The position numbers were made by a program, and so were the translations under genes. The notes beneath the pieces are model-generated. The model did no database searches. It was not told the origin of the DNA and worked only from the letters and a program-made list of their open reading frames with translations. This document shows positions 1-64,000 of a stretch of 64,000 nucleotides of DNA, piece after piece (position 1 is the first letter of the stretch; every line of letters starts with the position of its first letter). The stretch is from assembly GCF_000427405.1 (NCBI RefSeq), contig NZ_KE386491.1, positions 1,471,001 to 1,535,000 on the forward strand, in the 5' to 3' direction. The stretch is from Flectobacillus major DSM 103 (GTDB lineage: Bacteria > Bacteroidota > Bacteroidia > Cytophagales > Spirosomataceae).

Positions 1-647
1 TGGAGAGCCAATGATTTTCCAATAATATGGTTCGCCATAGGGGTAGCTATAGGTTTGGGAGCAGGGGCTATCGTTGGCGTTTTTATTTCGCCCTGAAGTT
101 CCTGAACCTGTTTTTGGGCAAGAAGTTTTTGAATTCCCAAGCCTACCAAACGAGCTACTCCCGATAGTATGTCAATAAGATATGCTGAAAATTGGCCTTG
201 TTGTTGCGAATGAACAAACACCACCCCGTTTGTCTTGCGTCCATCATAAAGCGGAATTGCCAAGGTTTCGATAAGCCCCAGCCGTAGCCATTGTTGAGCG
301 TACCAAGGTGTTTGCTCTTTTTTTACCAAGAGTTTTGTATTGAAAACCTCAACTTGTTGAGAGAAAAAAACAGAGTCTTGCGATGCTATTATGACTGTTG
401 GGTTATCAGAACTGTTGGAGGTAGTATTACTCAGCAAAATACGATAAGTATTTCTTTCTTGATTGAGCAAGCATAAAGTATAAAAAGCATCTTCACACAA
501 TTGAGGCAGTAGTTTTTGGAGAATGCTATCAATTTCATCCAGATGCTCGGCTAGTACCATTCTATTACCGAGAGAAAGCAATATCAGTGATACTTTTTGG
601 CTACTGTCATGATAGTTCAGAGGAGGAGATTGGGGCTTTTTGGGCAT
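1..647 (-). CDS. GAF-domain regulator, 5' part only (probable sigma-54 activator)
   Basis: The reading frame opens with ATG at 647 on the minus strand and stays open to the left edge, giving the first 215 residues. Residues about 15-170 look like a GAF sensor domain (helix containing LAEHLDEIDSILQKL, then a beta-rich core ending in GVVFVHSQQQGQFSAYLIDI). A Q- and P-rich linker follows. The last visible residues, NHIIGKSLAL, resemble the opening of a sigma-54 interaction (AAA+) domain, which typically begins IIG-S-ALQ. I therefore infer a GAF-AAA-HTH transcription activator, but the ATPase and DNA-binding parts lie outside the window. A GAF sensor kinase is the alternative. The start has no competing upstream Met and no visible Shine-Dalgarno. 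Confidence 0.6.
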   Translation of the reverse strand, partial: MPKKPQSPPLNYHDSSQKVSLILLSLGNRMVLAEHLDEIDSILQKLLPQLCEDAFYTLCLLNQERNTYRILLSNTTSNSSDNPTVIIASQDSVFFSQQVEVFNTKLLVKKEQTPWYAQQWLRLGLIETLAIPLYDGRKTNGVVFVHSQQQGQFSAYLIDILSGVARLVGLGIQKLLAQKQVQELQGEIKTPTIAPAPKPIATPMANHIIGKSLAL

Positions 648-825
648 TTTGAAGAGCTAAAAACGTTATTTTATGGTCAAAAATAATGAATACAGCCAAT
701 AAAATAGGAGGGTAGAGCTGTTTAATTTAAGCCCAACACCCTATTCCAATAAGGTATAGAAAGAGAAAGCTGACTTTTTTAGCCAGAAAATGTTGATATT
801 TACCAATTTGGTATGTCAATTGTTC

Positions 826-1761
826 TTATGAAGCTTTTAGCATCGAAATACTCTTTTTGAAGTAAGTAGGCGTTGTGCCTTCGTATTTTTTGAAAATAGT
901 ACAGAAATAATTGACATTCTGAAAACCTACCCTAAAGCTAGCATCAGTAATACTCATCATAGGGTCGGCAAGGATTTTTTTAGCCAATTTTACCCTTTCT
1001 TGAATAATATATTCTACAGGACTTAGCCCAAACTCACGCTTGAAACTCCTGAAGAAATGAGCTTTACTCATACAGGCCATATCGCTAAGTTTTTCAATGG
1101 TCAGGTTTTCGGCAAGGTTTTCTTTGATATACCTAACCACATGAGCAAAGCGGTTGGTATTGATATACTGCATATAGTTATCAAAAATCAAAACACGAGC
1201 CTGAGTTTGCATCAAACGTAGTAATAACTCTTGCAGAGCAAAATTGGCAAAAATATCTTTTGAAACATTATTTTCTTTCGATACATATACCAGCCTATCA
1301 ATAGTATTGGCCATTTCAAGGCTATTTTTGATATGAAACTTATTCAAATCTATATTCCAAGATTCGTGGGTTTCTACTTTTGCATATTTTTCATTAAGCA
1401 AATCTATGGTTTCCTTGATTTTCTCTTTGTCGATAGCCAAGGCAATACATTGTGTAGGCGACTGCAAACTAGCCTCAGGAAAATCAATAATCATTTCTTC
1501 ATGGGAAGGTACTACTACCGATTCGCCAGGGAGGTATTCAAAAGGCTTATTGCCAAACAAGTTCATTACTTTTTTGCCTCGTAGCATAGCTGTAAATACA
1601 AGGTTATCGAACTTGAGGCTTACACGTTCGCTTTTTTGATGGGTTTCAAATATGTTAAGCTCACAGTGATTCAAACTAAAGGTAGAGCGATGCTCTACCA
1701 AGGTTTGAAGCTGACGCATATTGGTCAGTGCTTGTGTTTGGGGGGCATATTTTTTATCCAT
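826..1761 (-). CDS. AraC-family transcriptional regulator
   Basis: 311 residues. Residues about 1-190 form an N-terminal sensor region resembling the AraC_N type, with a cupin-like beta stretch (KFDNLVFTAMLRGKKVMNLF ... LPGESVVVPSHEEMIIDFPE). Residues about 205-305 are a complete AraC/XylS DNA-binding domain with two helix-turn-helix units: LTIEKLSDMACMSKAHFFRSFKREFG and SITDASFRVGFQNVNYFCTIFKKYEG. It is divergent from the aldehyde dehydrogenase at 1940 across about 180 bp, so it is the likely activator of that gene and the following DUF779 gene. The effector is unknown; an aldehyde or alcohol is plausible from context only. Confidence 0.9.
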   Translation of the reverse strand: MDKKYAPQTQALTNMRQLQTLVEHRSTFSLNHCELNIFETHQKSERVSLKFDNLVFTAMLRGKKVMNLFGNKPFEYLPGESVVVPSHEEMIIDFPEASLQSPTQCIALAIDKEKIKETIDLLNEKYAKVETHESWNIDLNKFHIKNSLEMANTIDRLVYVSKENNVSKDIFANFALQELLLRLMQTQARVLIFDNYMQYINTNRFAHVVRYIKENLAENLTIEKLSDMACMSKAHFFRSFKREFGLSPVEYIIQERVKLAKKILADPMMSITDASFRVGFQNVNYFCTIFKKYEGTTPTYFKKSISMLKAS

Positions 1762-1939
1762 AAATGCTTTGGGGAATAGCGTTTTTACTTTTGCTATTGC
1801 AATTTAATAAATATAAGCAAAACAAGATTAAATATGAGATTTTTTTGTAGAAACATGATAGAATAGTGAAGATATATTAGCGATAAAAGGATGAACTTTG
1901 AATTACAAATCAAATATTTATCCTTTAACTCATATTAAC

Positions 1940-3460
1940 ATGGAAACCGTTGTAGAAACCAGTAATTTAGTCGCTCGTCCTCAGTTCAAAGAAAGATATG
2001 AAAACTTTATTGGTGGGGAATGGGTATCGCCTATTAAAGGGGAATATTTTCAGAATATTTCACCTGTAGACGGCAATGCTTTTACAGAAGTAGCACGCTC
2101 AACCAAAGAAGATGTTGAATTGGCGTTGGATGCTGCTCATAAAGCTTTTGAAACGTGGTCGCGCAGTTCGGCTACTTATAGAAGTAATATATTATTGAAA
2201 ATTGCCGACGTTATGGAGGCTAATTTAGCATATTTGGCAGCAGTAGAAACCGTAGATAACGGCAAGCCTGTTCGTGAAACTATGGCGGCAGATATTCCTT
2301 TGGCTATCGACCATTTCAGGTATTTTGCAGGTTGCTTGCGTGCCGATGAAGGTAGTATTTCTGAATTAGACTCAGATACGCTTTCTATCCAAATTCATGA
2401 GCCTATTGGGGTGGTTGCTCAAATCATTCCTTGGAACTTCCCTTTATTGATGGCCGCCTGGAAACTCTGCCCAGCATTGGCAGCAGGATGTACAGTAGTA
2501 ATGAAACCTGCCGAGCAAACGCCAGTAGGTATCTTGGTACTAATGGAACTCCTCAAAGATGTGCTTCCTGCGGGGGTTGTTAATATTATTACTGGATTTG
2601 GCCCAGAAGCAGGCAAGCCATTGGCTCAGTCGCCACGGGTATCGAAAGTAGCCTTTACAGGTGAAACTTCTACGGGGCGTTTGATTTTACAATATGCTTC
2701 CGAAAATATTGTTCCTGTAACGATGGAATTGGGCGGTAAATCTGCTAATATTTTCTTCCCAAGTATTATGGATGCCGACGACGAGTTCTTCGATAAGTGC
2801 TTGGAAGGTGCTAGTATGTTTGCCTTAAATCAGGGCGAAGTGTGTACTTGCCCTTCAAGAATCTTGGTACACGAAAGTATCTACGAGAAGTTTATTGAAA
2901 GGGTGATTGAACGTGTTGAAAAAATTCAAATGGGGCATCCTCTCGACAAATCTACAATGATGGGAGCTCAGGCATCAAAAGAGCAATTCCAGAAAATTTT
3001 AGGATATATCGAAGTTGGACAAGACGAAGGCGCTGAATTGCTTACGGGTGGTACTGCCCAATATGTAGATGGCTTGCCTGATGGCTATTATATCAAGCCA
3101 ACGTTGTTTAAGGGACATAACAAAATGCGTATTTTCCAGGAAGAAATTTTTGGCCCTGTAGCATCTGTTGCCACCTTCAAAACTACCGAAGAGGCCATAG
3201 CTATTGCCAATGATAGTCTTTATGGCTTGGGTGCTGGTGTATGGACACGCGACGCTCATGAGCTATTTACTGTACCTCGTGAATTGCAAGCAGGTAGGGT
3301 TTGGGTAAACTGCTATCATGCTTATCCTGCTCATGCTTCGTTTGGTGGATACAAAAAATCTGGTTTTGGCCGTGAAACCCACAAAATGTCGTTGAATCAA
3401 TATCGACAAACTAAAAATATCTTGTTGTCAAATAACAAAAACAAGCTTGGGTTCTTCTAA
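1940..3460 (+). CDS. NAD(P)-dependent aldehyde dehydrogenase, ExaC/AcoD type
   Basis: Oxidises an aldehyde (acetaldehyde or another short aldehyde in characterised relatives) to the acid. I choose ATG 1940, giving 506 residues, over an upstream TTG at 1898 because relatives are about 506 long and this places the catalytic cysteine at residue 302 (NQGEVCTCPSR). Glu263 (TMELGGKS) is the general base, and PWNFPLLMAAWK at 164-175 and FTGETSTGR at 239-247 form the cofactor-binding region. The GEVCTCPSR signature is typical of the ExaC/AcoD/ThcA branch. A DUF779 gene follows, a common partner of this branch, and an AraC regulator is divergent. A strong hairpin separates the two downstream genes. 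Confidence 0.93.
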   Translation: METVVETSNLVARPQFKERYENFIGGEWVSPIKGEYFQNISPVDGNAFTEVARSTKEDVELALDAAHKAFETWSRSSATYRSNILLKIADVMEANLAYLAAVETVDNGKPVRETMAADIPLAIDHFRYFAGCLRADEGSISELDSDTLSIQIHEPIGVVAQIIPWNFPLLMAAWKLCPALAAGCTVVMKPAEQTPVGILVLMELLKDVLPAGVVNIITGFGPEAGKPLAQSPRVSKVAFTGETSTGRLILQYASENIVPVTMELGGKSANIFFPSIMDADDEFFDKCLEGASMFALNQGEVCTCPSRILVHESIYEKFIERVIERVEKIQMGHPLDKSTMMGAQASKEQFQKILGYIEVGQDEGAELLTGGTAQYVDGLPDGYYIKPTLFKGHNKMRIFQEEIFGPVASVATFKTTEEAIAIANDSLYGLGAGVWTRDAHELFTVPRELQAGRVWVNCYHAYPAHASFGGYKKSGFGRETHKMSLNQYRQTKNILLSNNKNKLGFF

Positions 3461-3496
3461 GCAATGGTTTGGAAATCACCTAATCAATGAATAGCT

Positions 3497-3534
3497 AACT
3501 TACTAATTGGTATGAATTTACCAATTAGTAAGTT
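3497..3534 (+). terminator. 16-bp perfect hairpin between the aldehyde dehydrogenase and DUF779 genes
   Basis: A perfect 16-bp inverted repeat (3497-3512 against 3519-3534) with a 6-base loop lies 36 bp after the dehydrogenase stop, followed by only a short T-rich stretch (GATTTTGAG). It could terminate, attenuate or stabilise the message and so set the ratio of dehydrogenase to the DUF779 protein. Confidence 0.6.
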
Positions 3535-3626
3535 GATTTTGAGTTAAGTACAGTACAAAAGGGGTAATAGATTTTTAAAAACCAGCGTTTGTGAATGTGT
3601 TGCTATCAACTTCAACTAAAAATATC

Positions 3627-4013
3627 ATGGAAGAAAGAATCAAAAGGGTATTGGTTACACAATCTGCCAAAGATGTGATTAAGCATCTGAAAAACAAACA
3701 CGGAGGGTTGTTGTTTCATGTAAGTGGGGGCTGTTGCGACGGTTCACAACCAATGTGCTTTGAAATAGACGACTTTAAGCTCGGTAGTGTCGACCTCAAA
3801 GTGGGCGAAGCAGCAGGTTGTGGTATTTATATGAGTGCCGATCAATTTGAGTATTGGAAGTATGCTCAATTAACTTTAGATATTTTGCCAGGAAGAGGCT
3901 CTGGATTTTCGTTGGAAATTCCCCTAGGTTTGCGATTTACCCTAAAGTCGAGGGTGCTTACTATGGAAGAGCTAGCACATATCGAGCAACCTCAAGAAGT
4001 CCTAAATGTATAA
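3627..4013 (+). CDS. DUF779 family protein, aldehyde dehydrogenase partner
   Basis: 128 residues from ATG 3627; an in-frame GTG at 3591 would add 12 residues unlike the family. The motif LLFHVSGGCCDGSQPMCF at about 28-45 is the DUF779 signature, with a CC pair and further cysteines at 44 and about 65 that suggest metal binding or redox activity. A second conserved block reads LDILPGRGSGFSLE. DUF779 genes frequently follow ExaC/AcoD-type aldehyde dehydrogenases, as here; the biochemical role is not established. The stop codon lies inside the left arm of the terminator hairpin at 4011-4063. Confidence 0.88.
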   Translation: MEERIKRVLVTQSAKDVIKHLKNKHGGLLFHVSGGCCDGSQPMCFEIDDFKLGSVDLKVGEAAGCGIYMSADQFEYWKYAQLTLDILPGRGSGFSLEIPLGLRFTLKSRVLTMEELAHIEQPQEVLNV

Positions 4014-4063
4014 ATGCAACTTAGTAGTAAGTAGGCCGTAGCTCTTCTATTAAGTTGCATTTA
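4011..4063 (+). terminator. 13-bp hairpin starting at the DUF779 stop codon
   Basis: Perfect 13-bp inverted repeat, 4011-4023 against 4051-4063, with a 27-base loop. The left arm begins with the TAA stop codon itself. No long U-tract follows; it probably ends the aldehyde operon transcript or protects its 3' end. Confidence 0.5.
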
Positions 4064-4167
4064 TGGCATTTTAGCCAAAATCAAATATTTATACAAACTA
4101 ATTTTGGCCTTGTTTTTTGTGATTAACTGAAAGTTGATTTTCAACTTCAGAAAGTTAGTGCTTTCAT

Positions 4168-5181
4168 TTATAGCGATATAACTGCTTTGACCAATGTAGT
4201 GTCAGTCAGAAGGTTGGTAAATACCGAGGCTACTTCATCAAAGGCTACATGGTGAGTAATCCATGTATTTACGTCGATTTGTTTATTTTCTAAAGCCTTA
4301 ATAATATAGGTAAAGTCACTGGCCTTGCTATTGCGGCTAGCAAAAATACTTAATTCTCTTTTATGAAAATTAGGGTCGAAAAAAGTAAAGTCTCCTTGAT
4401 ACAAACCTACAAAAACCAAGCGTCCACCTGCAGCTGGATAATTAAAGGCATTGTGCATAGATTGCTTATTACCTGTGGCATCCAACACTACCGTTGGTAA
4501 ATTTCCACCAAAAGCCGCTTTAATATTTTCTTCGGCCTGCTCGTTGGCCAATATTGCAAAATCTGCTTTCTGATGTTGAATACAAAAATCTAACCGATGG
4601 GTATTGATATCTAGTACCGCAACTTTGGCTTTTTTGAGCTTGGCAAATTCCATGACCGAAAGCCCAATTGGCCCAGCCCCAATAACCAAAACCGTATCTT
4701 TATCGGTCACAGAAGCTCGTTCTACAGCATGAGCTCCAATGCCAAGGGTTTCTACCAAGGCCAACTCTTCATAATTAAGAATTGCCGAAACGTGTAATTT
4801 ATGAGCTGGTATTTTGATATATTCAGTCATACCGCCGTTGGTATGTACACCCAATACTTGGATATTTTCACAGCAGTTGGTCAAATCTCGTTGACAAGCC
4901 CAGCATTTACCACAATTCAAATACGGCTCTACGGCACATTTATCTCCAACCTTTATATTGTCGACTTCCGAACCTATTTTTACTACCTCTATACCCAACT
5001 CATGTCCTAAAATACGAGGATAGCTAAAGAAGGGTTGTTTTCCCTGAAAAGCGTGATAATCAGTTCCACAGATACCTATTTTATGAATTTTGACCAATGC
5101 TTCGTTGGGCGAAATTTCTATCGTATTATCCAGTTGTAGATATTGAAATTCGTGTGGTGTGGTTAATGAAAGAGCTTTCAT
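4168..5181 (-). CDS. Zinc-dependent medium-chain alcohol/polyol dehydrogenase
   Basis: 337 residues, full MDR length. Catalytic zinc ligands are Cys38 (GICGTDYHAF), His60 and Glu61 (GHE). The structural zinc loop is Cys90, Cys93, Cys96 and Cys104 in CGKCWACQRDLTNCC. The Rossmann fold begins near residue 168 with VIGAGPIGLSVMEFAK, and an acidic residue after the second strand (AVLDINTHRLD) favours NAD over NADP. It belongs with the sorbitol/threonine/L-galactonate dehydrogenase-like group; the exact substrate cannot be read from sequence. It is a single gene converging on the DUF779 gene; an aldehyde-linked role is possible but inferred from position only. Confidence 0.88.
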   Translation of the reverse strand: MKALSLTTPHEFQYLQLDNTIEISPNEALVKIHKIGICGTDYHAFQGKQPFFSYPRILGHELGIEVVKIGSEVDNIKVGDKCAVEPYLNCGKCWACQRDLTNCCENIQVLGVHTNGGMTEYIKIPAHKLHVSAILNYEELALVETLGIGAHAVERASVTDKDTVLVIGAGPIGLSVMEFAKLKKAKVAVLDINTHRLDFCIQHQKADFAILANEQAEENIKAAFGGNLPTVVLDATGNKQSMHNAFNYPAAGGRLVFVGLYQGDFTFFDPNFHKRELSIFASRNSKASDFTYIIKALENKQIDVNTWITHHVAFDEVASVFTNLLTDTTLVKAVISL

Positions 5182-5563
5182 GCGTTACAAATTGAATGTT
5201 AAGATTACGAGTGTTTAGTATATAAAGTAGAAAATATCAATAAATACCCTAATAAGGCTGTTTGTTTTCGTAGAAATAAGCTTTTGATAGTACAAAGAAA
5301 ATGCTTACAAAGACTAACTAAATACTAGACTATAAAATATCAAAGCCTTTTGATCAGTTAAGGTTGGTCAAAAGGCTTTGCAAAGTATCTATAATGTATG
5401 ATTGTATTGATTATGACTTTCTTAACTAAGAGTTTTCCTATTTGCAAGCAGATTTATTGGCTAGCTGCTAATAGGAAAATGATAGAAAGTTGAAGTATGA
5501 TTGCTTAAAATACATTGCTGTCAAGCTACAACTGATAAGGCCAATACAATGCTTTGGCTTTTA
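5182..5563. other. Intergenic region upstream of the alcohol dehydrogenase
   Basis: 382 bp between two minus-strand genes. It holds the terminator hairpin at 5341-5380 and presumably the alcohol dehydrogenase promoter in the A+T-rich part at 5182-5330. I saw no further ORF, RNA gene or repeat. Confidence 0.5.
5341..5380 (-). terminator. Terminator of the TonB-dependent receptor gene
   Basis: 13-bp perfect stem (5341-5353 against 5368-5380) with a 14-base loop. On the minus strand the stem is followed by ATATTTTATAG. It lies about 185 bp after the receptor stop codon. Confidence 0.75.
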
Positions 5564-8530
5564 TTAATTCAAAAATTCATCGAAAGTTAGCGATACAAAG
5601 TAGGTAGAGCCAATATTAGGATTACCAAATGCTGTATAGTATGATTTTCCGAAAAGATTAGTACCACCAATTTTGATGATTGATTTTAAAGGAGCAACCT
5701 TTTTAGAAACCTGAACATCAATAGTCGAAATAGCAGGAACATTGGTAATCGTTTGTGCATAACCCACAGTAAAGCCCGAATCCCAAACAAAAGCTTCTTG
5801 ATAACGCCAGATTAGGTTAAAGCTAATACCTGTTTCGCCAATACCTCTATTGCCAAACGATATATTGTATTTGTAGCGAGGAGTATTGAAAGATGTACGT
5901 CCGCCTTGTGCAATAATATTGGCATCAAATTCTTTCAAAACATTGTAGGAAACATTCCCCCCAAGTAAAAATCCTGCAGGCAAACGGTAGTCAAGGCCAA
6001 TAGCATAGCCTTCGGTAACAGCTTTTCCTTGTGAAGAAGCAGGCATTTGATAAATCTGGCGATTAGATTCGTCTAATAAACCAAGTGGCGAACCTGTTTT
6101 TGACTGAATTAAGGTTTCGGTATAAGCAAAATTACTGAACCGGTTGTAGTAATAGCTGCCATCAATATATAGTTTTTCGGCAATAAGGCCACGGTATCCT
6201 ATTTCGTACGATTTTACTACTTCGGGTTTGTATGGCTTAAACTGGTATGCTTTCAATACCCCGCTATTCAAGGCATATTGCAACCCTTGTTGAGTAGCCA
6301 ATTTAGACGTTAGGTCGGCTATATTGGTGGCTGTTGGTGTAACGCCATATTTTCCAGTAAAAGCCTGAGGATTGCTTTGAGCTTCAGCTTGTAGGGCCGT
6401 TGCAATGCTTGGAGCAAGGCTTGTAGCACGAGTAGTAATAGCCTCGCCAAAAGCTCGGAGTGTTGCAGGCGTATAAGCAGGGTTGTTGACAGATGCTAGG
6501 TTATACTGTTCAATAAACTTAGGCAAACCTCCAATCAAAATGGCCTGTGGAGATTTTACATCTACATACTGGCTTTGGATAGTTGGAATACGGAAACCCG
6601 ATTGATACGACACCCTAAAGCTATGTGACTCCCACGGTGAAACAACTGCGGCAATTCTAGGCGAAAACTGGCCTTCAAAGTTTTGGTTTTTGTCATAGCG
6701 TCCAGATGCCACCACTTTTAGTTTGTTGTCTAAAAACGTTTTGGTAGCTTGTAAGTAAGCACCCCATTCGTTTACCGAAATACTGTTGCCATCGCTATCT
6801 GGATAAAATGTTCCTCCCGAATTAAGGCTATATTTTCGGTAATTACTACCTACTAAGATTTCTGCAAATTTGATTTGATTCTTGAGGTTATACATTCCCT
6901 CTACTTGGTACAAGTTGGTTTTGTCGTACAAATGAGCCCCTCCATAAGGATAAAGAGCATTGTTTTTCTCGGCAATATTGATACTTTTAATATCGTTGAC
7001 CAAGGAATTAAATGGCATAGTTCCAGGTATAGGACGAGCCGTATCGGCAAATCCACGGGCGATATTATGAGCGTTGAGGGTGTTATTGTCGGTTTGTAAT
7101 GCCTTCAAATATGCCGAAACATAAGTTGGATACCACATTTGGCTACCACCACCCCAGCTTTCATTGAGGAGTTGTCCTAGTACACCCGTAGCATAAGAGT
7201 CGCCAGAGCGTTCTTGGGTAGTGTAACCACGCAAGAAAAAGTTAGATCCTTTTAGCTCTAGCTTGCCTTGCATTCCAGCAAAGTTGTTGAACGAATAGCG
7301 GTCATTACCCAAATACACCGTAGTTCCGCTTCCATACATAAACATACCAATGGCTTCGATAGATTCAGTGAGGCGGTAATGTAAAGCAATATTACTACGG
7401 ATAGTTTTGGCTTCGGGGCTTATCAAATCTCTTTCGTTGTAACCCGTGCGGCTTACCAATGTGCCATAAGGAATAAGTGCAGCTGCCGAGGCGGGTAATA
7501 TATTGCTTTGTACCATTTTGTCGGCAACACTGCGTAAATCTTGGCTGATTTCGTCGCCATATACATTTACACCATTATAAGCAGGGTCATTTTGGCGGTT
7601 GCTACCCAAGGCTAGGTTTTTGTTGATATTGAGGGTATTATTGGCTGCCCAATCGTTTTCGGCTTTTAGGTAAGAAAAGTTTACTTTCATCGCAAAACGG
7701 TCGTTGAACGACGTTGCCCATCTGATACTCATATCATAAAAAGGACTTACTGGACGAGTACGGCTACTTTCCGACATGACTCCTGTTTTTACATTTGCAC
7801 TTAATCCTTTATAAAGGAAAGGGCTTTTTGAGTTCATCAACAAAATACCATTAAGGGCATTGGGGCCATACAAAGCTGACGATGCTCCTGGTAAAAACTC
7901 GGCATTGGCCAAATCAATATCGGAGGTAACACCGATTGTACCAATAGAAAAGTTTAAGCCTGGGGCTTGGTTGTCCATACCATCTACCAATTGTACGAGG
8001 CGGTTGTTGCCATTGGCATTAAAGCCACGAGCATTAATAGAGCCAAAGGTCATCGATTGGGTAGTAAAATCTACTCCTTTGAGGTATTTGAGGCTTTCGA
8101 GAAAATTGAAAGAGGGGTTGGCTTGAATGCTTCGAATGTCGATTTTTTCTACCGAAACAGGCGACTTCATTACATTTTCTTCGAGCCTAGCGGCTGCTAC
8201 AACTACTTCCTGACTTTGTGTAATTTGTTCTTGCAAAACAATATTGACTACTTTGGTATTTTCGTCGATTGTAATTTCTTGGGTTTGATACCCTATGTAC
8301 GAAACTACGATTTTGTAAGGAAGTGGTACTTGCGTGTACAGGGTAAAAGTACCATCAAGGTTAGAGGTTGTTCCTGTTACTTTGCCTTTGATAGCAATGT
8401 TGACTCCAGCCATAACATCGCCAACAAGGGCTTCAGTGATTTTACCTGTAATTTTGGTTTGGGCAAATGAATACATGCCAAGACATAGTAGTCCCAGCGT
8501 AAGGATGAATTTGGTAATTGTTGGTTTCAT
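5564..8530 (-). CDS. TonB-dependent outer-membrane receptor
   Basis: 988 residues. Signal peptide at 1-23 ends in SFAQ. A carboxypeptidase-regulatory-like beta-sandwich follows at about 25-110 (KITGKITEALVGDVMAGVNI ... YIGYQTQEITI), then a plug at about 120-235 (SPVSVEKIDI, INARGFNANGNNRLVQLVDG, ALYGPNALNGILLM), then a 22-strand-type barrel ending in an aromatic-rich strand (STYFVSLTFDEFLN). It lacks the DEVVVVGYG box and SusD partner of the SusC group, so it is a stand-alone importer of a siderophore, cobalamin, peptide or similar ligand. It is transcribed alone and is flanked by terminators at 5341 and 8832. The ligand is unknown. Confidence 0.92.
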   Translation of the reverse strand: MKPTITKFILTLGLLCLGMYSFAQTKITGKITEALVGDVMAGVNIAIKGKVTGTTSNLDGTFTLYTQVPLPYKIVVSYIGYQTQEITIDENTKVVNIVLQEQITQSQEVVVAAARLEENVMKSPVSVEKIDIRSIQANPSFNFLESLKYLKGVDFTTQSMTFGSINARGFNANGNNRLVQLVDGMDNQAPGLNFSIGTIGVTSDIDLANAEFLPGASSALYGPNALNGILLMNSKSPFLYKGLSANVKTGVMSESSRTRPVSPFYDMSIRWATSFNDRFAMKVNFSYLKAENDWAANNTLNINKNLALGSNRQNDPAYNGVNVYGDEISQDLRSVADKMVQSNILPASAAALIPYGTLVSRTGYNERDLISPEAKTIRSNIALHYRLTESIEAIGMFMYGSGTTVYLGNDRYSFNNFAGMQGKLELKGSNFFLRGYTTQERSGDSYATGVLGQLLNESWGGGSQMWYPTYVSAYLKALQTDNNTLNAHNIARGFADTARPIPGTMPFNSLVNDIKSINIAEKNNALYPYGGAHLYDKTNLYQVEGMYNLKNQIKFAEILVGSNYRKYSLNSGGTFYPDSDGNSISVNEWGAYLQATKTFLDNKLKVVASGRYDKNQNFEGQFSPRIAAVVSPWESHSFRVSYQSGFRIPTIQSQYVDVKSPQAILIGGLPKFIEQYNLASVNNPAYTPATLRAFGEAITTRATSLAPSIATALQAEAQSNPQAFTGKYGVTPTATNIADLTSKLATQQGLQYALNSGVLKAYQFKPYKPEVVKSYEIGYRGLIAEKLYIDGSYYYNRFSNFAYTETLIQSKTGSPLGLLDESNRQIYQMPASSQGKAVTEGYAIGLDYRLPAGFLLGGNVSYNVLKEFDANIIAQGGRTSFNTPRYKYNISFGNRGIGETGISFNLIWRYQEAFVWDSGFTVGYAQTITNVPAISTIDVQVSKKVAPLKSIIKIGGTNLFGKSYYTAFGNPNIGSTYFVSLTFDEFLN

Positions 8531-8879
8531 GATAGAAATTAGTAGTATGGATAGAAAATAGCTGCCAATGCAACCCCGTAAGGAATAGGTTACAGACGAC
8601 TAAAACAGCAAAACTCAGTAGTATCCCTAAGCGGAAGGATATAAACTAAATAATGGAAAACTGAATTTTATAAAGATTGGCTGGTGTGTTGTTATAGCAA
8701 TCAAGCGGTTTGCTCGTAAATATACAGCCGTAGTATTGCCACAACCAAGAAGAAATGTAGTGTTAGTAGAAATGTCTTTTTGACCGTTATCTATCAAGGA
8801 TGAATGAAGAATATAGATATTAAGGCTTATTTCAATAAAAAAAATAGGGAAACACGAGTGGTTTCCCTGATGGTAAAAA
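8531..8879. other. Intergenic region upstream of the TonB-dependent receptor
   Basis: 349 bp holding the M1 peptidase terminator (8832-8868) and, nearer 8531, the presumed receptor promoter and leader. I looked for a Fur-like box or riboswitch fold and did not recognise one. Confidence 0.4.
8832..8868 (-). terminator. Rho-independent terminator of the M1 peptidase gene
   Basis: 8-bp stem AGGGAAAC/GTTTCCCT (8846-8853 against 8861-8868) with a 7-base loop. On the minus strand it is followed by ATTTTTTTTATT, a textbook U-tract. It starts 12 bp after the peptidase stop. Confidence 0.9.
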
Positions 8880-10523
8880 TTAGTTATTTAGTTTTTTGGA
8901 TAAAATATAAAAATTCTCATCTAATTGAATCTCGTTAGCTTTTGCAATATTCAAAGATTGCCACGAAGTAGTTGGTAATATTTTTTTGTATGTTCCATCG
9001 GCCAATTTAATTCTCATAGGCATATCAAAACCATCAATACAGGTTGTCCAGCGGTATTGCAAAACATTATCGGTAGTTTTATATTCAAGCGTTGGTATTT
9101 GGGTATTTCGGAGGTATTGGTCAAATACTTTGCTCAAATCAACGTCGCCGTGTCTTGATATAAAGTTTTCTATTTGTTGGGTAGTTACGGTTTGGTGATA
9201 AAAGGTAGTGTTTAGTCCACGCAAAATAAATTTCCATTTAGCTTCATCATTAATGATATAGCGTATTGTATGGAGCATATTTGCTCCTTTGTAATACATA
9301 TCGCCAGAGCCCTCATGATTGACATTGTATGTTCCAATAATAGGGCGGTCGTTTTTGATTAGCTTTCTACAGCCCAAAATATAGGCATGGCCTGCTTCTT
9401 TGCCATAATAGTATTCGGTAAAGAGATTTTCGGAATAGTTGGTAAAACTTTCGTGAATCCACATATCGGCAATATCTTTGTAAGTAATATTGTTGGCAAA
9501 CCACTCGTGCCCCGACTCATGAATAATAATGAAGTCCCATTTTTTGCCCCATCCAGTACCCGATAGGTCGTTGCCACGGTAGCCATTTTGGTAGCCATTA
9601 CCATAAGTTACCGAGCTTTGGTGTTCCATACCCAAGTAAGGTACTTCAACGAGTTTGTAACTATCTTCGTAAAAAGGATATGGGCCAAACCAGTGTTCAA
9701 AAGCTTTCAACATTTGTGGTACTTGTTTGAAATGCTCCATAGCTTTTGTATAATTTTCGGGCAAAACAAAAAAAACAAGGTCGAGTTTACCTTTTTCGCC
9801 ATAATAAACATCCGAAAAGCGATAATAATTGGCAATATTGATATTGACACCGTAGTTGTTAATTGGGTTTCTAACAGCCCAGTCGAAGGTAGTGGTATTG
9901 TCGGTATTTTCTTTGATATTTACCAGTCGGCCATTCGATACATCCATCAATCCTTTAGGAACAGTCACCGAAATAAGCATACTGTCGGGTTCGTCATACA
10001 TGTGGTCTTTGCAAGGCCACCACACCGAAGCCCCAAGCCCTTGGCACGAGGTAGCAATAAACCACTTGCCATCTTTATCTTTTTTCCAAGAAACGCCACC
10101 GTCCCAGGGTGGTCGTACTGCTACTTTAGGTTTTCCTGTATAAAAAACGGTCACTAGCTCATTTTTGCCCACTTTCTGGGCTTTCTGAAGCTCGATAAAA
10201 TAGGCATTGCCATCACGCTTGAATTTTAAAGAGACACCATCTTGTACCACTTTGGTAATAATAAGAGGCTGTTGTAAATCAATTTGCATAACCTGATAAG
10301 GTTGCAAAACTTGGTATGAAACAGCAGTACTACCTGTGAAGGTGCTGTCTTTGGGTTCAACTTTTACACTTAATTTATAATATTTTAAGTCCCACCAAGC
10401 TCTTTCTTTGGTGATAGACCCCCTTAAAGTATCATCGTGAGTAAAAGTTTGTTTGTTGCTAAGTAATTGAGCATAAGAGCTATAGCAGCTTAGGAGTAAG
10501 CAGAAGAAAAAGAGTTTTTTCAT
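8880..10523 (-). CDS. Secreted M1-family zinc aminopeptidase
   Basis: 547 residues with a signal peptide at 1-18 (ends SYAQ). The N-terminal beta-saddle spans about 40-240. The zinc site is His335-Glu336-x-x-His339 (HESGHEW) with Glu358 as third ligand 19 residues later (WIHESF), the M1/gluzincin spacing. The usual GAMEN-type substrate motif is LGMEHQSS at about 298-305, with His in place of Asn, a variant seen in secreted Bacteroidota members. The length lacks the large C-terminal helical domain of aminopeptidase N, so this is a short M1 enzyme. It probably acts in the periplasm or outside the cell on peptides. It is monocistronic or at the end of the upstream gene set, 250 bp from the OmpA gene. 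Confidence 0.93.
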   Translation of the reverse strand: MKKLFFFCLLLSCYSSYAQLLSNKQTFTHDDTLRGSITKERAWWDLKYYKLSVKVEPKDSTFTGSTAVSYQVLQPYQVMQIDLQQPLIITKVVQDGVSLKFKRDGNAYFIELQKAQKVGKNELVTVFYTGKPKVAVRPPWDGGVSWKKDKDGKWFIATSCQGLGASVWWPCKDHMYDEPDSMLISVTVPKGLMDVSNGRLVNIKENTDNTTTFDWAVRNPINNYGVNINIANYYRFSDVYYGEKGKLDLVFFVLPENYTKAMEHFKQVPQMLKAFEHWFGPYPFYEDSYKLVEVPYLGMEHQSSVTYGNGYQNGYRGNDLSGTGWGKKWDFIIIHESGHEWFANNITYKDIADMWIHESFTNYSENLFTEYYYGKEAGHAYILGCRKLIKNDRPIIGTYNVNHEGSGDMYYKGANMLHTIRYIINDEAKWKFILRGLNTTFYHQTVTTQQIENFISRHGDVDLSKVFDQYLRNTQIPTLEYKTTDNVLQYRWTTCIDGFDMPMRIKLADGTYKKILPTTSWQSLNIAKANEIQLDENFYILSKKLNN

Positions 10524-10775
10524 TAAATATTGATGATTTAGCTAGTAATATAAATCCGACATACGGGCGGTTGGTCGTTTGAACGTTGAAGTTCGGGATT
10601 TTTTTAGAGAAACTGAAAAAACTTTTCTTTAGTATATAAATTTATTACTGGGGTTGTTTAAATTTCTGTCACTAGCGAATTTACTAATCCGTAAATAGAG
10701 AATGAAGACATTAGCGTATGTTCAAAACAATTCTGAAGTACGTTTACGTAGCCTCATTAGGCAAGATAACCTAAC

Positions 10776-12122
10776 CTATTTTTTAGTAGTTGGATAAAGA
10801 TATACTTCTACTCTTCGATTTAAGCCTTTTTCTGTTTCGTTGTTATTGTTGGCTATAGGCTTTTTGCTTCCCATTGCTATTTTTTTGATTCGAGTTTCTG
10901 TAATTCCTTTAGCAAAAAAGGCATTTTGAACATACATCGCCCTTACTTCAGACAAATAGAGATTGGAATTATAATTACCTACATTATCGGTGTGTCCAAA
11001 AATTTCGATATTAAGATTTGGCTGAGCTGCAGCTTGTTGAATAATTTGATGTAAAATTATCTGAGATTCGGGTTTGAGCAAAAAGTTGCTTTGCTCAAAA
11101 TAGAGGATAAACTTTTGGGGTTCTGTGATAGTAGGAAGTGTGTCGAGGCTAGGTACTGATTCTACTACATATTGATTCATTCCTGCCGTAGCTTGAAATG
11201 TATGATAAACGGTATCTTGCCCAGTACATACTTTAACTTTATACCACTCATTGAGTTCTAATAGGCCATAATGTATTGGATGCTGCGATGGTATTTTGGT
11301 TGTTAAATCATTGCCAGAAGGAGAGAGTTTGGAAAGATATACTTCTGCTTTCGGCTGATTAGTACTGGTAATAGCATTAAAAAACACAGGTGTTTTTATC
11401 AATGAAATAGTGTCATGATGCGTCAGGTTGTCGAGTTTATCAATAATGAGATTACCATAAAAAGGTTGATAATTGGGCGAAGCCACTTCGACGGCCAAAA
11501 TATCATGTTCAGTAAATTGAATAGAGACCTCTTTTCTTTGTAAAGAAGTTTGGTATTCATATACTTTTCCAGTGTTGGTTTGAATCAGCCTAAAAGCCGC
11601 TTCAATAGGTTTATGCGTAATTCCGTCTACTGCGGTAAGGATATGCCTAATTGATTTACCTTTGGAAGTAATAGGTGTCTGTTCAACTTTCCCCGACTTG
11701 GTGGTAGATTGAGCAAACACCTTGTTACTTTGGTGCTCGATAAGCTTTACTAAAGGTATTATATAAAGGAGTTCGGAATACTTGAGGTTGTTAAGAGCTA
11801 AATTGATGCTAATGGTATGATAACCAGTAGCTTGTACTTTGAGGGTGATGCTCTGTGGTTTAGTTGCTATCAAAAACCAGCCATTTACCCCATTGTTGAT
11901 AGCTCGGCTCCACGTAGGACTTTCTGATGAAAGATATGCCCATTGGAGCGTAGCTACGATGGGCTGTTGGGTAGAGGCATCTATCACCAAGCCTTTTATT
12001 TGTATGTTGGTTGTATAATTTTGTCCTATAGCCAGTTTACTAATCAAAGAAAATATCAAGAAAAGAGGTATTTTCCTTAAATCAGCTTTCAACAACAGTA
12101 AGTGAGCAAAATACAATATCAT
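10776..12122 (-). CDS. OmpA-C peptidoglycan-binding protein with CNA/CarboxypepD-like N-terminus
   Basis: 448 residues. A hydrophobic N-terminal segment (about 15-33, ending AIGQ) acts as signal sequence; the annotated start gives a rather long n-region, so a start at a later codon is possible. Residues about 40-130 form a carboxypeptidase-regulatory-like domain (IKGLVIDASTQQPIVATLQW) and 160-240 a second similar region (ILTAVDGITHKPIEAAFRLI). The C-terminal 110 residues are an OmpA-C domain (IEIFGHTDNVGNYNSNLYLSEVRAMYVQNAFFAKGI ... NRRVEVYLYP) expected to bind peptidoglycan. It is the last gene of the eleven-gene cluster, 107 bp after the TPR gene, and probably anchors it to the cell wall. 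Confidence 0.82.
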   Translation of the reverse strand: MILYFAHLLLLKADLRKIPLFLIFSLISKLAIGQNYTTNIQIKGLVIDASTQQPIVATLQWAYLSSESPTWSRAINNGVNGWFLIATKPQSITLKVQATGYHTISINLALNNLKYSELLYIIPLVKLIEHQSNKVFAQSTTKSGKVEQTPITSKGKSIRHILTAVDGITHKPIEAAFRLIQTNTGKVYEYQTSLQRKEVSIQFTEHDILAVEVASPNYQPFYGNLIIDKLDNLTHHDTISLIKTPVFFNAITSTNQPKAEVYLSKLSPSGNDLTTKIPSQHPIHYGLLELNEWYKVKVCTGQDTVYHTFQATAGMNQYVVESVPSLDTLPTITEPQKFILYFEQSNFLLKPESQIILHQIIQQAAAQPNLNIEIFGHTDNVGNYNSNLYLSEVRAMYVQNAFFAKGITETRIKKIAMGSKKPIANNNNETEKGLNRRVEVYLYPTTKK

Positions 12123-12222
12123 ATAAATGTTTTTCTGATTAAAAGCCTTAATGTACTGAATATCAAAAAAATAGTATTTGAATATTCAGGCACAATGTCT
12201 AATAATCAGATAATTTTTGATT

Positions 12223-12244
12223 AGAACCTCTATTTAGAGGTTCT
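12223..12244 (-). terminator. Hairpin overlapping the stop codon of the TPR gene
   Basis: A 9-bp stem AGAACCTCT/AGAGGTTCT with a 4-base loop spans the last codons and the TAG stop of the TPR gene. It is followed on the minus strand by AATCAAAAATTATC, not a strong U-tract, so it may be an intra-operon processing or attenuation site before the OmpA gene. Confidence 0.45.
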
Positions 12245-15115
12245 TTTGATTAATTCTTTAAACTCTTTGGTACTTCTAAGTTTATTATCAATAACATTAA
12301 TGAGTTTATCTTTCTTGATAAAACTAGGGTCGATGGCTTTACTGGTTAGTAATTTTTCTAAAACCTTTAAGCCTTCAGGAATATTTGTACTTTGTATATA
12401 ATAACAAGCCAGTAAGTAATTCAATTCGGTGTTGTCGGGGTTGGTCTTTAGCGATGCGTTAATAATTTCGAGTGCTTTACCACTTTGACCATCAAATAGA
12501 TAGCAGGTGGCTAGGTCTCGGTAGATAGATACATCCAAATCTCCTGTTTTGTTGTCAATCGTACTAATAAAGGCATTGATGGCCTCATTGTATTTTTCGG
12601 ATTTAAACAAACTATAAGCTTTCATCCGATAAGCCTCGCTTATATTTTTTTTGAGCGTATCCAAATCTACTGAGTTTTGGAAAGCTTCGGCAGCCTGTAC
12701 AAATTGGTTTAAGTAAAATAAAGCAATCCCCTTGGCCATTTGTTTTTGGTAGGTATCGGGCCCTAGCAAAATGGTTTGGTTGAGGTCGGATAAGGCAAGG
12801 TCGCTTTTGCCAAGTTCATTGAATGTTAAGCCCCTATAGAAATATGCCTCCGAAAATTCATTATTTAGTTTGATAGCTGTAGTAAGTTCGAGGTTGGCTT
12901 CAGCAAAATATTTTTCTTGTACCATCGAAACCCCCAGATAGTGGTGCATATTGGCAAAAAACTCTTTTGAATAGCTTTTTTCGATACTTGATTTTGAGAT
13001 TTTGATTCTTTGAAAAATAACTATGGCATTTTTGAAATCCTGTAATTGCATTAAGGCTCGCCCTTCATACAATAAGGCATCAAAATAGTTTGATACAATG
13101 GTATTGGTTTTGTGGAAATCTTCGATACTCTCTTTGTAGTGTCCTAAGTTGTATTTAGATACGCCTCTTTTGTAGAAAGCATCATCATAGGCTTCGTTAT
13201 GAACAATTGCCGTGGTATAATTTTCGATGGCTTTGGTAAAGTTTTTCTCTACAAAATAACATTCACCGATTTTGTACCATGCCCTAGAGTTGGCAGGTAA
13301 TGTCAAAACACTATTGGTAAAATTGGTACGAGCCTCGTTGATGTCGCCATTGATTAAGGCTTTGTCGCCTGTAAGAAAAAATGTTTCAGAGCGGTCTCTG
13401 ATAATTTTGTATAAATCATCTTGGAGTTGTAGCTCTATTGCTTTGCCAAAGTCGAGTCCTGCTTCTTTATAATGTTGAAGATTGAATTGGGCATTTCCTC
13501 TATAATAATAAGCCAAAACAGCATTGGGATTGAGGGTAATATTTGCCGAATAATCAGAAATGGCTTTTTGCCATGCACTATTTTGGGTATGTAACGAAGC
13601 CCGTTCAAAGTAGTACTGAGGGTTTTTGGGGTCTAGCTCGACAGCCTTGTCGTAGTCATCAAAAGCCCCTTGGAGGTTATTGGTACGAATTTTCAAAGCA
13701 GCCCTTGTATTATAAATGGCAGCATTGTCTGGCTCGATACTCAGTACGCTTGTATAATCGGCAATGGCTTTGGGTATATTGTTTTGAGAAACATAGTATT
13801 CTGCTCTTGTCGATAAAGCACCAACATTTTGAAAATCAAGGTTGATGGATTCATTGAGGTCTTCAAGAATACTTTTAGGGGAATCGCCCAACTGGATAGC
13901 ACATTTGGCACGACCTAAAAAGTAATCGGAATTTGACTTGTCTTTTTTGATATAGTTATCGTATTTTTTTTTGAGTTCTTTGAAATTACCTGCCAGAAAC
14001 ATTTCGTCAGTTTCTGTTTTGATATTCAATTCTTTGTTGAGTTCTCGGATAGTTTCTTGGTACAAATAAGCCGAATCAGGTTTAATCCTAAAGGCTGATT
14101 GATATTGCTGAATAGACTTGTTATAGTCTCGTTTGCGTTGCCATAGTTTAGCTTCAGCAATGAACCGTAGATAGTTTTGTTCTTTTTGCTTCTGAGCTAA
14201 TCTTTCTTCTTCTTGCTTTTTTAGTTCTTGTTCTTTCAATATCTCACGTTTGGCAAGCGAAATTTGTTTTTTGATATAGAATGTTTTACCGTAATCGTCT
14301 TTATCTTTTTTGAGGGCTTCGAGATACGCCTGAATCGACAATTCAAATTCTTTGGATTTGAAGGCATCGTCGGCATCGGACAAATGACGTTGGAAGTCGG
14401 ATTGTTCTTTTTTTTGGTCGTCGTTCTGGGTAGTTTCGGCTTCGGTATTGCTGGCAATAGGCTCGTTAGATGTTTCAGTTTTGATAACAATATCATCTTT
14501 GCCATTTTCTTCCGAAGTATTTCCAAAGGCAACTCGGGTAATATTGGCTACCCATTTTTTGCCATTTTTGGTGATACGAAGCTCGGCCACACGCTGAGTT
14601 TTGCGATAAGGTATATTAATAGTTTTGTGTTTATTATTAAACAAACTTTCAAAATATACTTTGATATACATATAATTGCTTCCTTGTTTTACATTGGAAG
14701 TACTAATAATATTTAGGTCGATACTGTTTTCGGTACCTTTTGTGTACAGAATATCAAGGTTATTGAGGTATTTCTCAACGGTTAAATCATGGATATTGGC
14801 GTTGTTATAGTAATTAGGGTTGATGTCGTCCTCAAGAATAGTTTGATTATTGTAAAAAACCTGGATATTACTATTACCGTAACTATCCTTGATAGTGGCG
14901 AGCTTTTCGGCATCACCGATAGACTCATCGGTGATAAAGTTGAGCAAATCTTTATAGCCATTTTGTATTTTTCGTTGAGCTACAAGCTTGATTTCTTCAC
15001 TTTCTTTGAGGCTTAGCGTTTGGGCGTTTGCATTGTTCCATTGCAATAGCGAAAAAAGCCCCAAAATAGTAATAATATTGTATAGATATTTCATGATAAT
15101 GTCTTTATTGTTCAC
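12230..15115 (-). CDS. Large secreted TPR protein
   Basis: 961 residues. An N-terminal signal sequence (about 8-32, ending ANAQ) precedes a domain of about 165 residues (35-200) that is visibly related to the C-terminal half of the protein encoded just upstream: a helix with FxxFLNxI, then N-IQVxxxN, EKYLxxL, K-Y...I and TKNGKKW motifs in the same order. A charged coiled-coil stretch (about 290-320, QEEERLAQKQKEQ) and some 15-18 tetratricopeptide repeats fill the rest; examples are AIADYTSVLSIEPDNAAIYNTRAALK and AFDDYDKAVELDPKNPQYYFERASLH. No enzymatic motif was seen. It most likely scaffolds partners in the periplasm or on the outer membrane. A start at the second Met (codon 8) is equally possible. 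Confidence 0.85.
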   Translation of the reverse strand: MNNKDIIMKYLYNIITILGLFSLLQWNNANAQTLSLKESEEIKLVAQRKIQNGYKDLLNFITDESIGDAEKLATIKDSYGNSNIQVFYNNQTILEDDINPNYYNNANIHDLTVEKYLNNLDILYTKGTENSIDLNIISTSNVKQGSNYMYIKVYFESLFNNKHKTINIPYRKTQRVAELRITKNGKKWVANITRVAFGNTSEENGKDDIVIKTETSNEPIASNTEAETTQNDDQKKEQSDFQRHLSDADDAFKSKEFELSIQAYLEALKKDKDDYGKTFYIKKQISLAKREILKEQELKKQEEERLAQKQKEQNYLRFIAEAKLWQRKRDYNKSIQQYQSAFRIKPDSAYLYQETIRELNKELNIKTETDEMFLAGNFKELKKKYDNYIKKDKSNSDYFLGRAKCAIQLGDSPKSILEDLNESINLDFQNVGALSTRAEYYVSQNNIPKAIADYTSVLSIEPDNAAIYNTRAALKIRTNNLQGAFDDYDKAVELDPKNPQYYFERASLHTQNSAWQKAISDYSANITLNPNAVLAYYYRGNAQFNLQHYKEAGLDFGKAIELQLQDDLYKIIRDRSETFFLTGDKALINGDINEARTNFTNSVLTLPANSRAWYKIGECYFVEKNFTKAIENYTTAIVHNEAYDDAFYKRGVSKYNLGHYKESIEDFHKTNTIVSNYFDALLYEGRALMQLQDFKNAIVIFQRIKISKSSIEKSYSKEFFANMHHYLGVSMVQEKYFAEANLELTTAIKLNNEFSEAYFYRGLTFNELGKSDLALSDLNQTILLGPDTYQKQMAKGIALFYLNQFVQAAEAFQNSVDLDTLKKNISEAYRMKAYSLFKSEKYNEAINAFISTIDNKTGDLDVSIYRDLATCYLFDGQSGKALEIINASLKTNPDNTELNYLLACYYIQSTNIPEGLKVLEKLLTSKAIDPSFIKKDKLINVIDNKLRSTKEFKELIKRTSK

Positions 15116-15144
15116 AAAAAGAGACTAGTGAATTGGAGAAAAAA

Positions 15145-16251
15145 TTACTTTTGTTCAACAATCCCGATGTTGCCAAGAAAAACCTCCCATTGACTGTTTT
15201 CGTTGGCATCAATAATTTTTTTGTATGATTTTACCATAACTTTAACATCCTTTTTTACAATGTCGCTGTATTTGACATTTCCTTTTTTGTCATATCCCGA
15301 GAACCGTTGTTCTCCAGTGATTACCCCATAATAATTGCCATCTTTTTCTTGTTGTAGATTGCCAACATATTGAATGTCAGTCCAGTCTATTTTTACAGAA
15401 CTATAGGGCGAAAGTTTTAGTCTTTTCAGGTATTCCTCTATTTTTCGGGTTACTACCACTATATTGCCGTCGGGTTTTCGTAGTGAAACCTGTATTGTAG
15501 CATTGGGCGTAAATAGCTTGATAGCCTGTTCAATAGCCTTATCTTTTTCTTCCGAGCTAAGTTCTTTGTTGGCTATTAAGTTGAGAAACTCACTAAAGCC
15601 ATCTACTTTTAATTCAGCTTTTTTACGATAAGACTGGATTTCGGAAGGCGAAAGCGTAATTGTGCTAGGCAAAGCAGGCTCTGCTGTAGCTACTATATCA
15701 GCTTTTTCAATGATTTTCTTTTTGAGTATCTTGAGGTTATCAGCTAGTTCGTTGGGCGAAGCCAAAAACTTATGATTACCATTGACATACAAAATCAGTA
15801 GTAAATCCTTTTTATTTTCGGTTTGGCTATCATTGGTTTTGATTGTTTTGAAGTTGACGATGTCATTTGATTCGTAGGTAATATTGCAGCGTACTACATC
15901 AATAGCCTGCTTGTATACCAGAAGGTCGTATTTGCTGGTTAATTTGGGACTGTTTTTGAAATCATTGATAGCATTAGCTCTTTCTTCGGGTTCTTGGGCG
16001 AGTTCTTCGCCGAGAAGAATATTTCCTTTTCGGTTGATAATCAGTAGTATATTGCTTATTTTTTGAGTAAGAATATCAGATTCTTTCTCTTGGGTAAACT
16101 CAACTTCGCCATTATTGAAGTTGATAATATTACCTTTCAGTACCTGATTGTCTTTGGTATAGATATGGTCTTGGGCAAAAGTACTTGAGATACTCACCCC
16201 CCAACAACTTGTGAGCAACAATAGGATAATAATTAATGGATGCGTTTTCAT
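15145..16251 (-). CDS. Secreted protein of unknown function sharing a domain with the TPR neighbour
   Basis: 368 residues, signal peptide at about 1-26 (ends TFAQ). Residues 28-150 carry two short beta-rich units (DHIYTKDNQVLKGNIINFNN; YDLLVYKQAIDVVRCNITYE) in the style of secreted Bacteroidota proteins that begin with D-I/L-x-x-K-x-G. The C-terminal 170 residues (about 196-368) repeat the domain found at the N-terminus of the next gene product: FSEFLNLIAN, NATIQVSLRKPDGN, IEEYLKRLKL, VKIDWTDIQYV, and an ending of QWEVFLGNIGIVE. The TPR gene starts 29 bp downstream, so the two are in one operon and probably act together. No function is known to me. Confidence 0.75.
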   Translation of the reverse strand: MKTHPLIIILLLLTSCWGVSISSTFAQDHIYTKDNQVLKGNIINFNNGEVEFTQEKESDILTQKISNILLIINRKGNILLGEELAQEPEERANAINDFKNSPKLTSKYDLLVYKQAIDVVRCNITYESNDIVNFKTIKTNDSQTENKKDLLLILYVNGNHKFLASPNELADNLKILKKKIIEKADIVATAEPALPSTITLSPSEIQSYRKKAELKVDGFSEFLNLIANKELSSEEKDKAIEQAIKLFTPNATIQVSLRKPDGNIVVVTRKIEEYLKRLKLSPYSSVKIDWTDIQYVGNLQQEKDGNYYGVITGEQRFSGYDKKGNVKYSDIVKKDVKVMVKSYKKIIDANENSQWEVFLGNIGIVEQK

Positions 16252-16342
16252 ATTTTGTAACTGGTATTGTACGAAATAGCCGTTAAGTATTTGACTAGTA
16301 TAGTGTTGAAAAACTAATCACTTTTACATTACTTTCGAGGTA

Positions 16343-16987
16343 TTAGCGTTTTGTTTTACATTTTTTAATTTTGTTCTGGATACTGCTGTCGTCGATAAGG
16401 GCTTGTGCAACCAAGTACCAATCCAGAGCAGTTTGGTATTCGTCAAAGCCAAGGAATTTATCGCCTCTTTGTTTGGCCATATTGGCTATTTTGATGAATT
16501 TAGGGTTAAGGTTGGAGGTACTTCCTAGCGATATTCGAGCCTTTCTAAAAAACTCAATGGCCACATCTATTCGGTTGTTATTGAGGGCTATCTCGCCCTG
16601 TTCTAAGTAAAACGAAAACCCCTTATTAAGCTCCTGTTTAGGTTTTTGAATAATATTTTCGAGGTTATAATTTCCATCTTTTAGTTCTCCTTCATATAGC
16701 AGTGAGGTGTCAATTCTGGAATAGATAAAGGCATATCCTGAGGGTTGCCCGTTTTTCATCAAACCCGAATAAAGATACAACCTACTAATAGGGTAATACT
16801 CGTAATAGCCATCGATACTTCTTGTGCTAGTGCTACTTTGAGGCGTGTTACTAGCAGTCGAAGGAGTTGCTTTGGGTGTTTTTGGGCTAGCCTTCTGAAC
16901 CTTAATCTTATTAAATACGGGTACTTTTTGGCCAATTACCGCTAGGTAACAAAATAGTTGGATACTAATGAGTATAAGTTTTTTCAT
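16343..16987 (-). CDS. Small secreted protein with MORN-like and TPR-like segments
   Basis: 214 residues with a signal peptide at 1-19 (ends VIGQ), then a Thr/Ser/Pro-rich linker (35-60). A short stretch resembling a MORN repeat follows (YLYSGLMKNGQPSGYAFIYS). The C-terminal 90 residues contain two TPR-like helix pairs (EIALNNNRIDVAIEFFRKAR and FLGFDEYQTALDWYLVAQAL). It starts 11 bp after the Hsp70 gene, so it is cotranscribed although it is exported and the Hsp70 is cytosolic. I do not recognise a named family. Confidence 0.7.
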   Translation of the reverse strand: MKKLILISIQLFCYLAVIGQKVPVFNKIKVQKASPKTPKATPSTASNTPQSSTSTRSIDGYYEYYPISRLYLYSGLMKNGQPSGYAFIYSRIDTSLLYEGELKDGNYNLENIIQKPKQELNKGFSFYLEQGEIALNNNRIDVAIEFFRKARISLGSTSNLNPKFIKIANMAKQRGDKFLGFDEYQTALDWYLVAQALIDDSSIQNKIKKCKTKR

Positions 16988-16998
16988 ACGATTTGGTT

Positions 16999-18510
16999 CT
17001 AATCAACGACATTATTGATAAATAGAGAATCTAACAAAGTTTTTTGATGGGAGAAATCGTATTTTGCTTCAGAAGTACTATTGACAAAGCTAAATTTTAG
17101 CGGAGCTCCTGTATGGGTATTCAATACCTTGATACCGATAGTACCGTCTACTTTATTTTCGATTACTAATTCTATATGGCTTGCGTGCATCGCCAGATTG
17201 TTGTCGATAGTAATTATGCCTAATTTTTGTGTAAAATCCTTTCTGTCAAGGTATTGGCATAGTTCTAGTTCGGTGTTTTTTTGGCGTTTATCAAGTTGAA
17301 TAATACTTCGCCCAACTATAGGAAGCGGAATGTTTTTATGGACAACCAACTCTAGATCAGTTGAGTTTTTGGGGCGAATGGCTATGTTATAAGAACTTAC
17401 ATTTTTGAGGTCGAGGTTCGATTGCAACTTTCCTTTCCCACTGGTAAAGCTATTGGCATAAATAGCAGCCCCTTTAGATACACTCGTGAGGGGTTGATGA
17501 TAAATGATTTTTTGATAGCTAGGATTAATAATATTACTCCAGTATTGGTATAGCAATTTGCTATTACTAGCCCCACCAATAAGAATTATCTGGCTAATAT
17601 TAGCGATATGTAAGCCTAGTACTTTAAGGGTATCTTTAACGCAATCTTCAGTTTTTTTAATAATTTCAAGGGCAAACAGGTTGTATTCGGTAATATCAAA
17701 AAATACCCTAAAGAATCGGTTGTCGAAGTAAAACCACCGTTCTAGCCCTTTTCCTGTTTGATTCAAGATAATTTTGCTTTCTTCGGCCAAAGTTTTGAGT
17801 AAGTTATTGTTATAATAGGTGTCTTTTATGGCTATGCCAAAAGCCTGCTGATAAACACTTTTGATTTTGTTAATAATAATTTGGTCAAACTCTTCGCCAC
17901 CAATATCATTGATTCCTCCTTTGGCCACCACATGAATTTGTTCGTGGTTTTTGGTTAGTACCGATAAATCGAAAGTGCCGCCTCCGAGGTCATAAATCAA
18001 GATTAGCTCTTCACTAGAGGTTGTGTGTTCGTCCAAATAGTATAAAGCTGCAGCAATGGGTTCATCAAGCAGAGACGTTAGCTTTAGATTAGCAAGTTTG
18101 GCCGCTTCCATTACTGAGCGTCGTTGTAAGTCATTGTAATGCGATGGCACAGTTACTACGACTTTGTCGATGTCTTCATTGATAAAAAGTTTGGCATCAT
18201 ACATAACCTTTTTGAGCATAATTGCTGCCAGTGTTTCGCTAAATACTGGAATATTGCTTGCGGTGTACCCCAAAGGTACGTACGACCCAAAGTGTCGTTT
18301 AAAGAAAATATATAGGTTTTTATCAGGGTATGCCTGATAAATATTTTTGGCCAAGCTGCCAACAATAGCCTTTTCGTTATCTATGATAATTGCACTTGGT
18401 GTTGTTTCGGCATGTTTATCAAGATTATCGGGAATGATAATGGGAGTATTATCTTTTGTGAGTGTTGCTACTAATGTATTGCTTGAACCCAAATCTATGC
18501 CCAAATTCAT
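16999..18510 (-). CDS. Hsp70-like ATPase with shortened C-terminus
   Basis: 503 residues. The actin-fold ATPase is complete: phosphate-1 GIDLGSSNTLVA (4-15), connect-1 region LLDEPIAAALYYLDE (147-161), phosphate-2 IYDLGGGTFDLSVL (172-185), GGEEFDQ (204-210) and adenosine loop LIGGASNSKLLYQ (310-322). About 145 residues follow the ATPase, too few for a full substrate-binding domain with helical lid (DnaK is about 638), so it resembles lidless divergent Hsp70s. It overlaps the upstream two-TM gene by 4 bp (ATGA), which predicts translational coupling and physical partnership. No DnaJ or GrpE lies nearby, arguing for a dedicated role rather than general folding. Confidence 0.9.
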   Translation of the reverse strand: MNLGIDLGSSNTLVATLTKDNTPIIIPDNLDKHAETTPSAIIIDNEKAIVGSLAKNIYQAYPDKNLYIFFKRHFGSYVPLGYTASNIPVFSETLAAIMLKKVMYDAKLFINEDIDKVVVTVPSHYNDLQRRSVMEAAKLANLKLTSLLDEPIAAALYYLDEHTTSSEELILIYDLGGGTFDLSVLTKNHEQIHVVAKGGINDIGGEEFDQIIINKIKSVYQQAFGIAIKDTYYNNNLLKTLAEESKIILNQTGKGLERWFYFDNRFFRVFFDITEYNLFALEIIKKTEDCVKDTLKVLGLHIANISQIILIGGASNSKLLYQYWSNIINPSYQKIIYHQPLTSVSKGAAIYANSFTSGKGKLQSNLDLKNVSSYNIAIRPKNSTDLELVVHKNIPLPIVGRSIIQLDKRQKNTELELCQYLDRKDFTQKLGIITIDNNLAMHASHIELVIENKVDGTIGIKVLNTHTGAPLKFSFVNSTSEAKYDFSHQKTLLDSLFINNVVD

Positions 18511-20222
18511 ATTAATATTCGTTCTTTTTGTTCAGAAATTGTTTTTTGTAATCCTTCACACGTTCGTTCGGCCAGTTGTAGGTTTTTTAATTTGTTGTCT
18601 ATAATTGACTGGCTAGTAGCTAGTTGTGATTTTTTGTTATTGTTTAGGTCTTGTGCGTTTTTGGTAGCACTTTTCAAAATAGCGTCTATTTCAAAGGTGA
18701 TATTTTGGGTTACTTCTCGAATATACCCCGAGAGGCTATTTACCCAGTCTTTGTAGCTATCATTATAAATTCGTCGAGCTTCTGCCTGTAAGTGGTCTTT
18801 GGCTTTTTGGGTTTCACGCTCACGTTCTTCTATTCTTTTGCGGGGTATTCTTACCCTTAGGTCTACAACGCCATACCAAATCAAAATACCTGATAAAATT
18901 GACGTTGCTAAAAGAATAGCGAGTTTGGTTTTTTTGGCAAAAAAGGCTAAATATTCATAACCGTTATTGACTTCGGCGAAGGTTTTGGGTACTTGTTCGC
19001 CGTCCGAGAAAAAGTCAACCCCTTGTATAAGTAAATTGAGGGGCATTAATAAACCCACAATTACCATGATAATACCCGTGTAGTCTCGAAGGGCAATGAG
19101 GTATTCGTTACGTCCTTCTTTAGTAATTTCGCCTCTAAAGTTTTTCTGGATATAATTGTTGCCCTGAACAATCAACGTAGGGTTGAGGTCGGGAAGAACA
19201 AACCGCTCAATTGTTACTTTGGGCAATTTATATCTTGCTAACAGTTGGTTGAGTTCCTCAAATGTTGATTGTGAGAGTGTTTCTAAAAGGCTTAAATCTT
19301 TCGAAAACTCGTGGAGTAATTCTTTTTCGTTGTGTTTGAAAAACTGCTCGGTAGTAGATAGATTGATACCTAGCTCAATTTTTTCATATTTGTCGGCAAC
19401 TTCTATTTTCGAGAGGTCGCTGTATTGTATTTTATGGCAAAAATCGGCAATTCGTTCGCTAAAGAACCCATAGTTTGGTTTACTAAATTCTTCGTATTTA
19501 GCTTTAATACCTTTTTCTACTTCTTGGAGATTTTTGAGAACAGTATATCGAACAATATTATTGATTTCTGTAAAATTGCCTGAGTCTGATTTTTTCAGAA
19601 ATTGAGCATCTTGAACCAAAAGATTCTTTTGGCTGGTAAGTATTTTATGCTCTGTTTTGACAATCTGATTGATATAATCAACTACTGGTTTTAGGGTTGA
19701 CAACTTGGACAAATGCAGGAGTTTTTGAACATCTATAACTTTGATGATTGTTGCTATATCGTCGTTTGTTAGTAACTGAAATGTTTGGGTTGTAACACCC
19801 TGTGCCTTACAATAGGCTATAAGCTCGGCGGCGGTATCTGACTGAGGGTTGTTGTGTGTTGTAATTAAATATACTTTTTTATAATTTTCGATACGGCTAT
19901 TTAATGCCAAAAGTATGTTGCTGAGAGGCAACTCCTCATAAAATACTATGGCAATATTGGCGATTAATGTAGGGTAGGATATAGGCAAAAAAGAACCAGT
20001 ACAATACACCAGCGATGTATGTAACGATGCTAGTTGAGTACTGAGTTCTTGTTTTAGAGTGCCTTCGTGGCTACCAATGGCATCAATAGATAATTCATTT
20101 TGATTTTCGATACTATCAAAGTGTTTTTTGATTAATTCAAAAAAACCATACTGATTTGTATAACCAATATCTTTTTGAATTGAACTAATTTTTTCAAAAA
20201 TAGCGTCTAAGTTATTGCTCAT
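18507..20222 (-). CDS. Two-TM protein with large cytoplasmic alpha/beta and coiled-coil regions
   Basis: 571 residues, no signal peptide. Residues 1-175 look alpha/beta (SLVYCTGSFLPISYPTLIAN, VYLITTHNN) and 175-340 mostly helical. Two hydrophobic helices lie at about 381-401 and 433-453, and a charged coiled coil at 458-570 ends the protein. With two TMs both long ends should face the cytosol. The layout recalls membrane-anchored dynamin-like proteins, but no P-loop is present, so I do not call it a GTPase. It overlaps the FHA gene upstream and the Hsp70 gene downstream by 4 bp each, making a tightly coupled trio. I do not recognise the family. Confidence 0.8.
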   Translation of the reverse strand: MSNNLDAIFEKISSIQKDIGYTNQYGFFELIKKHFDSIENQNELSIDAIGSHEGTLKQELSTQLASLHTSLVYCTGSFLPISYPTLIANIAIVFYEELPLSNILLALNSRIENYKKVYLITTHNNPQSDTAAELIAYCKAQGVTTQTFQLLTNDDIATIIKVIDVQKLLHLSKLSTLKPVVDYINQIVKTEHKILTSQKNLLVQDAQFLKKSDSGNFTEINNIVRYTVLKNLQEVEKGIKAKYEEFSKPNYGFFSERIADFCHKIQYSDLSKIEVADKYEKIELGINLSTTEQFFKHNEKELLHEFSKDLSLLETLSQSTFEELNQLLARYKLPKVTIERFVLPDLNPTLIVQGNNYIQKNFRGEITKEGRNEYLIALRDYTGIIMVIVGLLMPLNLLIQGVDFFSDGEQVPKTFAEVNNGYEYLAFFAKKTKLAILLATSILSGILIWYGVVDLRVRIPRKRIEERERETQKAKDHLQAEARRIYNDSYKDWVNSLSGYIREVTQNITFEIDAILKSATKNAQDLNNNKKSQLATSQSIIDNKLKNLQLAERTCEGLQKTISEQKERILI

Positions 20223-20914
20223 AGTATATTGATTACGACTGTACGCATATAGTCTGTGTTACTTACTTCATTTACGACATCAGCTACAGTACGCTGAGTA
20301 TTTATTTTGAAAACCAGTTTGGTTTTACCAAATTGAAGGGTATCTCCTTCGTTAAGGGAATATTTACCTTGAAGCCTTTTATCGTTGCCATTTACAAATA
20401 CGCCGTTTTTTGAGGGTTTTTCTCCTATTTCACTTACATCATATAAAAAGTAAGCATTATCAATAATCTCAATAATAGCATGTTTTCGACTCACAAACAT
20501 ATCGTGTTCGATACTTACGTCGAGTTTTTTGCCTTCGGTAGCCCGCCCAATAGTATTGAGCCCTTGCTTGAGGGTAAAGGCAATAGACGTACTGTTTTCT
20601 GTATGCCTAATCAGCCAAGCTGGCTCTTGAATTACCGACTGGGTTTCGTTTGACGAATTATTACTTACCTCGGGCCAATCTAATTCGGGCTTAATGACAG
20701 GTGTGTCAAAATTTTGGCTAGGACGGAGCAAGAAAGTCTTAAATTCCGCGAGTTTTTCTATATTTTTTTCATATACCTTTTTTAATAGGCTGGTTGGTGC
20801 GTTATTGACTAAGCTTTTGAAGTATTTTTCTTTTTCAGCAACAGCTTTTACCAGTTCGTCATCAGGAGTACCCGATGATAGCGACAAAAATTCTATTATT
20901 TCATTTCGGTTCAT
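20219..20914 (-). CDS. FHA-domain phosphothreonine-binding protein
   Basis: 231 residues, cytosolic. Residues 1-65 are helical with a conserved-looking start (EIIEFLSLSSGTPDDELVKAV). An acidic/Ser-rich linker follows, then a C-terminal FHA domain at about 100-206 with all binding-loop residues: Gly123-Arg124, Ser142-Arg143-Lys144-His145, and Asn170-Gly171 with VFVNG to 176. It should bind phosphothreonine peptides, most simply those made by the kinase encoded at 25741-27606 and removed by the PP2C at 27637. It overlaps the two-TM gene by 4 bp and follows the second repeat protein gene by 118 bp. Confidence 0.92.
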   Translation of the reverse strand: MNRNEIIEFLSLSSGTPDDELVKAVAEKEKYFKSLVNNAPTSLLKKVYEKNIEKLAEFKTFLLRPSQNFDTPVIKPELDWPEVSNNSSNETQSVIQEPAWLIRHTENSTSIAFTLKQGLNTIGRATEGKKLDVSIEHDMFVSRKHAIIEIIDNAYFLYDVSEIGEKPSKNGVFVNGNDKRLQGKYSLNEGDTLQFGKTKLVFKINTQRTVADVVNEVSNTDYMRTVVINIL

Positions 20915-21032
20915 AAGACTTTTATATAAATAGGTAGTTAAAAATCTGCTAAACAGTAGTCTGTGTTACGAATTTGAAATTTAGCTCCTCTTTTGAAAAT
21001 CAATTATTGGATGATTGAACGCCTTTTGTGTT

Positions 21033-23309
21033 TTAAAATAAGCTATCTCTAGCGGCTCTTTTTTGGGCATTGCAGCGATGAGCACGCTCCTTCGAGTCTT
21101 CTGCAGCATTGGCAAAAGCTTCAGCATTAGAAAGTCTGATACTAGCCTCATATTCAAGGTCGTTTGCTTTATGAAGTTTATGGAGAGCCTTATCAGCCAA
21201 TTCCGACGACCTTTTATAATATTTTTCTGTTTCGTCTTTGAATTGTTCGGCTCGGGTCATTTGAGGTAAGGCTTCATCGGCATATTCACGAGCTAAATTT
21301 TCATCAGCCTTGGCGTTATTTTTGGCTGTTTGAGTTTCTTTGGCTGCTGTTTGAGCTTTATTTTTGATACCTTCAGTTTCGACAGCTTCGGCTTCAGCTT
21401 TATTTTTGGCTCGTTCAGATTGTTGTCGTTCAGCTTCGGCAATAAATCTATTTTTATCGGCCTGCATAGCAAAACTTTGAGCGGCAATGCGGTATTGGTC
21501 GGCCTCCAGAGCATCGTTTACGGCATCTTGCCTAGCTTTATCAGCTTCTTTGGCAGCAATAATGGTAGTGTTTTTGAGCTGCTCGGTTGTTGAGGCATCC
21601 GCTTTAACATCATTTTTCAGATTCTCGGTTTCGTTGGCTTGTTCCTTTGTTCTGTTTTTGTACTGTTCTATTTCTTTTTGGTCTTTCAATACCTCATTTT
21701 TTATTTTTTCAGCCTCATTGGCAAAAGCTTTAACTTGATTTTTTATTTGTTCAACTTCAGTAGCATCTTTTTTAATTTCAGCCTTTATCTGTTCGGTTTC
21801 GTTGGCATCTGCACGAGCCTCATTTTTGTGAATATCAGCTTCTTTGGCATCGTCTTTGGCTTGATTTTTGGCTTGTTCGGCCTCGTTGGCATCAGCCTTA
21901 GCGTCATTTTTAGCTTGTTCGGCCTCATTGGCATCGGTTTTTGCCTCATTTTTAAGCTGTTCAGCCTCTTGGGCATCAGCCAAAGCCTGATTTTTGACTA
22001 GTTCAATTTCAGCAGCATCCGCTTTTGTCTCATTTTTGGCTTGTTCGGTTTCGATGGCATCAGCCTTAGCCTGATTTTTAGCTTGCTCAGTTTCAATAGC
22101 ATCAGCCTTGGCCTCGTTTTTGGCTTGTTCGGTTTCAGTTGCCTCTGCTTTCGCCTGATTTTTCGCCTGTTCGATTTCGTTAGCGTCAGTTTTTGCTTGA
22201 TTTTTGGCTTGTTCGGTTTCTAGAGCGTCGGCTTTAGCGTCATTTTTGCTTTGTTCGGTTTCGTTAGCGTTAGTTTTCGCCTGATTTTTGGCTTGTTCAA
22301 TTTCTAGGGCATCGGCCTTTGCATCACTTTTAGCTTGCTTGGTATCTTGAGCATCGGTTTTTGCCTGATTTTTGGCCTGTTCTGTTTCAGTAGCCAAACT
22401 TTTTGTTTGAGTTTTCGTTTGCTCTATTTCATTGGCATCGGTTTTCGCACCATTTTTTATTTGTTCAGTTTCCTGAGCATCGGCTTTCGCTTGATTTTTA
22501 ATCTGTTCAGCCTCTTGAGCATCACTTTGAGCTTGTGATTTAGCTTGTTTAGTTTCTAGAGCGTCGGCTTTTGTTTGATTTTTAGCTTGTTCAGCTTCCA
22601 AAGCATCGGCCTTGGTTTGATTTTTGACTTGTTCAGTCTCCAAGGCATCGGCCTTGGTTTGCTCCTTCATCATTTCTATCTCAGAAGCATCCGATTTGGT
22701 TTGGTTTTTTACTTGTTCGGTCTCTTGAGCGTCGGTTTTCGCCTGATTCTTGGCCTGTTCAGCTTCCTGAGCATCAGTCTTTGCCTGATTTTTGGTTTGT
22801 TCAGTTTCCTGAGCATCTGTTTTCGCCTGATTTTTGATTTGCTCGGCTTCGTTGGCATCAGCCACCGAGCCACTTTTGGCTAATTCAGCTTCTTGAGCGT
22901 CGGCTTTAGACGTATTTTTAAGCATCTCACTTTCGTTGGCCAGTGTTAAAGCCGTATTGAGTGAGGCTTCTGTTTCGGTGGTATAAGCTTTGATACTATT
23001 TTTCAGTTCTTCGGCCTCGATACTATCAGAACGGACTTGATTTTTGAAACTCTCGACTTCTTGCCTAGCTGCAACACCCATTTGTTTAGCTGTAGCTATC
23101 TGTTGGCGGTCGGCGATAGATTCCTGTTTGGCCATTTCAGTGTTTTGTGCAAAGTCCTTCGCTATAAGGCTTGACTGTTTTATTTGGCCAAGAATACTAT
23201 TAATATCGGTAGGCGTATAGTCTATGGCATTTTGGGAAATATCATTTTCTATATCTATCAATTGCTGATAGATAGCCTTGGCTTCGATTAATATGGTTGC
23301 TAGATTCAT
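21033..23309 (-). CDS. 758-residue 14-mer repeat coiled-coil protein, second copy
   Basis: Unique N-terminus (1-55, helical, MNLATILIEAKAIYQQLIDI), then by my count 44 consecutive 14-residue units (56-671) of consensus E-T/A-E-Q-x-K-N-Q-A-K-A/T-D-A-x, then a unique 87-residue tail ending AQKRAARDSLF. No signal peptide or TM. Alanines recur with 3-4-4-3 spacing within each unit, which fits a long coiled coil with small core residues. Compared with its neighbour the units are more diverged, with T/I/V at the second position and a degenerate first six and last eight units. Total length equals the neighbour exactly. Only 29 bp separate the two genes. A cytosolic filament, ruler or scaffold is the likely role; no function is known. 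Confidence 0.85.
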   Translation of the reverse strand: MNLATILIEAKAIYQQLIDIENDISQNAIDYTPTDINSILGQIKQSSLIAKDFAQNTEMAKQESIADRQQIATAKQMGVAARQEVESFKNQVRSDSIEAEELKNSIKAYTTETEASLNTALTLANESEMLKNTSKADAQEAELAKSGSVADANEAEQIKNQAKTDAQETEQTKNQAKTDAQEAEQAKNQAKTDAQETEQVKNQTKSDASEIEMMKEQTKADALETEQVKNQTKADALEAEQAKNQTKADALETKQAKSQAQSDAQEAEQIKNQAKADAQETEQIKNGAKTDANEIEQTKTQTKSLATETEQAKNQAKTDAQDTKQAKSDAKADALEIEQAKNQAKTNANETEQSKNDAKADALETEQAKNQAKTDANEIEQAKNQAKAEATETEQAKNEAKADAIETEQAKNQAKADAIETEQAKNETKADAAEIELVKNQALADAQEAEQLKNEAKTDANEAEQAKNDAKADANEAEQAKNQAKDDAKEADIHKNEARADANETEQIKAEIKKDATEVEQIKNQVKAFANEAEKIKNEVLKDQKEIEQYKNRTKEQANETENLKNDVKADASTTEQLKNTTIIAAKEADKARQDAVNDALEADQYRIAAQSFAMQADKNRFIAEAERQQSERAKNKAEAEAVETEGIKNKAQTAAKETQTAKNNAKADENLAREYADEALPQMTRAEQFKDETEKYYKRSSELADKALHKLHKANDLEYEASIRLSNAEAFANAAEDSKERAHRCNAQKRAARDSLF
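21297..23144 (-). repeat. 42-bp coding tandem repeat, about 44 units, diverged
   Basis: In-frame 42-bp units encoding the 14-residue repeats of the second copy. Units drift in both sequence and codon choice, especially toward 21297 and 23144, which suggests an older array than the one at 23549-25396. Confidence 0.85.
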
Positions 23310-23338
23310 TTTTAAATCTAAAATGTTAAGTACATTGA

Positions 23339-25615
23339 TTAGAAACCGCTACAAGCATGAAGAGCACAATTGTCAGCTTTGTGCATGTAGTCTTCGGCTT
23401 GTTGAGCCATCTGCCTCACTTTATCTTCTAGGCCATCTATAACTTTGAGATGAGTACTAATTTTGTCAGAATCAGCCTCAATATTTCTCAATGTGCTGTA
23501 AGCTGTATTTTTGTGCATCAAAGTAGCATCTGCAAAACTGAAGGCCTGTTGAGCATAAGACCTAGCCTGTTCTTTAGACATTTCGGCTTCTGAGGCATCT
23601 TGTTGAGCTTGAGCTTTGGCATTTTCGGTTTCGTTAGCATCGGCTTCAGTTTGTTTTTTAGCAGCTTCAGCAGCATTTGCATCTGAATCGGCATCTTGCC
23701 TAGCTTTTTCAGCAGCTTTAGCGTCAGCCTCGGCATCCTGTCGAGCTATATCGGCAGCCTTGGCATCATCTACAGCCGCATTTTTGGCATTTTCGGCATC
23801 AATAGCATCGGCTTTAGCAGCGTTTTTAGCAACCTCAGTTTCTTCAGCATCGGCTTTGGCTTGATTTTTGATTTGTTCGGCTTCATTAGCATCAGCTTTC
23901 GCCTGATTTTTGATTTGTTCAGCCTCAGCAGCATCAGCTTTTGCCTCATTTTTAGCCTGTTCTGTTTCATTGGCATCAGCCTTGGCTTCATTCTTGGCAT
24001 TTTCGGCCTCGGTAGCATCGGCTTTTACCTCATTTTTGGCTTGTTCAGCCTCGGCGGCATCAGCTTTAGCCTCATTTTTGGCCTGTTCAGCTTCTTGGGC
24101 ATCAGCTTTAGCGTCATTTTTGGCCTGTTCGGCTTCAATAGCATCGGCCTTAGCATCATTTTTGGCTTGTTCAGCCTCAGCGGCATCAGCCTTGGCCTGA
24201 TTTTTGGCCTGTTCAGTTTCGTTGGCATCGGCTTTGGCCTGATTTTTGGCCTGTTCAGCTTCCTGAGCATCAGCTTTGGCCTGATTTTTAGCCTGTTCAG
24301 CTTCCGAGGCATCGGCTTTAGCCTCATTTTTGGCCTGCTCGGTTTCATTAGCATCGGCTTTAGCGTCATTTTTAGCTTGCTCAGCCTCCTGAGCATCAGC
24401 CTTCGCCTGATTTTTGGCTTGTTCGGCCTCATTGGCATCAGCCTTAGCGTCATTTTTGGCTTGTTCAGCCTCTTGAGCATCAGCTTTAGCGTCGTTTTTA
24501 GCTTGTTCAGCTTCTTGGGCATCAGCTTTAGCGTCATTTTTGGCCTGTTCAGCCTCTTGGGCATCGGTTTTTGCCTGGTTTTTAGCTTGTTCAGCTTCTT
24601 GGGCATCAGCTTTAGCGTCATTTTTGGCTTGTTCAGCTTCTTGGGCATCAGCTTTAGCGTCATTTTTGGCTTGTTCGGCCTCTTGGGCATCAGCTTTGGC
24701 CTGCCCTTTAATATTTTCTACCTCGTTAGCATCGGTTTTAGCGTCATTTTTGGCTTGTTCGGCCTCCTGAGCATCGGCTTTAGCTTGCGTTTTGGCTTGT
24801 TCAGCTTCTTGGGCATCAGCTTTAGCCTCATTTTTAGCCTGTTCAGCTTCTTGGGCATCAGTTTTCGCCTGATTTTTGGCTTGTTCAGCTTCCTGAGCAT
24901 CAGCCTTAGTTTGATTTTTGGCTTGTTCGGCTTCGGCGGCATCAGCTTTGGCCTGATTTTTGGCTTGTTCAGCCTCGTTAGCATCAGCTTTAGCTTGCGT
25001 TTTGGCTTGTTCAGCTTCTTGGGCATCAGTCTTAGTCTGATTTTTGGCCTGTTCGGCTTCCTGAGCATCGGCTTTAGCTTGGTTTTTAGCATTTTCAGCT
25101 TCCGAGGCATCAGCTTTAGCATTATTTTTAGCCTGTTCGGCCTCTTGGGCATCGGCTTTAGCCTGAACTTTAGCCTGTTCAGCTTCGGCGGCATCAGCTT
25201 TGGCCTGATTTTTGGCTTGTTCGGCCTCCTGAGCATCGGCTTTCGCTTGATTTTTGGCTTGTTCGGCCTCTGTGGCATCCGTTTTCACCTGATTTTTTAG
25301 CTGCTCTACTTCCATAGTGTCAGCTTTGACATCATTCTTAGTTTGTTCAATTTGCTGAGAATCGGCAATAGCTTCTTGCTTCATTTGCTCAATCATCTGA
25401 CCGTCGCTTTTAGCATCGAGGGCCGATTGACGAGCTATATCAGAACTACTTTTTGCTTCTATTAAATAGCCATTCAATGTGCTTTCTTGAATGGTAATGG
25501 TATCAATCAATTGGTTTTGTTGTGCCAATAAGGTATTGATTCTATCACGTACACTAACTGAATGATGAAGAATTAACTGTAATTCTTCTAACATTTGCGT
25601 TTCTGTCATGCTCAT
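23339..25615 (-). CDS. 758-residue 14-mer repeat coiled-coil protein, first copy
   Basis: N-terminal helical segment 1-73 (MSMTETQMLEELQLILHHSV), then 44 units of 14 residues by my count (74-689) with consensus EAEQAKNQAKADAQ, then a 69-residue tail ending CALHACSGF. No signal peptide, TM or enzyme motif. The units are nearly uniform; variation is mostly Q/D/E at position 8 and Q/N/A at position 14. Alanine content is extreme and charges alternate, so a very long, highly soluble coiled coil is expected: 616 residues as one helix would be about 90 nm. It lies 125 bp after the kinase gene and 29 bp before its paralogue. It could superficially be mistaken for a LEA-like protein, but the period is 14 rather than 11. 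Confidence 0.85.
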   Translation of the reverse strand: MSMTETQMLEELQLILHHSVSVRDRINTLLAQQNQLIDTITIQESTLNGYLIEAKSSSDIARQSALDAKSDGQMIEQMKQEAIADSQQIEQTKNDVKADTMEVEQLKNQVKTDATEAEQAKNQAKADAQEAEQAKNQAKADAAEAEQAKVQAKADAQEAEQAKNNAKADASEAENAKNQAKADAQEAEQAKNQTKTDAQEAEQAKTQAKADANEAEQAKNQAKADAAEAEQAKNQTKADAQEAEQAKNQAKTDAQEAEQAKNEAKADAQEAEQAKTQAKADAQEAEQAKNDAKTDANEVENIKGQAKADAQEAEQAKNDAKADAQEAEQAKNDAKADAQEAEQAKNQAKTDAQEAEQAKNDAKADAQEAEQAKNDAKADAQEAEQAKNDAKADANEAEQAKNQAKADAQEAEQAKNDAKADANETEQAKNEAKADASEAEQAKNQAKADAQEAEQAKNQAKADANETEQAKNQAKADAAEAEQAKNDAKADAIEAEQAKNDAKADAQEAEQAKNEAKADAAEAEQAKNEVKADATEAENAKNEAKADANETEQAKNEAKADAAEAEQIKNQAKADANEAEQIKNQAKADAEETEVAKNAAKADAIDAENAKNAAVDDAKAADIARQDAEADAKAAEKARQDADSDANAAEAAKKQTEADANETENAKAQAQQDASEAEMSKEQARSYAQQAFSFADATLMHKNTAYSTLRNIEADSDKISTHLKVIDGLEDKVRQMAQQAEDYMHKADNCALHACSGF
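23549..25396 (-). repeat. 42-bp coding tandem repeat, about 44 units, homogeneous
   Basis: In-frame 42-bp units encoding the 14-residue repeats of the first copy. Several adjacent units differ by only a few bases (for example around 24500-24700), so the array should be prone to slippage or recombination and to assembly error with short reads. Confidence 0.9.
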
Positions 25616-25740
25616 GTTTGTAAAATTTGGAGGTAGTAAAGAATCTTGTCAATAAATTAGATTAAGTTGTTGTAAATCAAAGGTTTGTTTTGTGGTTTTT
25701 ATGGTCTCTATTTTTTATTGAATATCAAGTAGAGCTGGTT

Positions 25741-27606
25741 TTAATTGTGCATACTTTCTACTTGACTTTTGGCAGCATTTGAAGCATCGACGTTATCGTT
25801 TTTTTGAATTACCTTATAAAACCAATCGAGTGCTTTTTGTTTATCTTGTTTGATACCAGCCCCATTGAGATATGCCAGCCCAAGTGAATACATGGCTACT
25901 GAATTACCCTGAGCGGCGGCTTTTTGGTAAAATCCTAAAGCTTTTGTGAAGTTTTGAGAAACCCCAAGTCCCATGAAGTGAATATTGCCAAGCATGGTTA
26001 CTGCCCGATTATCGGTCGGGATTTTTTCAAAGATGTGTTTGGCTTTTTGATAGTCTTGTTCTACAAATTTGCCCGTATAGTACAGTTGTCCCAATAGATA
26101 CGCATTGCCGATTGAACCCCACTCAAGCTCTTGCTTTAAAAAAGGAATTGCAGCCGAGGTATCACCTTTGCTAATAAGTGTTTGTACTAGGTATTGTGTA
26201 TCAAGTGAATCCTTTCTTTGGCTGGGTGCTTGAGTTTTGTCGTTGAGCAAGGTCAACGCTTGGTCGTATTGATGTTGCTCAAGGAGTGAATCTATTTTGG
26301 CATAGAAGTTTTGTGTAAGCATATTCCAAACGTAATACCCACCACCTAAAGCAACAATAAGGCTGATAAATGCGATGTTTCGGATTTTTGTATTGGCACT
26401 TTTCTTCTGGTTTGTTGAGTGGTTGGGCTTTTCGGCTTCTTGCAACAACGGCTTTTCTCTTGGTGGTATTATAGGTGTTTCTTTAGCTACAGGAGAAGAG
26501 CTTATGGCTTGATTTTCAAGGGTTTTGTCGGATACAATGCTATCATTACCAACAGGCGGGCTATCGGAGGGTAGTACTTCTGTATGGGGTGTTTTTGCCA
26601 AATGAAATGTATGAGTATTGGCGTTATCCATATTATGGAGTTGATTGGTACTATCAGTTTTGTCAGATATAAGAGTAGGAGGCAGTGTTGTTGTTGGGTT
26701 ATTTTTTTCTTCAAAATTAATAAACTGTGTTTCAAAGGCATCGACAGCAGGAATACTTGTATAGCTAGCATCTAGGAAAGGTATCAAATCTTTGGCACTT
26801 TGGACACGTAATTTAGCATCGGACACAAGGCATTTTTTGATAACTGTTTTGAACGGTTCTTCTATTGAGTTTAGCTTCTGTGGAAGTTCGGCTGATAAAA
26901 TCGAGTTCATAATTTGTTCGGCCGTAGTATTCCCACTTCGTTGCCCAAAAGGAGGCTCTGTTGCTAGTAATTCATAAAGCATAATACCAAAGCTCCACAA
27001 ATCTACATTTGTCGATATTTTGCCATTGATACCATATTTGGCAGGGCTAAATTGCTCGGGAGCCATGTATTCGATTGTACCGATAGTCATGGAGGCACTA
27101 TTGGTATTGGCCTCCATATTGCGACTAATACCAAAGTCCGAAATTTTAGCAATTAGCTTTGAGCCATCGTTAACGAGTAAAATATTTTGAGGTTTTAGGT
27201 CACGATGAACAATACTTTTTTGATGAAGAAAATCAAGACCATAAAGCACCTGTTTGAGCAAGTCGATAATTACAGAAGGCTTAGGATCGCCTTGTACAAA
27301 TGTTTTTAGGTCGCCTGCATTGGCAAGTTCCATAATACCAATCTGGAGTTCCTCTTTTTCACCAAAAGCATTGATATTTTGAAGCAAGGCTACATCATAA
27401 TAACGTAACAAATTAGGATGCTCAAATCTAATAACCTTTTTGATTTCTTCTAATACTGTATAATGTCCATTGTCTACTTTGTTGAAAACCTTGATGGCCA
27501 CGGTTCTATCTAAGAGGATATCCTGTGCTTTGTAAACACGGGCAAATCCACCTCTGCCTATCAAATCCTCACGAGGATTATATATGTATCTACTTTTAAA
27601 ATCCAT
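25741..27606 (-). CDS. Membrane Ser/Thr protein kinase with extracytoplasmic Sel1 repeats
   Basis: 621 residues. An intact Hanks-type kinase spans 10-280: glycine loop GRGGFARV (17-24), Lys39 (VAIKVF), Glu53 or 54, HRD at 134-136 with DLKPQN, DFG at 157-159, and APE at 182-184. A Ser/Thr/Pro-rich juxtamembrane region (300-405) probably carries autophosphorylation sites. One TM helix lies at about 409-428, and an external part (430-621) has TPR-like then Sel1-type repeats (about 498-603; GNIHFMGLGVSQNFTKALGFYQKAA, AMYSLGLAYLNGAGIKQDKQKALDWF). The outside repeats may sense or dock a periplasmic partner. It follows the PP2C gene by 30 bp. The FHA protein four genes on is the likely reader. Confidence 0.95.
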   Translation of the reverse strand: MDFKSRYIYNPREDLIGRGGFARVYKAQDILLDRTVAIKVFNKVDNGHYTVLEEIKKVIRFEHPNLLRYYDVALLQNINAFGEKEELQIGIMELANAGDLKTFVQGDPKPSVIIDLLKQVLYGLDFLHQKSIVHRDLKPQNILLVNDGSKLIAKISDFGISRNMEANTNSASMTIGTIEYMAPEQFSPAKYGINGKISTNVDLWSFGIMLYELLATEPPFGQRSGNTTAEQIMNSILSAELPQKLNSIEEPFKTVIKKCLVSDAKLRVQSAKDLIPFLDASYTSIPAVDAFETQFINFEEKNNPTTTLPPTLISDKTDSTNQLHNMDNANTHTFHLAKTPHTEVLPSDSPPVGNDSIVSDKTLENQAISSSPVAKETPIIPPREKPLLQEAEKPNHSTNQKKSANTKIRNIAFISLIVALGGGYYVWNMLTQNFYAKIDSLLEQHQYDQALTLLNDKTQAPSQRKDSLDTQYLVQTLISKGDTSAAIPFLKQELEWGSIGNAYLLGQLYYTGKFVEQDYQKAKHIFEKIPTDNRAVTMLGNIHFMGLGVSQNFTKALGFYQKAAAQGNSVAMYSLGLAYLNGAGIKQDKQKALDWFYKVIQKNDNVDASNAAKSQVESMHN

Positions 27607-27636
27607 TGGAACTAAATAATTATGAATCGTTGTATG

Positions 27637-28545
27637 TTAGTGGTTTTTGGTAGAATCTACTGCTGGGGGGATAATGGTAGGGATATCTACCGATATACGT
27701 TTATTTTGAGGCGTAGGTGGTATTTTAGGGTTTTGTGTTTTGGTAAACTGCCATATTCCCAATCCAACCAGTATTATTAAACCCATGATAATTTTGGGCA
27801 AAAAATTTGATTTAGTAGCCTCAAACTGCAACAAGTGCATAGAATAATTATCACGTGTGTAGTTTTGGCAGTACTCGTTGATTAAATAACCTTTATTAGG
27901 TTCTGGATTTTGGGCTATTTGAGGTAGTAAGGATGTACTTACTTTTTCAAAAATACCATCCGATGCCAATAGTAAATAATCATTTGGCTCTATTGAATCA
28001 ATCACATGAAAGTCAAAATCGTTGGTGGTTGTTTGTAGGTTGATACACCTCGTAATTAGGTTTCGTTGAGGATGTGTACTGGCTTCTTCTAAGCTTATTT
28101 GATTGATATTGACTAAATGCTGGACAAAACTGTGGTCGAGGCTTTTCCATTTTATACCTTTTTCATTGAAGTGTACAATTTTACTATCACCACACCATGC
28201 TACTATAATTTCACGTTTATTGATACACGCTAGTGTTAGGGTTGTACTCATATTTTCAGCCTCAGGAAAATCTTCAATAAATAGCTTGAATCTGAGAAGG
28301 CTAGCGTCTAAAGCTGCCAAAATATCTTCTTTTGTGATATTTGTTAAATGAGAGAGCATCTTGCCAAATGTTTCTGCTACAATTTTGCTAGCTTCTTCAC
28401 CTTTGGCTTCTCCTCCAACGCCATCACATACTACAAATACTTTTGTTTTTGTATTTACATCGTTCAAATTAGGGTAAATATAGTCTTCGATACTTGACCT
28501 TTTACCAGCATCTAACAAGCTGAAAACTTTAGAAATTTGAAACAT
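27637..28545 (-). CDS. Membrane-anchored PP2C-type Ser/Thr phosphatase
   Basis: 302 residues. PPM metal ligands and motifs are all visible: Glu20-Asp21 (SIEDY), Asp41-Gly42 (VVCDGVGGEAKGEEAS), Gly119-Asp120 (AWCGDSK), Asp196-Gly197 (LLASDGIFE) and Asp232-Asn233 (TRDNYS). After the catalytic domain (1-240) comes one hydrophobic helix at about 249-266 and a short Pro-rich tail outside (270-302), which is unusual for the soluble PppA/Stp class. It is the first gene of the cluster and lies 30 bp before the kinase gene, so it most likely reverses that kinase. The upstream 554-bp gap should carry the cluster's main promoter. Confidence 0.95.
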   Translation of the reverse strand: MFQISKVFSLLDAGKRSSIEDYIYPNLNDVNTKTKVFVVCDGVGGEAKGEEASKIVAETFGKMLSHLTNITKEDILAALDASLLRFKLFIEDFPEAENMSTTLTLACINKREIIVAWCGDSKIVHFNEKGIKWKSLDHSFVQHLVNINQISLEEASTHPQRNLITRCINLQTTTNDFDFHVIDSIEPNDYLLLASDGIFEKVSTSLLPQIAQNPEPNKGYLINEYCQNYTRDNYSMHLLQFEATKSNFLPKIIMGLIILVGLGIWQFTKTQNPKIPPTPQNKRISVDIPTIIPPAVDSTKNH

Positions 28546-29099
28546 AAGTACAAAGATTGGATTCTTGAAAACTGAATACAGACATTTTCTCGTGATACTA
28601 CTCTGTCTGTAGATTACGTTTGGTTTAACTAATGAATAGGATTTTTATAAAGCAAAAAGGGCTATGGCAAAAGCTGTTGTTATCTAATGTTGATACAAGT
28701 ATTTGTAACACAATAGTTTAGTGTGTATTGTTTCATCGTTTTCAAGTGGAAAGATTGATTGTTAGATAATAAATTTTGTTGAGCTACAACTACTGTAGAT
28801 ATGCAATCTAATCGAAAGAAGTAGTATGAAGAAGAGTAAACCTATATGTGGTATTGAATAGGGTATAAGTGGACAATAAAAATAGATATATGGTTGTGAA
28901 GGGGTAAATGATTACGAGTGTCGTCTTTTCAGATTCAATGATTTATCGTTATGTAGAAAGGTCTAAGAGACTTTGTATTAATACTTAAAAAATATTATAA
29001 CTGGCAAAATAAACTTAGAGGGTTGCCAATTGCTAACCCTCTAAAAAATAAATAGAAAGAATAGATACCAATTATATGTTAGAATATAAATATTGTCTA
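28546..29099. other. 554-bp intergenic region upstream of the kinase/phosphatase cluster
   Basis: No ORF with coding character on either strand. It contains the response-regulator terminator at 29015-29044 and presumably the promoter of the phosphatase-to-OmpA operon in 28546-28900. I found no convincing -33/-7 pair, riboswitch or repeat. Confidence 0.5.
29015..29044 (-). terminator. Terminator of the LytTR/histidine kinase operon
   Basis: Perfect 10-bp stem TTAGAGGGTT/AACCCTCTAA (29015-29024 against 29035-29044) with a 10-base loop. On the minus strand it is followed by GTTTATTTTGCC. It lies about 55 bp after the response regulator stop. Confidence 0.8.
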
Positions 29100-29837
29100 C
29101 TAACTCACTTTTTGTAACCAATTAATAAACTCGCTTCTTCGTCTTCTCGACAGTGGGATAGTGGTTTGATTGCTTAGTTGTACAAAGTTGTCACTCAAAA
29201 TACTTGTAATATGTGTGTAATTGACAAGGTAAGAGTCATGAATACGGAAAAAAGCAAAATCCTGTAAGATTCCTTGGTAGGTTTTGAGGTCTTTCGACGA
29301 AAGAATAATCTTATTGGTATTCATATAAATAGAAGTATAACCTCCTTCGGCTTTACAGAATAAAATAGTATCGACATCAACGAGTAATAGCTCTTTTTGT
29401 GTAGGTACAATAATTTTACCCTTTTTAGCTACACCAGCTATTTTGTCTTGTACATAGGTATGGGCTGGCTGTGTCGTATAATGCTTGAGTACTTTCAGCA
29501 AAGCACTATGAAGTTCGTCGGCATCTAAGGGCTTGAGAAGGTAATCCAATGCTTCTACTTTCATCGCTCCAATAGCATATTTGTCGTGTGCCGTCAGGAA
29601 GATAACTTTGAAACTAGGATTGTCAAATCGCTTGATTAAATCAAACCCTGTATGACTAGATAGCTCTACATCGAGTAATACTAATTCGGGTTCGTGCTGA
29701 ACAATTTTTTGGTAGGCATCATCAATAGTCGATGCCGTAAAAATTTGTTCAACAAGGTTGCTAAACTGACCAAGAATCATCTTTGTTACTGCCAAAGATT
29801 TCAGTTCATCGTCAACAATTAATACATTTATCTTCAT
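29100..29837 (-). CDS. LytTR-family response regulator
   Basis: 245 residues. The receiver domain (1-120) has the acidic pair Asp9-Asp10 (LIVDDE), phospho-acceptor Asp at about 56 (LVLLDVELSSHTGF), Thr at about 82 (FLTAH) and Lys at about 102 (LLKPLDAD). The C-terminal 100 residues are a LytTR DNA-binding domain (LLVDVDTILFCKAEGGYTSI ... FFRIHDSYLVNYTHI ... SRRRRSEFINWLQ). It overlaps the sensor kinase gene by 4 bp (ATGA), a cognate pair. Target genes are unknown; the PP2C-to-OmpA cluster lies directly downstream in the same orientation, but behind a terminator. Confidence 0.95.
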   Translation of the reverse strand: MKINVLIVDDELKSLAVTKMILGQFSNLVEQIFTASTIDDAYQKIVQHEPELVLLDVELSSHTGFDLIKRFDNPSFKVIFLTAHDKYAIGAMKVEALDYLLKPLDADELHSALLKVLKHYTTQPAHTYVQDKIAGVAKKGKIIVPTQKELLLVDVDTILFCKAEGGYTSIYMNTNKIILSSKDLKTYQGILQDFAFFRIHDSYLVNYTHITSILSDNFVQLSNQTTIPLSRRRRSEFINWLQKVS

Positions 29838-32800
29838 AATTTGTCTGTTATAATTTGGACTATTGTCCCTGTTGAGTATGGGTTCGCTGTATTATTTTTG
29901 TCGGTATATATAATGTCAATCTGGATATTATCAGATTGCCGTAAAGATTTGATTCTTTCAAAGGTTATTTCAGTACCTCTCGATATAATATTGGTGGTTT
30001 GTTGCTCTTTGATAATTCTAGCCTGTTCTCGTCCAATACCATCGTCGTCTACTGTACAAATAATTTTTTGTTGAGCTACCTCAAATCTAATATGAATTGT
30101 ATTCTGTGGCTTGGTTGAGTGTAAAATACCATGATTGATAGCATTTTCAACGAATGGCTGTATCAACATAGTGGGTATTTTGTAGCTGGGTAGAATGTCG
30201 GGGGATACCTCAACACTAAAGGTAAATTTATTACTTAGTCTTAGTTGTTCTAATGCTAAGTAGTTTGACAGTAAGGTAACTTCGTCGGGAATATAAATAA
30301 ATTTATTTCTGAGCGACTCCAAAAAAAGCCTCATGAGTCGTGAAAACTTACTAAGATAAGAAGATGCCGAAATAGGGTCGTTTTGTAAAATAAAATATTG
30401 AATAGAACTAAGCACATTAAAAACAAAATGTGGGTTCATTTGTCCTTGTAATGCTTCAAGCTGTAGGTCGGCCATACGTTTCTCAATAAGGTGTTCGTTG
30501 GCTACTTTGATTTTTACATGCTTGATTCTCTGGACAATAACCCAATAAGTAATGCCAAACATCAATAACAAAAAGGTAATAGCAAACCAAGGAGTTTGCC
30601 AAAAGGGCGGCTTGATAATAAAGCGAATCTTTTGGGTTTTGGAAATACGCTGAAAGAGGTCTACACATTTGAGGATGAACTCATAATTGCCAGGTGGTAA
30701 CGACACAAACTCTAGTGACACAGCCGAGGTACTTTCCCATTCTTTTGTTTTGGAAGGCTCACCAAACTGATAGTAATAGGTGTTTTTTTTGTCGCTTGGA
30801 AAAGAAATTCCTGCGTATTGTATTTTTATATTGTTGTGGTCATAAGCCAATTCATAGACATCTTGTAGTGCTTGCTTTTGTTGATTCACCCAAACGTTTC
30901 GAACGCTCAGTGGAAGTTTATATAGATTTTTTGGGTGTTTTGGTGATAAATCTAATGTGTATTTGACCAATCCTGCCGACGTTCCAACAAACGCATTTCG
31001 CTCATTGATGGCTATTTGGTTGACTTCTAGCGAAGGTAGTCCATTGTTGAGCAAAAGCCTACTTATGGTATAATGCTGTGGTTGTTTGGCTTTATGCTGC
31101 AAGATATACACCCCATGATTGGTGGCTACCCAAGTATGATTTGTTTTTTCATCGAAATACAAATGATTGATAATTTCTCCCATCAGCTCTTTGAATATTC
31201 CGATTTTACCATTTGTTCTAAAATATAAGCCATATCCATTTGTTCCAATCAGTAGCGTTTTGAGCTTGTCGGCATAAACAAGGCTTTTTACAGGAACAGA
31301 AAGAAGAGGTGTAAACCGTTGTTGTTTGATATTTTTTACTTGAAAAACCCCTTGTGAGTTACCTACCCAAATCGTGCTATCAGGGGAGGTTTTTACTACC
31401 AAAGCTTTAGCAATGAGGTCTTTAGGGATAAATGGTTCAGAATAGAAAATGTCTTTGTAGATTTTTAACTTAGCTATATTTAGGGCATTAGAAGCCACAA
31501 ATTCGTATGGTGAAATTCTATCTAGGCTTTTTATATCATGCCATTGAATAACATGGAGCTTGGTTTTGTCTGCTACTGATATTTTGAAATTGGCTGAGTG
31601 CTGATTTTTGGGATGAAAAATAGATGAAATAGCCTTTCCTTGTTTAGCTAATTGATAAGGCAGAACCCCAAAAATAAGCCCTTGCCACGTAAAAATAAGA
31701 TATTCGGGCGTAACAACAAGGTTGTTGATAGGGAGGTTGATAGGGTTTTGAAAATGTAATTTAATAAACTTTCCATTGGTATCGGTATAGTAAATTTGCC
31801 CAGAATTAGTCCCAATCCACGTTTCAGCTCCTAACCTTGCACTACTAATTACAGCACCTTCAATGGCTGTGAGGGTATGCGACTTAACGGCATCCTTGCT
31901 TAGAAAAAAGACTCCATGATTTTTGGTACATATCCAAAGGTTTTCGTCTTGGTCGAATGTTACACTATTGAGTATATATTTTCTCAGAAAATCAAATGAA
32001 TGAATTCGATTGAGTTGATTATCAATGATAAAGGCGTCTTTTTCGGTTTTGCAAAACTTATATTTAGGATTGCCAACATTCATGATTAATACAATTTTGT
32101 CATCGGGAAATTGGCTTAATTCATCGACATTGGCATGTATAACCGAACTACCAGAGTCTTGAATAATTTCATGTTCGGAAGCACAAATAGTAGTATTATC
32201 ATCAAAAATAATGGCCAAAAGTCCTTGAAAAAGAGAATTATATTGTTGAAGAACAAATTTGTTTGGAATAGGATGTGGCCTTTTGTTGAGGTTGTGCGAA
32301 AAACCTTCTGAATAAGCCCGAAGCTCGAAAGGAAAACCTCCGGCTTTGTAATGATTAAAATAAGCCACCGTAGTGTCGAAAGGGTATTCGTAAATACCCC
32401 GTCTTGTTGGCGAAAATCTCCGTACCTTCTGTGTACGGGTGTCAATCGATAATACCTCTTGATTTTCGCTTAATACGGCCGTATATAAATTCTTGTCTTG
32501 CTGGATAAAGCCCCATATGTGTCCATCCTTCAATTCGGAATAAGGGTTTTTAATAACAACAAATCGGTTTTGCTGGAGGTCGTAGTAAAAGAAGTGTGAG
32601 CTGTAGCTCAAAAACCAGACCCTTTTTTGGGTATCTTCAGCAATTTGCCAAACATCGTTGTGAGGGATACCATCGTTGATAGTGAAGGTCTCGAAATTGT
32701 ATCCATCAAACCGCGAAATACCTTTGGTAGTACAAAACCACATCAAGCCCTGACTGTCTTGAAAAGCTCGGTATACCATTGAGCTTGCTAGTCCGTCGTT

Positions 32801-32890
32801 TACCCCATAATTTCTTGTAGTAGGGTTTTGCCCAAAGAAATTAGAGAAAGTATTCAAAAAGATTACTATTAAAACAAAGGAGGATTTCAT
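29834..32890 (-). CDS. Propeller-sensor histidine kinase (Reg_prop / Y_Y_Y / LytS-type)
   Basis: 1018 residues. A signal peptide (1-20) and a periplasmic beta-propeller of Reg_prop units (about 25-690; NDGLASSMVYRAFQDSQGLMWFCTTKGISRFDGYNF, NLWICTKNHGVFFL, HTWVATNHGVYIL) lead into a Y_Y_Y domain (about 700-775). A TM helix follows (about 780-800, WFAITFLLLMFGITYWVIV), then a His_kinase domain with the H-box LEALQGQMNPHFVFNVLSS and a HATPase N-box (LIQPFVENAINHG). This is the LytS-type (not HisKA) kinase architecture. In Bacteroidota such propeller sensors often detect extracellular glycans or other small ligands; here the ligand is unknown and no uptake locus is adjacent. Confidence 0.93.
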   Translation of the reverse strand: MKSSFVLIVIFLNTFSNFFGQNPTTRNYGVNDGLASSMVYRAFQDSQGLMWFCTTKGISRFDGYNFETFTINDGIPHNDVWQIAEDTQKRVWFLSYSSHFFYYDLQQNRFVVIKNPYSELKDGHIWGFIQQDKNLYTAVLSENQEVLSIDTRTQKVRRFSPTRRGIYEYPFDTTVAYFNHYKAGGFPFELRAYSEGFSHNLNKRPHPIPNKFVLQQYNSLFQGLLAIIFDDNTTICASEHEIIQDSGSSVIHANVDELSQFPDDKIVLIMNVGNPKYKFCKTEKDAFIIDNQLNRIHSFDFLRKYILNSVTFDQDENLWICTKNHGVFFLSKDAVKSHTLTAIEGAVISSARLGAETWIGTNSGQIYYTDTNGKFIKLHFQNPINLPINNLVVTPEYLIFTWQGLIFGVLPYQLAKQGKAISSIFHPKNQHSANFKISVADKTKLHVIQWHDIKSLDRISPYEFVASNALNIAKLKIYKDIFYSEPFIPKDLIAKALVVKTSPDSTIWVGNSQGVFQVKNIKQQRFTPLLSVPVKSLVYADKLKTLLIGTNGYGLYFRTNGKIGIFKELMGEIINHLYFDEKTNHTWVATNHGVYILQHKAKQPQHYTISRLLLNNGLPSLEVNQIAINERNAFVGTSAGLVKYTLDLSPKHPKNLYKLPLSVRNVWVNQQKQALQDVYELAYDHNNIKIQYAGISFPSDKKNTYYYQFGEPSKTKEWESTSAVSLEFVSLPPGNYEFILKCVDLFQRISKTQKIRFIIKPPFWQTPWFAITFLLLMFGITYWVIVQRIKHVKIKVANEHLIEKRMADLQLEALQGQMNPHFVFNVLSSIQYFILQNDPISASSYLSKFSRLMRLFLESLRNKFIYIPDEVTLLSNYLALEQLRLSNKFTFSVEVSPDILPSYKIPTMLIQPFVENAINHGILHSTKPQNTIHIRFEVAQQKIICTVDDDGIGREQARIIKEQQTTNIISRGTEITFERIKSLRQSDNIQIDIIYTDKNNTANPYSTGTIVQIITDKL

Positions 32891-33050
32891 TTAAGATTGT
32901 TCAATCGTGTTGTACAAAAATACAAAGCTATATAACAGTAGAACAATTGTACTTTGAAAGGAGGGCATCAATTAGACCAGACAAACTATGTTAAGATTCT
33001 GATTAATAGAATATTAACCGTATAATAAAAAAAAGTTGGAAAGTGTTATT

Positions 33051-33087
33051 TCTCTTCAGAAGCTATTTTGAATAACTTCTGAAGAGA
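33051..33087 (-). terminator. Hairpin after oxyR
   Basis: 12-bp perfect stem (33051-33062 against 33076-33087), extended by four further pairs past one mismatch, 13 bp downstream of the oxyR stop. On the minus strand the stem is followed by AAATAACACTTTCC and a T-run further on, so termination is likely but not textbook. Confidence 0.65.
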
Positions 33088-33099
33088 ATATTTTCCTCA

Positions 33100-34038
33100 T
33101 TATTTAATCTGGACTACAGTTTTGGGGCGAGTATTTTTGATGCTTTCGGGCAATGAATCTAAGATACTCTGTTTTAACGCTTTTAAAACAGCACTTTTGG
33201 CAAAATTGCGATGTGCTACCAAGCTTACTTCACGCACAGGTGCGGGCGAAGCAAATTTCCTTATCAATACTTTCTGTTTTTCCTCAAAATCGAGGGTGGC
33301 TAGTTCGGGCAAAATCGTAATACCTTGGTTGCGTTCTACCATTTTGCGGAGGGTTTCTAGACTACCAGCTTGATACTCAAACTGCCCATATCCGATAGAT
33401 TTGCGTTTGAGTTCACAAAGGTTTTCTATTTGTGACCTCAAGCAATGGCCTTCTTCCAATAACCATAATTCACGAGGGTCAATGTCTTCGGAAAGAGCAT
33501 ATTCTTTTTGGTACAAAGCATTTTCTTTTGAAACATACAAAACCAATTCTTCATGAAAAATATGATGTTCGATAATATTGGGCTGTTGGAGTGGGGTAGC
33601 CAATAGGCCAATATCCAAATCATCATTTTTTAGGTGCTGGATAATTCTTTCGGTTGTTAACTCCTTGATTTTTAGCTCTATATTAGGGAATTTTTCTAGG
33701 AAATTGGTTAGGAATAAAGGTAGCAAATATGGGGCAATAGTGGGAATAATACCCAAACGTACCTCGCCCGAAACTTCATTTTTACCAGAGTTGACTACTT
33801 CCTTGATTTTGGCATATTCGGCTAAAGTAATGCGTGCTTGGTGGATAATCTCAGAACCGATTTGTGTTGTTACTACAGGTTGGCGGCTTCTATCAAAAAT
33901 TTTAATGCCCAATTCATCTTCTAACTTTTGAATCTGCATACTCAGTGTTGGCTGGGTTACACAGCAGCTTTCGGCCGCTTGTACAAAGTTTCGGAGGTTT
34001 TCGACCGCAATAATATATTCTAATTGAGTGATTGTCAT
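33100..34038 (-). CDS. oxyR: OxyR, peroxide-sensing LysR-family regulator
   Basis: 312 residues. The N-terminal winged HTH (1-60) reads VQAAESCCVTQPTLSMQIQKLEDELGIKIFDRS. The regulatory domain contains LLEEGHCLRSQIENLCELK, with cysteines falling at residues 199 and 208, the same numbers as the disulfide pair of E. coli OxyR, and is followed by the OxyR-like GSLETLRKMV. It should sense hydrogen peroxide through that disulfide. It is divergent from ahpC with 196 bp between the start codons, which fits activation of the ahpC-ahpD genes. I did not find a clean ATAG-N7-CTAT operator by eye. Confidence 0.95.
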   Translation of the reverse strand: MTITQLEYIIAVENLRNFVQAAESCCVTQPTLSMQIQKLEDELGIKIFDRSRQPVVTTQIGSEIIHQARITLAEYAKIKEVVNSGKNEVSGEVRLGIIPTIAPYLLPLFLTNFLEKFPNIELKIKELTTERIIQHLKNDDLDIGLLATPLQQPNIIEHHIFHEELVLYVSKENALYQKEYALSEDIDPRELWLLEEGHCLRSQIENLCELKRKSIGYGQFEYQAGSLETLRKMVERNQGITILPELATLDFEEKQKVLIRKFASPAPVREVSLVAHRNFAKSAVLKALKQSILDSLPESIKNTRPKTVVQIK

Positions 34039-34234
34039 TGGATTATGTTTTGTTATTGGTGTTCTCTATACAAATATAAATAATATCAATTTGCATGATA
34101 AACCTTTTGTGTTGACCTTTGTTATATAAAAAAAGAAATAAGACTTTTCAAATACAATAGTACGCTCAGTGAGTTATAATTAATATTTGAATTGTACAAT
34201 TTTAATTTTCAATCAATCATAAATTTACAAAAAA

Positions 34235-34789
34235 ATGTCGAACAGAATGCTAGGTTTGGGTGCTCAATTCCCAACTTTCAAAAAAACTGCCGTTGTTTCA
34301 TTAGAAAAAGGAAACGAATTTTATGACATTACTTCTGAAGATCACAAAAACGCTGGTAAGTGGATGGTGATGTTCTGGTGGCCAAAAGATTTTACTTTTG
34401 TTTGCCCTACAGAAATTGCTGCTTTCAATACTAAAGTTGATGACTTCAGCGACCGTGATACTATTTTGATTGGTGCTTCTACTGACTCTGAATTTGTACA
34501 CTTGGCTTGGAGAAACAATCATGATGACCTTCGTGGTTTGAGATTCCCGATGTTGGCTGATACTTCAAAATCTTTGGCTGAGGAGTTAGGAATTTTGGAA
34601 GCTAACGAAAAAATTGCTTACCGTGTTACTTATATTGTTGACCCTCAAGGTATTGTACGTTGGGTTTCTGCCAATGACTTGTCTGTTGGTCGTAATGTAG
34701 ACGAAGTAATCCGTGTATTGGATGCTCTTCAAACAGACGAACTTTGCCCATGTAACTGGAAAGCTGGCGAAGAAACGCTTAGCGTATAG
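34235..34789 (+). CDS. ahpC: AhpC-type peroxiredoxin
   Basis: 184 residues, a 2-Cys peroxiredoxin of the AhpC branch that pairs with AhpD rather than AhpF. The peroxidatic cysteine is Cys57 in FWWPKDFTFVCPTEI with the Thr and Pro of the active site. C-terminal resolving cysteines are at 171 and 173 (DELCPCNWKAGEE), as in the mycobacterial-type enzyme. It reduces hydrogen and alkyl peroxides in the cytosol. It lies divergent from oxyR; ahpD follows after 99 bp containing a terminator-like hairpin. The start is ATG 34235 behind an A-rich leader (TTTACAAAAAA), typical for this phylum. Confidence 0.95.
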   Translation: MSNRMLGLGAQFPTFKKTAVVSLEKGNEFYDITSEDHKNAGKWMVMFWWPKDFTFVCPTEIAAFNTKVDDFSDRDTILIGASTDSEFVHLAWRNNHDDLRGLRFPMLADTSKSLAEELGILEANEKIAYRVTYIVDPQGIVRWVSANDLSVGRNVDEVIRVLDALQTDELCPCNWKAGEETLSV

Positions 34790-34804
34790 TATTGATAATA
34801 TTGG

Positions 34805-34840
34805 CACTAGGCTTTGGGCAATGCCAAGCCTAGTGTTTTT
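34805..34840 (+). terminator. Terminator-like hairpin between ahpC and ahpD
   Basis: 10-bp stem CACTAGGCTT/AAGCCTAGTG (34805-34814 against 34826-34835) followed immediately by TTTTT. It is a good Rho-independent signal inside an otherwise operon-like pair, so ahpD is probably expressed by partial read-through or from its own promoter. Confidence 0.8.
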
Positions 34841-34888
34841 GCAATATCCCTACTTTTTTTCACCTAATCATTTTTCCCTTTCATTATC

Positions 34889-35473
34889 ATGTTTGGAACT
34901 ACCAGTGAAACCAAAAAGAATTTGTTGGCTGAAGTAAATCTTCCTACCGACTTACAATCTTTGTTTTTGGATAGACTTAACGCTGTTGACCACCGTTATA
35001 TCAAAGATTTAAAAATAAATGTTGCTAATGCCCTTAAAGCACAGACTTTGACAGAAAAAGACGCTGTTTTGTTGGCTTTGGGTGTTGCTATCAACGAAAA
35101 ATCAACTGCCCTAATAGCTGCTTTGGAAGACTTGGCCAAAGCTAGAGGTGTTGAAGAAAAAGAATTATTGGAGGTGGCTAGTTGTGTATCACTGATGAAC
35201 GCCAACAACGTTTTTTATCGTTTTCGCCACTTCATGAACAAGGATTCTTATAACAATATTCCTGCTGGAATCAGAATGTCTATTATGATGAATCCAGTAC
35301 TTGGAAAAGAATTTTTTGAGTTATTAAGTTTAGTGATTTCGGCTATCAATGGTTGCGAAATGTGTGTTACTTCGCACGAAGCATCTGTAAAAAGCCATGG
35401 TGCTAGCGAACAACGTATATTTGAGGCGGTTCGTTTGGGTGCTGTCCTAAAAAGCTTTATTGTACTTTTATAA
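34889..35473 (+). CDS. ahpD: AhpD-like alkylhydroperoxidase (carboxymuconolactone decarboxylase fold)
   Basis: 194 residues, all helical. The redox centre is Cys156-x-x-Cys159 with His163 (NGCEMCVTSHEASV), matching the AhpD CxxC-x3-His signature; Glu residues 30-40 positions upstream may supply the proton relay. AhpD reduces oxidised AhpC, replacing the flavoprotein AhpF. It sits 99 bp after ahpC, beyond a hairpin with U-tract. Length and motif match the family; a stand-alone alkylhydroperoxidase role cannot be excluded. The first residues (MFGTTSETKKNLL) look like a true N-terminus. Confidence 0.92.
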   Translation: MFGTTSETKKNLLAEVNLPTDLQSLFLDRLNAVDHRYIKDLKINVANALKAQTLTEKDAVLLALGVAINEKSTALIAALEDLAKARGVEEKELLEVASCVSLMNANNVFYRFRHFMNKDSYNNIPAGIRMSIMMNPVLGKEFFELLSLVISAINGCEMCVTSHEASVKSHGASEQRIFEAVRLGAVLKSFIVLL

Positions 35474-35587
35474 TAGGCTATCTCGACCACTTTTTTCGTA
35501 AATACTTTGCCACCATAAGTGAGTGTTTCAATAAACTTTTGTTGATCAGCTCTCTATTCATTATACCTGTTACGGCTGGTATAAAAC

Positions 35588-35617
35588 AAAAGCTCTCAAT
35601 AAATTGGGAGCTTTTTT
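35588..35617. terminator. Bidirectional terminator between ahpD and the SGNH gene
   Basis: 12-bp stem with one G-U pair (35588-35599 against 35604-35615) and a TAAA loop, flanked by A and T runs, between convergent genes. It serves both directions and ends 4 bp from the SGNH stop codon. Confidence 0.88.
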
Positions 35618-35620
35618 GTT

Positions 35621-36652
35621 TTACTGCAAAATATGTTGGTTTACTTGATCGAGCCAAAATGTTTGACCTGTACAGTTCCAGTGAGTATCGCTTTTGAGAT
35701 AATAAGCCTCGGGGTTTTTCTTAAAAACATTGTAGGTATCGATAAATGGAGTTTTTAAGGCCGAATGTGTTTGAATACGCTCTATTAGGTGGTTGTATCG
35801 ACCCAGCGTAGGGTCTAAAATACTTACTTTGTTGGGAATAAGCGACACATAAACGGCATCGAAGCCTAAGTTTTTATAATTTTCTTCAGTTTGATTAATT
35901 GATGCCACAAACGTGTCTATTTCTTGGTTTGTCACTGGGTAAAATGCTGAAGTTATTTTACTAGCATCGGCTTCTTCAAAATAAAAAAGGGCTTTTTTGT
36001 TTTGTGATATTACCACTTTAGGCTCGGTTCTATCAAAATAGCAGAGGTTAAAATCAGCCTTTAATTCTCTAAACCAAAGGAAAAAATCATAGTTGAATAA
36101 GGTATGTTCTAGCCTTTCTTCGGTCATTTTGGGAAAAACAAAAGCCAATATTTCTTCTGTTTTGTGATAAATAAGTCGTTTCCAAGAAGGATGAGAAAAT
36201 GAACTTGCCTGCTTATTTTGGGAGTCAAGAATAAGATTACTGGCTGGTTTGGCAAAATGATCCTTTAGGGTTCTTTCTACCGTTTCTACTACCAAAATAT
36301 TGGTTTTGGTGGTATCTAGCTGTATTTGCTCTGTGCGAGTCCAATGAACATAAGTGTATTTTTCGGCTTTCAAATCGTGTGCTTTTACACGCTCTGGTTC
36401 GGTAAAGCTATCACCAATGATATACAAATGTATGGGTTTTTTGCGACTAGAATCGGGTAGGGCAGTGGCACAAGGTTGGCGGTTTTCTTTGAACGCCGAC
36501 AAATACGACAAGCGGTACAAGTCGCCATGACGATAATCGTCGGGTACAATGCCAGCTTTTGTTACTTCTCGGTATACAATCGGAGAATAGGCTTCTAACC
36601 ATAAAAATATGGATAGGACAAGGGCGATATATTTGAGAATACGAGTAATCAT
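35621..36652 (-). CDS. SGNH/AlgX-like putative O-acetyltransferase
   Basis: 343 residues from ATG 36652. That start overlaps the TAA of the MBOAT gene by one base (TAATG), so the two are translationally coupled; a longer frame upstream to 36733 would run into the MBOAT coding sequence and is unlikely. One N-terminal TM (about 5-20) is followed by a periplasmic SGNH-type domain: LYIIGDSFTEPER supplies the catalytic Ser, and LKSDTHWNCTGQTFW near the C-terminus the D-x-x-H block. AlgX/AlgJ- and DltD-type enzymes receive acyl groups moved across the membrane by an MBOAT partner, which is exactly the neighbour here. The acceptor is probably a surface or exported glycan. Confidence 0.83.
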   Translation of the reverse strand: MITRILKYIALVLSIFLWLEAYSPIVYREVTKAGIVPDDYRHGDLYRLSYLSAFKENRQPCATALPDSSRKKPIHLYIIGDSFTEPERVKAHDLKAEKYTYVHWTRTEQIQLDTTKTNILVVETVERTLKDHFAKPASNLILDSQNKQASSFSHPSWKRLIYHKTEEILAFVFPKMTEERLEHTLFNYDFFLWFRELKADFNLCYFDRTEPKVVISQNKKALFYFEEADASKITSAFYPVTNQEIDTFVASINQTEENYKNLGFDAVYVSLIPNKVSILDPTLGRYNHLIERIQTHSALKTPFIDTYNVFKKNPEAYYLKSDTHWNCTGQTFWLDQVNQHILQ

Positions 36653-38058
36653 TAGAACTGAAAATAGATAAATTGATTGGTATTGAAAACCCCTAAAAAG
36701 TAAATGAAGAAGGCCAAAATACTCATTAAACATACAAATTTGAGAGTACTACGAGTATTTACATAAAAGAACTTCAAATCTTTTATTAACAACAACGCAA
36801 TAAGCACTACCGAAAACAGTAATTCTGTGCCATTGAGAGGACTTTGTAGGGTGTCTGAAAGTGAGAAATAGCTAATTTTTTGAAGAATCAAAAAGGCATC
36901 GTGTGTATTTTGAGCCCTAAAAAATACCCATGCTAGCATAACTAATATAAAAGTACTAATAAGGTTGAGGCCTTTGCCAAGGTTATTGTCGGGCAAACGC
37001 CACTGAGGGAAATATTTATTGCGAAGCATGGCTATAATCAAATAACAGCCGTGTAGGCATCCCCAAATAACAAAAGTCCATTTGGCCCCATGCCACAAAC
37101 CACTAACCATAAAAACCGTAAACTGATTGAAATACTTACGCCATTCGGCTACTCTGTTGCCTCCCAATGAAATATACAGATAATCTCTAAACCACGTTGA
37201 AAGGGAAATATGCCAGCGTCGCCAAAATTCGGAAATAGATTTTGAAAAATAGGGACTTCTGAAGTTTTCCATTAGCTCAAACCCCATGACCCGTGCCGAC
37301 CCCAAAGCCATTTCGGAATAACCCGAAAAGTCGCAATAAATCTGGAAAGTATAAAAGAATGTTGCCAACAACAACGAAAGCCCGTTGCGTTCGGCGGGGC
37401 TATTATAGCAATAGTCTACTAAGATGGCAAGGCGGTCGGCTATTACTACTTTTTTGAATAACCCCCAAGCCATTAAAAACAAGCCACTTTTTACCTTTTC
37501 CCAATCAAATCGGTGAAACTGATGGAATTGGTGCAAGACATTCTGAGGGCGTTCGATTGGCCCTGCTACAAGCTGCGGGTAAAACATCACATAAAGCGCA
37601 TAGATACCAAAATGTCGTTCTGCTTTTTCGTTGCCACGATATACCTCAATGGTATAGCTCATGGCCTGAAAGGTATGAAACGAAAGTCCAACGGGTAACA
37701 AAATATCTAAGGCTCGAATAGGATTTTTGAGGTCGACAAGCCCAAGAATAGCACTCAGGTTGTCGTTGAGGAAGTTATAATATTTGAAAAAAGCCAAAAT
37801 ACCGATATTTGAAATAAGGCTTATGACCAATAATAACTTGCGCTTATGAATATTCTGCTCATTTTCAAGCCAAATACCTGCAAAGTAGTCGATAACAATT
37901 GTTGAAAATAGGATAAGAATATAGATAGGCTGAAAAATCATGTAGAAATAACAGCTCGACAAAAGCAGGAGTCGCCATCTACCAGACCAGCCCAAGCTAA
38001 AATAGCCTAGTGTAACAATAATAAAGAATAAAAGAAAATGTATCGTATTGAATAACAT
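36652..38058 (-). CDS. MBOAT-family O-acyltransferase (AlgI-like)
   Basis: 468 residues from ATG 38058 (MLFNTIHFLLFF, the typical start of this family; an upstream TTG at 38079 adds seven atypical residues). It has about 11 TM helices. Conserved blocks include QLVAGPIERPQNVLHQF, FQIYCDFSGYSEMALGSARVMGF, FWRRWHISLSTWFRDYLYI and the catalytic His in VSGLWHGAKWTF. It moves acetyl or acyl groups from the cytosol to an acceptor on the far side. It is coupled to the SGNH gene; together they probably O-acetylate an exopolysaccharide or envelope glycan. The preceding 884-residue gene lies 51 bp upstream and may be in the same operon. Confidence 0.93.
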   Translation of the reverse strand: MLFNTIHFLLFFIIVTLGYFSLGWSGRWRLLLLSSCYFYMIFQPIYILILFSTIVIDYFAGIWLENEQNIHKRKLLLVISLISNIGILAFFKYYNFLNDNLSAILGLVDLKNPIRALDILLPVGLSFHTFQAMSYTIEVYRGNEKAERHFGIYALYVMFYPQLVAGPIERPQNVLHQFHQFHRFDWEKVKSGLFLMAWGLFKKVVIADRLAILVDYCYNSPAERNGLSLLLATFFYTFQIYCDFSGYSEMALGSARVMGFELMENFRSPYFSKSISEFWRRWHISLSTWFRDYLYISLGGNRVAEWRKYFNQFTVFMVSGLWHGAKWTFVIWGCLHGCYLIIAMLRNKYFPQWRLPDNNLGKGLNLISTFILVMLAWVFFRAQNTHDAFLILQKISYFSLSDTLQSPLNGTELLFSVVLIALLLIKDLKFFYVNTRSTLKFVCLMSILAFFIYFLGVFNTNQFIYFQF

Positions 38059-38109
38059 AATATTAAAAAGGCATTTCAATGACAGAAAATTACCAATGAA
38101 ATCAAGTTT

Positions 38110-40764
38110 TTATTTGAGTTTAACAGACCAAGTGTCGATACTCGTGCCTGTATGAGTCGTAATAATGAGTTTGTTATATGATTCAGCGTAGGTTATTGAT
38201 GGGGCCGATTGCGACAAAATAGGTTTGTCAGACACCAATTCGCCTTTTTCATCATAAAGAGTATAGCTTGTCCATCCGTTAAACAATGCAAAGAACTTTT
38301 TGCCAGCACCAAGGTTGTAATACTTGAGGTATTTTCTGCCAAAAGTAAGGTTTTTCAAGGTAAAAATCTCTTTATCATTTTTATCTAAAACTGTAACAGT
38401 TTTGTTGTTGCTACGCACAACAACCCAGTCGTTGGGCTTTTCGGAGGCACAAATGGCAAATTTATATTCGTTATCAGGTCTAAAAAACTGGTTTTTTTGA
38501 AGTATTTTTCCCGAAAAATCAATTTTCAATAATTCCCCTTTTTGCCCCATCAGCAAGATATTGGCATTGCCGTCATTGATGTCTAACACAGGGCTAGACA
38601 AAGGCTGAATGTTGGTTTGTATAGGAAAACCAGATGCTATGCTGCCATTGGTATTGATAAGCGAAAGTTTACCATTTTCATCAAGACATACCACAAACAA
38701 GTTACCTTTGACCATTAGGGTAGGTAAAGGACAAAATACGTTATTGATTGGGGCTATTTTCTGTGAAAAAATCAGGTTGAGGGTTAGTTTATCGAAAGTA
38801 AACTGATAGCCATTGGCATTAAGCATGGTTAGTTCGTTGCTACCATTTGTTTCAAAAATTGCCAATCCTTTTGCATTGAGTCCTTTTACATTTGGGCTTG
38901 TTAGTACATCAAAGCCATCGTCTGTTCGAGTAAGAATATAGGCTTTTTGGGTGGTTACAATGAACAAACGTTGAAGTTTATCACCTCGCACTTTCATAAA
39001 TTTGGGTTCATCTACCATTTTTCCTGCTAAGGCATAATGCCACACCTTTTTGCCATTTACTAATAAATACAGTTGATTATCAGTGTTTTGCACTAAAATT
39101 TCCTGTTTTTTAGTTTGTGGGTTTGTCAAGAAAAAGGGTTTGAATACAATACCTTGGGCAATACTATTGAGTTTTACCAAAACATTACTGTATTTGCTAA
39201 GCCCCAAGGCCGCTCCAAGATGATTTTGTAGTAGCGTTAATATTCCTTTTTCTTCGTTGCTCTGGAATAATATGTAATCAAATGCTCCTAGATTTTCTTG
39301 GAAGGTTTTGGCTTGTGCTAACCAATGAGTATTGAGAATTCCGCCTAGCATAGGAATGGCTTTGGCATGGTCAATCACAAGCGTTAGGTTGGCGGGTTGG
39401 CAGTTTTTTAGTAGCTGTTGTTGCCGACTACTGCTTGCCCAAACTTCGTTTTTGCTGATACTCAGGAGGTAGTCTTGCAAGGTGGCAAGGTTGCTACCAA
39501 GTACAATATAGTCTTTATATTCTGTAAAAATACAGTCGTTGAAACCATAAAAAATAGGCCCCAAAACAAGAGCTGGAAACTCCTTCACTCCTAAAGCAAT
39601 AAGGCCAAAGCTACCAAATTGCATATTGAACGGCTTTTGCTCTTTTTTTTGAGCTACCTGCAACGCAATCGCTCTGAAATCTTGGACAAGATCTTTGTTT
39701 TTGATTAATACTATCTTATTATTTTTTGCAATATCACCCGTTTCGATATTCAATAGGCTTACCTCGTTGTTGATTTTTTTTGAAACACTTTTAAAATCAA
39801 TATCAAATTCGTCTTTTGCTTTATCTTTTAGCTTACTCAAAAAAGCATCATGTTGGATTTGTTTGGCACAGGCATCGTTGAGGCTGGTTACATCTTCAAC
39901 AGGAAAAGACAACAACATCGAGCAATTAATAGGAATCATATTGCCCGCCGAGAAGGCTTTTGAGGGTTGTTCGCCAAATAACTCTTGATTACCACTTACC
40001 GAATAAGCGGTGATTTTCTTAGCCTTAAATTCGGCAATATGCCATGACAATGACGTATTGATAATTTTGCTAAGAAATGGAGCTGTAGTATGCTTTTTTT
40101 CACAGATTTGAGTCCCAAATTTTTCGATAGCATTGGCATTGATATGACTTACCAATACCGTCGAATCGGTAAAATTGCTATAATCTTTTAGTAATAAATT
40201 GTTGGCCCAACTATGTTTTTTGTGAAGAAGGATTTCTTCTAAAGTTAGGCTTGATTGACTGTATATAAGGAAGTTATCTTTAATGATATAAGCAAGTAAT
40301 GGCTTGGCCGACTGCGTAAAAATCTCATGGATTTTTTGTCCTTCAGTGGTATGAGTAATAGAACGAATACCCTCGGTATTTTTACCAAGGTTGAGTAATT
40401 TATCTAAAAAGAGTTCATCTTCAGTAACCAATGGAATATAATTAACCAACGATATGTGGTCTTTTGACTGAGGAATAAAAGCAAAATAGAGCAATTTTTT
40501 GTTAAGAAACTGATGAATTTCGGTTGAAGAAAAGCCTATTTCTTTAAAAAAAGCCAATTGTTTGGGTAGTACATTGGCAACAGGCACTTGCTGAATAAGC
40601 GGGGCTTTGTTGGTATTGAGCCACTGGGTTGTTTCAAGAAGTAATAGGGTATTATCGGGAATAAAATCAGTAATGACACTACTGGCTGAGGTGATTTTCT
40701 TGTAATAGAATATTCCCCCAACTCCTAACAGACAGACAAGTAGGATGAGCCATTTTTTTTTCAT
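38110..40764 (-). CDS. Large membrane-anchored protein, DUF3352-like plus propeller-like C-terminus
   Basis: 884 residues. An N-terminal TM/signal anchor lies at about 5-22 (WLILLVCLLGVGGIFYY). Residues 30-520 resemble, weakly, the DUF3352-type exported proteins of this phylum (ITDFIPDNTLLLLETTQWLN and repeated KLLYFAFIPQSK-like beta strands). Residues about 550-884 contain repeated strand motifs with Asp-Gly-Asn/Asn-Gly turns (VVCLDENGKLSLINTNG, LMGQKGELLKIDFSGKI, VLDKNDKEIFTL) suggesting a beta-propeller. No catalytic motif was seen. The 51-bp gap to the MBOAT gene suggests co-transcription with the acylation pair. Function unknown. Confidence 0.75.
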   Translation of the reverse strand: MKKKWLILLVCLLGVGGIFYYKKITSASSVITDFIPDNTLLLLETTQWLNTNKAPLIQQVPVANVLPKQLAFFKEIGFSSTEIHQFLNKKLLYFAFIPQSKDHISLVNYIPLVTEDELFLDKLLNLGKNTEGIRSITHTTEGQKIHEIFTQSAKPLLAYIIKDNFLIYSQSSLTLEEILLHKKHSWANNLLLKDYSNFTDSTVLVSHINANAIEKFGTQICEKKHTTAPFLSKIINTSLSWHIAEFKAKKITAYSVSGNQELFGEQPSKAFSAGNMIPINCSMLLSFPVEDVTSLNDACAKQIQHDAFLSKLKDKAKDEFDIDFKSVSKKINNEVSLLNIETGDIAKNNKIVLIKNKDLVQDFRAIALQVAQKKEQKPFNMQFGSFGLIALGVKEFPALVLGPIFYGFNDCIFTEYKDYIVLGSNLATLQDYLLSISKNEVWASSSRQQQLLKNCQPANLTLVIDHAKAIPMLGGILNTHWLAQAKTFQENLGAFDYILFQSNEEKGILTLLQNHLGAALGLSKYSNVLVKLNSIAQGIVFKPFFLTNPQTKKQEILVQNTDNQLYLLVNGKKVWHYALAGKMVDEPKFMKVRGDKLQRLFIVTTQKAYILTRTDDGFDVLTSPNVKGLNAKGLAIFETNGSNELTMLNANGYQFTFDKLTLNLIFSQKIAPINNVFCPLPTLMVKGNLFVVCLDENGKLSLINTNGSIASGFPIQTNIQPLSSPVLDINDGNANILLMGQKGELLKIDFSGKILQKNQFFRPDNEYKFAICASEKPNDWVVVRSNNKTVTVLDKNDKEIFTLKNLTFGRKYLKYYNLGAGKKFFALFNGWTSYTLYDEKGELVSDKPILSQSAPSITYAESYNKLIITTHTGTSIDTWSVKLK

Positions 40765-40840
40765 ACTGAGATAATTTATGAAGCAGTAGTGCCAAATATG
40801 TTGCCAAAGATAAACATTAAGCCTCTGCTTACAAATATTG

Positions 40841-40883
40841 AACGGGAATAGCTTCGGAGTTTTCTCGTCAAACTATTCCCGTT
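40841..40883 (-). terminator. Hairpin after the FAD oxidoreductase gene
   Basis: 11-bp stem AACGGGAATAG/CTATTCCCGTT (40841-40851 against 40873-40883), 21-base loop, 23 bp after the oxidoreductase stop. There is a weak U-tract on the minus strand (CAATATTTG). Confidence 0.55.
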
Positions 40884-40905
40884 GTATACAAACGAAGTTA
40901 ATATA

Positions 40906-42297
40906 TTATTTTCCCCACATGGCATTAGCCGTATCTGGGAAGAAAAGCGTCAACTCTGGAACACCTAATACTACTCTGTTAGCCCATTCTACACCTTGCA
41001 TCAACGAGTGGTCTTGGTTAGATACTTCGTATTTCCAAGCTCCAAAGCGGCCACGAGAATAAATATCAAATTTTTCTAATTGAGGAAGTACTTCTTTCAG
41101 AATACCGTCTCTCTCTACTGATGGCGTTGGATAGCCATAATTAGTAGAAAACAAAAACTCAGACACAATATCATCTTCCGACTCTATAAGCTTATCTTCA
41201 ATCATAGCCCTAACGGTGTCTTTGATTAAAGAAGCTCGGTCTACAGGCTTACATTCTGATTCACTAACCTCTGCCATCAACGACCACTGGGTGTTGATAT
41301 CAGGTACGTTGAATGGGCTATAATTAGAGAATACCGTAATTCTGTAGTATGGACTATTCTTTTCGGGGAAATACATCCAACATTTTGTTGCTAATTCAGG
41401 ATTAGGTTTACCTTTCAAACCAATACCGATTACATTGGTAGATGAGTGTTTTAAGCCCTGAGCGATGGTTGAATATTTTGTGTCTAACCCTTCAACTTTA
41501 GTCGAGAAAATGTCTAATGGCATGGTATTCATCAAATAATCATATTCGATTTCACGACCATCGGCCAAGATGATTTTTTTGTTGGCTGCAATTACTTGCT
41601 CGACAGAAGCGTTGAACAAAACGTTTTCTTCGCCTACCAAGTCACCAACGGCTTTCCAAATAGCACCAGTACCGCCATGTTTAGGAAACTGGAACGTATT
41701 GTTTGGCCCCCAAGATAGGTCGTCTCTATCGAACAAAATATTTTGAGTTACTCTTTGCAAATCGGTTACAGCAACACGTTCGCCTACCCAGCTTGCATTC
41801 ATTTGAGCAGGATGGAAAGCCCATACCTTAAAATTATAAGGCAACATAAATACCTCAGCCAAGCCTTCGCCAAAAGTAGAAAGAATCCACTCGTGGAAGT
41901 TGGCAGGCTTTTTAGTAGCAGGGTTTTTGTACAATTTAATCAAACCCTCCAAGCATTTCCACATAGTTTCTTTACTGAGGTATTTGATATTGTTTTGGAA
42001 AGGATACGGTACAAAACGGTCTTCAATCCAAACCCAAGATTCTCGTTGGTGAGTCAGCCATCCATCTTCACCAAGAGCTTTCATCATAAGGTCATCAAAA
42101 TACTTGTAGTGTGAGAACTGAACGTGGCCACCGATGTCCCAAGTAAAGCCTTTATCATCTACAAAACTTGTTGCCAAACCACCAATATAGTTTTCTTTTT
42201 CAAGAATAATGAAGTCAGTAATTCCAAGTTCTTTTAAACGATAGGCCGCTCCAAGACCCGTTGGCCCAGAGCCAATAATGACATATTTATATTTCAT
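40906..42297 (-). CDS. FAD-dependent amine-oxidase/protoporphyrinogen-oxidase-like protein
   Basis: 463 residues. It has a dinucleotide-binding N-terminus (KYVIIGSGPTGLGAAYRLKEL, then FIILEKENYIGGLATSF) and a conserved DIGGHVQF block as in UDP-galactopyranose mutase and protoporphyrinogen-oxidase-like enzymes. Residues 100-330 are the substrate cap and the C-terminus returns to the FAD fold (SRGRFGAWKYEVSNQDHSLMQGVEWANRVV). The family includes sugar-nucleotide mutases and uncharacterised glycan-locus oxidoreductases. Location beside a GT2 glycosyltransferase (91 bp upstream) and acyltransferases favours envelope-sugar chemistry over heme synthesis. The exact reaction cannot be assigned. Confidence 0.82.
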   Translation of the reverse strand: MKYKYVIIGSGPTGLGAAYRLKELGITDFIILEKENYIGGLATSFVDDKGFTWDIGGHVQFSHYKYFDDLMMKALGEDGWLTHQRESWVWIEDRFVPYPFQNNIKYLSKETMWKCLEGLIKLYKNPATKKPANFHEWILSTFGEGLAEVFMLPYNFKVWAFHPAQMNASWVGERVAVTDLQRVTQNILFDRDDLSWGPNNTFQFPKHGGTGAIWKAVGDLVGEENVLFNASVEQVIAANKKIILADGREIEYDYLMNTMPLDIFSTKVEGLDTKYSTIAQGLKHSSTNVIGIGLKGKPNPELATKCWMYFPEKNSPYYRITVFSNYSPFNVPDINTQWSLMAEVSESECKPVDRASLIKDTVRAMIEDKLIESEDDIVSEFLFSTNYGYPTPSVERDGILKEVLPQLEKFDIYSRGRFGAWKYEVSNQDHSLMQGVEWANRVVLGVPELTLFFPDTANAMWGK

Positions 42298-42387
42298 AAA
42301 GAAAAAATTATTTGTCTGCCAGAAAGGCGTTTTATCTATGTTGAGGTAGTTTGTTTTATATGCAAGTACAGTACTTCAAATATCTAC

Positions 42388-43128
42388 CTATTTCAAATTT
42401 TTAATTTTGGTATTAAGCTCCAAGCGGAAGTTGAGCAACTCCTTAAAGCTTTGCCAGCATACCTTCAACAGTTTCATTTTTTGGATAGAAACTTCGCCAG
42501 TTGCTCTTTCTTTATGAACAATCGGGATATTGAATAGTTCTTGTCCTGATTTTTTGGCCATAATAGCGATAAAAATGTTAGGAGCAAAAGGTACAGGATT
42601 TGGAAGTTGAGCCAAGAGTTTTTTCAAGAAAGAACCTTTAATCAAACGGAATGGAATATTAGAGTCCATGATAAAAGTACCATACACAAAAAACATACTC
42701 CAACGTAAAATTCTTGTAATAAATAGCCTGAAAATTGCATCGTGACGAACCTGACGGTAGCCCAAAATAAAGTCTGATTGGGTTCTTTTCTCCCATAGTT
42801 TTTTTACATCTTCTGGGATAAACTGGTCATCAGAGTCGGTTTGGAACACATATTCAGCTCCTAATTCAACGGCTTTACGATAAGCATGAACAACAGCATT
42901 GCCATGTCCTCCGTTGGGTTGATGCACTACAACAAGTTTAGGGTATTGAGGTTGGATTTGGTCTAGGATTTTACCAGTTTTATCTTTAGAACCATCGTTT
43001 ACCACGATTAATCGGGTATTTTCTCCTGCGAATTCTGTATCTAAAAGGTCACTCCAGATTTTTACTACGTCTGCCATGCACTCTTCTTCGTTGTAAGCAG
43101 GCATGACGATGGCTAATTTAATACTCAT
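42388..43128 (-). CDS. Family 2 glycosyltransferase
   Basis: 246 residues, GT-A fold. Motifs: AIVMPAYNEEECMADVV at the N-terminus, RLIVVNDGSKDKTGKIL, then VFQTDSDDQFIPEDV with the metal-binding Asp-x-Asp. Residues about 135-165 (RLFITRILRWSMFFVYGTFIMDSNIPFRLI) are hydrophobic or amphipathic and may associate with the membrane, as in dolichol-phosphate-mannose-synthase-like enzymes. It probably transfers a sugar to a lipid carrier or glycan. It forms a pair with the FAD oxidoreductase gene downstream. Donor and acceptor are unknown. Confidence 0.92.
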   Translation of the reverse strand: MSIKLAIVMPAYNEEECMADVVKIWSDLLDTEFAGENTRLIVVNDGSKDKTGKILDQIQPQYPKLVVVHQPNGGHGNAVVHAYRKAVELGAEYVFQTDSDDQFIPEDVKKLWEKRTQSDFILGYRQVRHDAIFRLFITRILRWSMFFVYGTFIMDSNIPFRLIKGSFLKKLLAQLPNPVPFAPNIFIAIMAKKSGQELFNIPIVHKERATGEVSIQKMKLLKVCWQSFKELLNFRLELNTKIKNLK

Positions 43129-43304
43129 TAAAGAATTTGTTTGTCAGAACAGTTTTGTGCAATCATTTGCATTGCAAAAATACCTAATAAAGTCTGATTT
43201 TTGTAATGCAATTATTAAAAATGAAGAAATCTTAACTTTGTTTTTATCAAACGGTCTTTTGATTTCATCTAATCACTTTACTATTCTGTGGGTTAGCACA
43301 AGAA

Positions 43305-44423
43305 TTAATAGTTAAAATGTTTTTTCAAATCGTTGACAGGCTTTTCGATAAGATACCACGACAAAGTAGCCACTACAACAGTAATACATAGGTAAAGCCA
43401 TAATTCAAAGGCGAAATGGTGGGTAATACTAGGCACAAATTGTTGGAGCTTGTGCAAGATTCGCATGGTTGGGTGGCTTGGGTATTGGGTATGATAATAA
43501 TTGTAAACAAAGTTGTGGTACAAGTATATCCCATAACTAATACGTCCTAAATATACCGAAACGGGATTTTCTAAGAGCCAACGCATAGCTCCCTTAAAGC
43601 CTGATATGGCTCGAAGTATTAGGAAAAAGCTAAATAATGAACCCAAAAACCTTTCTAATACAAGATTGCCAAAATTATGAATCGCTTCAAAAGCTACTTT
43701 CGTATAAATTACTACCCCTATATACAATAGTAAACTGATGATTAAATACAGGTTTTTGTTGAGCTGCTCATAAATAGTATCTTTTTTGAAGGTATAAATA
43801 TAGGCCAAAAAACCTCCTAGTCCAAAGGCATCTAGGCAAGTTGGCATAAATACATATTGCACAACCCAATCGGTACCTCTAAACCACAAATACAGCCTTA
43901 AAGCCAATGAAACTAAAATCATTAGTGAAAATAGCTTCAGAAAATACTTTTTGGGTAAAAATAAAATAAGATAAGGGAAGATAAGATAGAACTGTTCTTC
44001 AACCGCCAATGACCACAAATGGTCCAATACGCCCAACCAATGTTTGTGAAAGGCAATATAGAGGTTGGTAGCATACAAAACCGTCCACGCTATGGTTTCT
44101 CGTACCATCGGAACGTTGAAATAATAACACGCAAAAATGGTAAGGAAGTAAACAGGAAATATACGCAGGCTTCTTCTAACAATAAATTGCTTGATAGTAA
44201 ACCAGTGGCTTCTTCCTATTTTTTCATCTTTGATTTTGCCAAGTATCAATATTCTGATAATTAAAAAGCCACTTAATACAAAAAACATCGTTACGCCCAA
44301 AGCTCCGAGCGGTAAAACATTTCGCTCTGAAAGCCAGTGGTCTACCAAAACCAACCCCACTGCTATTGTTCTGATACCATCTAATTGTGAAAAATAATTA
44401 TGTTCTGCTTTTTCTTTCGTCAT
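43305..44423 (-). CDS. Acyltransferase-3 (OafA/YrhL-type) membrane protein
   Basis: 372 residues, about 10 TM helices. The opening QLDGIRTIAVGLVLVDHWLSERNVLP carries the family's LDG-R and catalytic-type His. Further blocks are GFLIIRILI, WTVLYATNLYIAFH, DHLWSLAVEEQFYLIFP and the closing WYLIEKPVNDLKKHF. Members O-acetylate exported polysaccharides, O-antigen or peptidoglycan. It is the first gene of the glycan group and is separated from the GT2 gene by 176 bp. It has no fused SGNH domain, so acylation may be direct. Confidence 0.93.
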   Translation of the reverse strand: MTKEKAEHNYFSQLDGIRTIAVGLVLVDHWLSERNVLPLGALGVTMFFVLSGFLIIRILILGKIKDEKIGRSHWFTIKQFIVRRSLRIFPVYFLTIFACYYFNVPMVRETIAWTVLYATNLYIAFHKHWLGVLDHLWSLAVEEQFYLIFPYLILFLPKKYFLKLFSLMILVSLALRLYLWFRGTDWVVQYVFMPTCLDAFGLGGFLAYIYTFKKDTIYEQLNKNLYLIISLLLYIGVVIYTKVAFEAIHNFGNLVLERFLGSLFSFFLILRAISGFKGAMRWLLENPVSVYLGRISYGIYLYHNFVYNYYHTQYPSHPTMRILHKLQQFVPSITHHFAFELWLYLCITVVVATLSWYLIEKPVNDLKKHFNY

Positions 44424-44889
44424 TTCTAAGGTTTTTACTATAATTCAGTTTATGGGTAATGGCTATCTAGGTAATTGAGCAAGCTTTATTGGTAATTGAG
44501 TTTGTGCGTTTTTGGCTTATAGGCTAAAGTACGTGATAATAAAAACGATAAAAGTCTAGTATGGTCACTCAATAAATTATTTATCAGCTTGTATGGTTAC
44601 TCAATTGCTCAACCAAGGAAAATAGGGCTTTTAATAGGGCTAAAGGCTATTTTGTTTGGTACACAGGTTTGGGTATCTTTCAAAATTTCAGCAAAATCTT
44701 ATTCTTTTGAGAAAGCCAACACAAGATATGTTTGCTAAAGCACAAAAATAGGGTGTTTTTTTACCTTAGGCAAACTTGATTACATAAGCCTGTAGAGATA
44801 GTAAAACATTGCCTTAGTGTTATATTGCTGATTGTCAATTGTTTGTAGGTAAAAAAGGTAGGTGTTGTAGCTTACAACCGTTTAATAAT
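44424..44889. other. Intergenic region before the PD40-OmpA genes
   Basis: 466 bp. A short direct repeat GGTAATTGAG occurs twice (about 44472-44500) with loosely complementary CTCAATTG copies near 44594. No gene, terminator or RNA structure was recognised. Confidence 0.4.
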
Positions 44890-46890
44890 TTAGCGTTTTA
44901 TTACGGTAAACTCTACTCTGCGGTTGAGTTTGCGTCTTTCTTCGGTGGCATTACTAGCAATAGGGCGGGTTTGTCCCCAACCTTTAGTTTGGATTCTTTC
45001 GGGGGCAATTCCTTTGCCAACAAGGTAGTTTTTGGCATTCTTAACCCTTGTTTCCGAAAGCTGTAGATTGAGCTGAAAATCGCCTTGGTTGTCGGTATGT
45101 CCTTCAAAAAGGATTTCTAAACTGGGTATTTCTTGCATCGCTTGGGCAATTCTGTCCAAATCTTTGTATGCTGCTTCTTGCAAATCCGACAAGCTACGCT
45201 CAAAAGTAAGGCTGTTGAGTATGCCCTTGTTGCCTACCTCAAGCGGAAGTAGGTAAAAATTCTTTTTAATTTCCTTAAAGGTCGATTCTTTGCTTAGGTC
45301 AATATAGTCGGTAATGGCCAAATACCCTTTTTTGACAGGTACAAATTCGTATTGTTGTTTGAGAGGTAAAATAAACTTAAAAAGCCCAGCTGTAGGGTCA
45401 AAATGAGAGCTTTCTCGTTTTTTGTAATTGTTGTCGGTTATCATTTCAATATCACATTCAACGGCCTTTTGGTCGGTAGTACTAAGGACTTCGCCTGTTA
45501 TCACAAATACAGGGTCGGGTTGTACTGACTGAGGAAGTAATAACCGAAAAATATCTTCTTTCTGCGACGAGGTATTGTACGAGCACATATAGGCATAGTC
45601 GCTAGAGGCTGGTAGCGTAAAATAACCGTCCCAAAAGGGTGTATTAATAGCTGGGCCAAGGTTTTCGGGGGTAGTCCATTTGAGCCATGTATTATCTAAA
45701 CGAGTAGTTTTGAAAATATCATTATCGCCAAAACCGGGAAAACCTCTCGTCGAAAAATACAGGGTTTTGCCGTCGGCTGCCAGAAAAGGCGTAACATCGT
45801 GTTCATGAGTATTGATGGTATTACCCATGTGTTTAGGTTCTGTCCATTCGTTAGTACTTTTTTTGAAAGAAACATACAAATCTCTTTTTCCAACGGTTTG
45901 CATACGCTGAATAGACATGACCATTACATTACCGTCGGCAGAAATAGAAAACTCAGCATTGGGGCTGTAGTTATAGAAGTTTTCAATTTTTACTTCTTCA
46001 GGGAATGACCAGTTAGAGCCTGTTTTGCGAGAGCGAGAAATCCCTGGAGCTAGTTTGCCATTTTGAAGGTAGCGGTTCATTAAAAGAATTTCTCGCCCGT
46101 CGGACGATAAGGCAAAAACGGCATTGTTATCATCGGTGTTGAGCGGAATCCCCAAACTTTTGGCTTTGTTCCAGTTGCCGTCGGTGTCTTTGGTACTGTA
46201 CCAAATATCTTGGTCTTTTTCCTTGCCAAACATGCTTATATAATTGCGTGTGTAATAGAGCGTGTTACCGTCGCTTGATATAACAGGAGCAAACTCTTGG
46301 TGCTTGGAGTTGATGGTTTTTCCTAGATTTTCCCGAATGACTTTTTGTGGTGCGTCGGCGGCTACTCTGATATAGCTTTGGATAATTTGGGGGCTATTAG
46401 AAATTCCGATGGCTTCGATTGGGTATGTATTTGAAATTTTTTCGGCATTGAGGAACAGTTTGATAGACTGCACATTGTAAGGCGTAAGTTTGGGCAAAAT
46501 AATATTAAAAAGTTTGCCTTTTCCCGGAATAATAGACTCGTCGGGCGAAACTTCAAATAGTACATGCTCTTGTTTTTGATAATCAATAGCTATGACTTTT
46601 TTGATAGAGCCTTGTGGCTGATTTTCGAGAATAGCTACTTGACGAATAGGCATAATTGTGTCGAACATCATCACAAGATATTCTTCTTGTAAGGCATTAT
46701 TATTGGCTGGAATTGGAGGTATACCTTGTGCTTGGGTAGGCTGAGATACAATAGCAGAAGGAGGTAGAATTTTGTTGGAAGAAAATTCTATAATTTGTGT
46801 TGTCCAATGGGTATTTTGAGAAAACACAGGTGTACTAATTAGTATTAAAACTACTAAAGCAAGACGATTAATAAAATACGTATGAATCAT
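44890..46890 (-). CDS. PD40 / OmpA-C outer-membrane-associated protein, copy 2
   Basis: 666 residues with signal peptide (1-24, ends VFSQ). The N-terminal 175 residues form a jelly-roll-like domain (EEYLVMMFDTIMPIRQVAI). Residues about 200-440 hold WD40-like PD40 units (FAPVISSDGNTLYYTRNY, AVFALSSDGREILLMNRY, TPFLAADGKTLYFSTRG, DNDIFKTTR). A carboxypeptidase-regulatory-like segment (470-540) and a C-terminal OmpA-C domain (555-666; EILFEGHTDNQGDFQLNLQLSETR ... RRVEF) follow. The layout resembles PorE of the type IX secretion system without its TPR part. It is a paralogue of the gene at 47277 across its whole length. It probably links the outer membrane to peptidoglycan. Confidence 0.87.
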   Translation of the reverse strand: MIHTYFINRLALVVLILISTPVFSQNTHWTTQIIEFSSNKILPPSAIVSQPTQAQGIPPIPANNNALQEEYLVMMFDTIMPIRQVAILENQPQGSIKKVIAIDYQKQEHVLFEVSPDESIIPGKGKLFNIILPKLTPYNVQSIKLFLNAEKISNTYPIEAIGISNSPQIIQSYIRVAADAPQKVIRENLGKTINSKHQEFAPVISSDGNTLYYTRNYISMFGKEKDQDIWYSTKDTDGNWNKAKSLGIPLNTDDNNAVFALSSDGREILLMNRYLQNGKLAPGISRSRKTGSNWSFPEEVKIENFYNYSPNAEFSISADGNVMVMSIQRMQTVGKRDLYVSFKKSTNEWTEPKHMGNTINTHEHDVTPFLAADGKTLYFSTRGFPGFGDNDIFKTTRLDNTWLKWTTPENLGPAINTPFWDGYFTLPASSDYAYMCSYNTSSQKEDIFRLLLPQSVQPDPVFVITGEVLSTTDQKAVECDIEMITDNNYKKRESSHFDPTAGLFKFILPLKQQYEFVPVKKGYLAITDYIDLSKESTFKEIKKNFYLLPLEVGNKGILNSLTFERSLSDLQEAAYKDLDRIAQAMQEIPSLEILFEGHTDNQGDFQLNLQLSETRVKNAKNYLVGKGIAPERIQTKGWGQTRPIASNATEERRKLNRRVEFTVIKR

Positions 46891-47276
46891 ATTTAGCGTT
46901 GGGTAATTGACTGTAGGCTAACAGCGAATCAACCAATGAGTTTTTTGATAAATAGGAAAAACTAATAAATTATTGAGGTAAAGAAGCTATTGGTTTTTTG
47001 CTTGCTACAAGCAAAAAGTATATTTTCAAAAGCCCCTTTGGATAAATAGCATGAATAAAAGCTGTTGAAGCCGTATTTCTAAGCTAAAATGGCTTTAGAA
47101 TCATAGAGATTTTTGATTGACTAAACTATTGGGAGTATAGTCTAAAAAACGAAATACCCCTAGTAGTTGAGATTCTTTGGCCCAACAAACGGCTGTAAAT
47201 TAGCTAATCATTACTTTACAAAAATAATACCAGAAAATACAACGATGGCTTTTGCTATAAAAGTAGGTGTGATGAT
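46891..47276. other. Intergenic region between the two PD40-OmpA genes
   Basis: 386 bp with a compact hairpin at 46995-47017 (10-bp stem TTTTTGCTTG/CAAGCAAAAA, 3-base loop) that could end the upstream transcript. Otherwise A+T-rich with nothing recognisable; the downstream promoter is presumably near 46900-47000. Confidence 0.4.
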
Positions 47277-49295
47277 TTAGTTTTTGATGATAATAAATTC
47301 TACCCTACGGTTGAGCTTCCGTTTTTCTTCAGAATTATTACTAGCCACTGGACGAGTAGAACCATAGCCTTGTATTTGAATACGTTTTTCGGCAATGCCA
47401 TTGGATACCAAGTATTTACGCACTTCGTTGACTCTCTGTTTTGACAGTTGCAAATTGGCATTCCAGTCGCCCTGATTATCGGTATGGCCTTCTAGCATTA
47501 CTTCCATATTGGGGTTGTCTTTCATGGTTTCCACAATATGATTGAGTTCGGAATAAGATGCAGGTAGGAGGTCGTATTTACTTTGTTCAAAAAACACGCT
47601 ATTAAGAACCATTTTTTGCCCTGCCTGAATAGGCAACAAATACAAGTTTTTTTTCAATTCTTTGTAGCTTTTTTCTTCCAAAAAATCGAGGGTTTCGCTC
47701 ATAGGAAGGTATCCTTTTTGAGTAGCCGAAATGGTATATTTTTTCTTGGAAGGAAGCATCAGTTTATAATCGCCCGTAATGGGGTCAAAGGTAACGCATA
47801 CGGTGTCGCCATCGGCCGTAGATTGTACTTTGATACGAGCCCCAACGGGTTTTTTGTCGGTAAGGTTATACACGCCTCCCGTAAGTTGAATAACCGCTTC
47901 TGGCTTGATAGATTCGGGTATTTTGAGCTTGAAAATATCTTCTTCACCCAAAGATTTTTCTTGAGAAGAAAAATAGCCAAAATCTCCAATGGCCGAAATT
48001 GAAAAATAGCCATCCCATTCGGGCGTGTTAATCATAGGGCCAAGGTTTTCGGGTTCAGACCAACGCTGCCAAGTATCGTCAAGGCGGCGAGTTACAAATA
48101 GGTCGTTGTTGCCGTAACCTGCAATTCCTTTGGTCGAGAAATACAGCGTTTTTGAATCTGCTGCAATAAAAGGAGTGCTTTCATCTTCGGCGGTATTTAC
48201 CTGCTTGCCTATATTGATGGGTTCAGACCAATTGTTGGCATCCTCCAAAAACGAAACATAAATATCTTTGCCACCTTCGGTATCATTGAGGTATGCTGTT
48301 AGAACGAGCACTCGTCCATTGGGCGAAAACGAATATTCGGCATAATCTGATTTATTGACAAAGTTCTTGATATTTAATTGAGTAGGAAACGACCAGCCAG
48401 TGGCAGTTTTTTGAGAGATAGAAACCCCTTTGGTCATTTTGCCATTTTTTAGATATACATTATTGAGCAACAATGTTTTACCATCGGGCGAAATAGCACA
48501 AACGGCATTGTGTTCGGCGTTGTTGATAGGTTCAGGGAATTGTTTGGCGGGCCCCCAAGTTTTATCGTTTTGTAGTTCAGAATACCAAATATCCTGATTT
48601 TTATCAATGCCAATATTATCTGGGTGTTTCCAGCGGGTATAATACAGGGTTTTACCGTCGGGCGAAATCACGGGAGCAATTTCTCTAAATTCTGAATTAA
48701 CACCTTTTCCCAAATTTTCCTTCACAATTTGGTTGGGAAGGTTGGTTGCGAGGTTGATTGTAGCCATAATCGGCTGTTCTGACTGCGAAATACCAATGGC
48801 ATCAATTTGATTCCAGCCTTTCACTCGGGAGGTATTGAGGCTTATCCGAATACCCTTTACCTTAAAATTAGTAGGTTGGTTTAGAATCAAATTAAGCATC
48901 TTGCCTATTTCATTGCTTGGGGCACTTTGGTTTATCCAAATAGGCCTGATATTGTCGTATTCATCAAAAGCATCGATATGTGTAATACAGCCCTGACCAT
49001 AGTTTTCGGCGATGGCAATTTGACGAATAGGCATAATGGTATCGAATTGTACCAAAATGTATTCTTCGTTGAGGGTGTTATTTTGGGTGAGAGGTTGCCA
49101 AGCACAAGCACTGTAACCAATCTGAGGTAGCTTGTTGGGTTTGCCCAAAACCTGAATCGCTCGATTTTCTTTGGTAGTTTTGGTATCATAATATTCACTC
49201 GAAAAAGCTACAACTTTGGATGCCCAATAGGTTTTTTGAGCCCATCCAGTAAGGGCTATAACGCAAAATAGTATCGTGAGGCAGACTTGTTTCAT
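47277..49295 (-). CDS. PD40 / OmpA-C outer-membrane-associated protein, copy 1
   Basis: 672 residues, signal peptide 1-19 (ends GWAQ). The N-terminal jelly-roll-like domain (WASKVVAFSSEY ... EEYILVQFDTIMPIRQIAIAENYGQG) is followed by PD40 units (IAPVISPDGKTLYYTRWK, AVCAISPDGKTLLLNNVY, TPFIAADSKTLYFSTKGIAGYGNNDLFV). A regulatory-like segment near 480-550 (GARIKVQSTADGDTVCVTFDPITGDY) precedes a C-terminal OmpA-C domain (EVMLEGHTDNQGDWNANLQLSKQRVNEVRKYLVSNGI). It is a full-length paralogue of the next gene, and the two look like a tandem duplication that has since diverged. A role in the periplasm/outer membrane is inferred; a type IX secretion link is only suggested by domain similarity to PorE. 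Confidence 0.87.
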   Translation of the reverse strand: MKQVCLTILFCVIALTGWAQKTYWASKVVAFSSEYYDTKTTKENRAIQVLGKPNKLPQIGYSACAWQPLTQNNTLNEEYILVQFDTIMPIRQIAIAENYGQGCITHIDAFDEYDNIRPIWINQSAPSNEIGKMLNLILNQPTNFKVKGIRISLNTSRVKGWNQIDAIGISQSEQPIMATINLATNLPNQIVKENLGKGVNSEFREIAPVISPDGKTLYYTRWKHPDNIGIDKNQDIWYSELQNDKTWGPAKQFPEPINNAEHNAVCAISPDGKTLLLNNVYLKNGKMTKGVSISQKTATGWSFPTQLNIKNFVNKSDYAEYSFSPNGRVLVLTAYLNDTEGGKDIYVSFLEDANNWSEPINIGKQVNTAEDESTPFIAADSKTLYFSTKGIAGYGNNDLFVTRRLDDTWQRWSEPENLGPMINTPEWDGYFSISAIGDFGYFSSQEKSLGEEDIFKLKIPESIKPEAVIQLTGGVYNLTDKKPVGARIKVQSTADGDTVCVTFDPITGDYKLMLPSKKKYTISATQKGYLPMSETLDFLEEKSYKELKKNLYLLPIQAGQKMVLNSVFFEQSKYDLLPASYSELNHIVETMKDNPNMEVMLEGHTDNQGDWNANLQLSKQRVNEVRKYLVSNGIAEKRIQIQGYGSTRPVASNNSEEKRKLNRRVEFIIIKN

Positions 49296-49904
49296 AAGCG
49301 ATGATGAAGTCTAAAGAAGGTCTAATATATGATTAAAACATCACAGATGTTTGTACGAACACGGATAAAGCAATGTGTTATTTTGTTGGTAAAGTTAAGG
49401 TAAAAATGTGTTATTTTGCCTATTTTACCTCAATTCTCTTTCAGTTAGTGTTGAAAATGAATCATTTTATTCGTTAATTAAAATACGCCTATTGGATTTG
49501 GCTACTACCTTAACGATTACAAAGACTGTATCGTATTTCCTAAAGCTACTCTTCAATTGCCTTTCAATATAGCACGAACACAAACAAGGTCTATGCCTCA
49601 ATCACTCAGCTATTTTACTAAGTAGTGCCAAAGGCTTTGCCTAATATACCCTTGGCAGAGCCTGCATAATGCCTGTTTATCCTTATTGCTGATAACTAAA
49701 ACGTGTTTTTCTACTAATATCAAAACTCAGGGTAAACCCTTGATTTTTAAATCAGGGGAAAGCCCTGAATTATATAGTACAAAAAAAAACCAATTTTGTG
49801 CTATTGTTAATTATACTATTCGGGTATAAAATTTAATTTTTTGTGGTGAGTTTTTAACCTCATATCAAGCATTACGTAAACAATATTCCAATAAATTCAT
49901 TGCA
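49296..49904. other. 609-bp region between divergent PD40-OmpA and SusC genes
   Basis: No ORF with coding character. Two small tandem inverted repeats around 49724-49768 (AGGG-TAAA-CCCT and TCAGGG-GAAAG-CCCTGA) lie 140 bp before susC and may be a leader or regulator site. The rest is A+T-rich. Promoters for both flanking genes must be here but were not identified. Confidence 0.45.
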
Positions 49905-52900
49905 ATGAAAACAACTTTACAAAACAGTAGCCCACCATTTGCGGGCAAAATCAAAATACTTCAATGGTGTTTTATGGTATTATTATCGGTGACTACAACC
50001 CTCGATATAATTGCACAGAAAGCTACAGGAGCAACGCAAAAAATAACGGGAAAGGTTGTGTCTGGACAAGACAACCAGCCTGTGCCTGGAGCTAGCATTA
50101 TGGTAAAAGGTACTACAACAGGTAGTACGGCTGGTGCTACAGGCGAATTTGCGATAGAAGCAGGCAGTAACGCCACTTTGGTGATTAGTTCGATTGGCTA
50201 TGCTTCGCAAGAGGTGAAGGTAGCAGGACGAATGAAAATCAATATTACATTAGTTGAAAGTATTTCTTCATTAGATGAGGTAGTAGTAGTAGGGTATGGG
50301 TCACAAAAAACACGTTATTTGTCAGGCTCACAGACAAATATTGGTGAAACTGAAATCAAGAAAACCGTAAATACCACCCTCGACCAAGCCCTTCAAGGAC
50401 GAGCCGCCAACGTATACGTAGCCAGTAACTCAGGAAAACCTGGAGGAGCTTCGTCGGTGTATATTCGTGGGGTGTCGTCTATCAATGGAAATACTCAGCC
50501 AATGTATGTGATTGATGGTGTTCAGATTATGCCTCCCAATAATACTGATTCTGATGGGCAATCAAATATCTTGGCAAGTCTAAACCCCGACGATATTGAG
50601 TCGATGAACGTACTAACGGGCCCTTCGGCACAATCTATCTATGGTTCAAGGGCATCCAATGGGGTAATTGTTGTGACTACCAAGAAAGGGAAATCTGGTG
50701 ATGCAAAAATTAATTTCACTACAATGTATAATTTCCAGACCCTTCCAAAACAACTGCCTGTTATGAATTTGCGTGAATACGCTACATATAGCAACGCTTG
50801 GGCAGATGTAGCAGGATATGGCCGTCAGGGGGAGTTTTCAGACCCTTCTATTCTTGGTGAAGGAACAAACTGGCAAACCGCTTTATTCAAAACTGCTGCC
50901 ATGAAAAAACAACAGCTTTCTTTTAGTGGTGGCAACGACAAAACGACGTATTACCTTTCGGCCGAGCTGATGAATCAAGATGGCCTTGCTCCAAATTCTG
51001 GTTTCGATAGAAAATCACTTCGCTTGAACCTTGAAAACAAACTCAGAAATAATTTAAAAGTAGGAACAAATTTGTCGATTTCGGGAACAACCGAAAATCT
51101 ATCTATTGGCGACGACCAAATCATTAGCACTGCTATTCAGCAATCGCCCGCTACACCACTTTACAATGGTGATGGATCATGGGGTGGGCCACAAAATATC
51201 ACACCGACCACACCTTCTTATGTTTTTGTGACCAACCCCGTAGCCCTAGCTTATACCAACAGCAATGTGTATAAGCGTATAAGTACTTTTGGGGCTATTT
51301 ATGCCGACTTTACACCCCTCAAAGACTTTGTATTTCATGTAGAGTTTAATGGTACTTTTGGCAACGACACAAGGGCTATTTTCAATCCTTCATATCAGTT
51401 TGGTACTAACAATACTACTTTGGGGGCTACTAACCCTGTTACGTCATCGAGAAGATACGCTAGTAATACCTATTATTGGAGTACCAACCAACGGGTCAAT
51501 TATACCAAAAAAATCCAAAAACATGATATAAATGTAACCGTAGGGCATGAGTCGCAGTACAATTTTTATGAAACGCTTTCTGGACAAGTTACAGGGTTTA
51601 CTAGCAACAATATTCCTGAATTATCGGCTGGCGACCTCAAAACGTCGATTAGTGGTAGTGGCCGAGATGCTAGCTCTCAAGAATCGTATTTTACTCGTTT
51701 GGGATATATTTTCGATGATAAATATATTGTTCAAGCAACATTCCGTGCCGATGCTTCGTCTAACTTTGGCCCCAACAACCGCTGGGGATATTTTCCATCT
51801 GTTTCGGCAGCATGGCTGGTATCGCGCGAGGCTTTTATGAAAAATGTAAGCTTTGTTGATGATTTAAAATTGAGAGTAGAAATGGGTACTACAGGTAACC
51901 AGTATTATGGAAAGCCGATTTATGCAGCGTTAAATACGATTCCTACCCAATCGGGACAAGGTTTTTTGGCGGGTAATTTTGCCAACCCCGATTTGAAATG
52001 GGAAAGTACACAATCATATAATATTGGGTTTGATTTGCACGCACTGAAAAACAGGGTACAAATTGTATTTGATGCCTATTTAAGAAAAACAAGTAACCTC
52101 ATTACAGAGCTGCCTTTGCCAGCCTATGCAGGTACTACAGGTACAGGTGCTATTAGCTCGCCTGTAGTAAACCTTGGAGATTTAGAAAACAAAGGTTTGG
52201 GTATTTCAATCAATACCGTGCCAATTGAAGGAAAAACGGCTCATTCATTGACATGGAAAAGTGGTTTTAATATTTCATTTGATAGAAATAAATTGTTGAA
52301 ACTGAATACTGAACGTGCTTTTGCTAGCCGTAAGCCTTGGTTTACCGATGTGATTTCTCGTTCTGATATTGGTCAGCCGCTTTGGCAGTTTTATTCATAC
52401 AAATACGACGGTATTTTCCAAAACTATCAGCAGTTAGTAAATAGTGCTGTTCCTGCCAATGTACCTATTAGTCGCGATGGCGTTTGGGTTGGCGATGTAA
52501 AATTTGTGGATGTCAATGGCGACAAGGTTATCGACGACCAAGACCGCACTATTATTGGAAATCCTTGGCCAAAATTCACTTTTGGTATCAATAACAGCTT
52601 TACGTATGGCAACTTCGACTTGTCTATTTTTATGCAAGGAACTTACGGAAATCAAATCTTTAATCAGTTGAAACTGAATAACTCGGGTTTTACCAACCTT
52701 ATTAGAGGAGCCTATAAAGAGGTAATTAATTTTGCCCGACCTAGTAGCTACGACGAGTCGGCTACCTTGCTCAACCCTGGCACACAAGTACCACGTGTAG
52801 GTAATACGCCCAACGGAAACGGCCGTGCTACCGACAAGTTTATTGAAGATGGCTCATATTTGCGTGTAAAAAATATTACACTGAGTTATTCTTTACCAAA

Positions 52901-53090
52901 AGCGATTCTTAAAAAATACTTGCCAATCAATGGTCTTCGGCTAACAGCTGGCGTACAAAATGCGTTCACTTTTACCAAATATTCAGGTTATGACCCAGAA
53001 GTAGGCAATGCCGCCAATGTTCCTGGTTTTGATAATGGACGTTATCCTTCCTCAAGAATGTACACATTCAGTTTGTCAGCAGACTTTTAA
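49905..53090 (+). CDS. SusC/RagA-family TonB-linked outer-membrane transporter
   Basis: 1061 residues. N-terminal signal segment (about 18-38, ends IIAQ), carboxypeptidase-regulatory-like domain (45-120; ITGKVVSGQDNQPVPGASIM), the SusC TonB box SSLDEVVVVGYGSQK, a plug (PGGASSVYIRGVSSINGN ... IYGSRASNGVIVVTTKKG) and a 22-strand-type barrel ending YTFSLSADF. It works with the SusD lipoprotein encoded 35 bp downstream to import an oligomer, usually a glycan, sometimes peptides. No hybrid sensor, ECF sigma/anti-sigma pair or carbohydrase is adjacent, so substrate and control are not evident. Confidence 0.95.
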   Translation: MKTTLQNSSPPFAGKIKILQWCFMVLLSVTTTLDIIAQKATGATQKITGKVVSGQDNQPVPGASIMVKGTTTGSTAGATGEFAIEAGSNATLVISSIGYASQEVKVAGRMKINITLVESISSLDEVVVVGYGSQKTRYLSGSQTNIGETEIKKTVNTTLDQALQGRAANVYVASNSGKPGGASSVYIRGVSSINGNTQPMYVIDGVQIMPPNNTDSDGQSNILASLNPDDIESMNVLTGPSAQSIYGSRASNGVIVVTTKKGKSGDAKINFTTMYNFQTLPKQLPVMNLREYATYSNAWADVAGYGRQGEFSDPSILGEGTNWQTALFKTAAMKKQQLSFSGGNDKTTYYLSAELMNQDGLAPNSGFDRKSLRLNLENKLRNNLKVGTNLSISGTTENLSIGDDQIISTAIQQSPATPLYNGDGSWGGPQNITPTTPSYVFVTNPVALAYTNSNVYKRISTFGAIYADFTPLKDFVFHVEFNGTFGNDTRAIFNPSYQFGTNNTTLGATNPVTSSRRYASNTYYWSTNQRVNYTKKIQKHDINVTVGHESQYNFYETLSGQVTGFTSNNIPELSAGDLKTSISGSGRDASSQESYFTRLGYIFDDKYIVQATFRADASSNFGPNNRWGYFPSVSAAWLVSREAFMKNVSFVDDLKLRVEMGTTGNQYYGKPIYAALNTIPTQSGQGFLAGNFANPDLKWESTQSYNIGFDLHALKNRVQIVFDAYLRKTSNLITELPLPAYAGTTGTGAISSPVVNLGDLENKGLGISINTVPIEGKTAHSLTWKSGFNISFDRNKLLKLNTERAFASRKPWFTDVISRSDIGQPLWQFYSYKYDGIFQNYQQLVNSAVPANVPISRDGVWVGDVKFVDVNGDKVIDDQDRTIIGNPWPKFTFGINNSFTYGNFDLSIFMQGTYGNQIFNQLKLNNSGFTNLIRGAYKEVINFARPSSYDESATLLNPGTQVPRVGNTPNGNGRATDKFIEDGSYLRVKNITLSYSLPKAILKKYLPINGLRLTAGVQNAFTFTKYSGYDPEVGNAANVPGFDNGRYPSSRMYTFSLSADF

Positions 53091-53125
53091 TAGCGGTATA
53101 TTTTACCATAATCAATAGCAATACC

Positions 53126-54763
53126 ATGAAAAAATATACGATTTTAAAGCCTTTATTTATATTCTTCACTATTTGTGGTTTGGCAAGTAGTTGTACCAAA
53201 GATTTTCTTGAACGCCCACCATTGAGTAACCTTACGGCAGGTACATTTTTCAATACCGATGCCGAGCTTTTGGCTTCAACTGGGGCATTATATAACCAAG
53301 TTTGGGCAGGAGCAAACGGCCAATCGCTTTTGGCTTTTGGCGATGGGCGTGGAGGTAACTTTTTTACGCCTTATGTAGCCGACTGGCTTCAGTTTTGCTC
53401 ATTTGCCGTATCCAATACCAACGGAGCTCTCAAAGACTCGTGGTCGTCTTTTTATAATATCATTGCTCAGTCCAATGTTTTGATAAGCAATGTAAATACT
53501 TATTCAAAACCAGCGGTTTCGCAGGCTGCCAAAAAAACGGCCATTGGCGAAGCTCGTTATATGCGTGGTTTGGCTTATTCTTTTTTGGTACAAAATTGGG
53601 GGCCAGTACCTATTATTACGGATAATATCAAGCAGGGTGGCGATACCACTTTGTCGAGAAATACCGTAGAAAGTGTTTGGGAGTTTGCCATTCGTGATAT
53701 GCAATATGCTGTGGCAAATTTGCCCGTTAGTACTACTGGAGGGCGATTGAGCAAATACTCGGCCGAAGGAATGTTGGCAAGGTTCTATTTGACACGTGCA
53801 GGGTTGGGCTCTACCAATGGGCAACGCAACCAAATGTATTTGGATAGTGCCAAGTATTATGCCAGAGACGTAATCCAGAATAGTCCTTACAAACTGATGG
53901 AAAATTACGCCGATTTGTTTTTTACTAAAAATAACAACAATTCCGAGCAATTATTTGGTTTGCAGTGGGTGCCTCTCCGCGACCCTTGGGGTGTGGGTAA
54001 TACTTTTCAATCGCAGTTTGCTGCCAATAGTACTATTACTGGAGGAGCTGACGGATGGGGGGGCGGTCATGGTGCTTCGGCCGACTATATTTTGAACCTA
54101 GACCCGCTAGATTCTTTACGAAGAAAAGCAACTTTTATGTTTCCAGGCGACCACTATCCTGAGCTAAACAAAAAAGGAGGAGGCTGGACACAGGGTATTC
54201 CCGATGCTGGTACATACAGTAACCTTGCTCACTTCAAGAAATACATAGTGGGTAGTCCCGACGACAACGATGGCAAAGGACAAATGCAAGCCACTGGCAA
54301 CAATACTTATATGCAACGCTTGGCCGATGTGTATTTGATTTATGCAGAAGCTATATTGGGCAATAATACTTCTACTGCCGACCCCGAAGCTCTCAAATAT
54401 TTCAATGCTGTACGGAATAGAGCAGGACTGCCTTCGGTAACGTCTTTCAATATTGATAAACTTTTGCATGAAAGAAGATATGAGTTTGCAGTAGAAGGCG
54501 ATGCTTGGTACGACATCATTCGGCTATACTATTATAACCCTACCAAGGCAAAAGCAATGATTAATGCTCAACAAAAAGGCGATTATAAGCTTGAGATCAA
54601 ACCCGGAACTTATGCCTTTAATCGTATCCGTGAATTTACTATTACAATTGTAAATCCACGTACTTATACAGTTAGCGATGCTACGATGTTTTTGCCATAC
54701 CCTGATACCGAAATGGCAATGGCTCCAAACCTCCGAAAACCACCTGTACCATACAAGTTTTAG
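53126..54763 (+). CDS. SusD/RagB-family surface lipoprotein
   Basis: 545 residues. Lipobox GLASSC puts the lipidated cysteine at 23, followed by the SusD start motif TKDFLERPPLSNLT. TPR-like helices and the family's RYMRGLAYSFLVQNWGPVPII, ARFYLTRAGL and DVYLIYAEAILG blocks are present, with the C-terminal LLHERRYEFAVEGDAWYDIIR and the closing FLPYPDTEMAMAPNL. It caps the SusC barrel and binds substrate at the cell surface. It is in an operon with SusC (35 bp) and the glycan-binding-like lipoprotein (101 bp downstream). Confidence 0.96.
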   Translation: MKKYTILKPLFIFFTICGLASSCTKDFLERPPLSNLTAGTFFNTDAELLASTGALYNQVWAGANGQSLLAFGDGRGGNFFTPYVADWLQFCSFAVSNTNGALKDSWSSFYNIIAQSNVLISNVNTYSKPAVSQAAKKTAIGEARYMRGLAYSFLVQNWGPVPIITDNIKQGGDTTLSRNTVESVWEFAIRDMQYAVANLPVSTTGGRLSKYSAEGMLARFYLTRAGLGSTNGQRNQMYLDSAKYYARDVIQNSPYKLMENYADLFFTKNNNNSEQLFGLQWVPLRDPWGVGNTFQSQFAANSTITGGADGWGGGHGASADYILNLDPLDSLRRKATFMFPGDHYPELNKKGGGWTQGIPDAGTYSNLAHFKKYIVGSPDDNDGKGQMQATGNNTYMQRLADVYLIYAEAILGNNTSTADPEALKYFNAVRNRAGLPSVTSFNIDKLLHERRYEFAVEGDAWYDIIRLYYYNPTKAKAMINAQQKGDYKLEIKPGTYAFNRIREFTITIVNPRTYTVSDATMFLPYPDTEMAMAPNLRKPPVPYKF

Positions 54764-54864
54764 GACGGCTAGTTTATTGGCCAAGAGGCGTATTGAATGC
54801 CAAGTTACTCTTGGTGTTATTTTAAAAGAGAAGGTATAAGCTCCTTTAGAAAAATCTTAGAAAA

Positions 54865-56031
54865 ATGAAAAAAATAATGAATCATATATTATGTAAGCTG
54901 GGCTTGATGGTTGTCTCCATTGTTGCTATCATGTCTTCTTGTAAAGAATCCGATTTAGATGGCGTTTCGTCTTCGGGGCAGCCTGTTATCAATAGAGTAT
55001 ATGTACTAGATACCGTAGCTCGCCACAAAGACAGTACAATTGTTGGAGCAGAGCCTAATACCTTGCTAGTAATTAATGGACAAAACTTAGGAGGTGTAAT
55101 TAGAGCCTATTTTAATGAGTACGAAACCTCATTCAATACCAACTATAATACCAATACCGACTTGATTATCAGACTGCCTGCCGATGCCCCAACCGACTCG
55201 ACGGCTACCAATAAAATCCGTTTGGTGACTGCCCGTGGGGAGGCTATTTTTGCCTTTAAGGTTATTGCCAAACCCAATGTTGCATCTTATGATATTGTTA
55301 ATTTTGGAAAAGGTAGAGGTAATATTACTTTCAAAGGGAAGAACTTTGCCGATGTTACCAAGGTGGTTGCTTATGCAGTGCCTGCAAGCCCAACTACACC
55401 AGTCAAAGACAGCCTTATATGTACGATTGTATCAAAAGCTACCGACAAATTGGTGGTGAATGTGCCAACTACCACTTTGAGCCGTATTACGTTTCATATT
55501 ACCAATTCGAGTGGTACAACCCGATACGCCGATGAGTTTGTGAATGCCGATGTAGCGTTACCTGTTTTTACAGAAGACTTTGGCCCTATTTCTAGTGCCG
55601 ATGGACAAGGCGTTTGGACGGGCGATTCATGGGGAAATCCTGTGACGGTTAATTCAGACCAAGCCTTTGCAGGCAAAAAATCTGTTTCGGTAGCATTTAA
55701 TGTGGGTGGGTGGTCGTGGTTTGGCTTTACTAGCTGGTGGCCACGTTTTTATTATACTTCCGAATATAAGTATTTTACTTTTGCAATTAAAGGTGGTGCT
55801 TACGACTTACCATTGTGGATTACCTCTGATGCCTCTAAGGCGGGTTTTGCAGAATTTACTGACAAAAACCAAATTTTGGTAAGAGCCAAAGTATGGAATT
55901 ATTATAAAATTGCTATTGCCGACCTCGATTTTATGTATTCGGGAAGTATTGTGCCACGTTTGGGCTTCCGACCAAAAGGACCAGACAAAGCTGATTTGAT
56001 TTACCTTGATGATATTATGTTTGTCAAATAA
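54865..56031 (+). CDS. Surface glycan-binding-type lipoprotein (IPT/TIG domains)
   Basis: 388 residues. The lipobox IMSSC puts the lipidated Cys at 26. Two IPT/TIG-like immunoglobulin folds (about 40-125 and 128-215; TLLVINGQNLGGVIRAYFNE, ITFKGKNFADVTKVVAYAV) lead to a C-terminal beta-sandwich (220-388) with aromatic residues that could bind sugar (SWGNP, GGWSWFGFTSWWPRFYY). This is the architecture of the third gene of many SusC/SusD loci (SGBP-type). It ends with a clear terminator. Ligand unknown. Confidence 0.85.
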   Translation: MKKIMNHILCKLGLMVVSIVAIMSSCKESDLDGVSSSGQPVINRVYVLDTVARHKDSTIVGAEPNTLLVINGQNLGGVIRAYFNEYETSFNTNYNTNTDLIIRLPADAPTDSTATNKIRLVTARGEAIFAFKVIAKPNVASYDIVNFGKGRGNITFKGKNFADVTKVVAYAVPASPTTPVKDSLICTIVSKATDKLVVNVPTTTLSRITFHITNSSGTTRYADEFVNADVALPVFTEDFGPISSADGQGVWTGDSWGNPVTVNSDQAFAGKKSVSVAFNVGGWSWFGFTSWWPRFYYTSEYKYFTFAIKGGAYDLPLWITSDASKAGFAEFTDKNQILVRAKVWNYYKIAIADLDFMYSGSIVPRLGFRPKGPDKADLIYLDDIMFVK

Positions 56032-56481
56032 ATAAAAGTACTGTAAAGAGAGTTGTTTTTGGATTAAATAATTCATTATTAGGTATTTGATTCATGGCTT
56101 TGTTTTATAATATCACTGATAAATACAGCTCAAAAGTACAAACAAAATAATAGCAGATAGCCTCATAAACCTGAATGGTAGATGAGGCTATTTTTTTGTA
56201 AGAAAACTCATTTTTAAGGCTAACATTGGTCATTATTTAGTTGGAGTTCCTACGCTAATTTTGAGCTATCTATTTAGAGCTGTATAAAGAATTGTAAGAA
56301 TCTTAGGTTGAGTTTTTTGATACTGGAGGGAGTGCTCATTGAACGCTTTGCCAGATATATTTCATGAACAAACAGCCTTTTTTCTAAATACCAAAACCTG
56401 CAATAGCACGTAAACTTTCGTACAGTACTAGCTATCCATAAAGCTCATAAAAGAGGATAGAGCTACTAAAATACATTTGTT
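56032..56481. other. Intergenic region between the Sus operon and fixH
   Basis: 450 bp containing the Sus-operon terminator at 56157-56197. The remaining 280 bp should hold the fixH promoter. I saw no recognisable FNR-type palindrome (TTGAT-N4-ATCAA) or gene. Confidence 0.4.
56157..56197 (+). terminator. Terminator of the SusC/SusD operon
   Basis: 10-bp stem ATAGCCTCAT/ATGAGGCTAT (56157-56166 against 56182-56191) with a 15-base loop followed by a run of seven Ts. Confidence 0.92.
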
Positions 56482-56931
56482 ATGACACGTTCAAATACAT
56501 TTAATTGGGGAGGAGGCATTGTGCTAACTTTTATCCTATTTGCTGGATTTATTGGTACTATGGTATATCGGATGGTATCGCAGAGGGTTGATTTAGTGGC
56601 CGATAATTATTATCAGCAAGAGGTAGTTTATCAACAACAGATAGAAAGAATAAAGAATACCTCACGTTTAAATCAAAAAAATATAATGACCTATTCAGAA
56701 ACAAATAACACTGTGAGAATTGCCCTTCCTACTTATATCCAAAAAGGAGAGGTAACATTTTTTCGTCCTTCCGACAAAAATCTTGATTTTTCGGTACCTG
56801 TTACAAGCCAAAGTAACTCATTACTGACTATTCCGACCAATAACTTGAAAAAGGGCTTGTGGAAAGTACAGGCTACCTGGACAGACGGCCGAGAAGAGTA
56901 TTATTTGGAAGACGAAATTATGGTGAAGTAA
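56482..56931 (+). CDS. fixH: FixH/CcoI-associated cbb3 oxidase maturation protein
   Basis: 149 residues. One N-terminal TM (about 9-28, GGIVLTFILFAGFIGTMVYRMV), then a small periplasmic beta domain with the FixH pattern LVADNYYQQEVVYQQQIER and LPTYIQKGEVTFFRPSDKNLDF. FixH helps assemble cytochrome cbb3 oxidase, with the CcoI copper pump. The TauE/SafE-like gene follows with no gap. The usual ccoNOP and ccoG genes are not in this window, since a Sus operon and its terminator lie just upstream. Confidence 0.88.
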   Translation: MTRSNTFNWGGGIVLTFILFAGFIGTMVYRMVSQRVDLVADNYYQQEVVYQQQIERIKNTSRLNQKNIMTYSETNNTVRIALPTYIQKGEVTFFRPSDKNLDFSVPVTSQSNSLLTIPTNNLKKGLWKVQATWTDGREEYYLEDEIMVK

Positions 56932-56952
56932 TTGACCACTAACACAAACATC

Positions 56953-57675
56953 ATGGAAGTAACCCTACTTTTTGTAGCATTTGCGACAGGGCTGGTTGGT
57001 AGTCTACATTGTATTGGTATGTGTGGCCCCATCGCTTTGGCTTTGCCTGTGGGTGGTTTTTCGGCAAGAAAGGCATTTGTAGCAAGGCTTACCTATAATA
57101 TAGGTCGTATTTTGGCGTATGCAAGCTTAGGGTATATTTTTGGCTATTTTGGGCTAGGTTTACAATGGGCGGGTTTACAACAATGGCTTTCTATTTCGAT
57201 TGGGGTGATAATGTTTGCCTTGTTGTTTTTTCATCATCTTATATCATTATCAAGGTTTCAGAAAATACTAGCCAGTACCAAGCAGCAAGTAGGACGTGTT
57301 ATTCAACAAAAATCGTTTTTGGGGTTTTTTGTTTTGGGTGTTTTTAATGGCTATTTACCTTGCGGAATATTGTATATTGCCTTGGCTGGAGCTACGGCTA
57401 CATCTACGCCTTTGTATGGTGCATTGTATATGATAGCTTATGGGCTGGGTACTTCGCCAGCACTTTTGGCTCTTGGCGTTTTGCCTCAAATCTTCAAAAG
57501 TACTTTTCGGATACGATTTCAGAAGGTCGTACCTGTATATTCTTTTTTACTAGCTTTATTTTTTGTGATAAGAGGGCTCAACCTCGGGATTCCTTATGTA
57601 AGCCCCAAATTTGATACAGCACCACAATCTAACCAGATACCTATTTGCCACGGAACAGGCACCGCCACAAGGTAG
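56953..57675 (+). CDS. TauE/SafE-family (CcoH/SenA-like) membrane protein of cbb3 oxidase loci
   Basis: 240 residues from ATG 56953; a TTG at 56932 just after the fixH stop would add seven residues. Six or seven TM helices. The N-terminal motif GLVGSLHCIGMCGPIALALP has the Cys-x3-Cys seen in the copper-linked members that sit beside fixH in Bacteroidota cco loci, and a second block reads GYLPCGILYIALAGA with another Cys. It is annotated as a sulfite exporter in general databases, but the fixH neighbour argues for copper or cbb3 maturation. The C-terminus ends in a short soluble tail with CHGTG. Confidence 0.85.
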   Translation: MEVTLLFVAFATGLVGSLHCIGMCGPIALALPVGGFSARKAFVARLTYNIGRILAYASLGYIFGYFGLGLQWAGLQQWLSISIGVIMFALLFFHHLISLSRFQKILASTKQQVGRVIQQKSFLGFFVLGVFNGYLPCGILYIALAGATATSTPLYGALYMIAYGLGTSPALLALGVLPQIFKSTFRIRFQKVVPVYSFLLALFFVIRGLNLGIPYVSPKFDTAPQSNQIPICHGTGTATR

Positions 57676-57789
57676 TGTTACCGTATAATCTTTCCTTTTT
57701 TTTCAATATTGTTTTCCGTTCAAACGTTTATACATTTGTCAGAGAGAGTATTTTATACCGACTTTGAATTAAAGATTGTCTTACACAAA

Positions 57790-59265
57790 ATGTATAAAAT
57801 TTTGAAAATAACAGCCCTTTTTTTGGCCCTTTTGGGCGGTGGATTCTGGTATATGAAAGAATATCCCAAAATAGCTCTACAACACGCCACAATAGAAATT
57901 GATACTACTAAGCTCAAAAATCGTTTGAAGCTAACGCCCGCTTTTCCTTATAAAGTACTTCAAGAAAAGAATAGTATTCAGTGGGAATCGTTGCCCAAAT
58001 TTAGTCTGCCCGAAAAATTTACATTGGTATTTCAAGGAGCTAGAATGGCCAACGAAACAGTGCCAGAGGCTTTGTTGCATGGATTTACGCATTTAGATGC
58101 TTCTCGAATGCGTGATAATGATTTTAGCACTTTGCCTATTAAAAAGCGAGCATGGTTGATGGGGGCTAATTATTTTAACCAGTTTGGCTCACGATTTGCC
58201 GACCACGGTGCGGGCGGAGCAGACCCTTTTTGGGATACTGACGAAAAATTTAAGTTTTATCTAAGCAATTTAGGAGGGTTGTGCGAAAGTCATTTTCATG
58301 ATTGTCCACCACAGGGATATTTAGCTACTGTAGATATATTTTGCTGGGATGTCGAAAATGTATGGTACACCCCCTCAAGGCAAGTTTTAGCTCCTAATTC
58401 GCCAGGTTTTGCGATTCCTGATGCACAGTTTGAGCAAGCCTACAAAACCGCAATGGCCAAGAAATACCGAATGATGTTGCAGGATGCTAGAAATAGCTTT
58501 ATAAAAACTACCAGACTCGGAAGTTATAATCCTGGTTGCCCAACCGAAATCGGTAATTTGAACCCCGAAAATTATACCAATATTCATAATGTAACGTGGC
58601 TTTGGCGAGAGCCCGCTGGAGCAGACGGCAAAAATTTTACAGATTATATGGATTTCCAAACACCAGGGGGGTATTTTACACCAGATAATGTAAAATACAA
58701 TGATGGAATGTATATGATTGTAGCCGACCAAGAAGTAAATGCCAAATGGTCAAAAATTCCACGTATTCCTTTGCAGTGGGTTTTTACTACCCCTCCCAAC
58801 TCGTTTGAAGTACCATTGGCTTGGGCAGAAGCAATGCCTATTTTTACCTTTTTGTCGGGAGCTAAAGGAGCTTGGTTTTGGGACGATATGGACAAAATGG
58901 TGTCCAATCAACCAACAGAGTATAATCTATTTCGTAATTTTTCGGGCTATCATGCTTATATATCGGGTTTGTATCGTTTGAGTAAACACAATGCTCTGCT
59001 TTCGCAGAATTTCGAGCCTATTATTCCAGAAGTATCTTTTGATGGAGGAAAAACCTTTCAAATCCTCAATGCAGCCGAACTTAGTAAAAAATCACTGCCT
59101 ATTGTAAGGGCTGTTGTAACTAACAACAAAATTTTATTAGCAGCATTTAACCCTGCTGCCAAATCAGCACAAGACAAAGTGTCGCTGGTAGTACGAAGAG
59201 GTAAATGGATGGACGTAATTACGTTAAGAGGACAACAAGTATTATTAGGTGAAGCGACATTGTAA
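57790..59265 (+). CDS. Exported protein of unknown function, possibly a TIM-barrel hydrolase
   Basis: 491 residues from ATG 57790 (the longer frame from 57709 has no good N-terminus). A signal anchor lies at about 5-22 (ITALFLALLGGGFWYM). Repeated strand-loop motifs rich in Trp and acidic residues (TVDIFCWDVENVWY, NVTWLWREPAGADG, GAWFWDDMDKM) and a closing beta-sandwich-like end (KILLAAFNPA ... KVSLVVRRGKWMDVITLRG) recall glycoside hydrolases with a C-terminal beta domain. I cannot match it to a named family. It lies 114 bp after the TauE/SafE gene and could be cotranscribed, or be a stray enzyme for the Sus locus 1.8 kb upstream. Confidence 0.7.
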   Translation: MYKILKITALFLALLGGGFWYMKEYPKIALQHATIEIDTTKLKNRLKLTPAFPYKVLQEKNSIQWESLPKFSLPEKFTLVFQGARMANETVPEALLHGFTHLDASRMRDNDFSTLPIKKRAWLMGANYFNQFGSRFADHGAGGADPFWDTDEKFKFYLSNLGGLCESHFHDCPPQGYLATVDIFCWDVENVWYTPSRQVLAPNSPGFAIPDAQFEQAYKTAMAKKYRMMLQDARNSFIKTTRLGSYNPGCPTEIGNLNPENYTNIHNVTWLWREPAGADGKNFTDYMDFQTPGGYFTPDNVKYNDGMYMIVADQEVNAKWSKIPRIPLQWVFTTPPNSFEVPLAWAEAMPIFTFLSGAKGAWFWDDMDKMVSNQPTEYNLFRNFSGYHAYISGLYRLSKHNALLSQNFEPIIPEVSFDGGKTFQILNAAELSKKSLPIVRAVVTNNKILLAAFNPAAKSAQDKVSLVVRRGKWMDVITLRGQQVLLGEATL

Positions 59266-59314
59266 GTATTTGGATTTGCAAGATTTGAGGATTTAAAAAT
59301 TCTGATGATAATAT

Positions 59315-59357
59315 TTATAGGTAGCAAATAGACTATTAATTCATTTGCTACCTATAA
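59315..59357. terminator. Bidirectional terminator between convergent genes
   Basis: 15-bp perfect stem (59315-59329 against 59343-59357) with a 13-base loop, between the unknown exported-protein gene and the convergent MalY-type gene. Confidence 0.85.
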
Positions 59358-59379
59358 GTAATAAGGGTGCTATTAAATT

Positions 59380-60519
59380 TTACGAAGCAAAAGCTTTTTC
59401 TATCCTAGCTATACCGTCGAGTAGAGTAGCACGTGGACAGCCAAAGTTTACACGGAAAAAGCCTTCTCCTTTGAATATTTTTCCATCTACCACACGCAAG
59501 CCATTTTCAAGAAGAACTTCGTTGATATTACTAATTCCTGTACCTCGTGCATCTATCCAAGCCAAATAAGTAGCTTCTAACTTATTCATTTTTAGGCCAT
59601 CAATCGCATTAATTGCCTTGTGTAAAATATCATGGTTTTCTTTAAGATACGCTACCAATGCTTGTCGCCAAGGCTCACAATCTTTGTAAGCCGCATAAGC
59701 TGCCTGAATCCCAAAGCGATTGAGTTCTGGAAATACGCCTGATTTAGCCCAAACAAACTTTTCTCTCAAATCTGGATTAGCAATAATGGCTACCGAACAG
59801 CCCAAACCCGCAATATTAAAGGTTTTGCTAGGAGCCATAAGGGTAATAGTATTGTTTTCGGCTGCGGTATTTAAGCTTGCCGTTGGAATATGACGTAGAT
59901 TTTCTTCCAGAATTAAATCACAGTGTATTTCGTCTGAACAAATAACAATATCATGTTTTTGGCAAATAGCCACCAATTGCTCCAATTCTTCGCGGGTAAA
60001 TACTGTTCCTCCGGGGTTATAAGGATTACATAGCATAAATACCTTCGTTTTGGGTGTAATAGCTTTTTCTAATGCCTCAAAATCAAAAGTCCAGCGGTCG
60101 TTTACCAGTATCATATCGGTAGTAATAAGCTTTTTGCCAGCCCAAGCAGGACTCTGATGGAAAGGCCCATATACAGGAATACTAGTAAGTACTTCGTCGC
60201 CCATGTCGCCAACAGCCTTATAGCTTGTTGTAATACCAGGTACCAATCCTGGAATCCAGACTTGCCATTCGTTTTGTATTTCCCAGCCATACAAATCCTT
60301 CATTCGTTGCGTAAAAAGGTTTTTGAGGGTATCGGGTACAAACGAATAACCCATAACGCCATGTTGTGCTACTTCTATGAGCGAATCCAAAATGGGTTGA
60401 GGGCATTTAAAGTCCATATCTGCCACAGGCATAGGCAATACGTTTTCGGGGTCACGATTAAAATCCCACTTAAATGAATCAGTATTTCTTCTATTGATGA
60501 TTTCGTCAAAATTGAACAT
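59380..60519 (-). CDS. MalY/PatB-type PLP-dependent C-S lyase
   Basis: 379 residues from ATG 60519 (MFNFDEIINRRNTDSFKWDF, the conserved family start); the frame extends to 60627 but those 36 residues are not family-like. Fold type I PLP enzyme: MPVADMDFKCPQPI near 30-43, NPYNPGG (165-171) binding the cofactor, Asp/Tyr in CSDEIHCDL (195-202), and PLP-Lys232 in APSKTFNIAGL. It cleaves cystathionine or cysteine conjugates to pyruvate, ammonia and a thiol. An MFS transporter gene lies upstream in the same direction, 267 bp away. Confidence 0.92.
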   Translation of the reverse strand: MFNFDEIINRRNTDSFKWDFNRDPENVLPMPVADMDFKCPQPILDSLIEVAQHGVMGYSFVPDTLKNLFTQRMKDLYGWEIQNEWQVWIPGLVPGITTSYKAVGDMGDEVLTSIPVYGPFHQSPAWAGKKLITTDMILVNDRWTFDFEALEKAITPKTKVFMLCNPYNPGGTVFTREELEQLVAICQKHDIVICSDEIHCDLILEENLRHIPTASLNTAAENNTITLMAPSKTFNIAGLGCSVAIIANPDLREKFVWAKSGVFPELNRFGIQAAYAAYKDCEPWRQALVAYLKENHDILHKAINAIDGLKMNKLEATYLAWIDARGTGISNINEVLLENGLRVVDGKIFKGEGFFRVNFGCPRATLLDGIARIEKAFAS

Positions 60520-60786
60520 AAGAGAATGCAAATAATAAAGAGTTTTTGGGTGTTGGTTCTGCCTGCTAAATTGAGCGGGCTTATTTGATATTATGATACT
60601 TTGTTCTGTAAATAAAAAAAATGACAATTAGAACATCTTGCTGAGGAGTCTATTTCATATTTTTTAGATAAAAAGTAAATAATGGTATTTGGTATATACC
60701 CCAAAGTATGTTTTTGGTATGTGCCTTATTATCAAACAGCTGATAGTTGGTTGGCCAATTAGTTTGTTTACTTGGCTTCAATTATA

Positions 60787-62022
60787 CTACTTATTTTTGG
60801 AAAATAATAATGAAAGTAAGGAAGCAAAAGCCATAATACCTGCAATAATCAGAAAGGCATTTTGATAAGAATGGGTTTTGTCAAAGATATATCCTGTAAC
60901 TATTGGCCCCAAAAATGCCCCTGCCGATTCAAACATATTGATAGTTCCACTGATTTTTCCTGCCGACTTTAGTCCAAACGTTTTGATAGTAAGTACATTA
61001 TATAAAGAATAAATACCACCCCAACTCAGGGCCATTCCTGCTGTAGACCAATAAACTAGCTGGGGATTGAGCGAAGCAAAGCCAAACACCGAAATTGTCA
61101 TTAAAATACAACAAGAAGTAAAAACATGATAGGTATTAAAATAGTCAGAAGTAGACGTAATAAGTAATTTGCCTGCAAAGGCTACGCCAAAATAAAGGGT
61201 TAAGGCAAAAGTGGCATCTTGCTTTGAATAGCCAAGGTCGGTAATATGCAAAAACAAATTGGATACCACACCCAAAAGCCCATAAAAAGTAAGAAATCCA
61301 CAGATACAAATAAGCCAGAATGTTGCTGTTCGAGAAGCCTCCTGAAAGCTCATGCCTTGTAAAAGTGGCTCGGCAGAAACAGTATTTTTCGATTGTGTAC
61401 GTCCTTCAAATGCACTAATTTGCATTTCTTGTGGGGAACTTTTTACGACCAATAAAATATAAATAAACAACAAAGCCGGGAAAATAGCTAAATGCAGGAA
61501 GGTTTCACGCCAGCCATAGCAAGCCAACCACGATTGAATAATATTGGGAAAAACAAAACTGCCCAAACTTGTACCTGCCAATGTAATACCTAATGCCAAA
61601 CCTTTATATTGTTTAAACCAGCTAGATACCAAAATAATAGCCGAAACCGAGCCAGACAACGTATAGGCTAATCCAAACAAAAAATGCAAAAAGTAGGCTT
61701 CGGCTTTGCTATGAATCATGCTGTATAGGCTCAATGCCACGGTAAGAATCAGGCTACCCGCCAATAAAAGCCTTTTTACCCTAAATTGATCAATCAACAT
61801 ACCCGAAAAGAATATCAAAAGAAAGGCCGTTGCATTAGGAATAGAGTCGCGTAGCTTGAGCTCGGAACGAGTCCATTTAAACTCATCAAGCAATACTCTG
61901 TCAAATACCGAAATCGTTGTAGATGTTAAACCATTGATGACAACTAAAATGATTAACCCCGAAAAACAGATGATAAATGGATAATATTTTTGTTTCCAAG
62001 CATTGGATAAAAGTGGCTTCAT
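60787..62022 (-). CDS. MFS transporter
   Basis: 411 residues, 12 predicted TM helices in two halves joined by a charged loop near 195-225 (EMQISAFEGRTQSKNTV). The usual MFS loop motifs are present in weak form (FSGMLIDQFRVKRLLL between TM2 and TM3). The pattern with SSWFKQYKGLALGITLAGTSLGSFVFPNIIQ is typical of the monocarboxylate/oxalate-type branch (OFA-like). The substrate is unknown; the nearby C-S lyase gives no firm clue. Confidence 0.9.
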   Translation of the reverse strand: MKPLLSNAWKQKYYPFIICFSGLIILVVINGLTSTTISVFDRVLLDEFKWTRSELKLRDSIPNATAFLLIFFSGMLIDQFRVKRLLLAGSLILTVALSLYSMIHSKAEAYFLHFLFGLAYTLSGSVSAIILVSSWFKQYKGLALGITLAGTSLGSFVFPNIIQSWLACYGWRETFLHLAIFPALLFIYILLVVKSSPQEMQISAFEGRTQSKNTVSAEPLLQGMSFQEASRTATFWLICICGFLTFYGLLGVVSNLFLHITDLGYSKQDATFALTLYFGVAFAGKLLITSTSDYFNTYHVFTSCCILMTISVFGFASLNPQLVYWSTAGMALSWGGIYSLYNVLTIKTFGLKSAGKISGTINMFESAGAFLGPIVTGYIFDKTHSYQNAFLIIAGIMAFASLLSLLFSKNK

Positions 62023-62223
62023 CTTGATGTATTTTGAATTGACTGTGGATATACAGTCTTTGAAATATCTAGTTTTAATACAAAAAAGGGTAGAACTCAG
62101 TTCCGCAAGTACTCAGATGGCTAATTATTTAGTTTGAGCATAGTAAAATCTTGAGATTAGTTTATAATTTGTTTAGTTTTGTAAGAATAACCAGACTGAA
62201 TTTGTCCACATTGCTCAGTCATA

Positions 62224-63852
62224 ATGTCAAAATACTACATGATAAGATTTCAAAAGATAGCCCTTATTGGTTTTTTCTGCCTACTAACGGGTCAGCTCGA
62301 TGCCCAGTATTTGGAAGTTTCACCTTCAAAAGCACCTGATAATTGGTTTAATTTAGACTTTCGTCAGGATGGTGTTATGGGAATTAGCACCGAAAAGGCC
62401 TATAAAGAAATTTTGAATAAGAAAAAATCACATACCGTAATCGTCGCCATTATTGATTCGGGTGTCGATATTGCTCATGAGGATTTGACTGATAATATCT
62501 GGAATAACTCTAAAGAAATACCTAACAATGGTATCGACGACGACCACAATGGGTTTGTTGACGATATACACGGCTGGGATTTTTTGGGGAATCGCAATGG
62601 CGAAGATTTAGCTCGTGAAAATATGGAGCTTACACGTGAATATGCAAGGCTGAAAAATAAATTTTTGGGCTTGAAGGACGACGTATCCCTTACACCAAAG
62701 CTTAAAACTGAATTTGAACAATACAAAAAGTATAAAGTCAAATACGAAGCAAAACTAAAAGAGCTAGACGAACAAGGAAGTTTTGTGATTAAACTTTATC
62801 ATAAATTTACTGAGTCGAAAATTATTTTGATGGACTACCTACAAGCCAAAGAGATAACCGCTGTAGAGCTAGCCAAAGTAGATGCCGATGCCCCCGAAGA
62901 GGTAAAATCAGCCAAAAGAATGTTTGACGTGTTAGCCAAGGTAGGGCAAGACGAGGCCTCACTAAAAGAGGCATATACTTACTACGATGCACAGTTTAAA
63001 TACGGCGTAAATCTTACTTATAACCCAAGAAGCCTGATTGGCGATGATGTTGAGAATGTCAATGATAGAAACTATGGCAACAACGAAGTAAAAGGCCCCG
63101 ATGCTCGTCATGGTACACATGTGGCTGGTATTGTTGCCGCCAACCGAAACAACTCATTAGGTATTCAAGGTGTGGCCACCGATGTAAAATTGATGATATT
63201 GAGGGCTATTCCCGAAGGCGACGAGCGTGACAAAGATGTTGCCAATGCCATTCGTTATGCGGTAGACAACGGAGCGAAAATTATTAATATGAGTTTTGGG
63301 AAGTCTATTTCACCACAAAAATATGCAGTCGACGAAGCCGTAAAATACGCCGAGTCGAAAGACGTACTATTGGTACATGCAGCAGGAAATGAAAATGAAA
63401 ATATAGATATTAATGATAATTTTCCTTCAAAAAAATACCTTGATGGTAAAATAGCCGAAAACTGGATTGAAGTAGGTGCTACAAGCTGGATGCAGCCTCC
63501 CAGTGCTGTTGCTGAGTTTTCTAATTATGGCTCAAAAACGGTAGATGTTTTTGCTCCAGGGGTAGATTTGAAATCTACCGTAGTGGGTTCTAAATACGAA
63601 GATTTGAGCGGTACAAGTATGGCAGCACCTGTGGTAACAGGCTTGGCGGCTTTGCTAAAAAGCTATTATCCTGAGCTAACGGCCAAGCAACTCAAAAAAA
63701 TTATTTTGAATTCGGCTATCAAGCTTCCTCATACCAAAGTCAATCAGCCCGGTACAGGCGATTTGGTAGAGTTTAGCAAACTTAGTATTACGGGGGCGGT
63801 AGTTAATGCCTACAATGCCGTAAAATTGGCCGAAGAATCTAGCCTAAAATAA
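62224..63852 (+). CDS. Secreted subtilisin-like S8 peptidase
   Basis: 542 residues, signal peptide 1-27 (ends LDAQ). The catalytic triad is Asp78 (VAIIDSGVDIAHE), His296 (ARHGTHVAGIVAANR) and Ser465 (LSGTSMAAPVVTG), with oxyanion Asn389 (HAAGNEN). Between Asp and His lies a charged, mostly helical insert of roughly 155 residues (about 125-280) that subtilisin lacks. There is no obvious propeptide beyond about 40 residues and no type IX secretion C-terminal domain; the protein ends shortly after the catalytic domain. It is probably periplasmic or outer-membrane located. A single gene divergent from the MFS gene. Confidence 0.94.
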   Translation: MSKYYMIRFQKIALIGFFCLLTGQLDAQYLEVSPSKAPDNWFNLDFRQDGVMGISTEKAYKEILNKKKSHTVIVAIIDSGVDIAHEDLTDNIWNNSKEIPNNGIDDDHNGFVDDIHGWDFLGNRNGEDLARENMELTREYARLKNKFLGLKDDVSLTPKLKTEFEQYKKYKVKYEAKLKELDEQGSFVIKLYHKFTESKIILMDYLQAKEITAVELAKVDADAPEEVKSAKRMFDVLAKVGQDEASLKEAYTYYDAQFKYGVNLTYNPRSLIGDDVENVNDRNYGNNEVKGPDARHGTHVAGIVAANRNNSLGIQGVATDVKLMILRAIPEGDERDKDVANAIRYAVDNGAKIINMSFGKSISPQKYAVDEAVKYAESKDVLLVHAAGNENENIDINDNFPSKKYLDGKIAENWIEVGATSWMQPPSAVAEFSNYGSKTVDVFAPGVDLKSTVVGSKYEDLSGTSMAAPVVTGLAALLKSYYPELTAKQLKKIILNSAIKLPHTKVNQPGTGDLVEFSKLSITGAVVNAYNAVKLAEESSLK

Positions 63853-64000
63853 GTACGCTTCTTTTGTGTATGAATAGAAAAAAAACATTTGATAGGCAAG
63901 AAGCGAATAAAGGTTTGTCAAAAAGTATTTTCATAAAATGAATGAACAGCCAAATCGCTAATTGATGGGGAGAGTACCAGATTTTTAATCATTCAATTAG

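Follow-up and report, generated by a model that had tools for sequence, protein, structure and literature searches.

An eleven-gene cluster of Flectobacillus major DSM 103 is a conserved unit, and this unit consists of exactly the eleven genes. Our best explanation, held tentatively and at slightly less than an even chance, is an accessory apparatus across the cell envelope, in which a phosphorylation switch (proteins J, K and G) and an envelope module (C, A and B) are related to the T6SSiii of Bacteroidota and the core (I, H, F and E) comprises no contractile injector. The like of this core was not found elsewhere in the genomes searched. From the sequence alone it had been concluded that no named system has such a composition; this stands for the core and is only half right for the whole, because the kinds of switch proteins and of exported proteins C, A and B occur in or beside T6SSiii loci.

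Organization and conservation of the cluster

The cluster spans positions 10776-28545 of the window, i.e. the whole stretch of 64,000 nucleotides that was analysed, and all eleven genes lie on the minus strand. Open reading frames, lengths and strand agree with the sequence-only reading, as does the tight spacing, which ranges from -4 to 125 bp (K to J, 30; J to I, 125; I to H, 29; H to G, 118; G to F, -4; F to E, -4; E to D, 11; D to C, 91; C to B, 29; B to A, 107). A hairpin occupies 12223-12244, where B ends. The genes are the following:

27637..28545, minus strand: K, PP2C-type Ser/Thr phosphatase, PppA-like, with one C-terminal transmembrane segment at 246-264 (Pfam PP2C_2, 6.7e-10)
25741..27606, minus strand: J, Hanks-type kinase, PpkA-like, with a weak transmembrane stretch and Sel1 repeats (Pfam Pkinase, 5.2e-52; Sel1, 8.5e-23)
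23339..25615, minus strand: I, alanine-rich 14-residue repeat protein of 758 aa (orthologues in L008 and L009, see below)
21033..23309, minus strand: H, second 14-residue repeat protein of 758 aa, its repeats more diverged (orthologues in L008 and L009)
20219..20914, minus strand: G, FHA protein with an N-terminal domain (1-62), the FHA domain and a Y-x-x-T-V tail (Pfam FHA, 2.7e-14)
18507..20222, minus strand: F, membrane protein with an alpha/beta part (~41-177), a helical part, two transmembrane segments and a long C-terminal helix
16999..18510, minus strand: E, Hsp70 of 503 aa, ATPase domain and short C-terminal part (Pfam HSP70, 1.6e-50)
16343..16987, minus strand: D, exported protein of 214 aa (hydrophobic N-terminus; kept in L008 and L009)
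15145..16251, minus strand: C, exported protein of 368 aa (hydrophobic N-terminus; profile search)
12230..15115, minus strand: B, exported TPR protein of 961 aa (Pfam TPR_2, 9.8e-48)
10776..12122, minus strand: A, exported protein with an OmpA-C domain of the peptidoglycan-binding type (Pfam OmpA, 4.2e-19)

The domains recognised by Pfam (all eleven proteins scanned) and NCBIfam (ten, H being left out) are OmpA-C in A, TPR in B, HSP70 in E, FHA in G, kinase and Sel1 in J and PP2C in K. Pfam gave nothing significant for C, F, H or I, nor did NCBIfam for C, F or I. Simple hydropathy places two transmembrane segments in F (375-393 and 435-453) and one in K (246-264), together with hydrophobic N-termini in B, C and D; the signal of A and the transmembrane stretch of J score under the threshold of this method. 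The six domain assignments proposed from the sequence are confirmed, and the two membrane segments of F and the coexistence of a writer, an eraser and a reader of threonine phosphorylation (kinase J, PP2C K and FHA protein G) are supported. The predicted distribution of the gene products across the envelope is supported as well.

The full set of eleven genes is found again, in unchanged order, in F. longus (locus L008) and in Flectobacillus sp. BAB-3569 (locus L009), with orthologues 40-76% identical depending on the protein; frame breaks affect the kinase and Hsp70 genes of L009. None of the open reading frames flanking the cluster in the window, L008 or L009 matches a flanking frame of another, and the block thus occupies three gene neighbourhoods in three species. 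The recurrence of the genes in order across these neighbourhoods argues for one real unit, as had been proposed, and scattering of the genes in relatives, the outcome named against that proposal, was looked for in Flectobacillus and was not seen. Between the LysR and M1-peptidase genes, where the window has the cluster, three genomes of the genus (G001, G002 and G003) have four different genes, so that in G001 and G003 the cluster lies elsewhere. The sensor kinase and LytTR regulator encoded at 29100-32890 of the window are neighbours of the cluster in neither L008 nor L009.

The gene for F is present in 3 of the 5 Flectobacillus genomes and in none of the 394 other genomes of the phylum sample, and a contig search for F returned only two Flectobacillus loci and none outside the genus.

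The phosphorylation switch

Kinase J, phosphatase K and FHA protein G resemble the T6SS threonine phosphorylation pathway (PpkA, PppA and Fha; PMC3953482), which likewise combines a kinase with a PP2C and an FHA protein. Like the kinase of that pathway, J may have a transmembrane segment and an extracytoplasmic part, its candidate segment scoring under the hydropathy threshold. That pathway serves an injector, whereas the cluster has no injector gene. FHA proteins, kinases and Hsp70 are unmentioned in the T6SSiii paper (Bongiovanni et al. 2024, PMC10781749). None of the titles listed by our literature searches concerns the cluster, and these searches found no paper on FHA domains or a threonine phosphorylation pathway in the T6SSiii of Bacteroidota.

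The FHA and PP2C searches covered 32 genomes, five of Flectobacillus and 27 others of the family. The latter were picked mostly for C or tssC matches, 22 of them having tssC, and the counts that follow are not independent because the genomes were hand-picked and many are closely related. Outside the genus, the FHA profile gave ten strong matches in eight genomes (two further weak rows of the twelve, E 9.5e-6 and 4.2e-5, are not counted among them), and for eight of the ten tssC is no more than 18 kb away. Of the remaining two, the first adjoins relatives of C and A, 67 kb from tssC; the second adjoins PP2C and kinase genes on a contig where no tssC was found. The source genome has 13 first-look FHA candidates, and G alone scored with the profile. 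As for the phosphatase, which matches the NCBIfam Stp1 model at 3.8e-40, yet under that model's cut-off, the 14 strongest matches outside the genus comprise eight within 19 kb of tssC, three adjoining tssK-like genes and three in kinase or FHA modules with no nearby sheath gene; the position of one of them (L098) was taken from the PP2C search since an overlapping frame hides its open reading frame.

The closest relatives of the switch were met in G091, a relative at the level of the class. There the FHA, kinase and PP2C genes are grouped at one end of a T6SSiii-like locus that also carries tssC-, B-, H-, K-, N-, E-, F-, G- and vgrG-like genes (gene names in L129 and L130 were given by blastp to landmarks of L070 and L047). 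The FHA protein aligns with G over its full length at 34% identity, the kinase shares 46% of 327 aligned positions with J and the PP2C is 34% identical to K, each being the best match among 831 open reading frames of 53 loci outside the genus. All three switch proteins of the cluster are homologous to copies in T6SS loci, and common ancestry of this three-gene switch with those of T6SSiii is well supported by these sequence comparisons.

A PP2C tree of 30 rows (L123, from G004, left out) is consistent with a T6SSiii ancestry of K without being decisive. The superclade in which it places K takes in every one of the nine T6SS-linked rows, three rows from modules and six whose context is unknown, and the Flectobacillus clade sits on a long branch outside the T6SS-linked rows. 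The tree was rejected as proof of descent, since it supports the superclade and not the nesting.

At its N-terminus, G differs from seven FHA proteins of the family that were compared with it and that belong to T6SS loci or to modules; their cysteine-containing N-termini look zinc-ribbon-like by inspection. G shares its N-terminal domain with the T6SSiii FHA protein of G091. A search with residues 1-62 alone across 395 genomes of the phylum gave, beyond the genus, a single clear match (G091, E 5.2e-8) and three weak ones. At the C-terminus, an aromatic residue, two residues and T-[VI] are found in 11 of 11 FHA rows (genus, T6SS loci and modules, and G091).

The linker between the kinase and Sel1 parts of J holds T-x-hydrophobic-hydrophobic motifs, and the Sel1 repeats come after the hydrophobic stretch. 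The linkers of seven kinases contain 19 such T-x-phi-phi motifs against 3.9 in shuffled sequences, for a motif that was chosen post hoc from these sequences and with one kinase having none and some rows being near-copies. The threonines of the G tail and of the J linker could be phosphothreonine ligands of the FHA domain, which makes self-binding of the tail and docking of the kinase candidate events. These motifs offer testable candidate phosphosites in Bacteroidota.

The exported proteins

The C-terminal domain of C is widespread in the order, as the profile of C matches in 108 of 291 genomes. In 20 loci selected from these matches, C is accompanied by A and B in 13 and by B in 4, and stands alone in 3. 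Residues ~80-448 of A have blastp matches to OmpA-C proteins of T6SS loci, with a sub-threshold carboxypeptidase-regulatory-like match ahead of the OmpA-C domain, and the N-terminal part of B is related to short B-like proteins of T6SS loci (blastp; L042-L048 and others). D gave only a sub-threshold TPR match. No clear fold emerged for C: its model is poor (mean pLDDT 47.7) and an NTF2-like match is weak (Z up to 8.1).

In the family of the source organism, which we take to be the Spirosoma family, 16 of 33 tssC places have, among the matches listed, a gene for a C-domain protein no more than 25 kb away, against an expectation of 0.3 under uniform placement, three of these 16 being domain-only proteins of ~220 aa and close species not being independent. 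The other 17 places have none within that distance among the matches listed, and outside the family 1 of 24 places has one, again among the matches listed. The input consisted of the 57 tssC places listed (one a 27-residue fragment) and, among the matches listed, 56 C-profile places, namely the strong ones and those in tssC genomes, second pieces of the same protein or place being omitted.

Individual loci illustrate the association. In L047, the C-A-B trio is flanked by a gene for a ClpB-type ATPase and by PAAR, TssC, TssD and VgrG-type genes, the types of all five being recognised by Pfam. L044/L070 and L045/L071 each have a T6SSiii locus adjoining FHA, PP2C and kinase genes as well as the trio. 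Pfam identified TssN and gp25 in L070 and, sub-threshold, TssO and TssF, the tssC model placing TssC at the same location; further landmarks of that locus we take, from position and resemblance, to be TssK, TssG, TssB and TssH. The source genome itself has a second C/B cluster (L040), with no T6SS genes. The trio is found in many T6SSiii loci, though also elsewhere. In this family, C-A-B is a candidate for an envelope component of such loci.

Search for an injector

As tested by its defining feature, the sheath gene tssC, the cluster is not a T6SS. The gene was found in 0 of 8 genomes, including the five of Flectobacillus (G000-G004), in a search whose own positive control was silent; the same model was positive in 46 of 291 genomes of the order. 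Neither Pfam, in the eleven cluster proteins, nor NCBIfam, in ten of them, gave a match to TssB, D, E, F, G, H, I or K, a result to be read with the possibility that models suited to this phylum are lacking for TssK and TssG, as Pfam left the corresponding genes of L070 unmatched too. Of the membrane complex TssNQOPR, TssN and TssO had no Pfam match in the cluster at E 0.1, and the T6SSiii paper, in the part consulted, has TssO, Q and R often escaping detection (PMC10781749).

Compared with T6SSiii as described there, the cluster is alike in that relatives of K, J, G, C, A and B stand in or beside such loci (PMC10781749); T6SSiii has genes for ClpV, sheath, tube and baseplate, whereas the cluster has none of these and has the Hsp70, F, H and I instead. 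It represents an instance of T6SSiii-linked parts kept where the sheath gene was not found.

The core proteins

The Hsp70 had been described as lidless and indeed E covers the HSP70 profile up to position 402 of 599, the full lid being absent. Although 145 of 148 genomes of the order, its own included, match an Hsp70 search, no relative of E of like length or score was seen among the matches listed from the 147 others: the best score outside the genus was 129 bits against 1078, and none of the matches listed, in frames of at least 535 aa, extends past residue 387.

The AF2 model of F is poor overall (mean pLDDT 45.7), with moderate confidence in the alpha/beta part. In this poor model, residues ~41-177 resemble receiver domains (VIA-align, Z 11.2, rmsd 3.6, 125 aligned) and also CENP-M (Z 9.4). 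F may possibly have a degenerate nucleotide-binding fold such as that of a GTPase. A dynamin-like nature of F was considered, which would call for a GTPase domain with a P-loop; no P-loop was seen in the three sequences and Pfam gave no GTPase match.

The description of H and I as two 758-residue proteins of 14-residue repeats agrees with their lengths and with a count of repeat intervals. In I, E.xK sites are spaced exactly 14 residues apart in 39 of 40 intervals, and 14 is the commonest interval in H. No signal peptide or transmembrane segment was seen in either by hydropathy. Judged from the 14-residue alanine-rich repeats, each is plausibly a long helical rod, a single helix of this length measuring ~110 nm (758 x 0.15 nm, by arithmetic). 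A filamentous or conflict-related nature of the apparatus, as put forward from the sequence alone, is a possibility.

The N-terminus of I had one marginal match (E 8.8e-4) in 290 other genomes of the order, and a PDB sequence search of F and H gave no match. D, F, H and I matched none of the 831 open reading frames of the 53 loci outside the genus, T6SS loci included, and E matched none except in loci fetched as Hsp70 matches. An origin from phage tail fibres or tape measures was considered and set aside, H and I having no PHROG match and those of F (E 0.018 and 0.097) being not significant.

Alternative explanations

An intracellular coiled-coil cytoskeleton for cell shape or filaments is an unlikely though serious alternative, in which rods of H and I would be tethered by F, tuned by kinase and phosphatase and linked to the wall through OmpA. 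Crescentin and other coiled-coil cytoskeletons, the model for such an account, are long cytosolic coiled-coil proteins, and the two 758-aa, 14-residue-period, alanine-rich proteins, with neither signal peptide nor transmembrane segment seen, are similarly long, coiled-coil and cytosolic; the OmpA-C protein lies in the same cluster. Their 14-residue alanine-rich repeat, accessory distribution and phospho-switch nonetheless set the cluster apart from crescentin-type systems. The presence of F in three of five genomes of the genus, in differing neighbourhoods, is unlike a core shape determinant, and the type of control module is one linked to T6SS.

Less probable still is a conflict system for defence or self-killing, whose switch would sense envelope attack or phage and trigger a harmful or protective polymer. 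Patchy presence and differing locations would fit, and the NTP-dependent conflict systems, in the part of their description considered (Kaur et al. 2020, PMC7159879), include Hsp70 proteins, some with no peptide-binding domain, and in some cases a kinase and a PP2C, as in the cluster. Those systems are built on a MoxR-vWA or GTPase core, whereas Pfam found no GTPase, MoxR, vWA or effector domain in the cluster, which has an envelope anchor instead, and no toxin domain was recognised. PADLOC, run on ten proteins (H left out), returned only kinase, PP2C and OmpA/MotB matches, the best being mad6 (2.6e-65), which spans the kinase domain; a known defence system was rejected on this result.

We consider it quite improbable that the cluster is a leftover or split T6SS, its control and anchor genes serving an injector that has diverged and is encoded at another place of the genome. 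T6SSiii genes are often spread over several loci, according to the portion of the T6SSiii paper used (PMC10781749), and both the triad and the trio are of T6SS type; against this stand the failure to find tssC in G000-G004, with a model that is productive in the order, and the retention of F, E, H and I with the module in three species. The chance adjacency of two or three unrelated units could be argued from four junctions spaced at 91-125 bp and from the hairpin of B, but it is strongly disfavoured by a gene order that is constant across three neighbourhoods, and we hold it to be highly improbable.

Proposed working

For the preferred accessory trans-envelope apparatus, we infer the flow of the signal, the assembly of rods and the purpose, which may be a structural response to envelope damage or contact. 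The Sel1 part of the kinase, taken to be extracytoplasmic, would face the exported proteins C, B, D and A and sense the state of the envelope, and A would be fixed to peptidoglycan through its OmpA domain. Once active, J would phosphorylate threonines of its own linker and of the Y-x-x-T-V tail of G, upon which the FHA domain of G may change partner and recruit or release F. Together with the lidless Hsp70 E, F would then control the assembly of H and I into cytosolic rods at the inner membrane, and the PP2C K would reset the switch.

A bolder proposal, which we rate as rather unlikely, is a sheathless machine in which the Hsp70 and F would load two ~100-nm alanine-coil rods onto the inner membrane in replacement of sheath, tube and ClpV, a T6SSiii switch and wall anchor having been captured. 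We know of no description of such an envelope machine.

The findings suggest that a T6SS-type phospho-switch and an OmpA-type envelope anchor are reusable modules, separable from the injector. The cluster is compact enough for deletion or transfer as a whole.

Envelope genes at T6SSiii loci

Within the family to which F. major belongs, relatives of the exported envelope trio C-A-B, that is, of the 368-aa protein, the OmpA-C protein and the TPR protein, occur within or close to some loci of the Bacteroidota type VI secretion system, T6SSiii (L042-L048, L055/L088, L086 and L087). According to a 2024 study (Bongiovanni et al., PMC10781749), T6SSiii without membrane-complex parts concentrate in Spirosoma, Hymenobacter and Flavobacterium. 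The C-A-B proteins may be the injector's alternative envelope parts.

Another C/B cluster, without T6SS genes, lies in the same F. major genome (L040, G000:C6:1171500-1191400, at 8395-15532); by our reading, it also carries genes for a putative lipoprotein of vWA-like type and a putative outer-membrane beta protein.

Further observations

The relatives' loci L079, L080 and L100 are FHA/PP2C/kinase modules, some with PKD genes or genes read as caspase-like and with no sheath gene (tssC) nearby, and are possible further uses of this phospho-switch.

In the Flectobacillus sp. BAB-3569 copy of the cluster (L009), the kinase frame (3248-4891) is disrupted and ends early, and that of the Hsp70 (about 11710-13220) is disrupted with its N-terminus out of frame; decay or an assembly error could account for both.

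Three among the best outside matches listed for the lidless Hsp70 E (L061, L063, L066) are Hsp70s of 632-835 aa, and ahead of each stands a small gene (103-131 aa).

Other elements lie in the window:
12223-12244, where gene B ends, a perfect 9-bp hairpin with a run of T after it on the + strand
44890-46890, 666-aa protein beyond the cluster, OmpA-C-like match to A
47277-49295, adjacent 672-aa protein, likewise matching A
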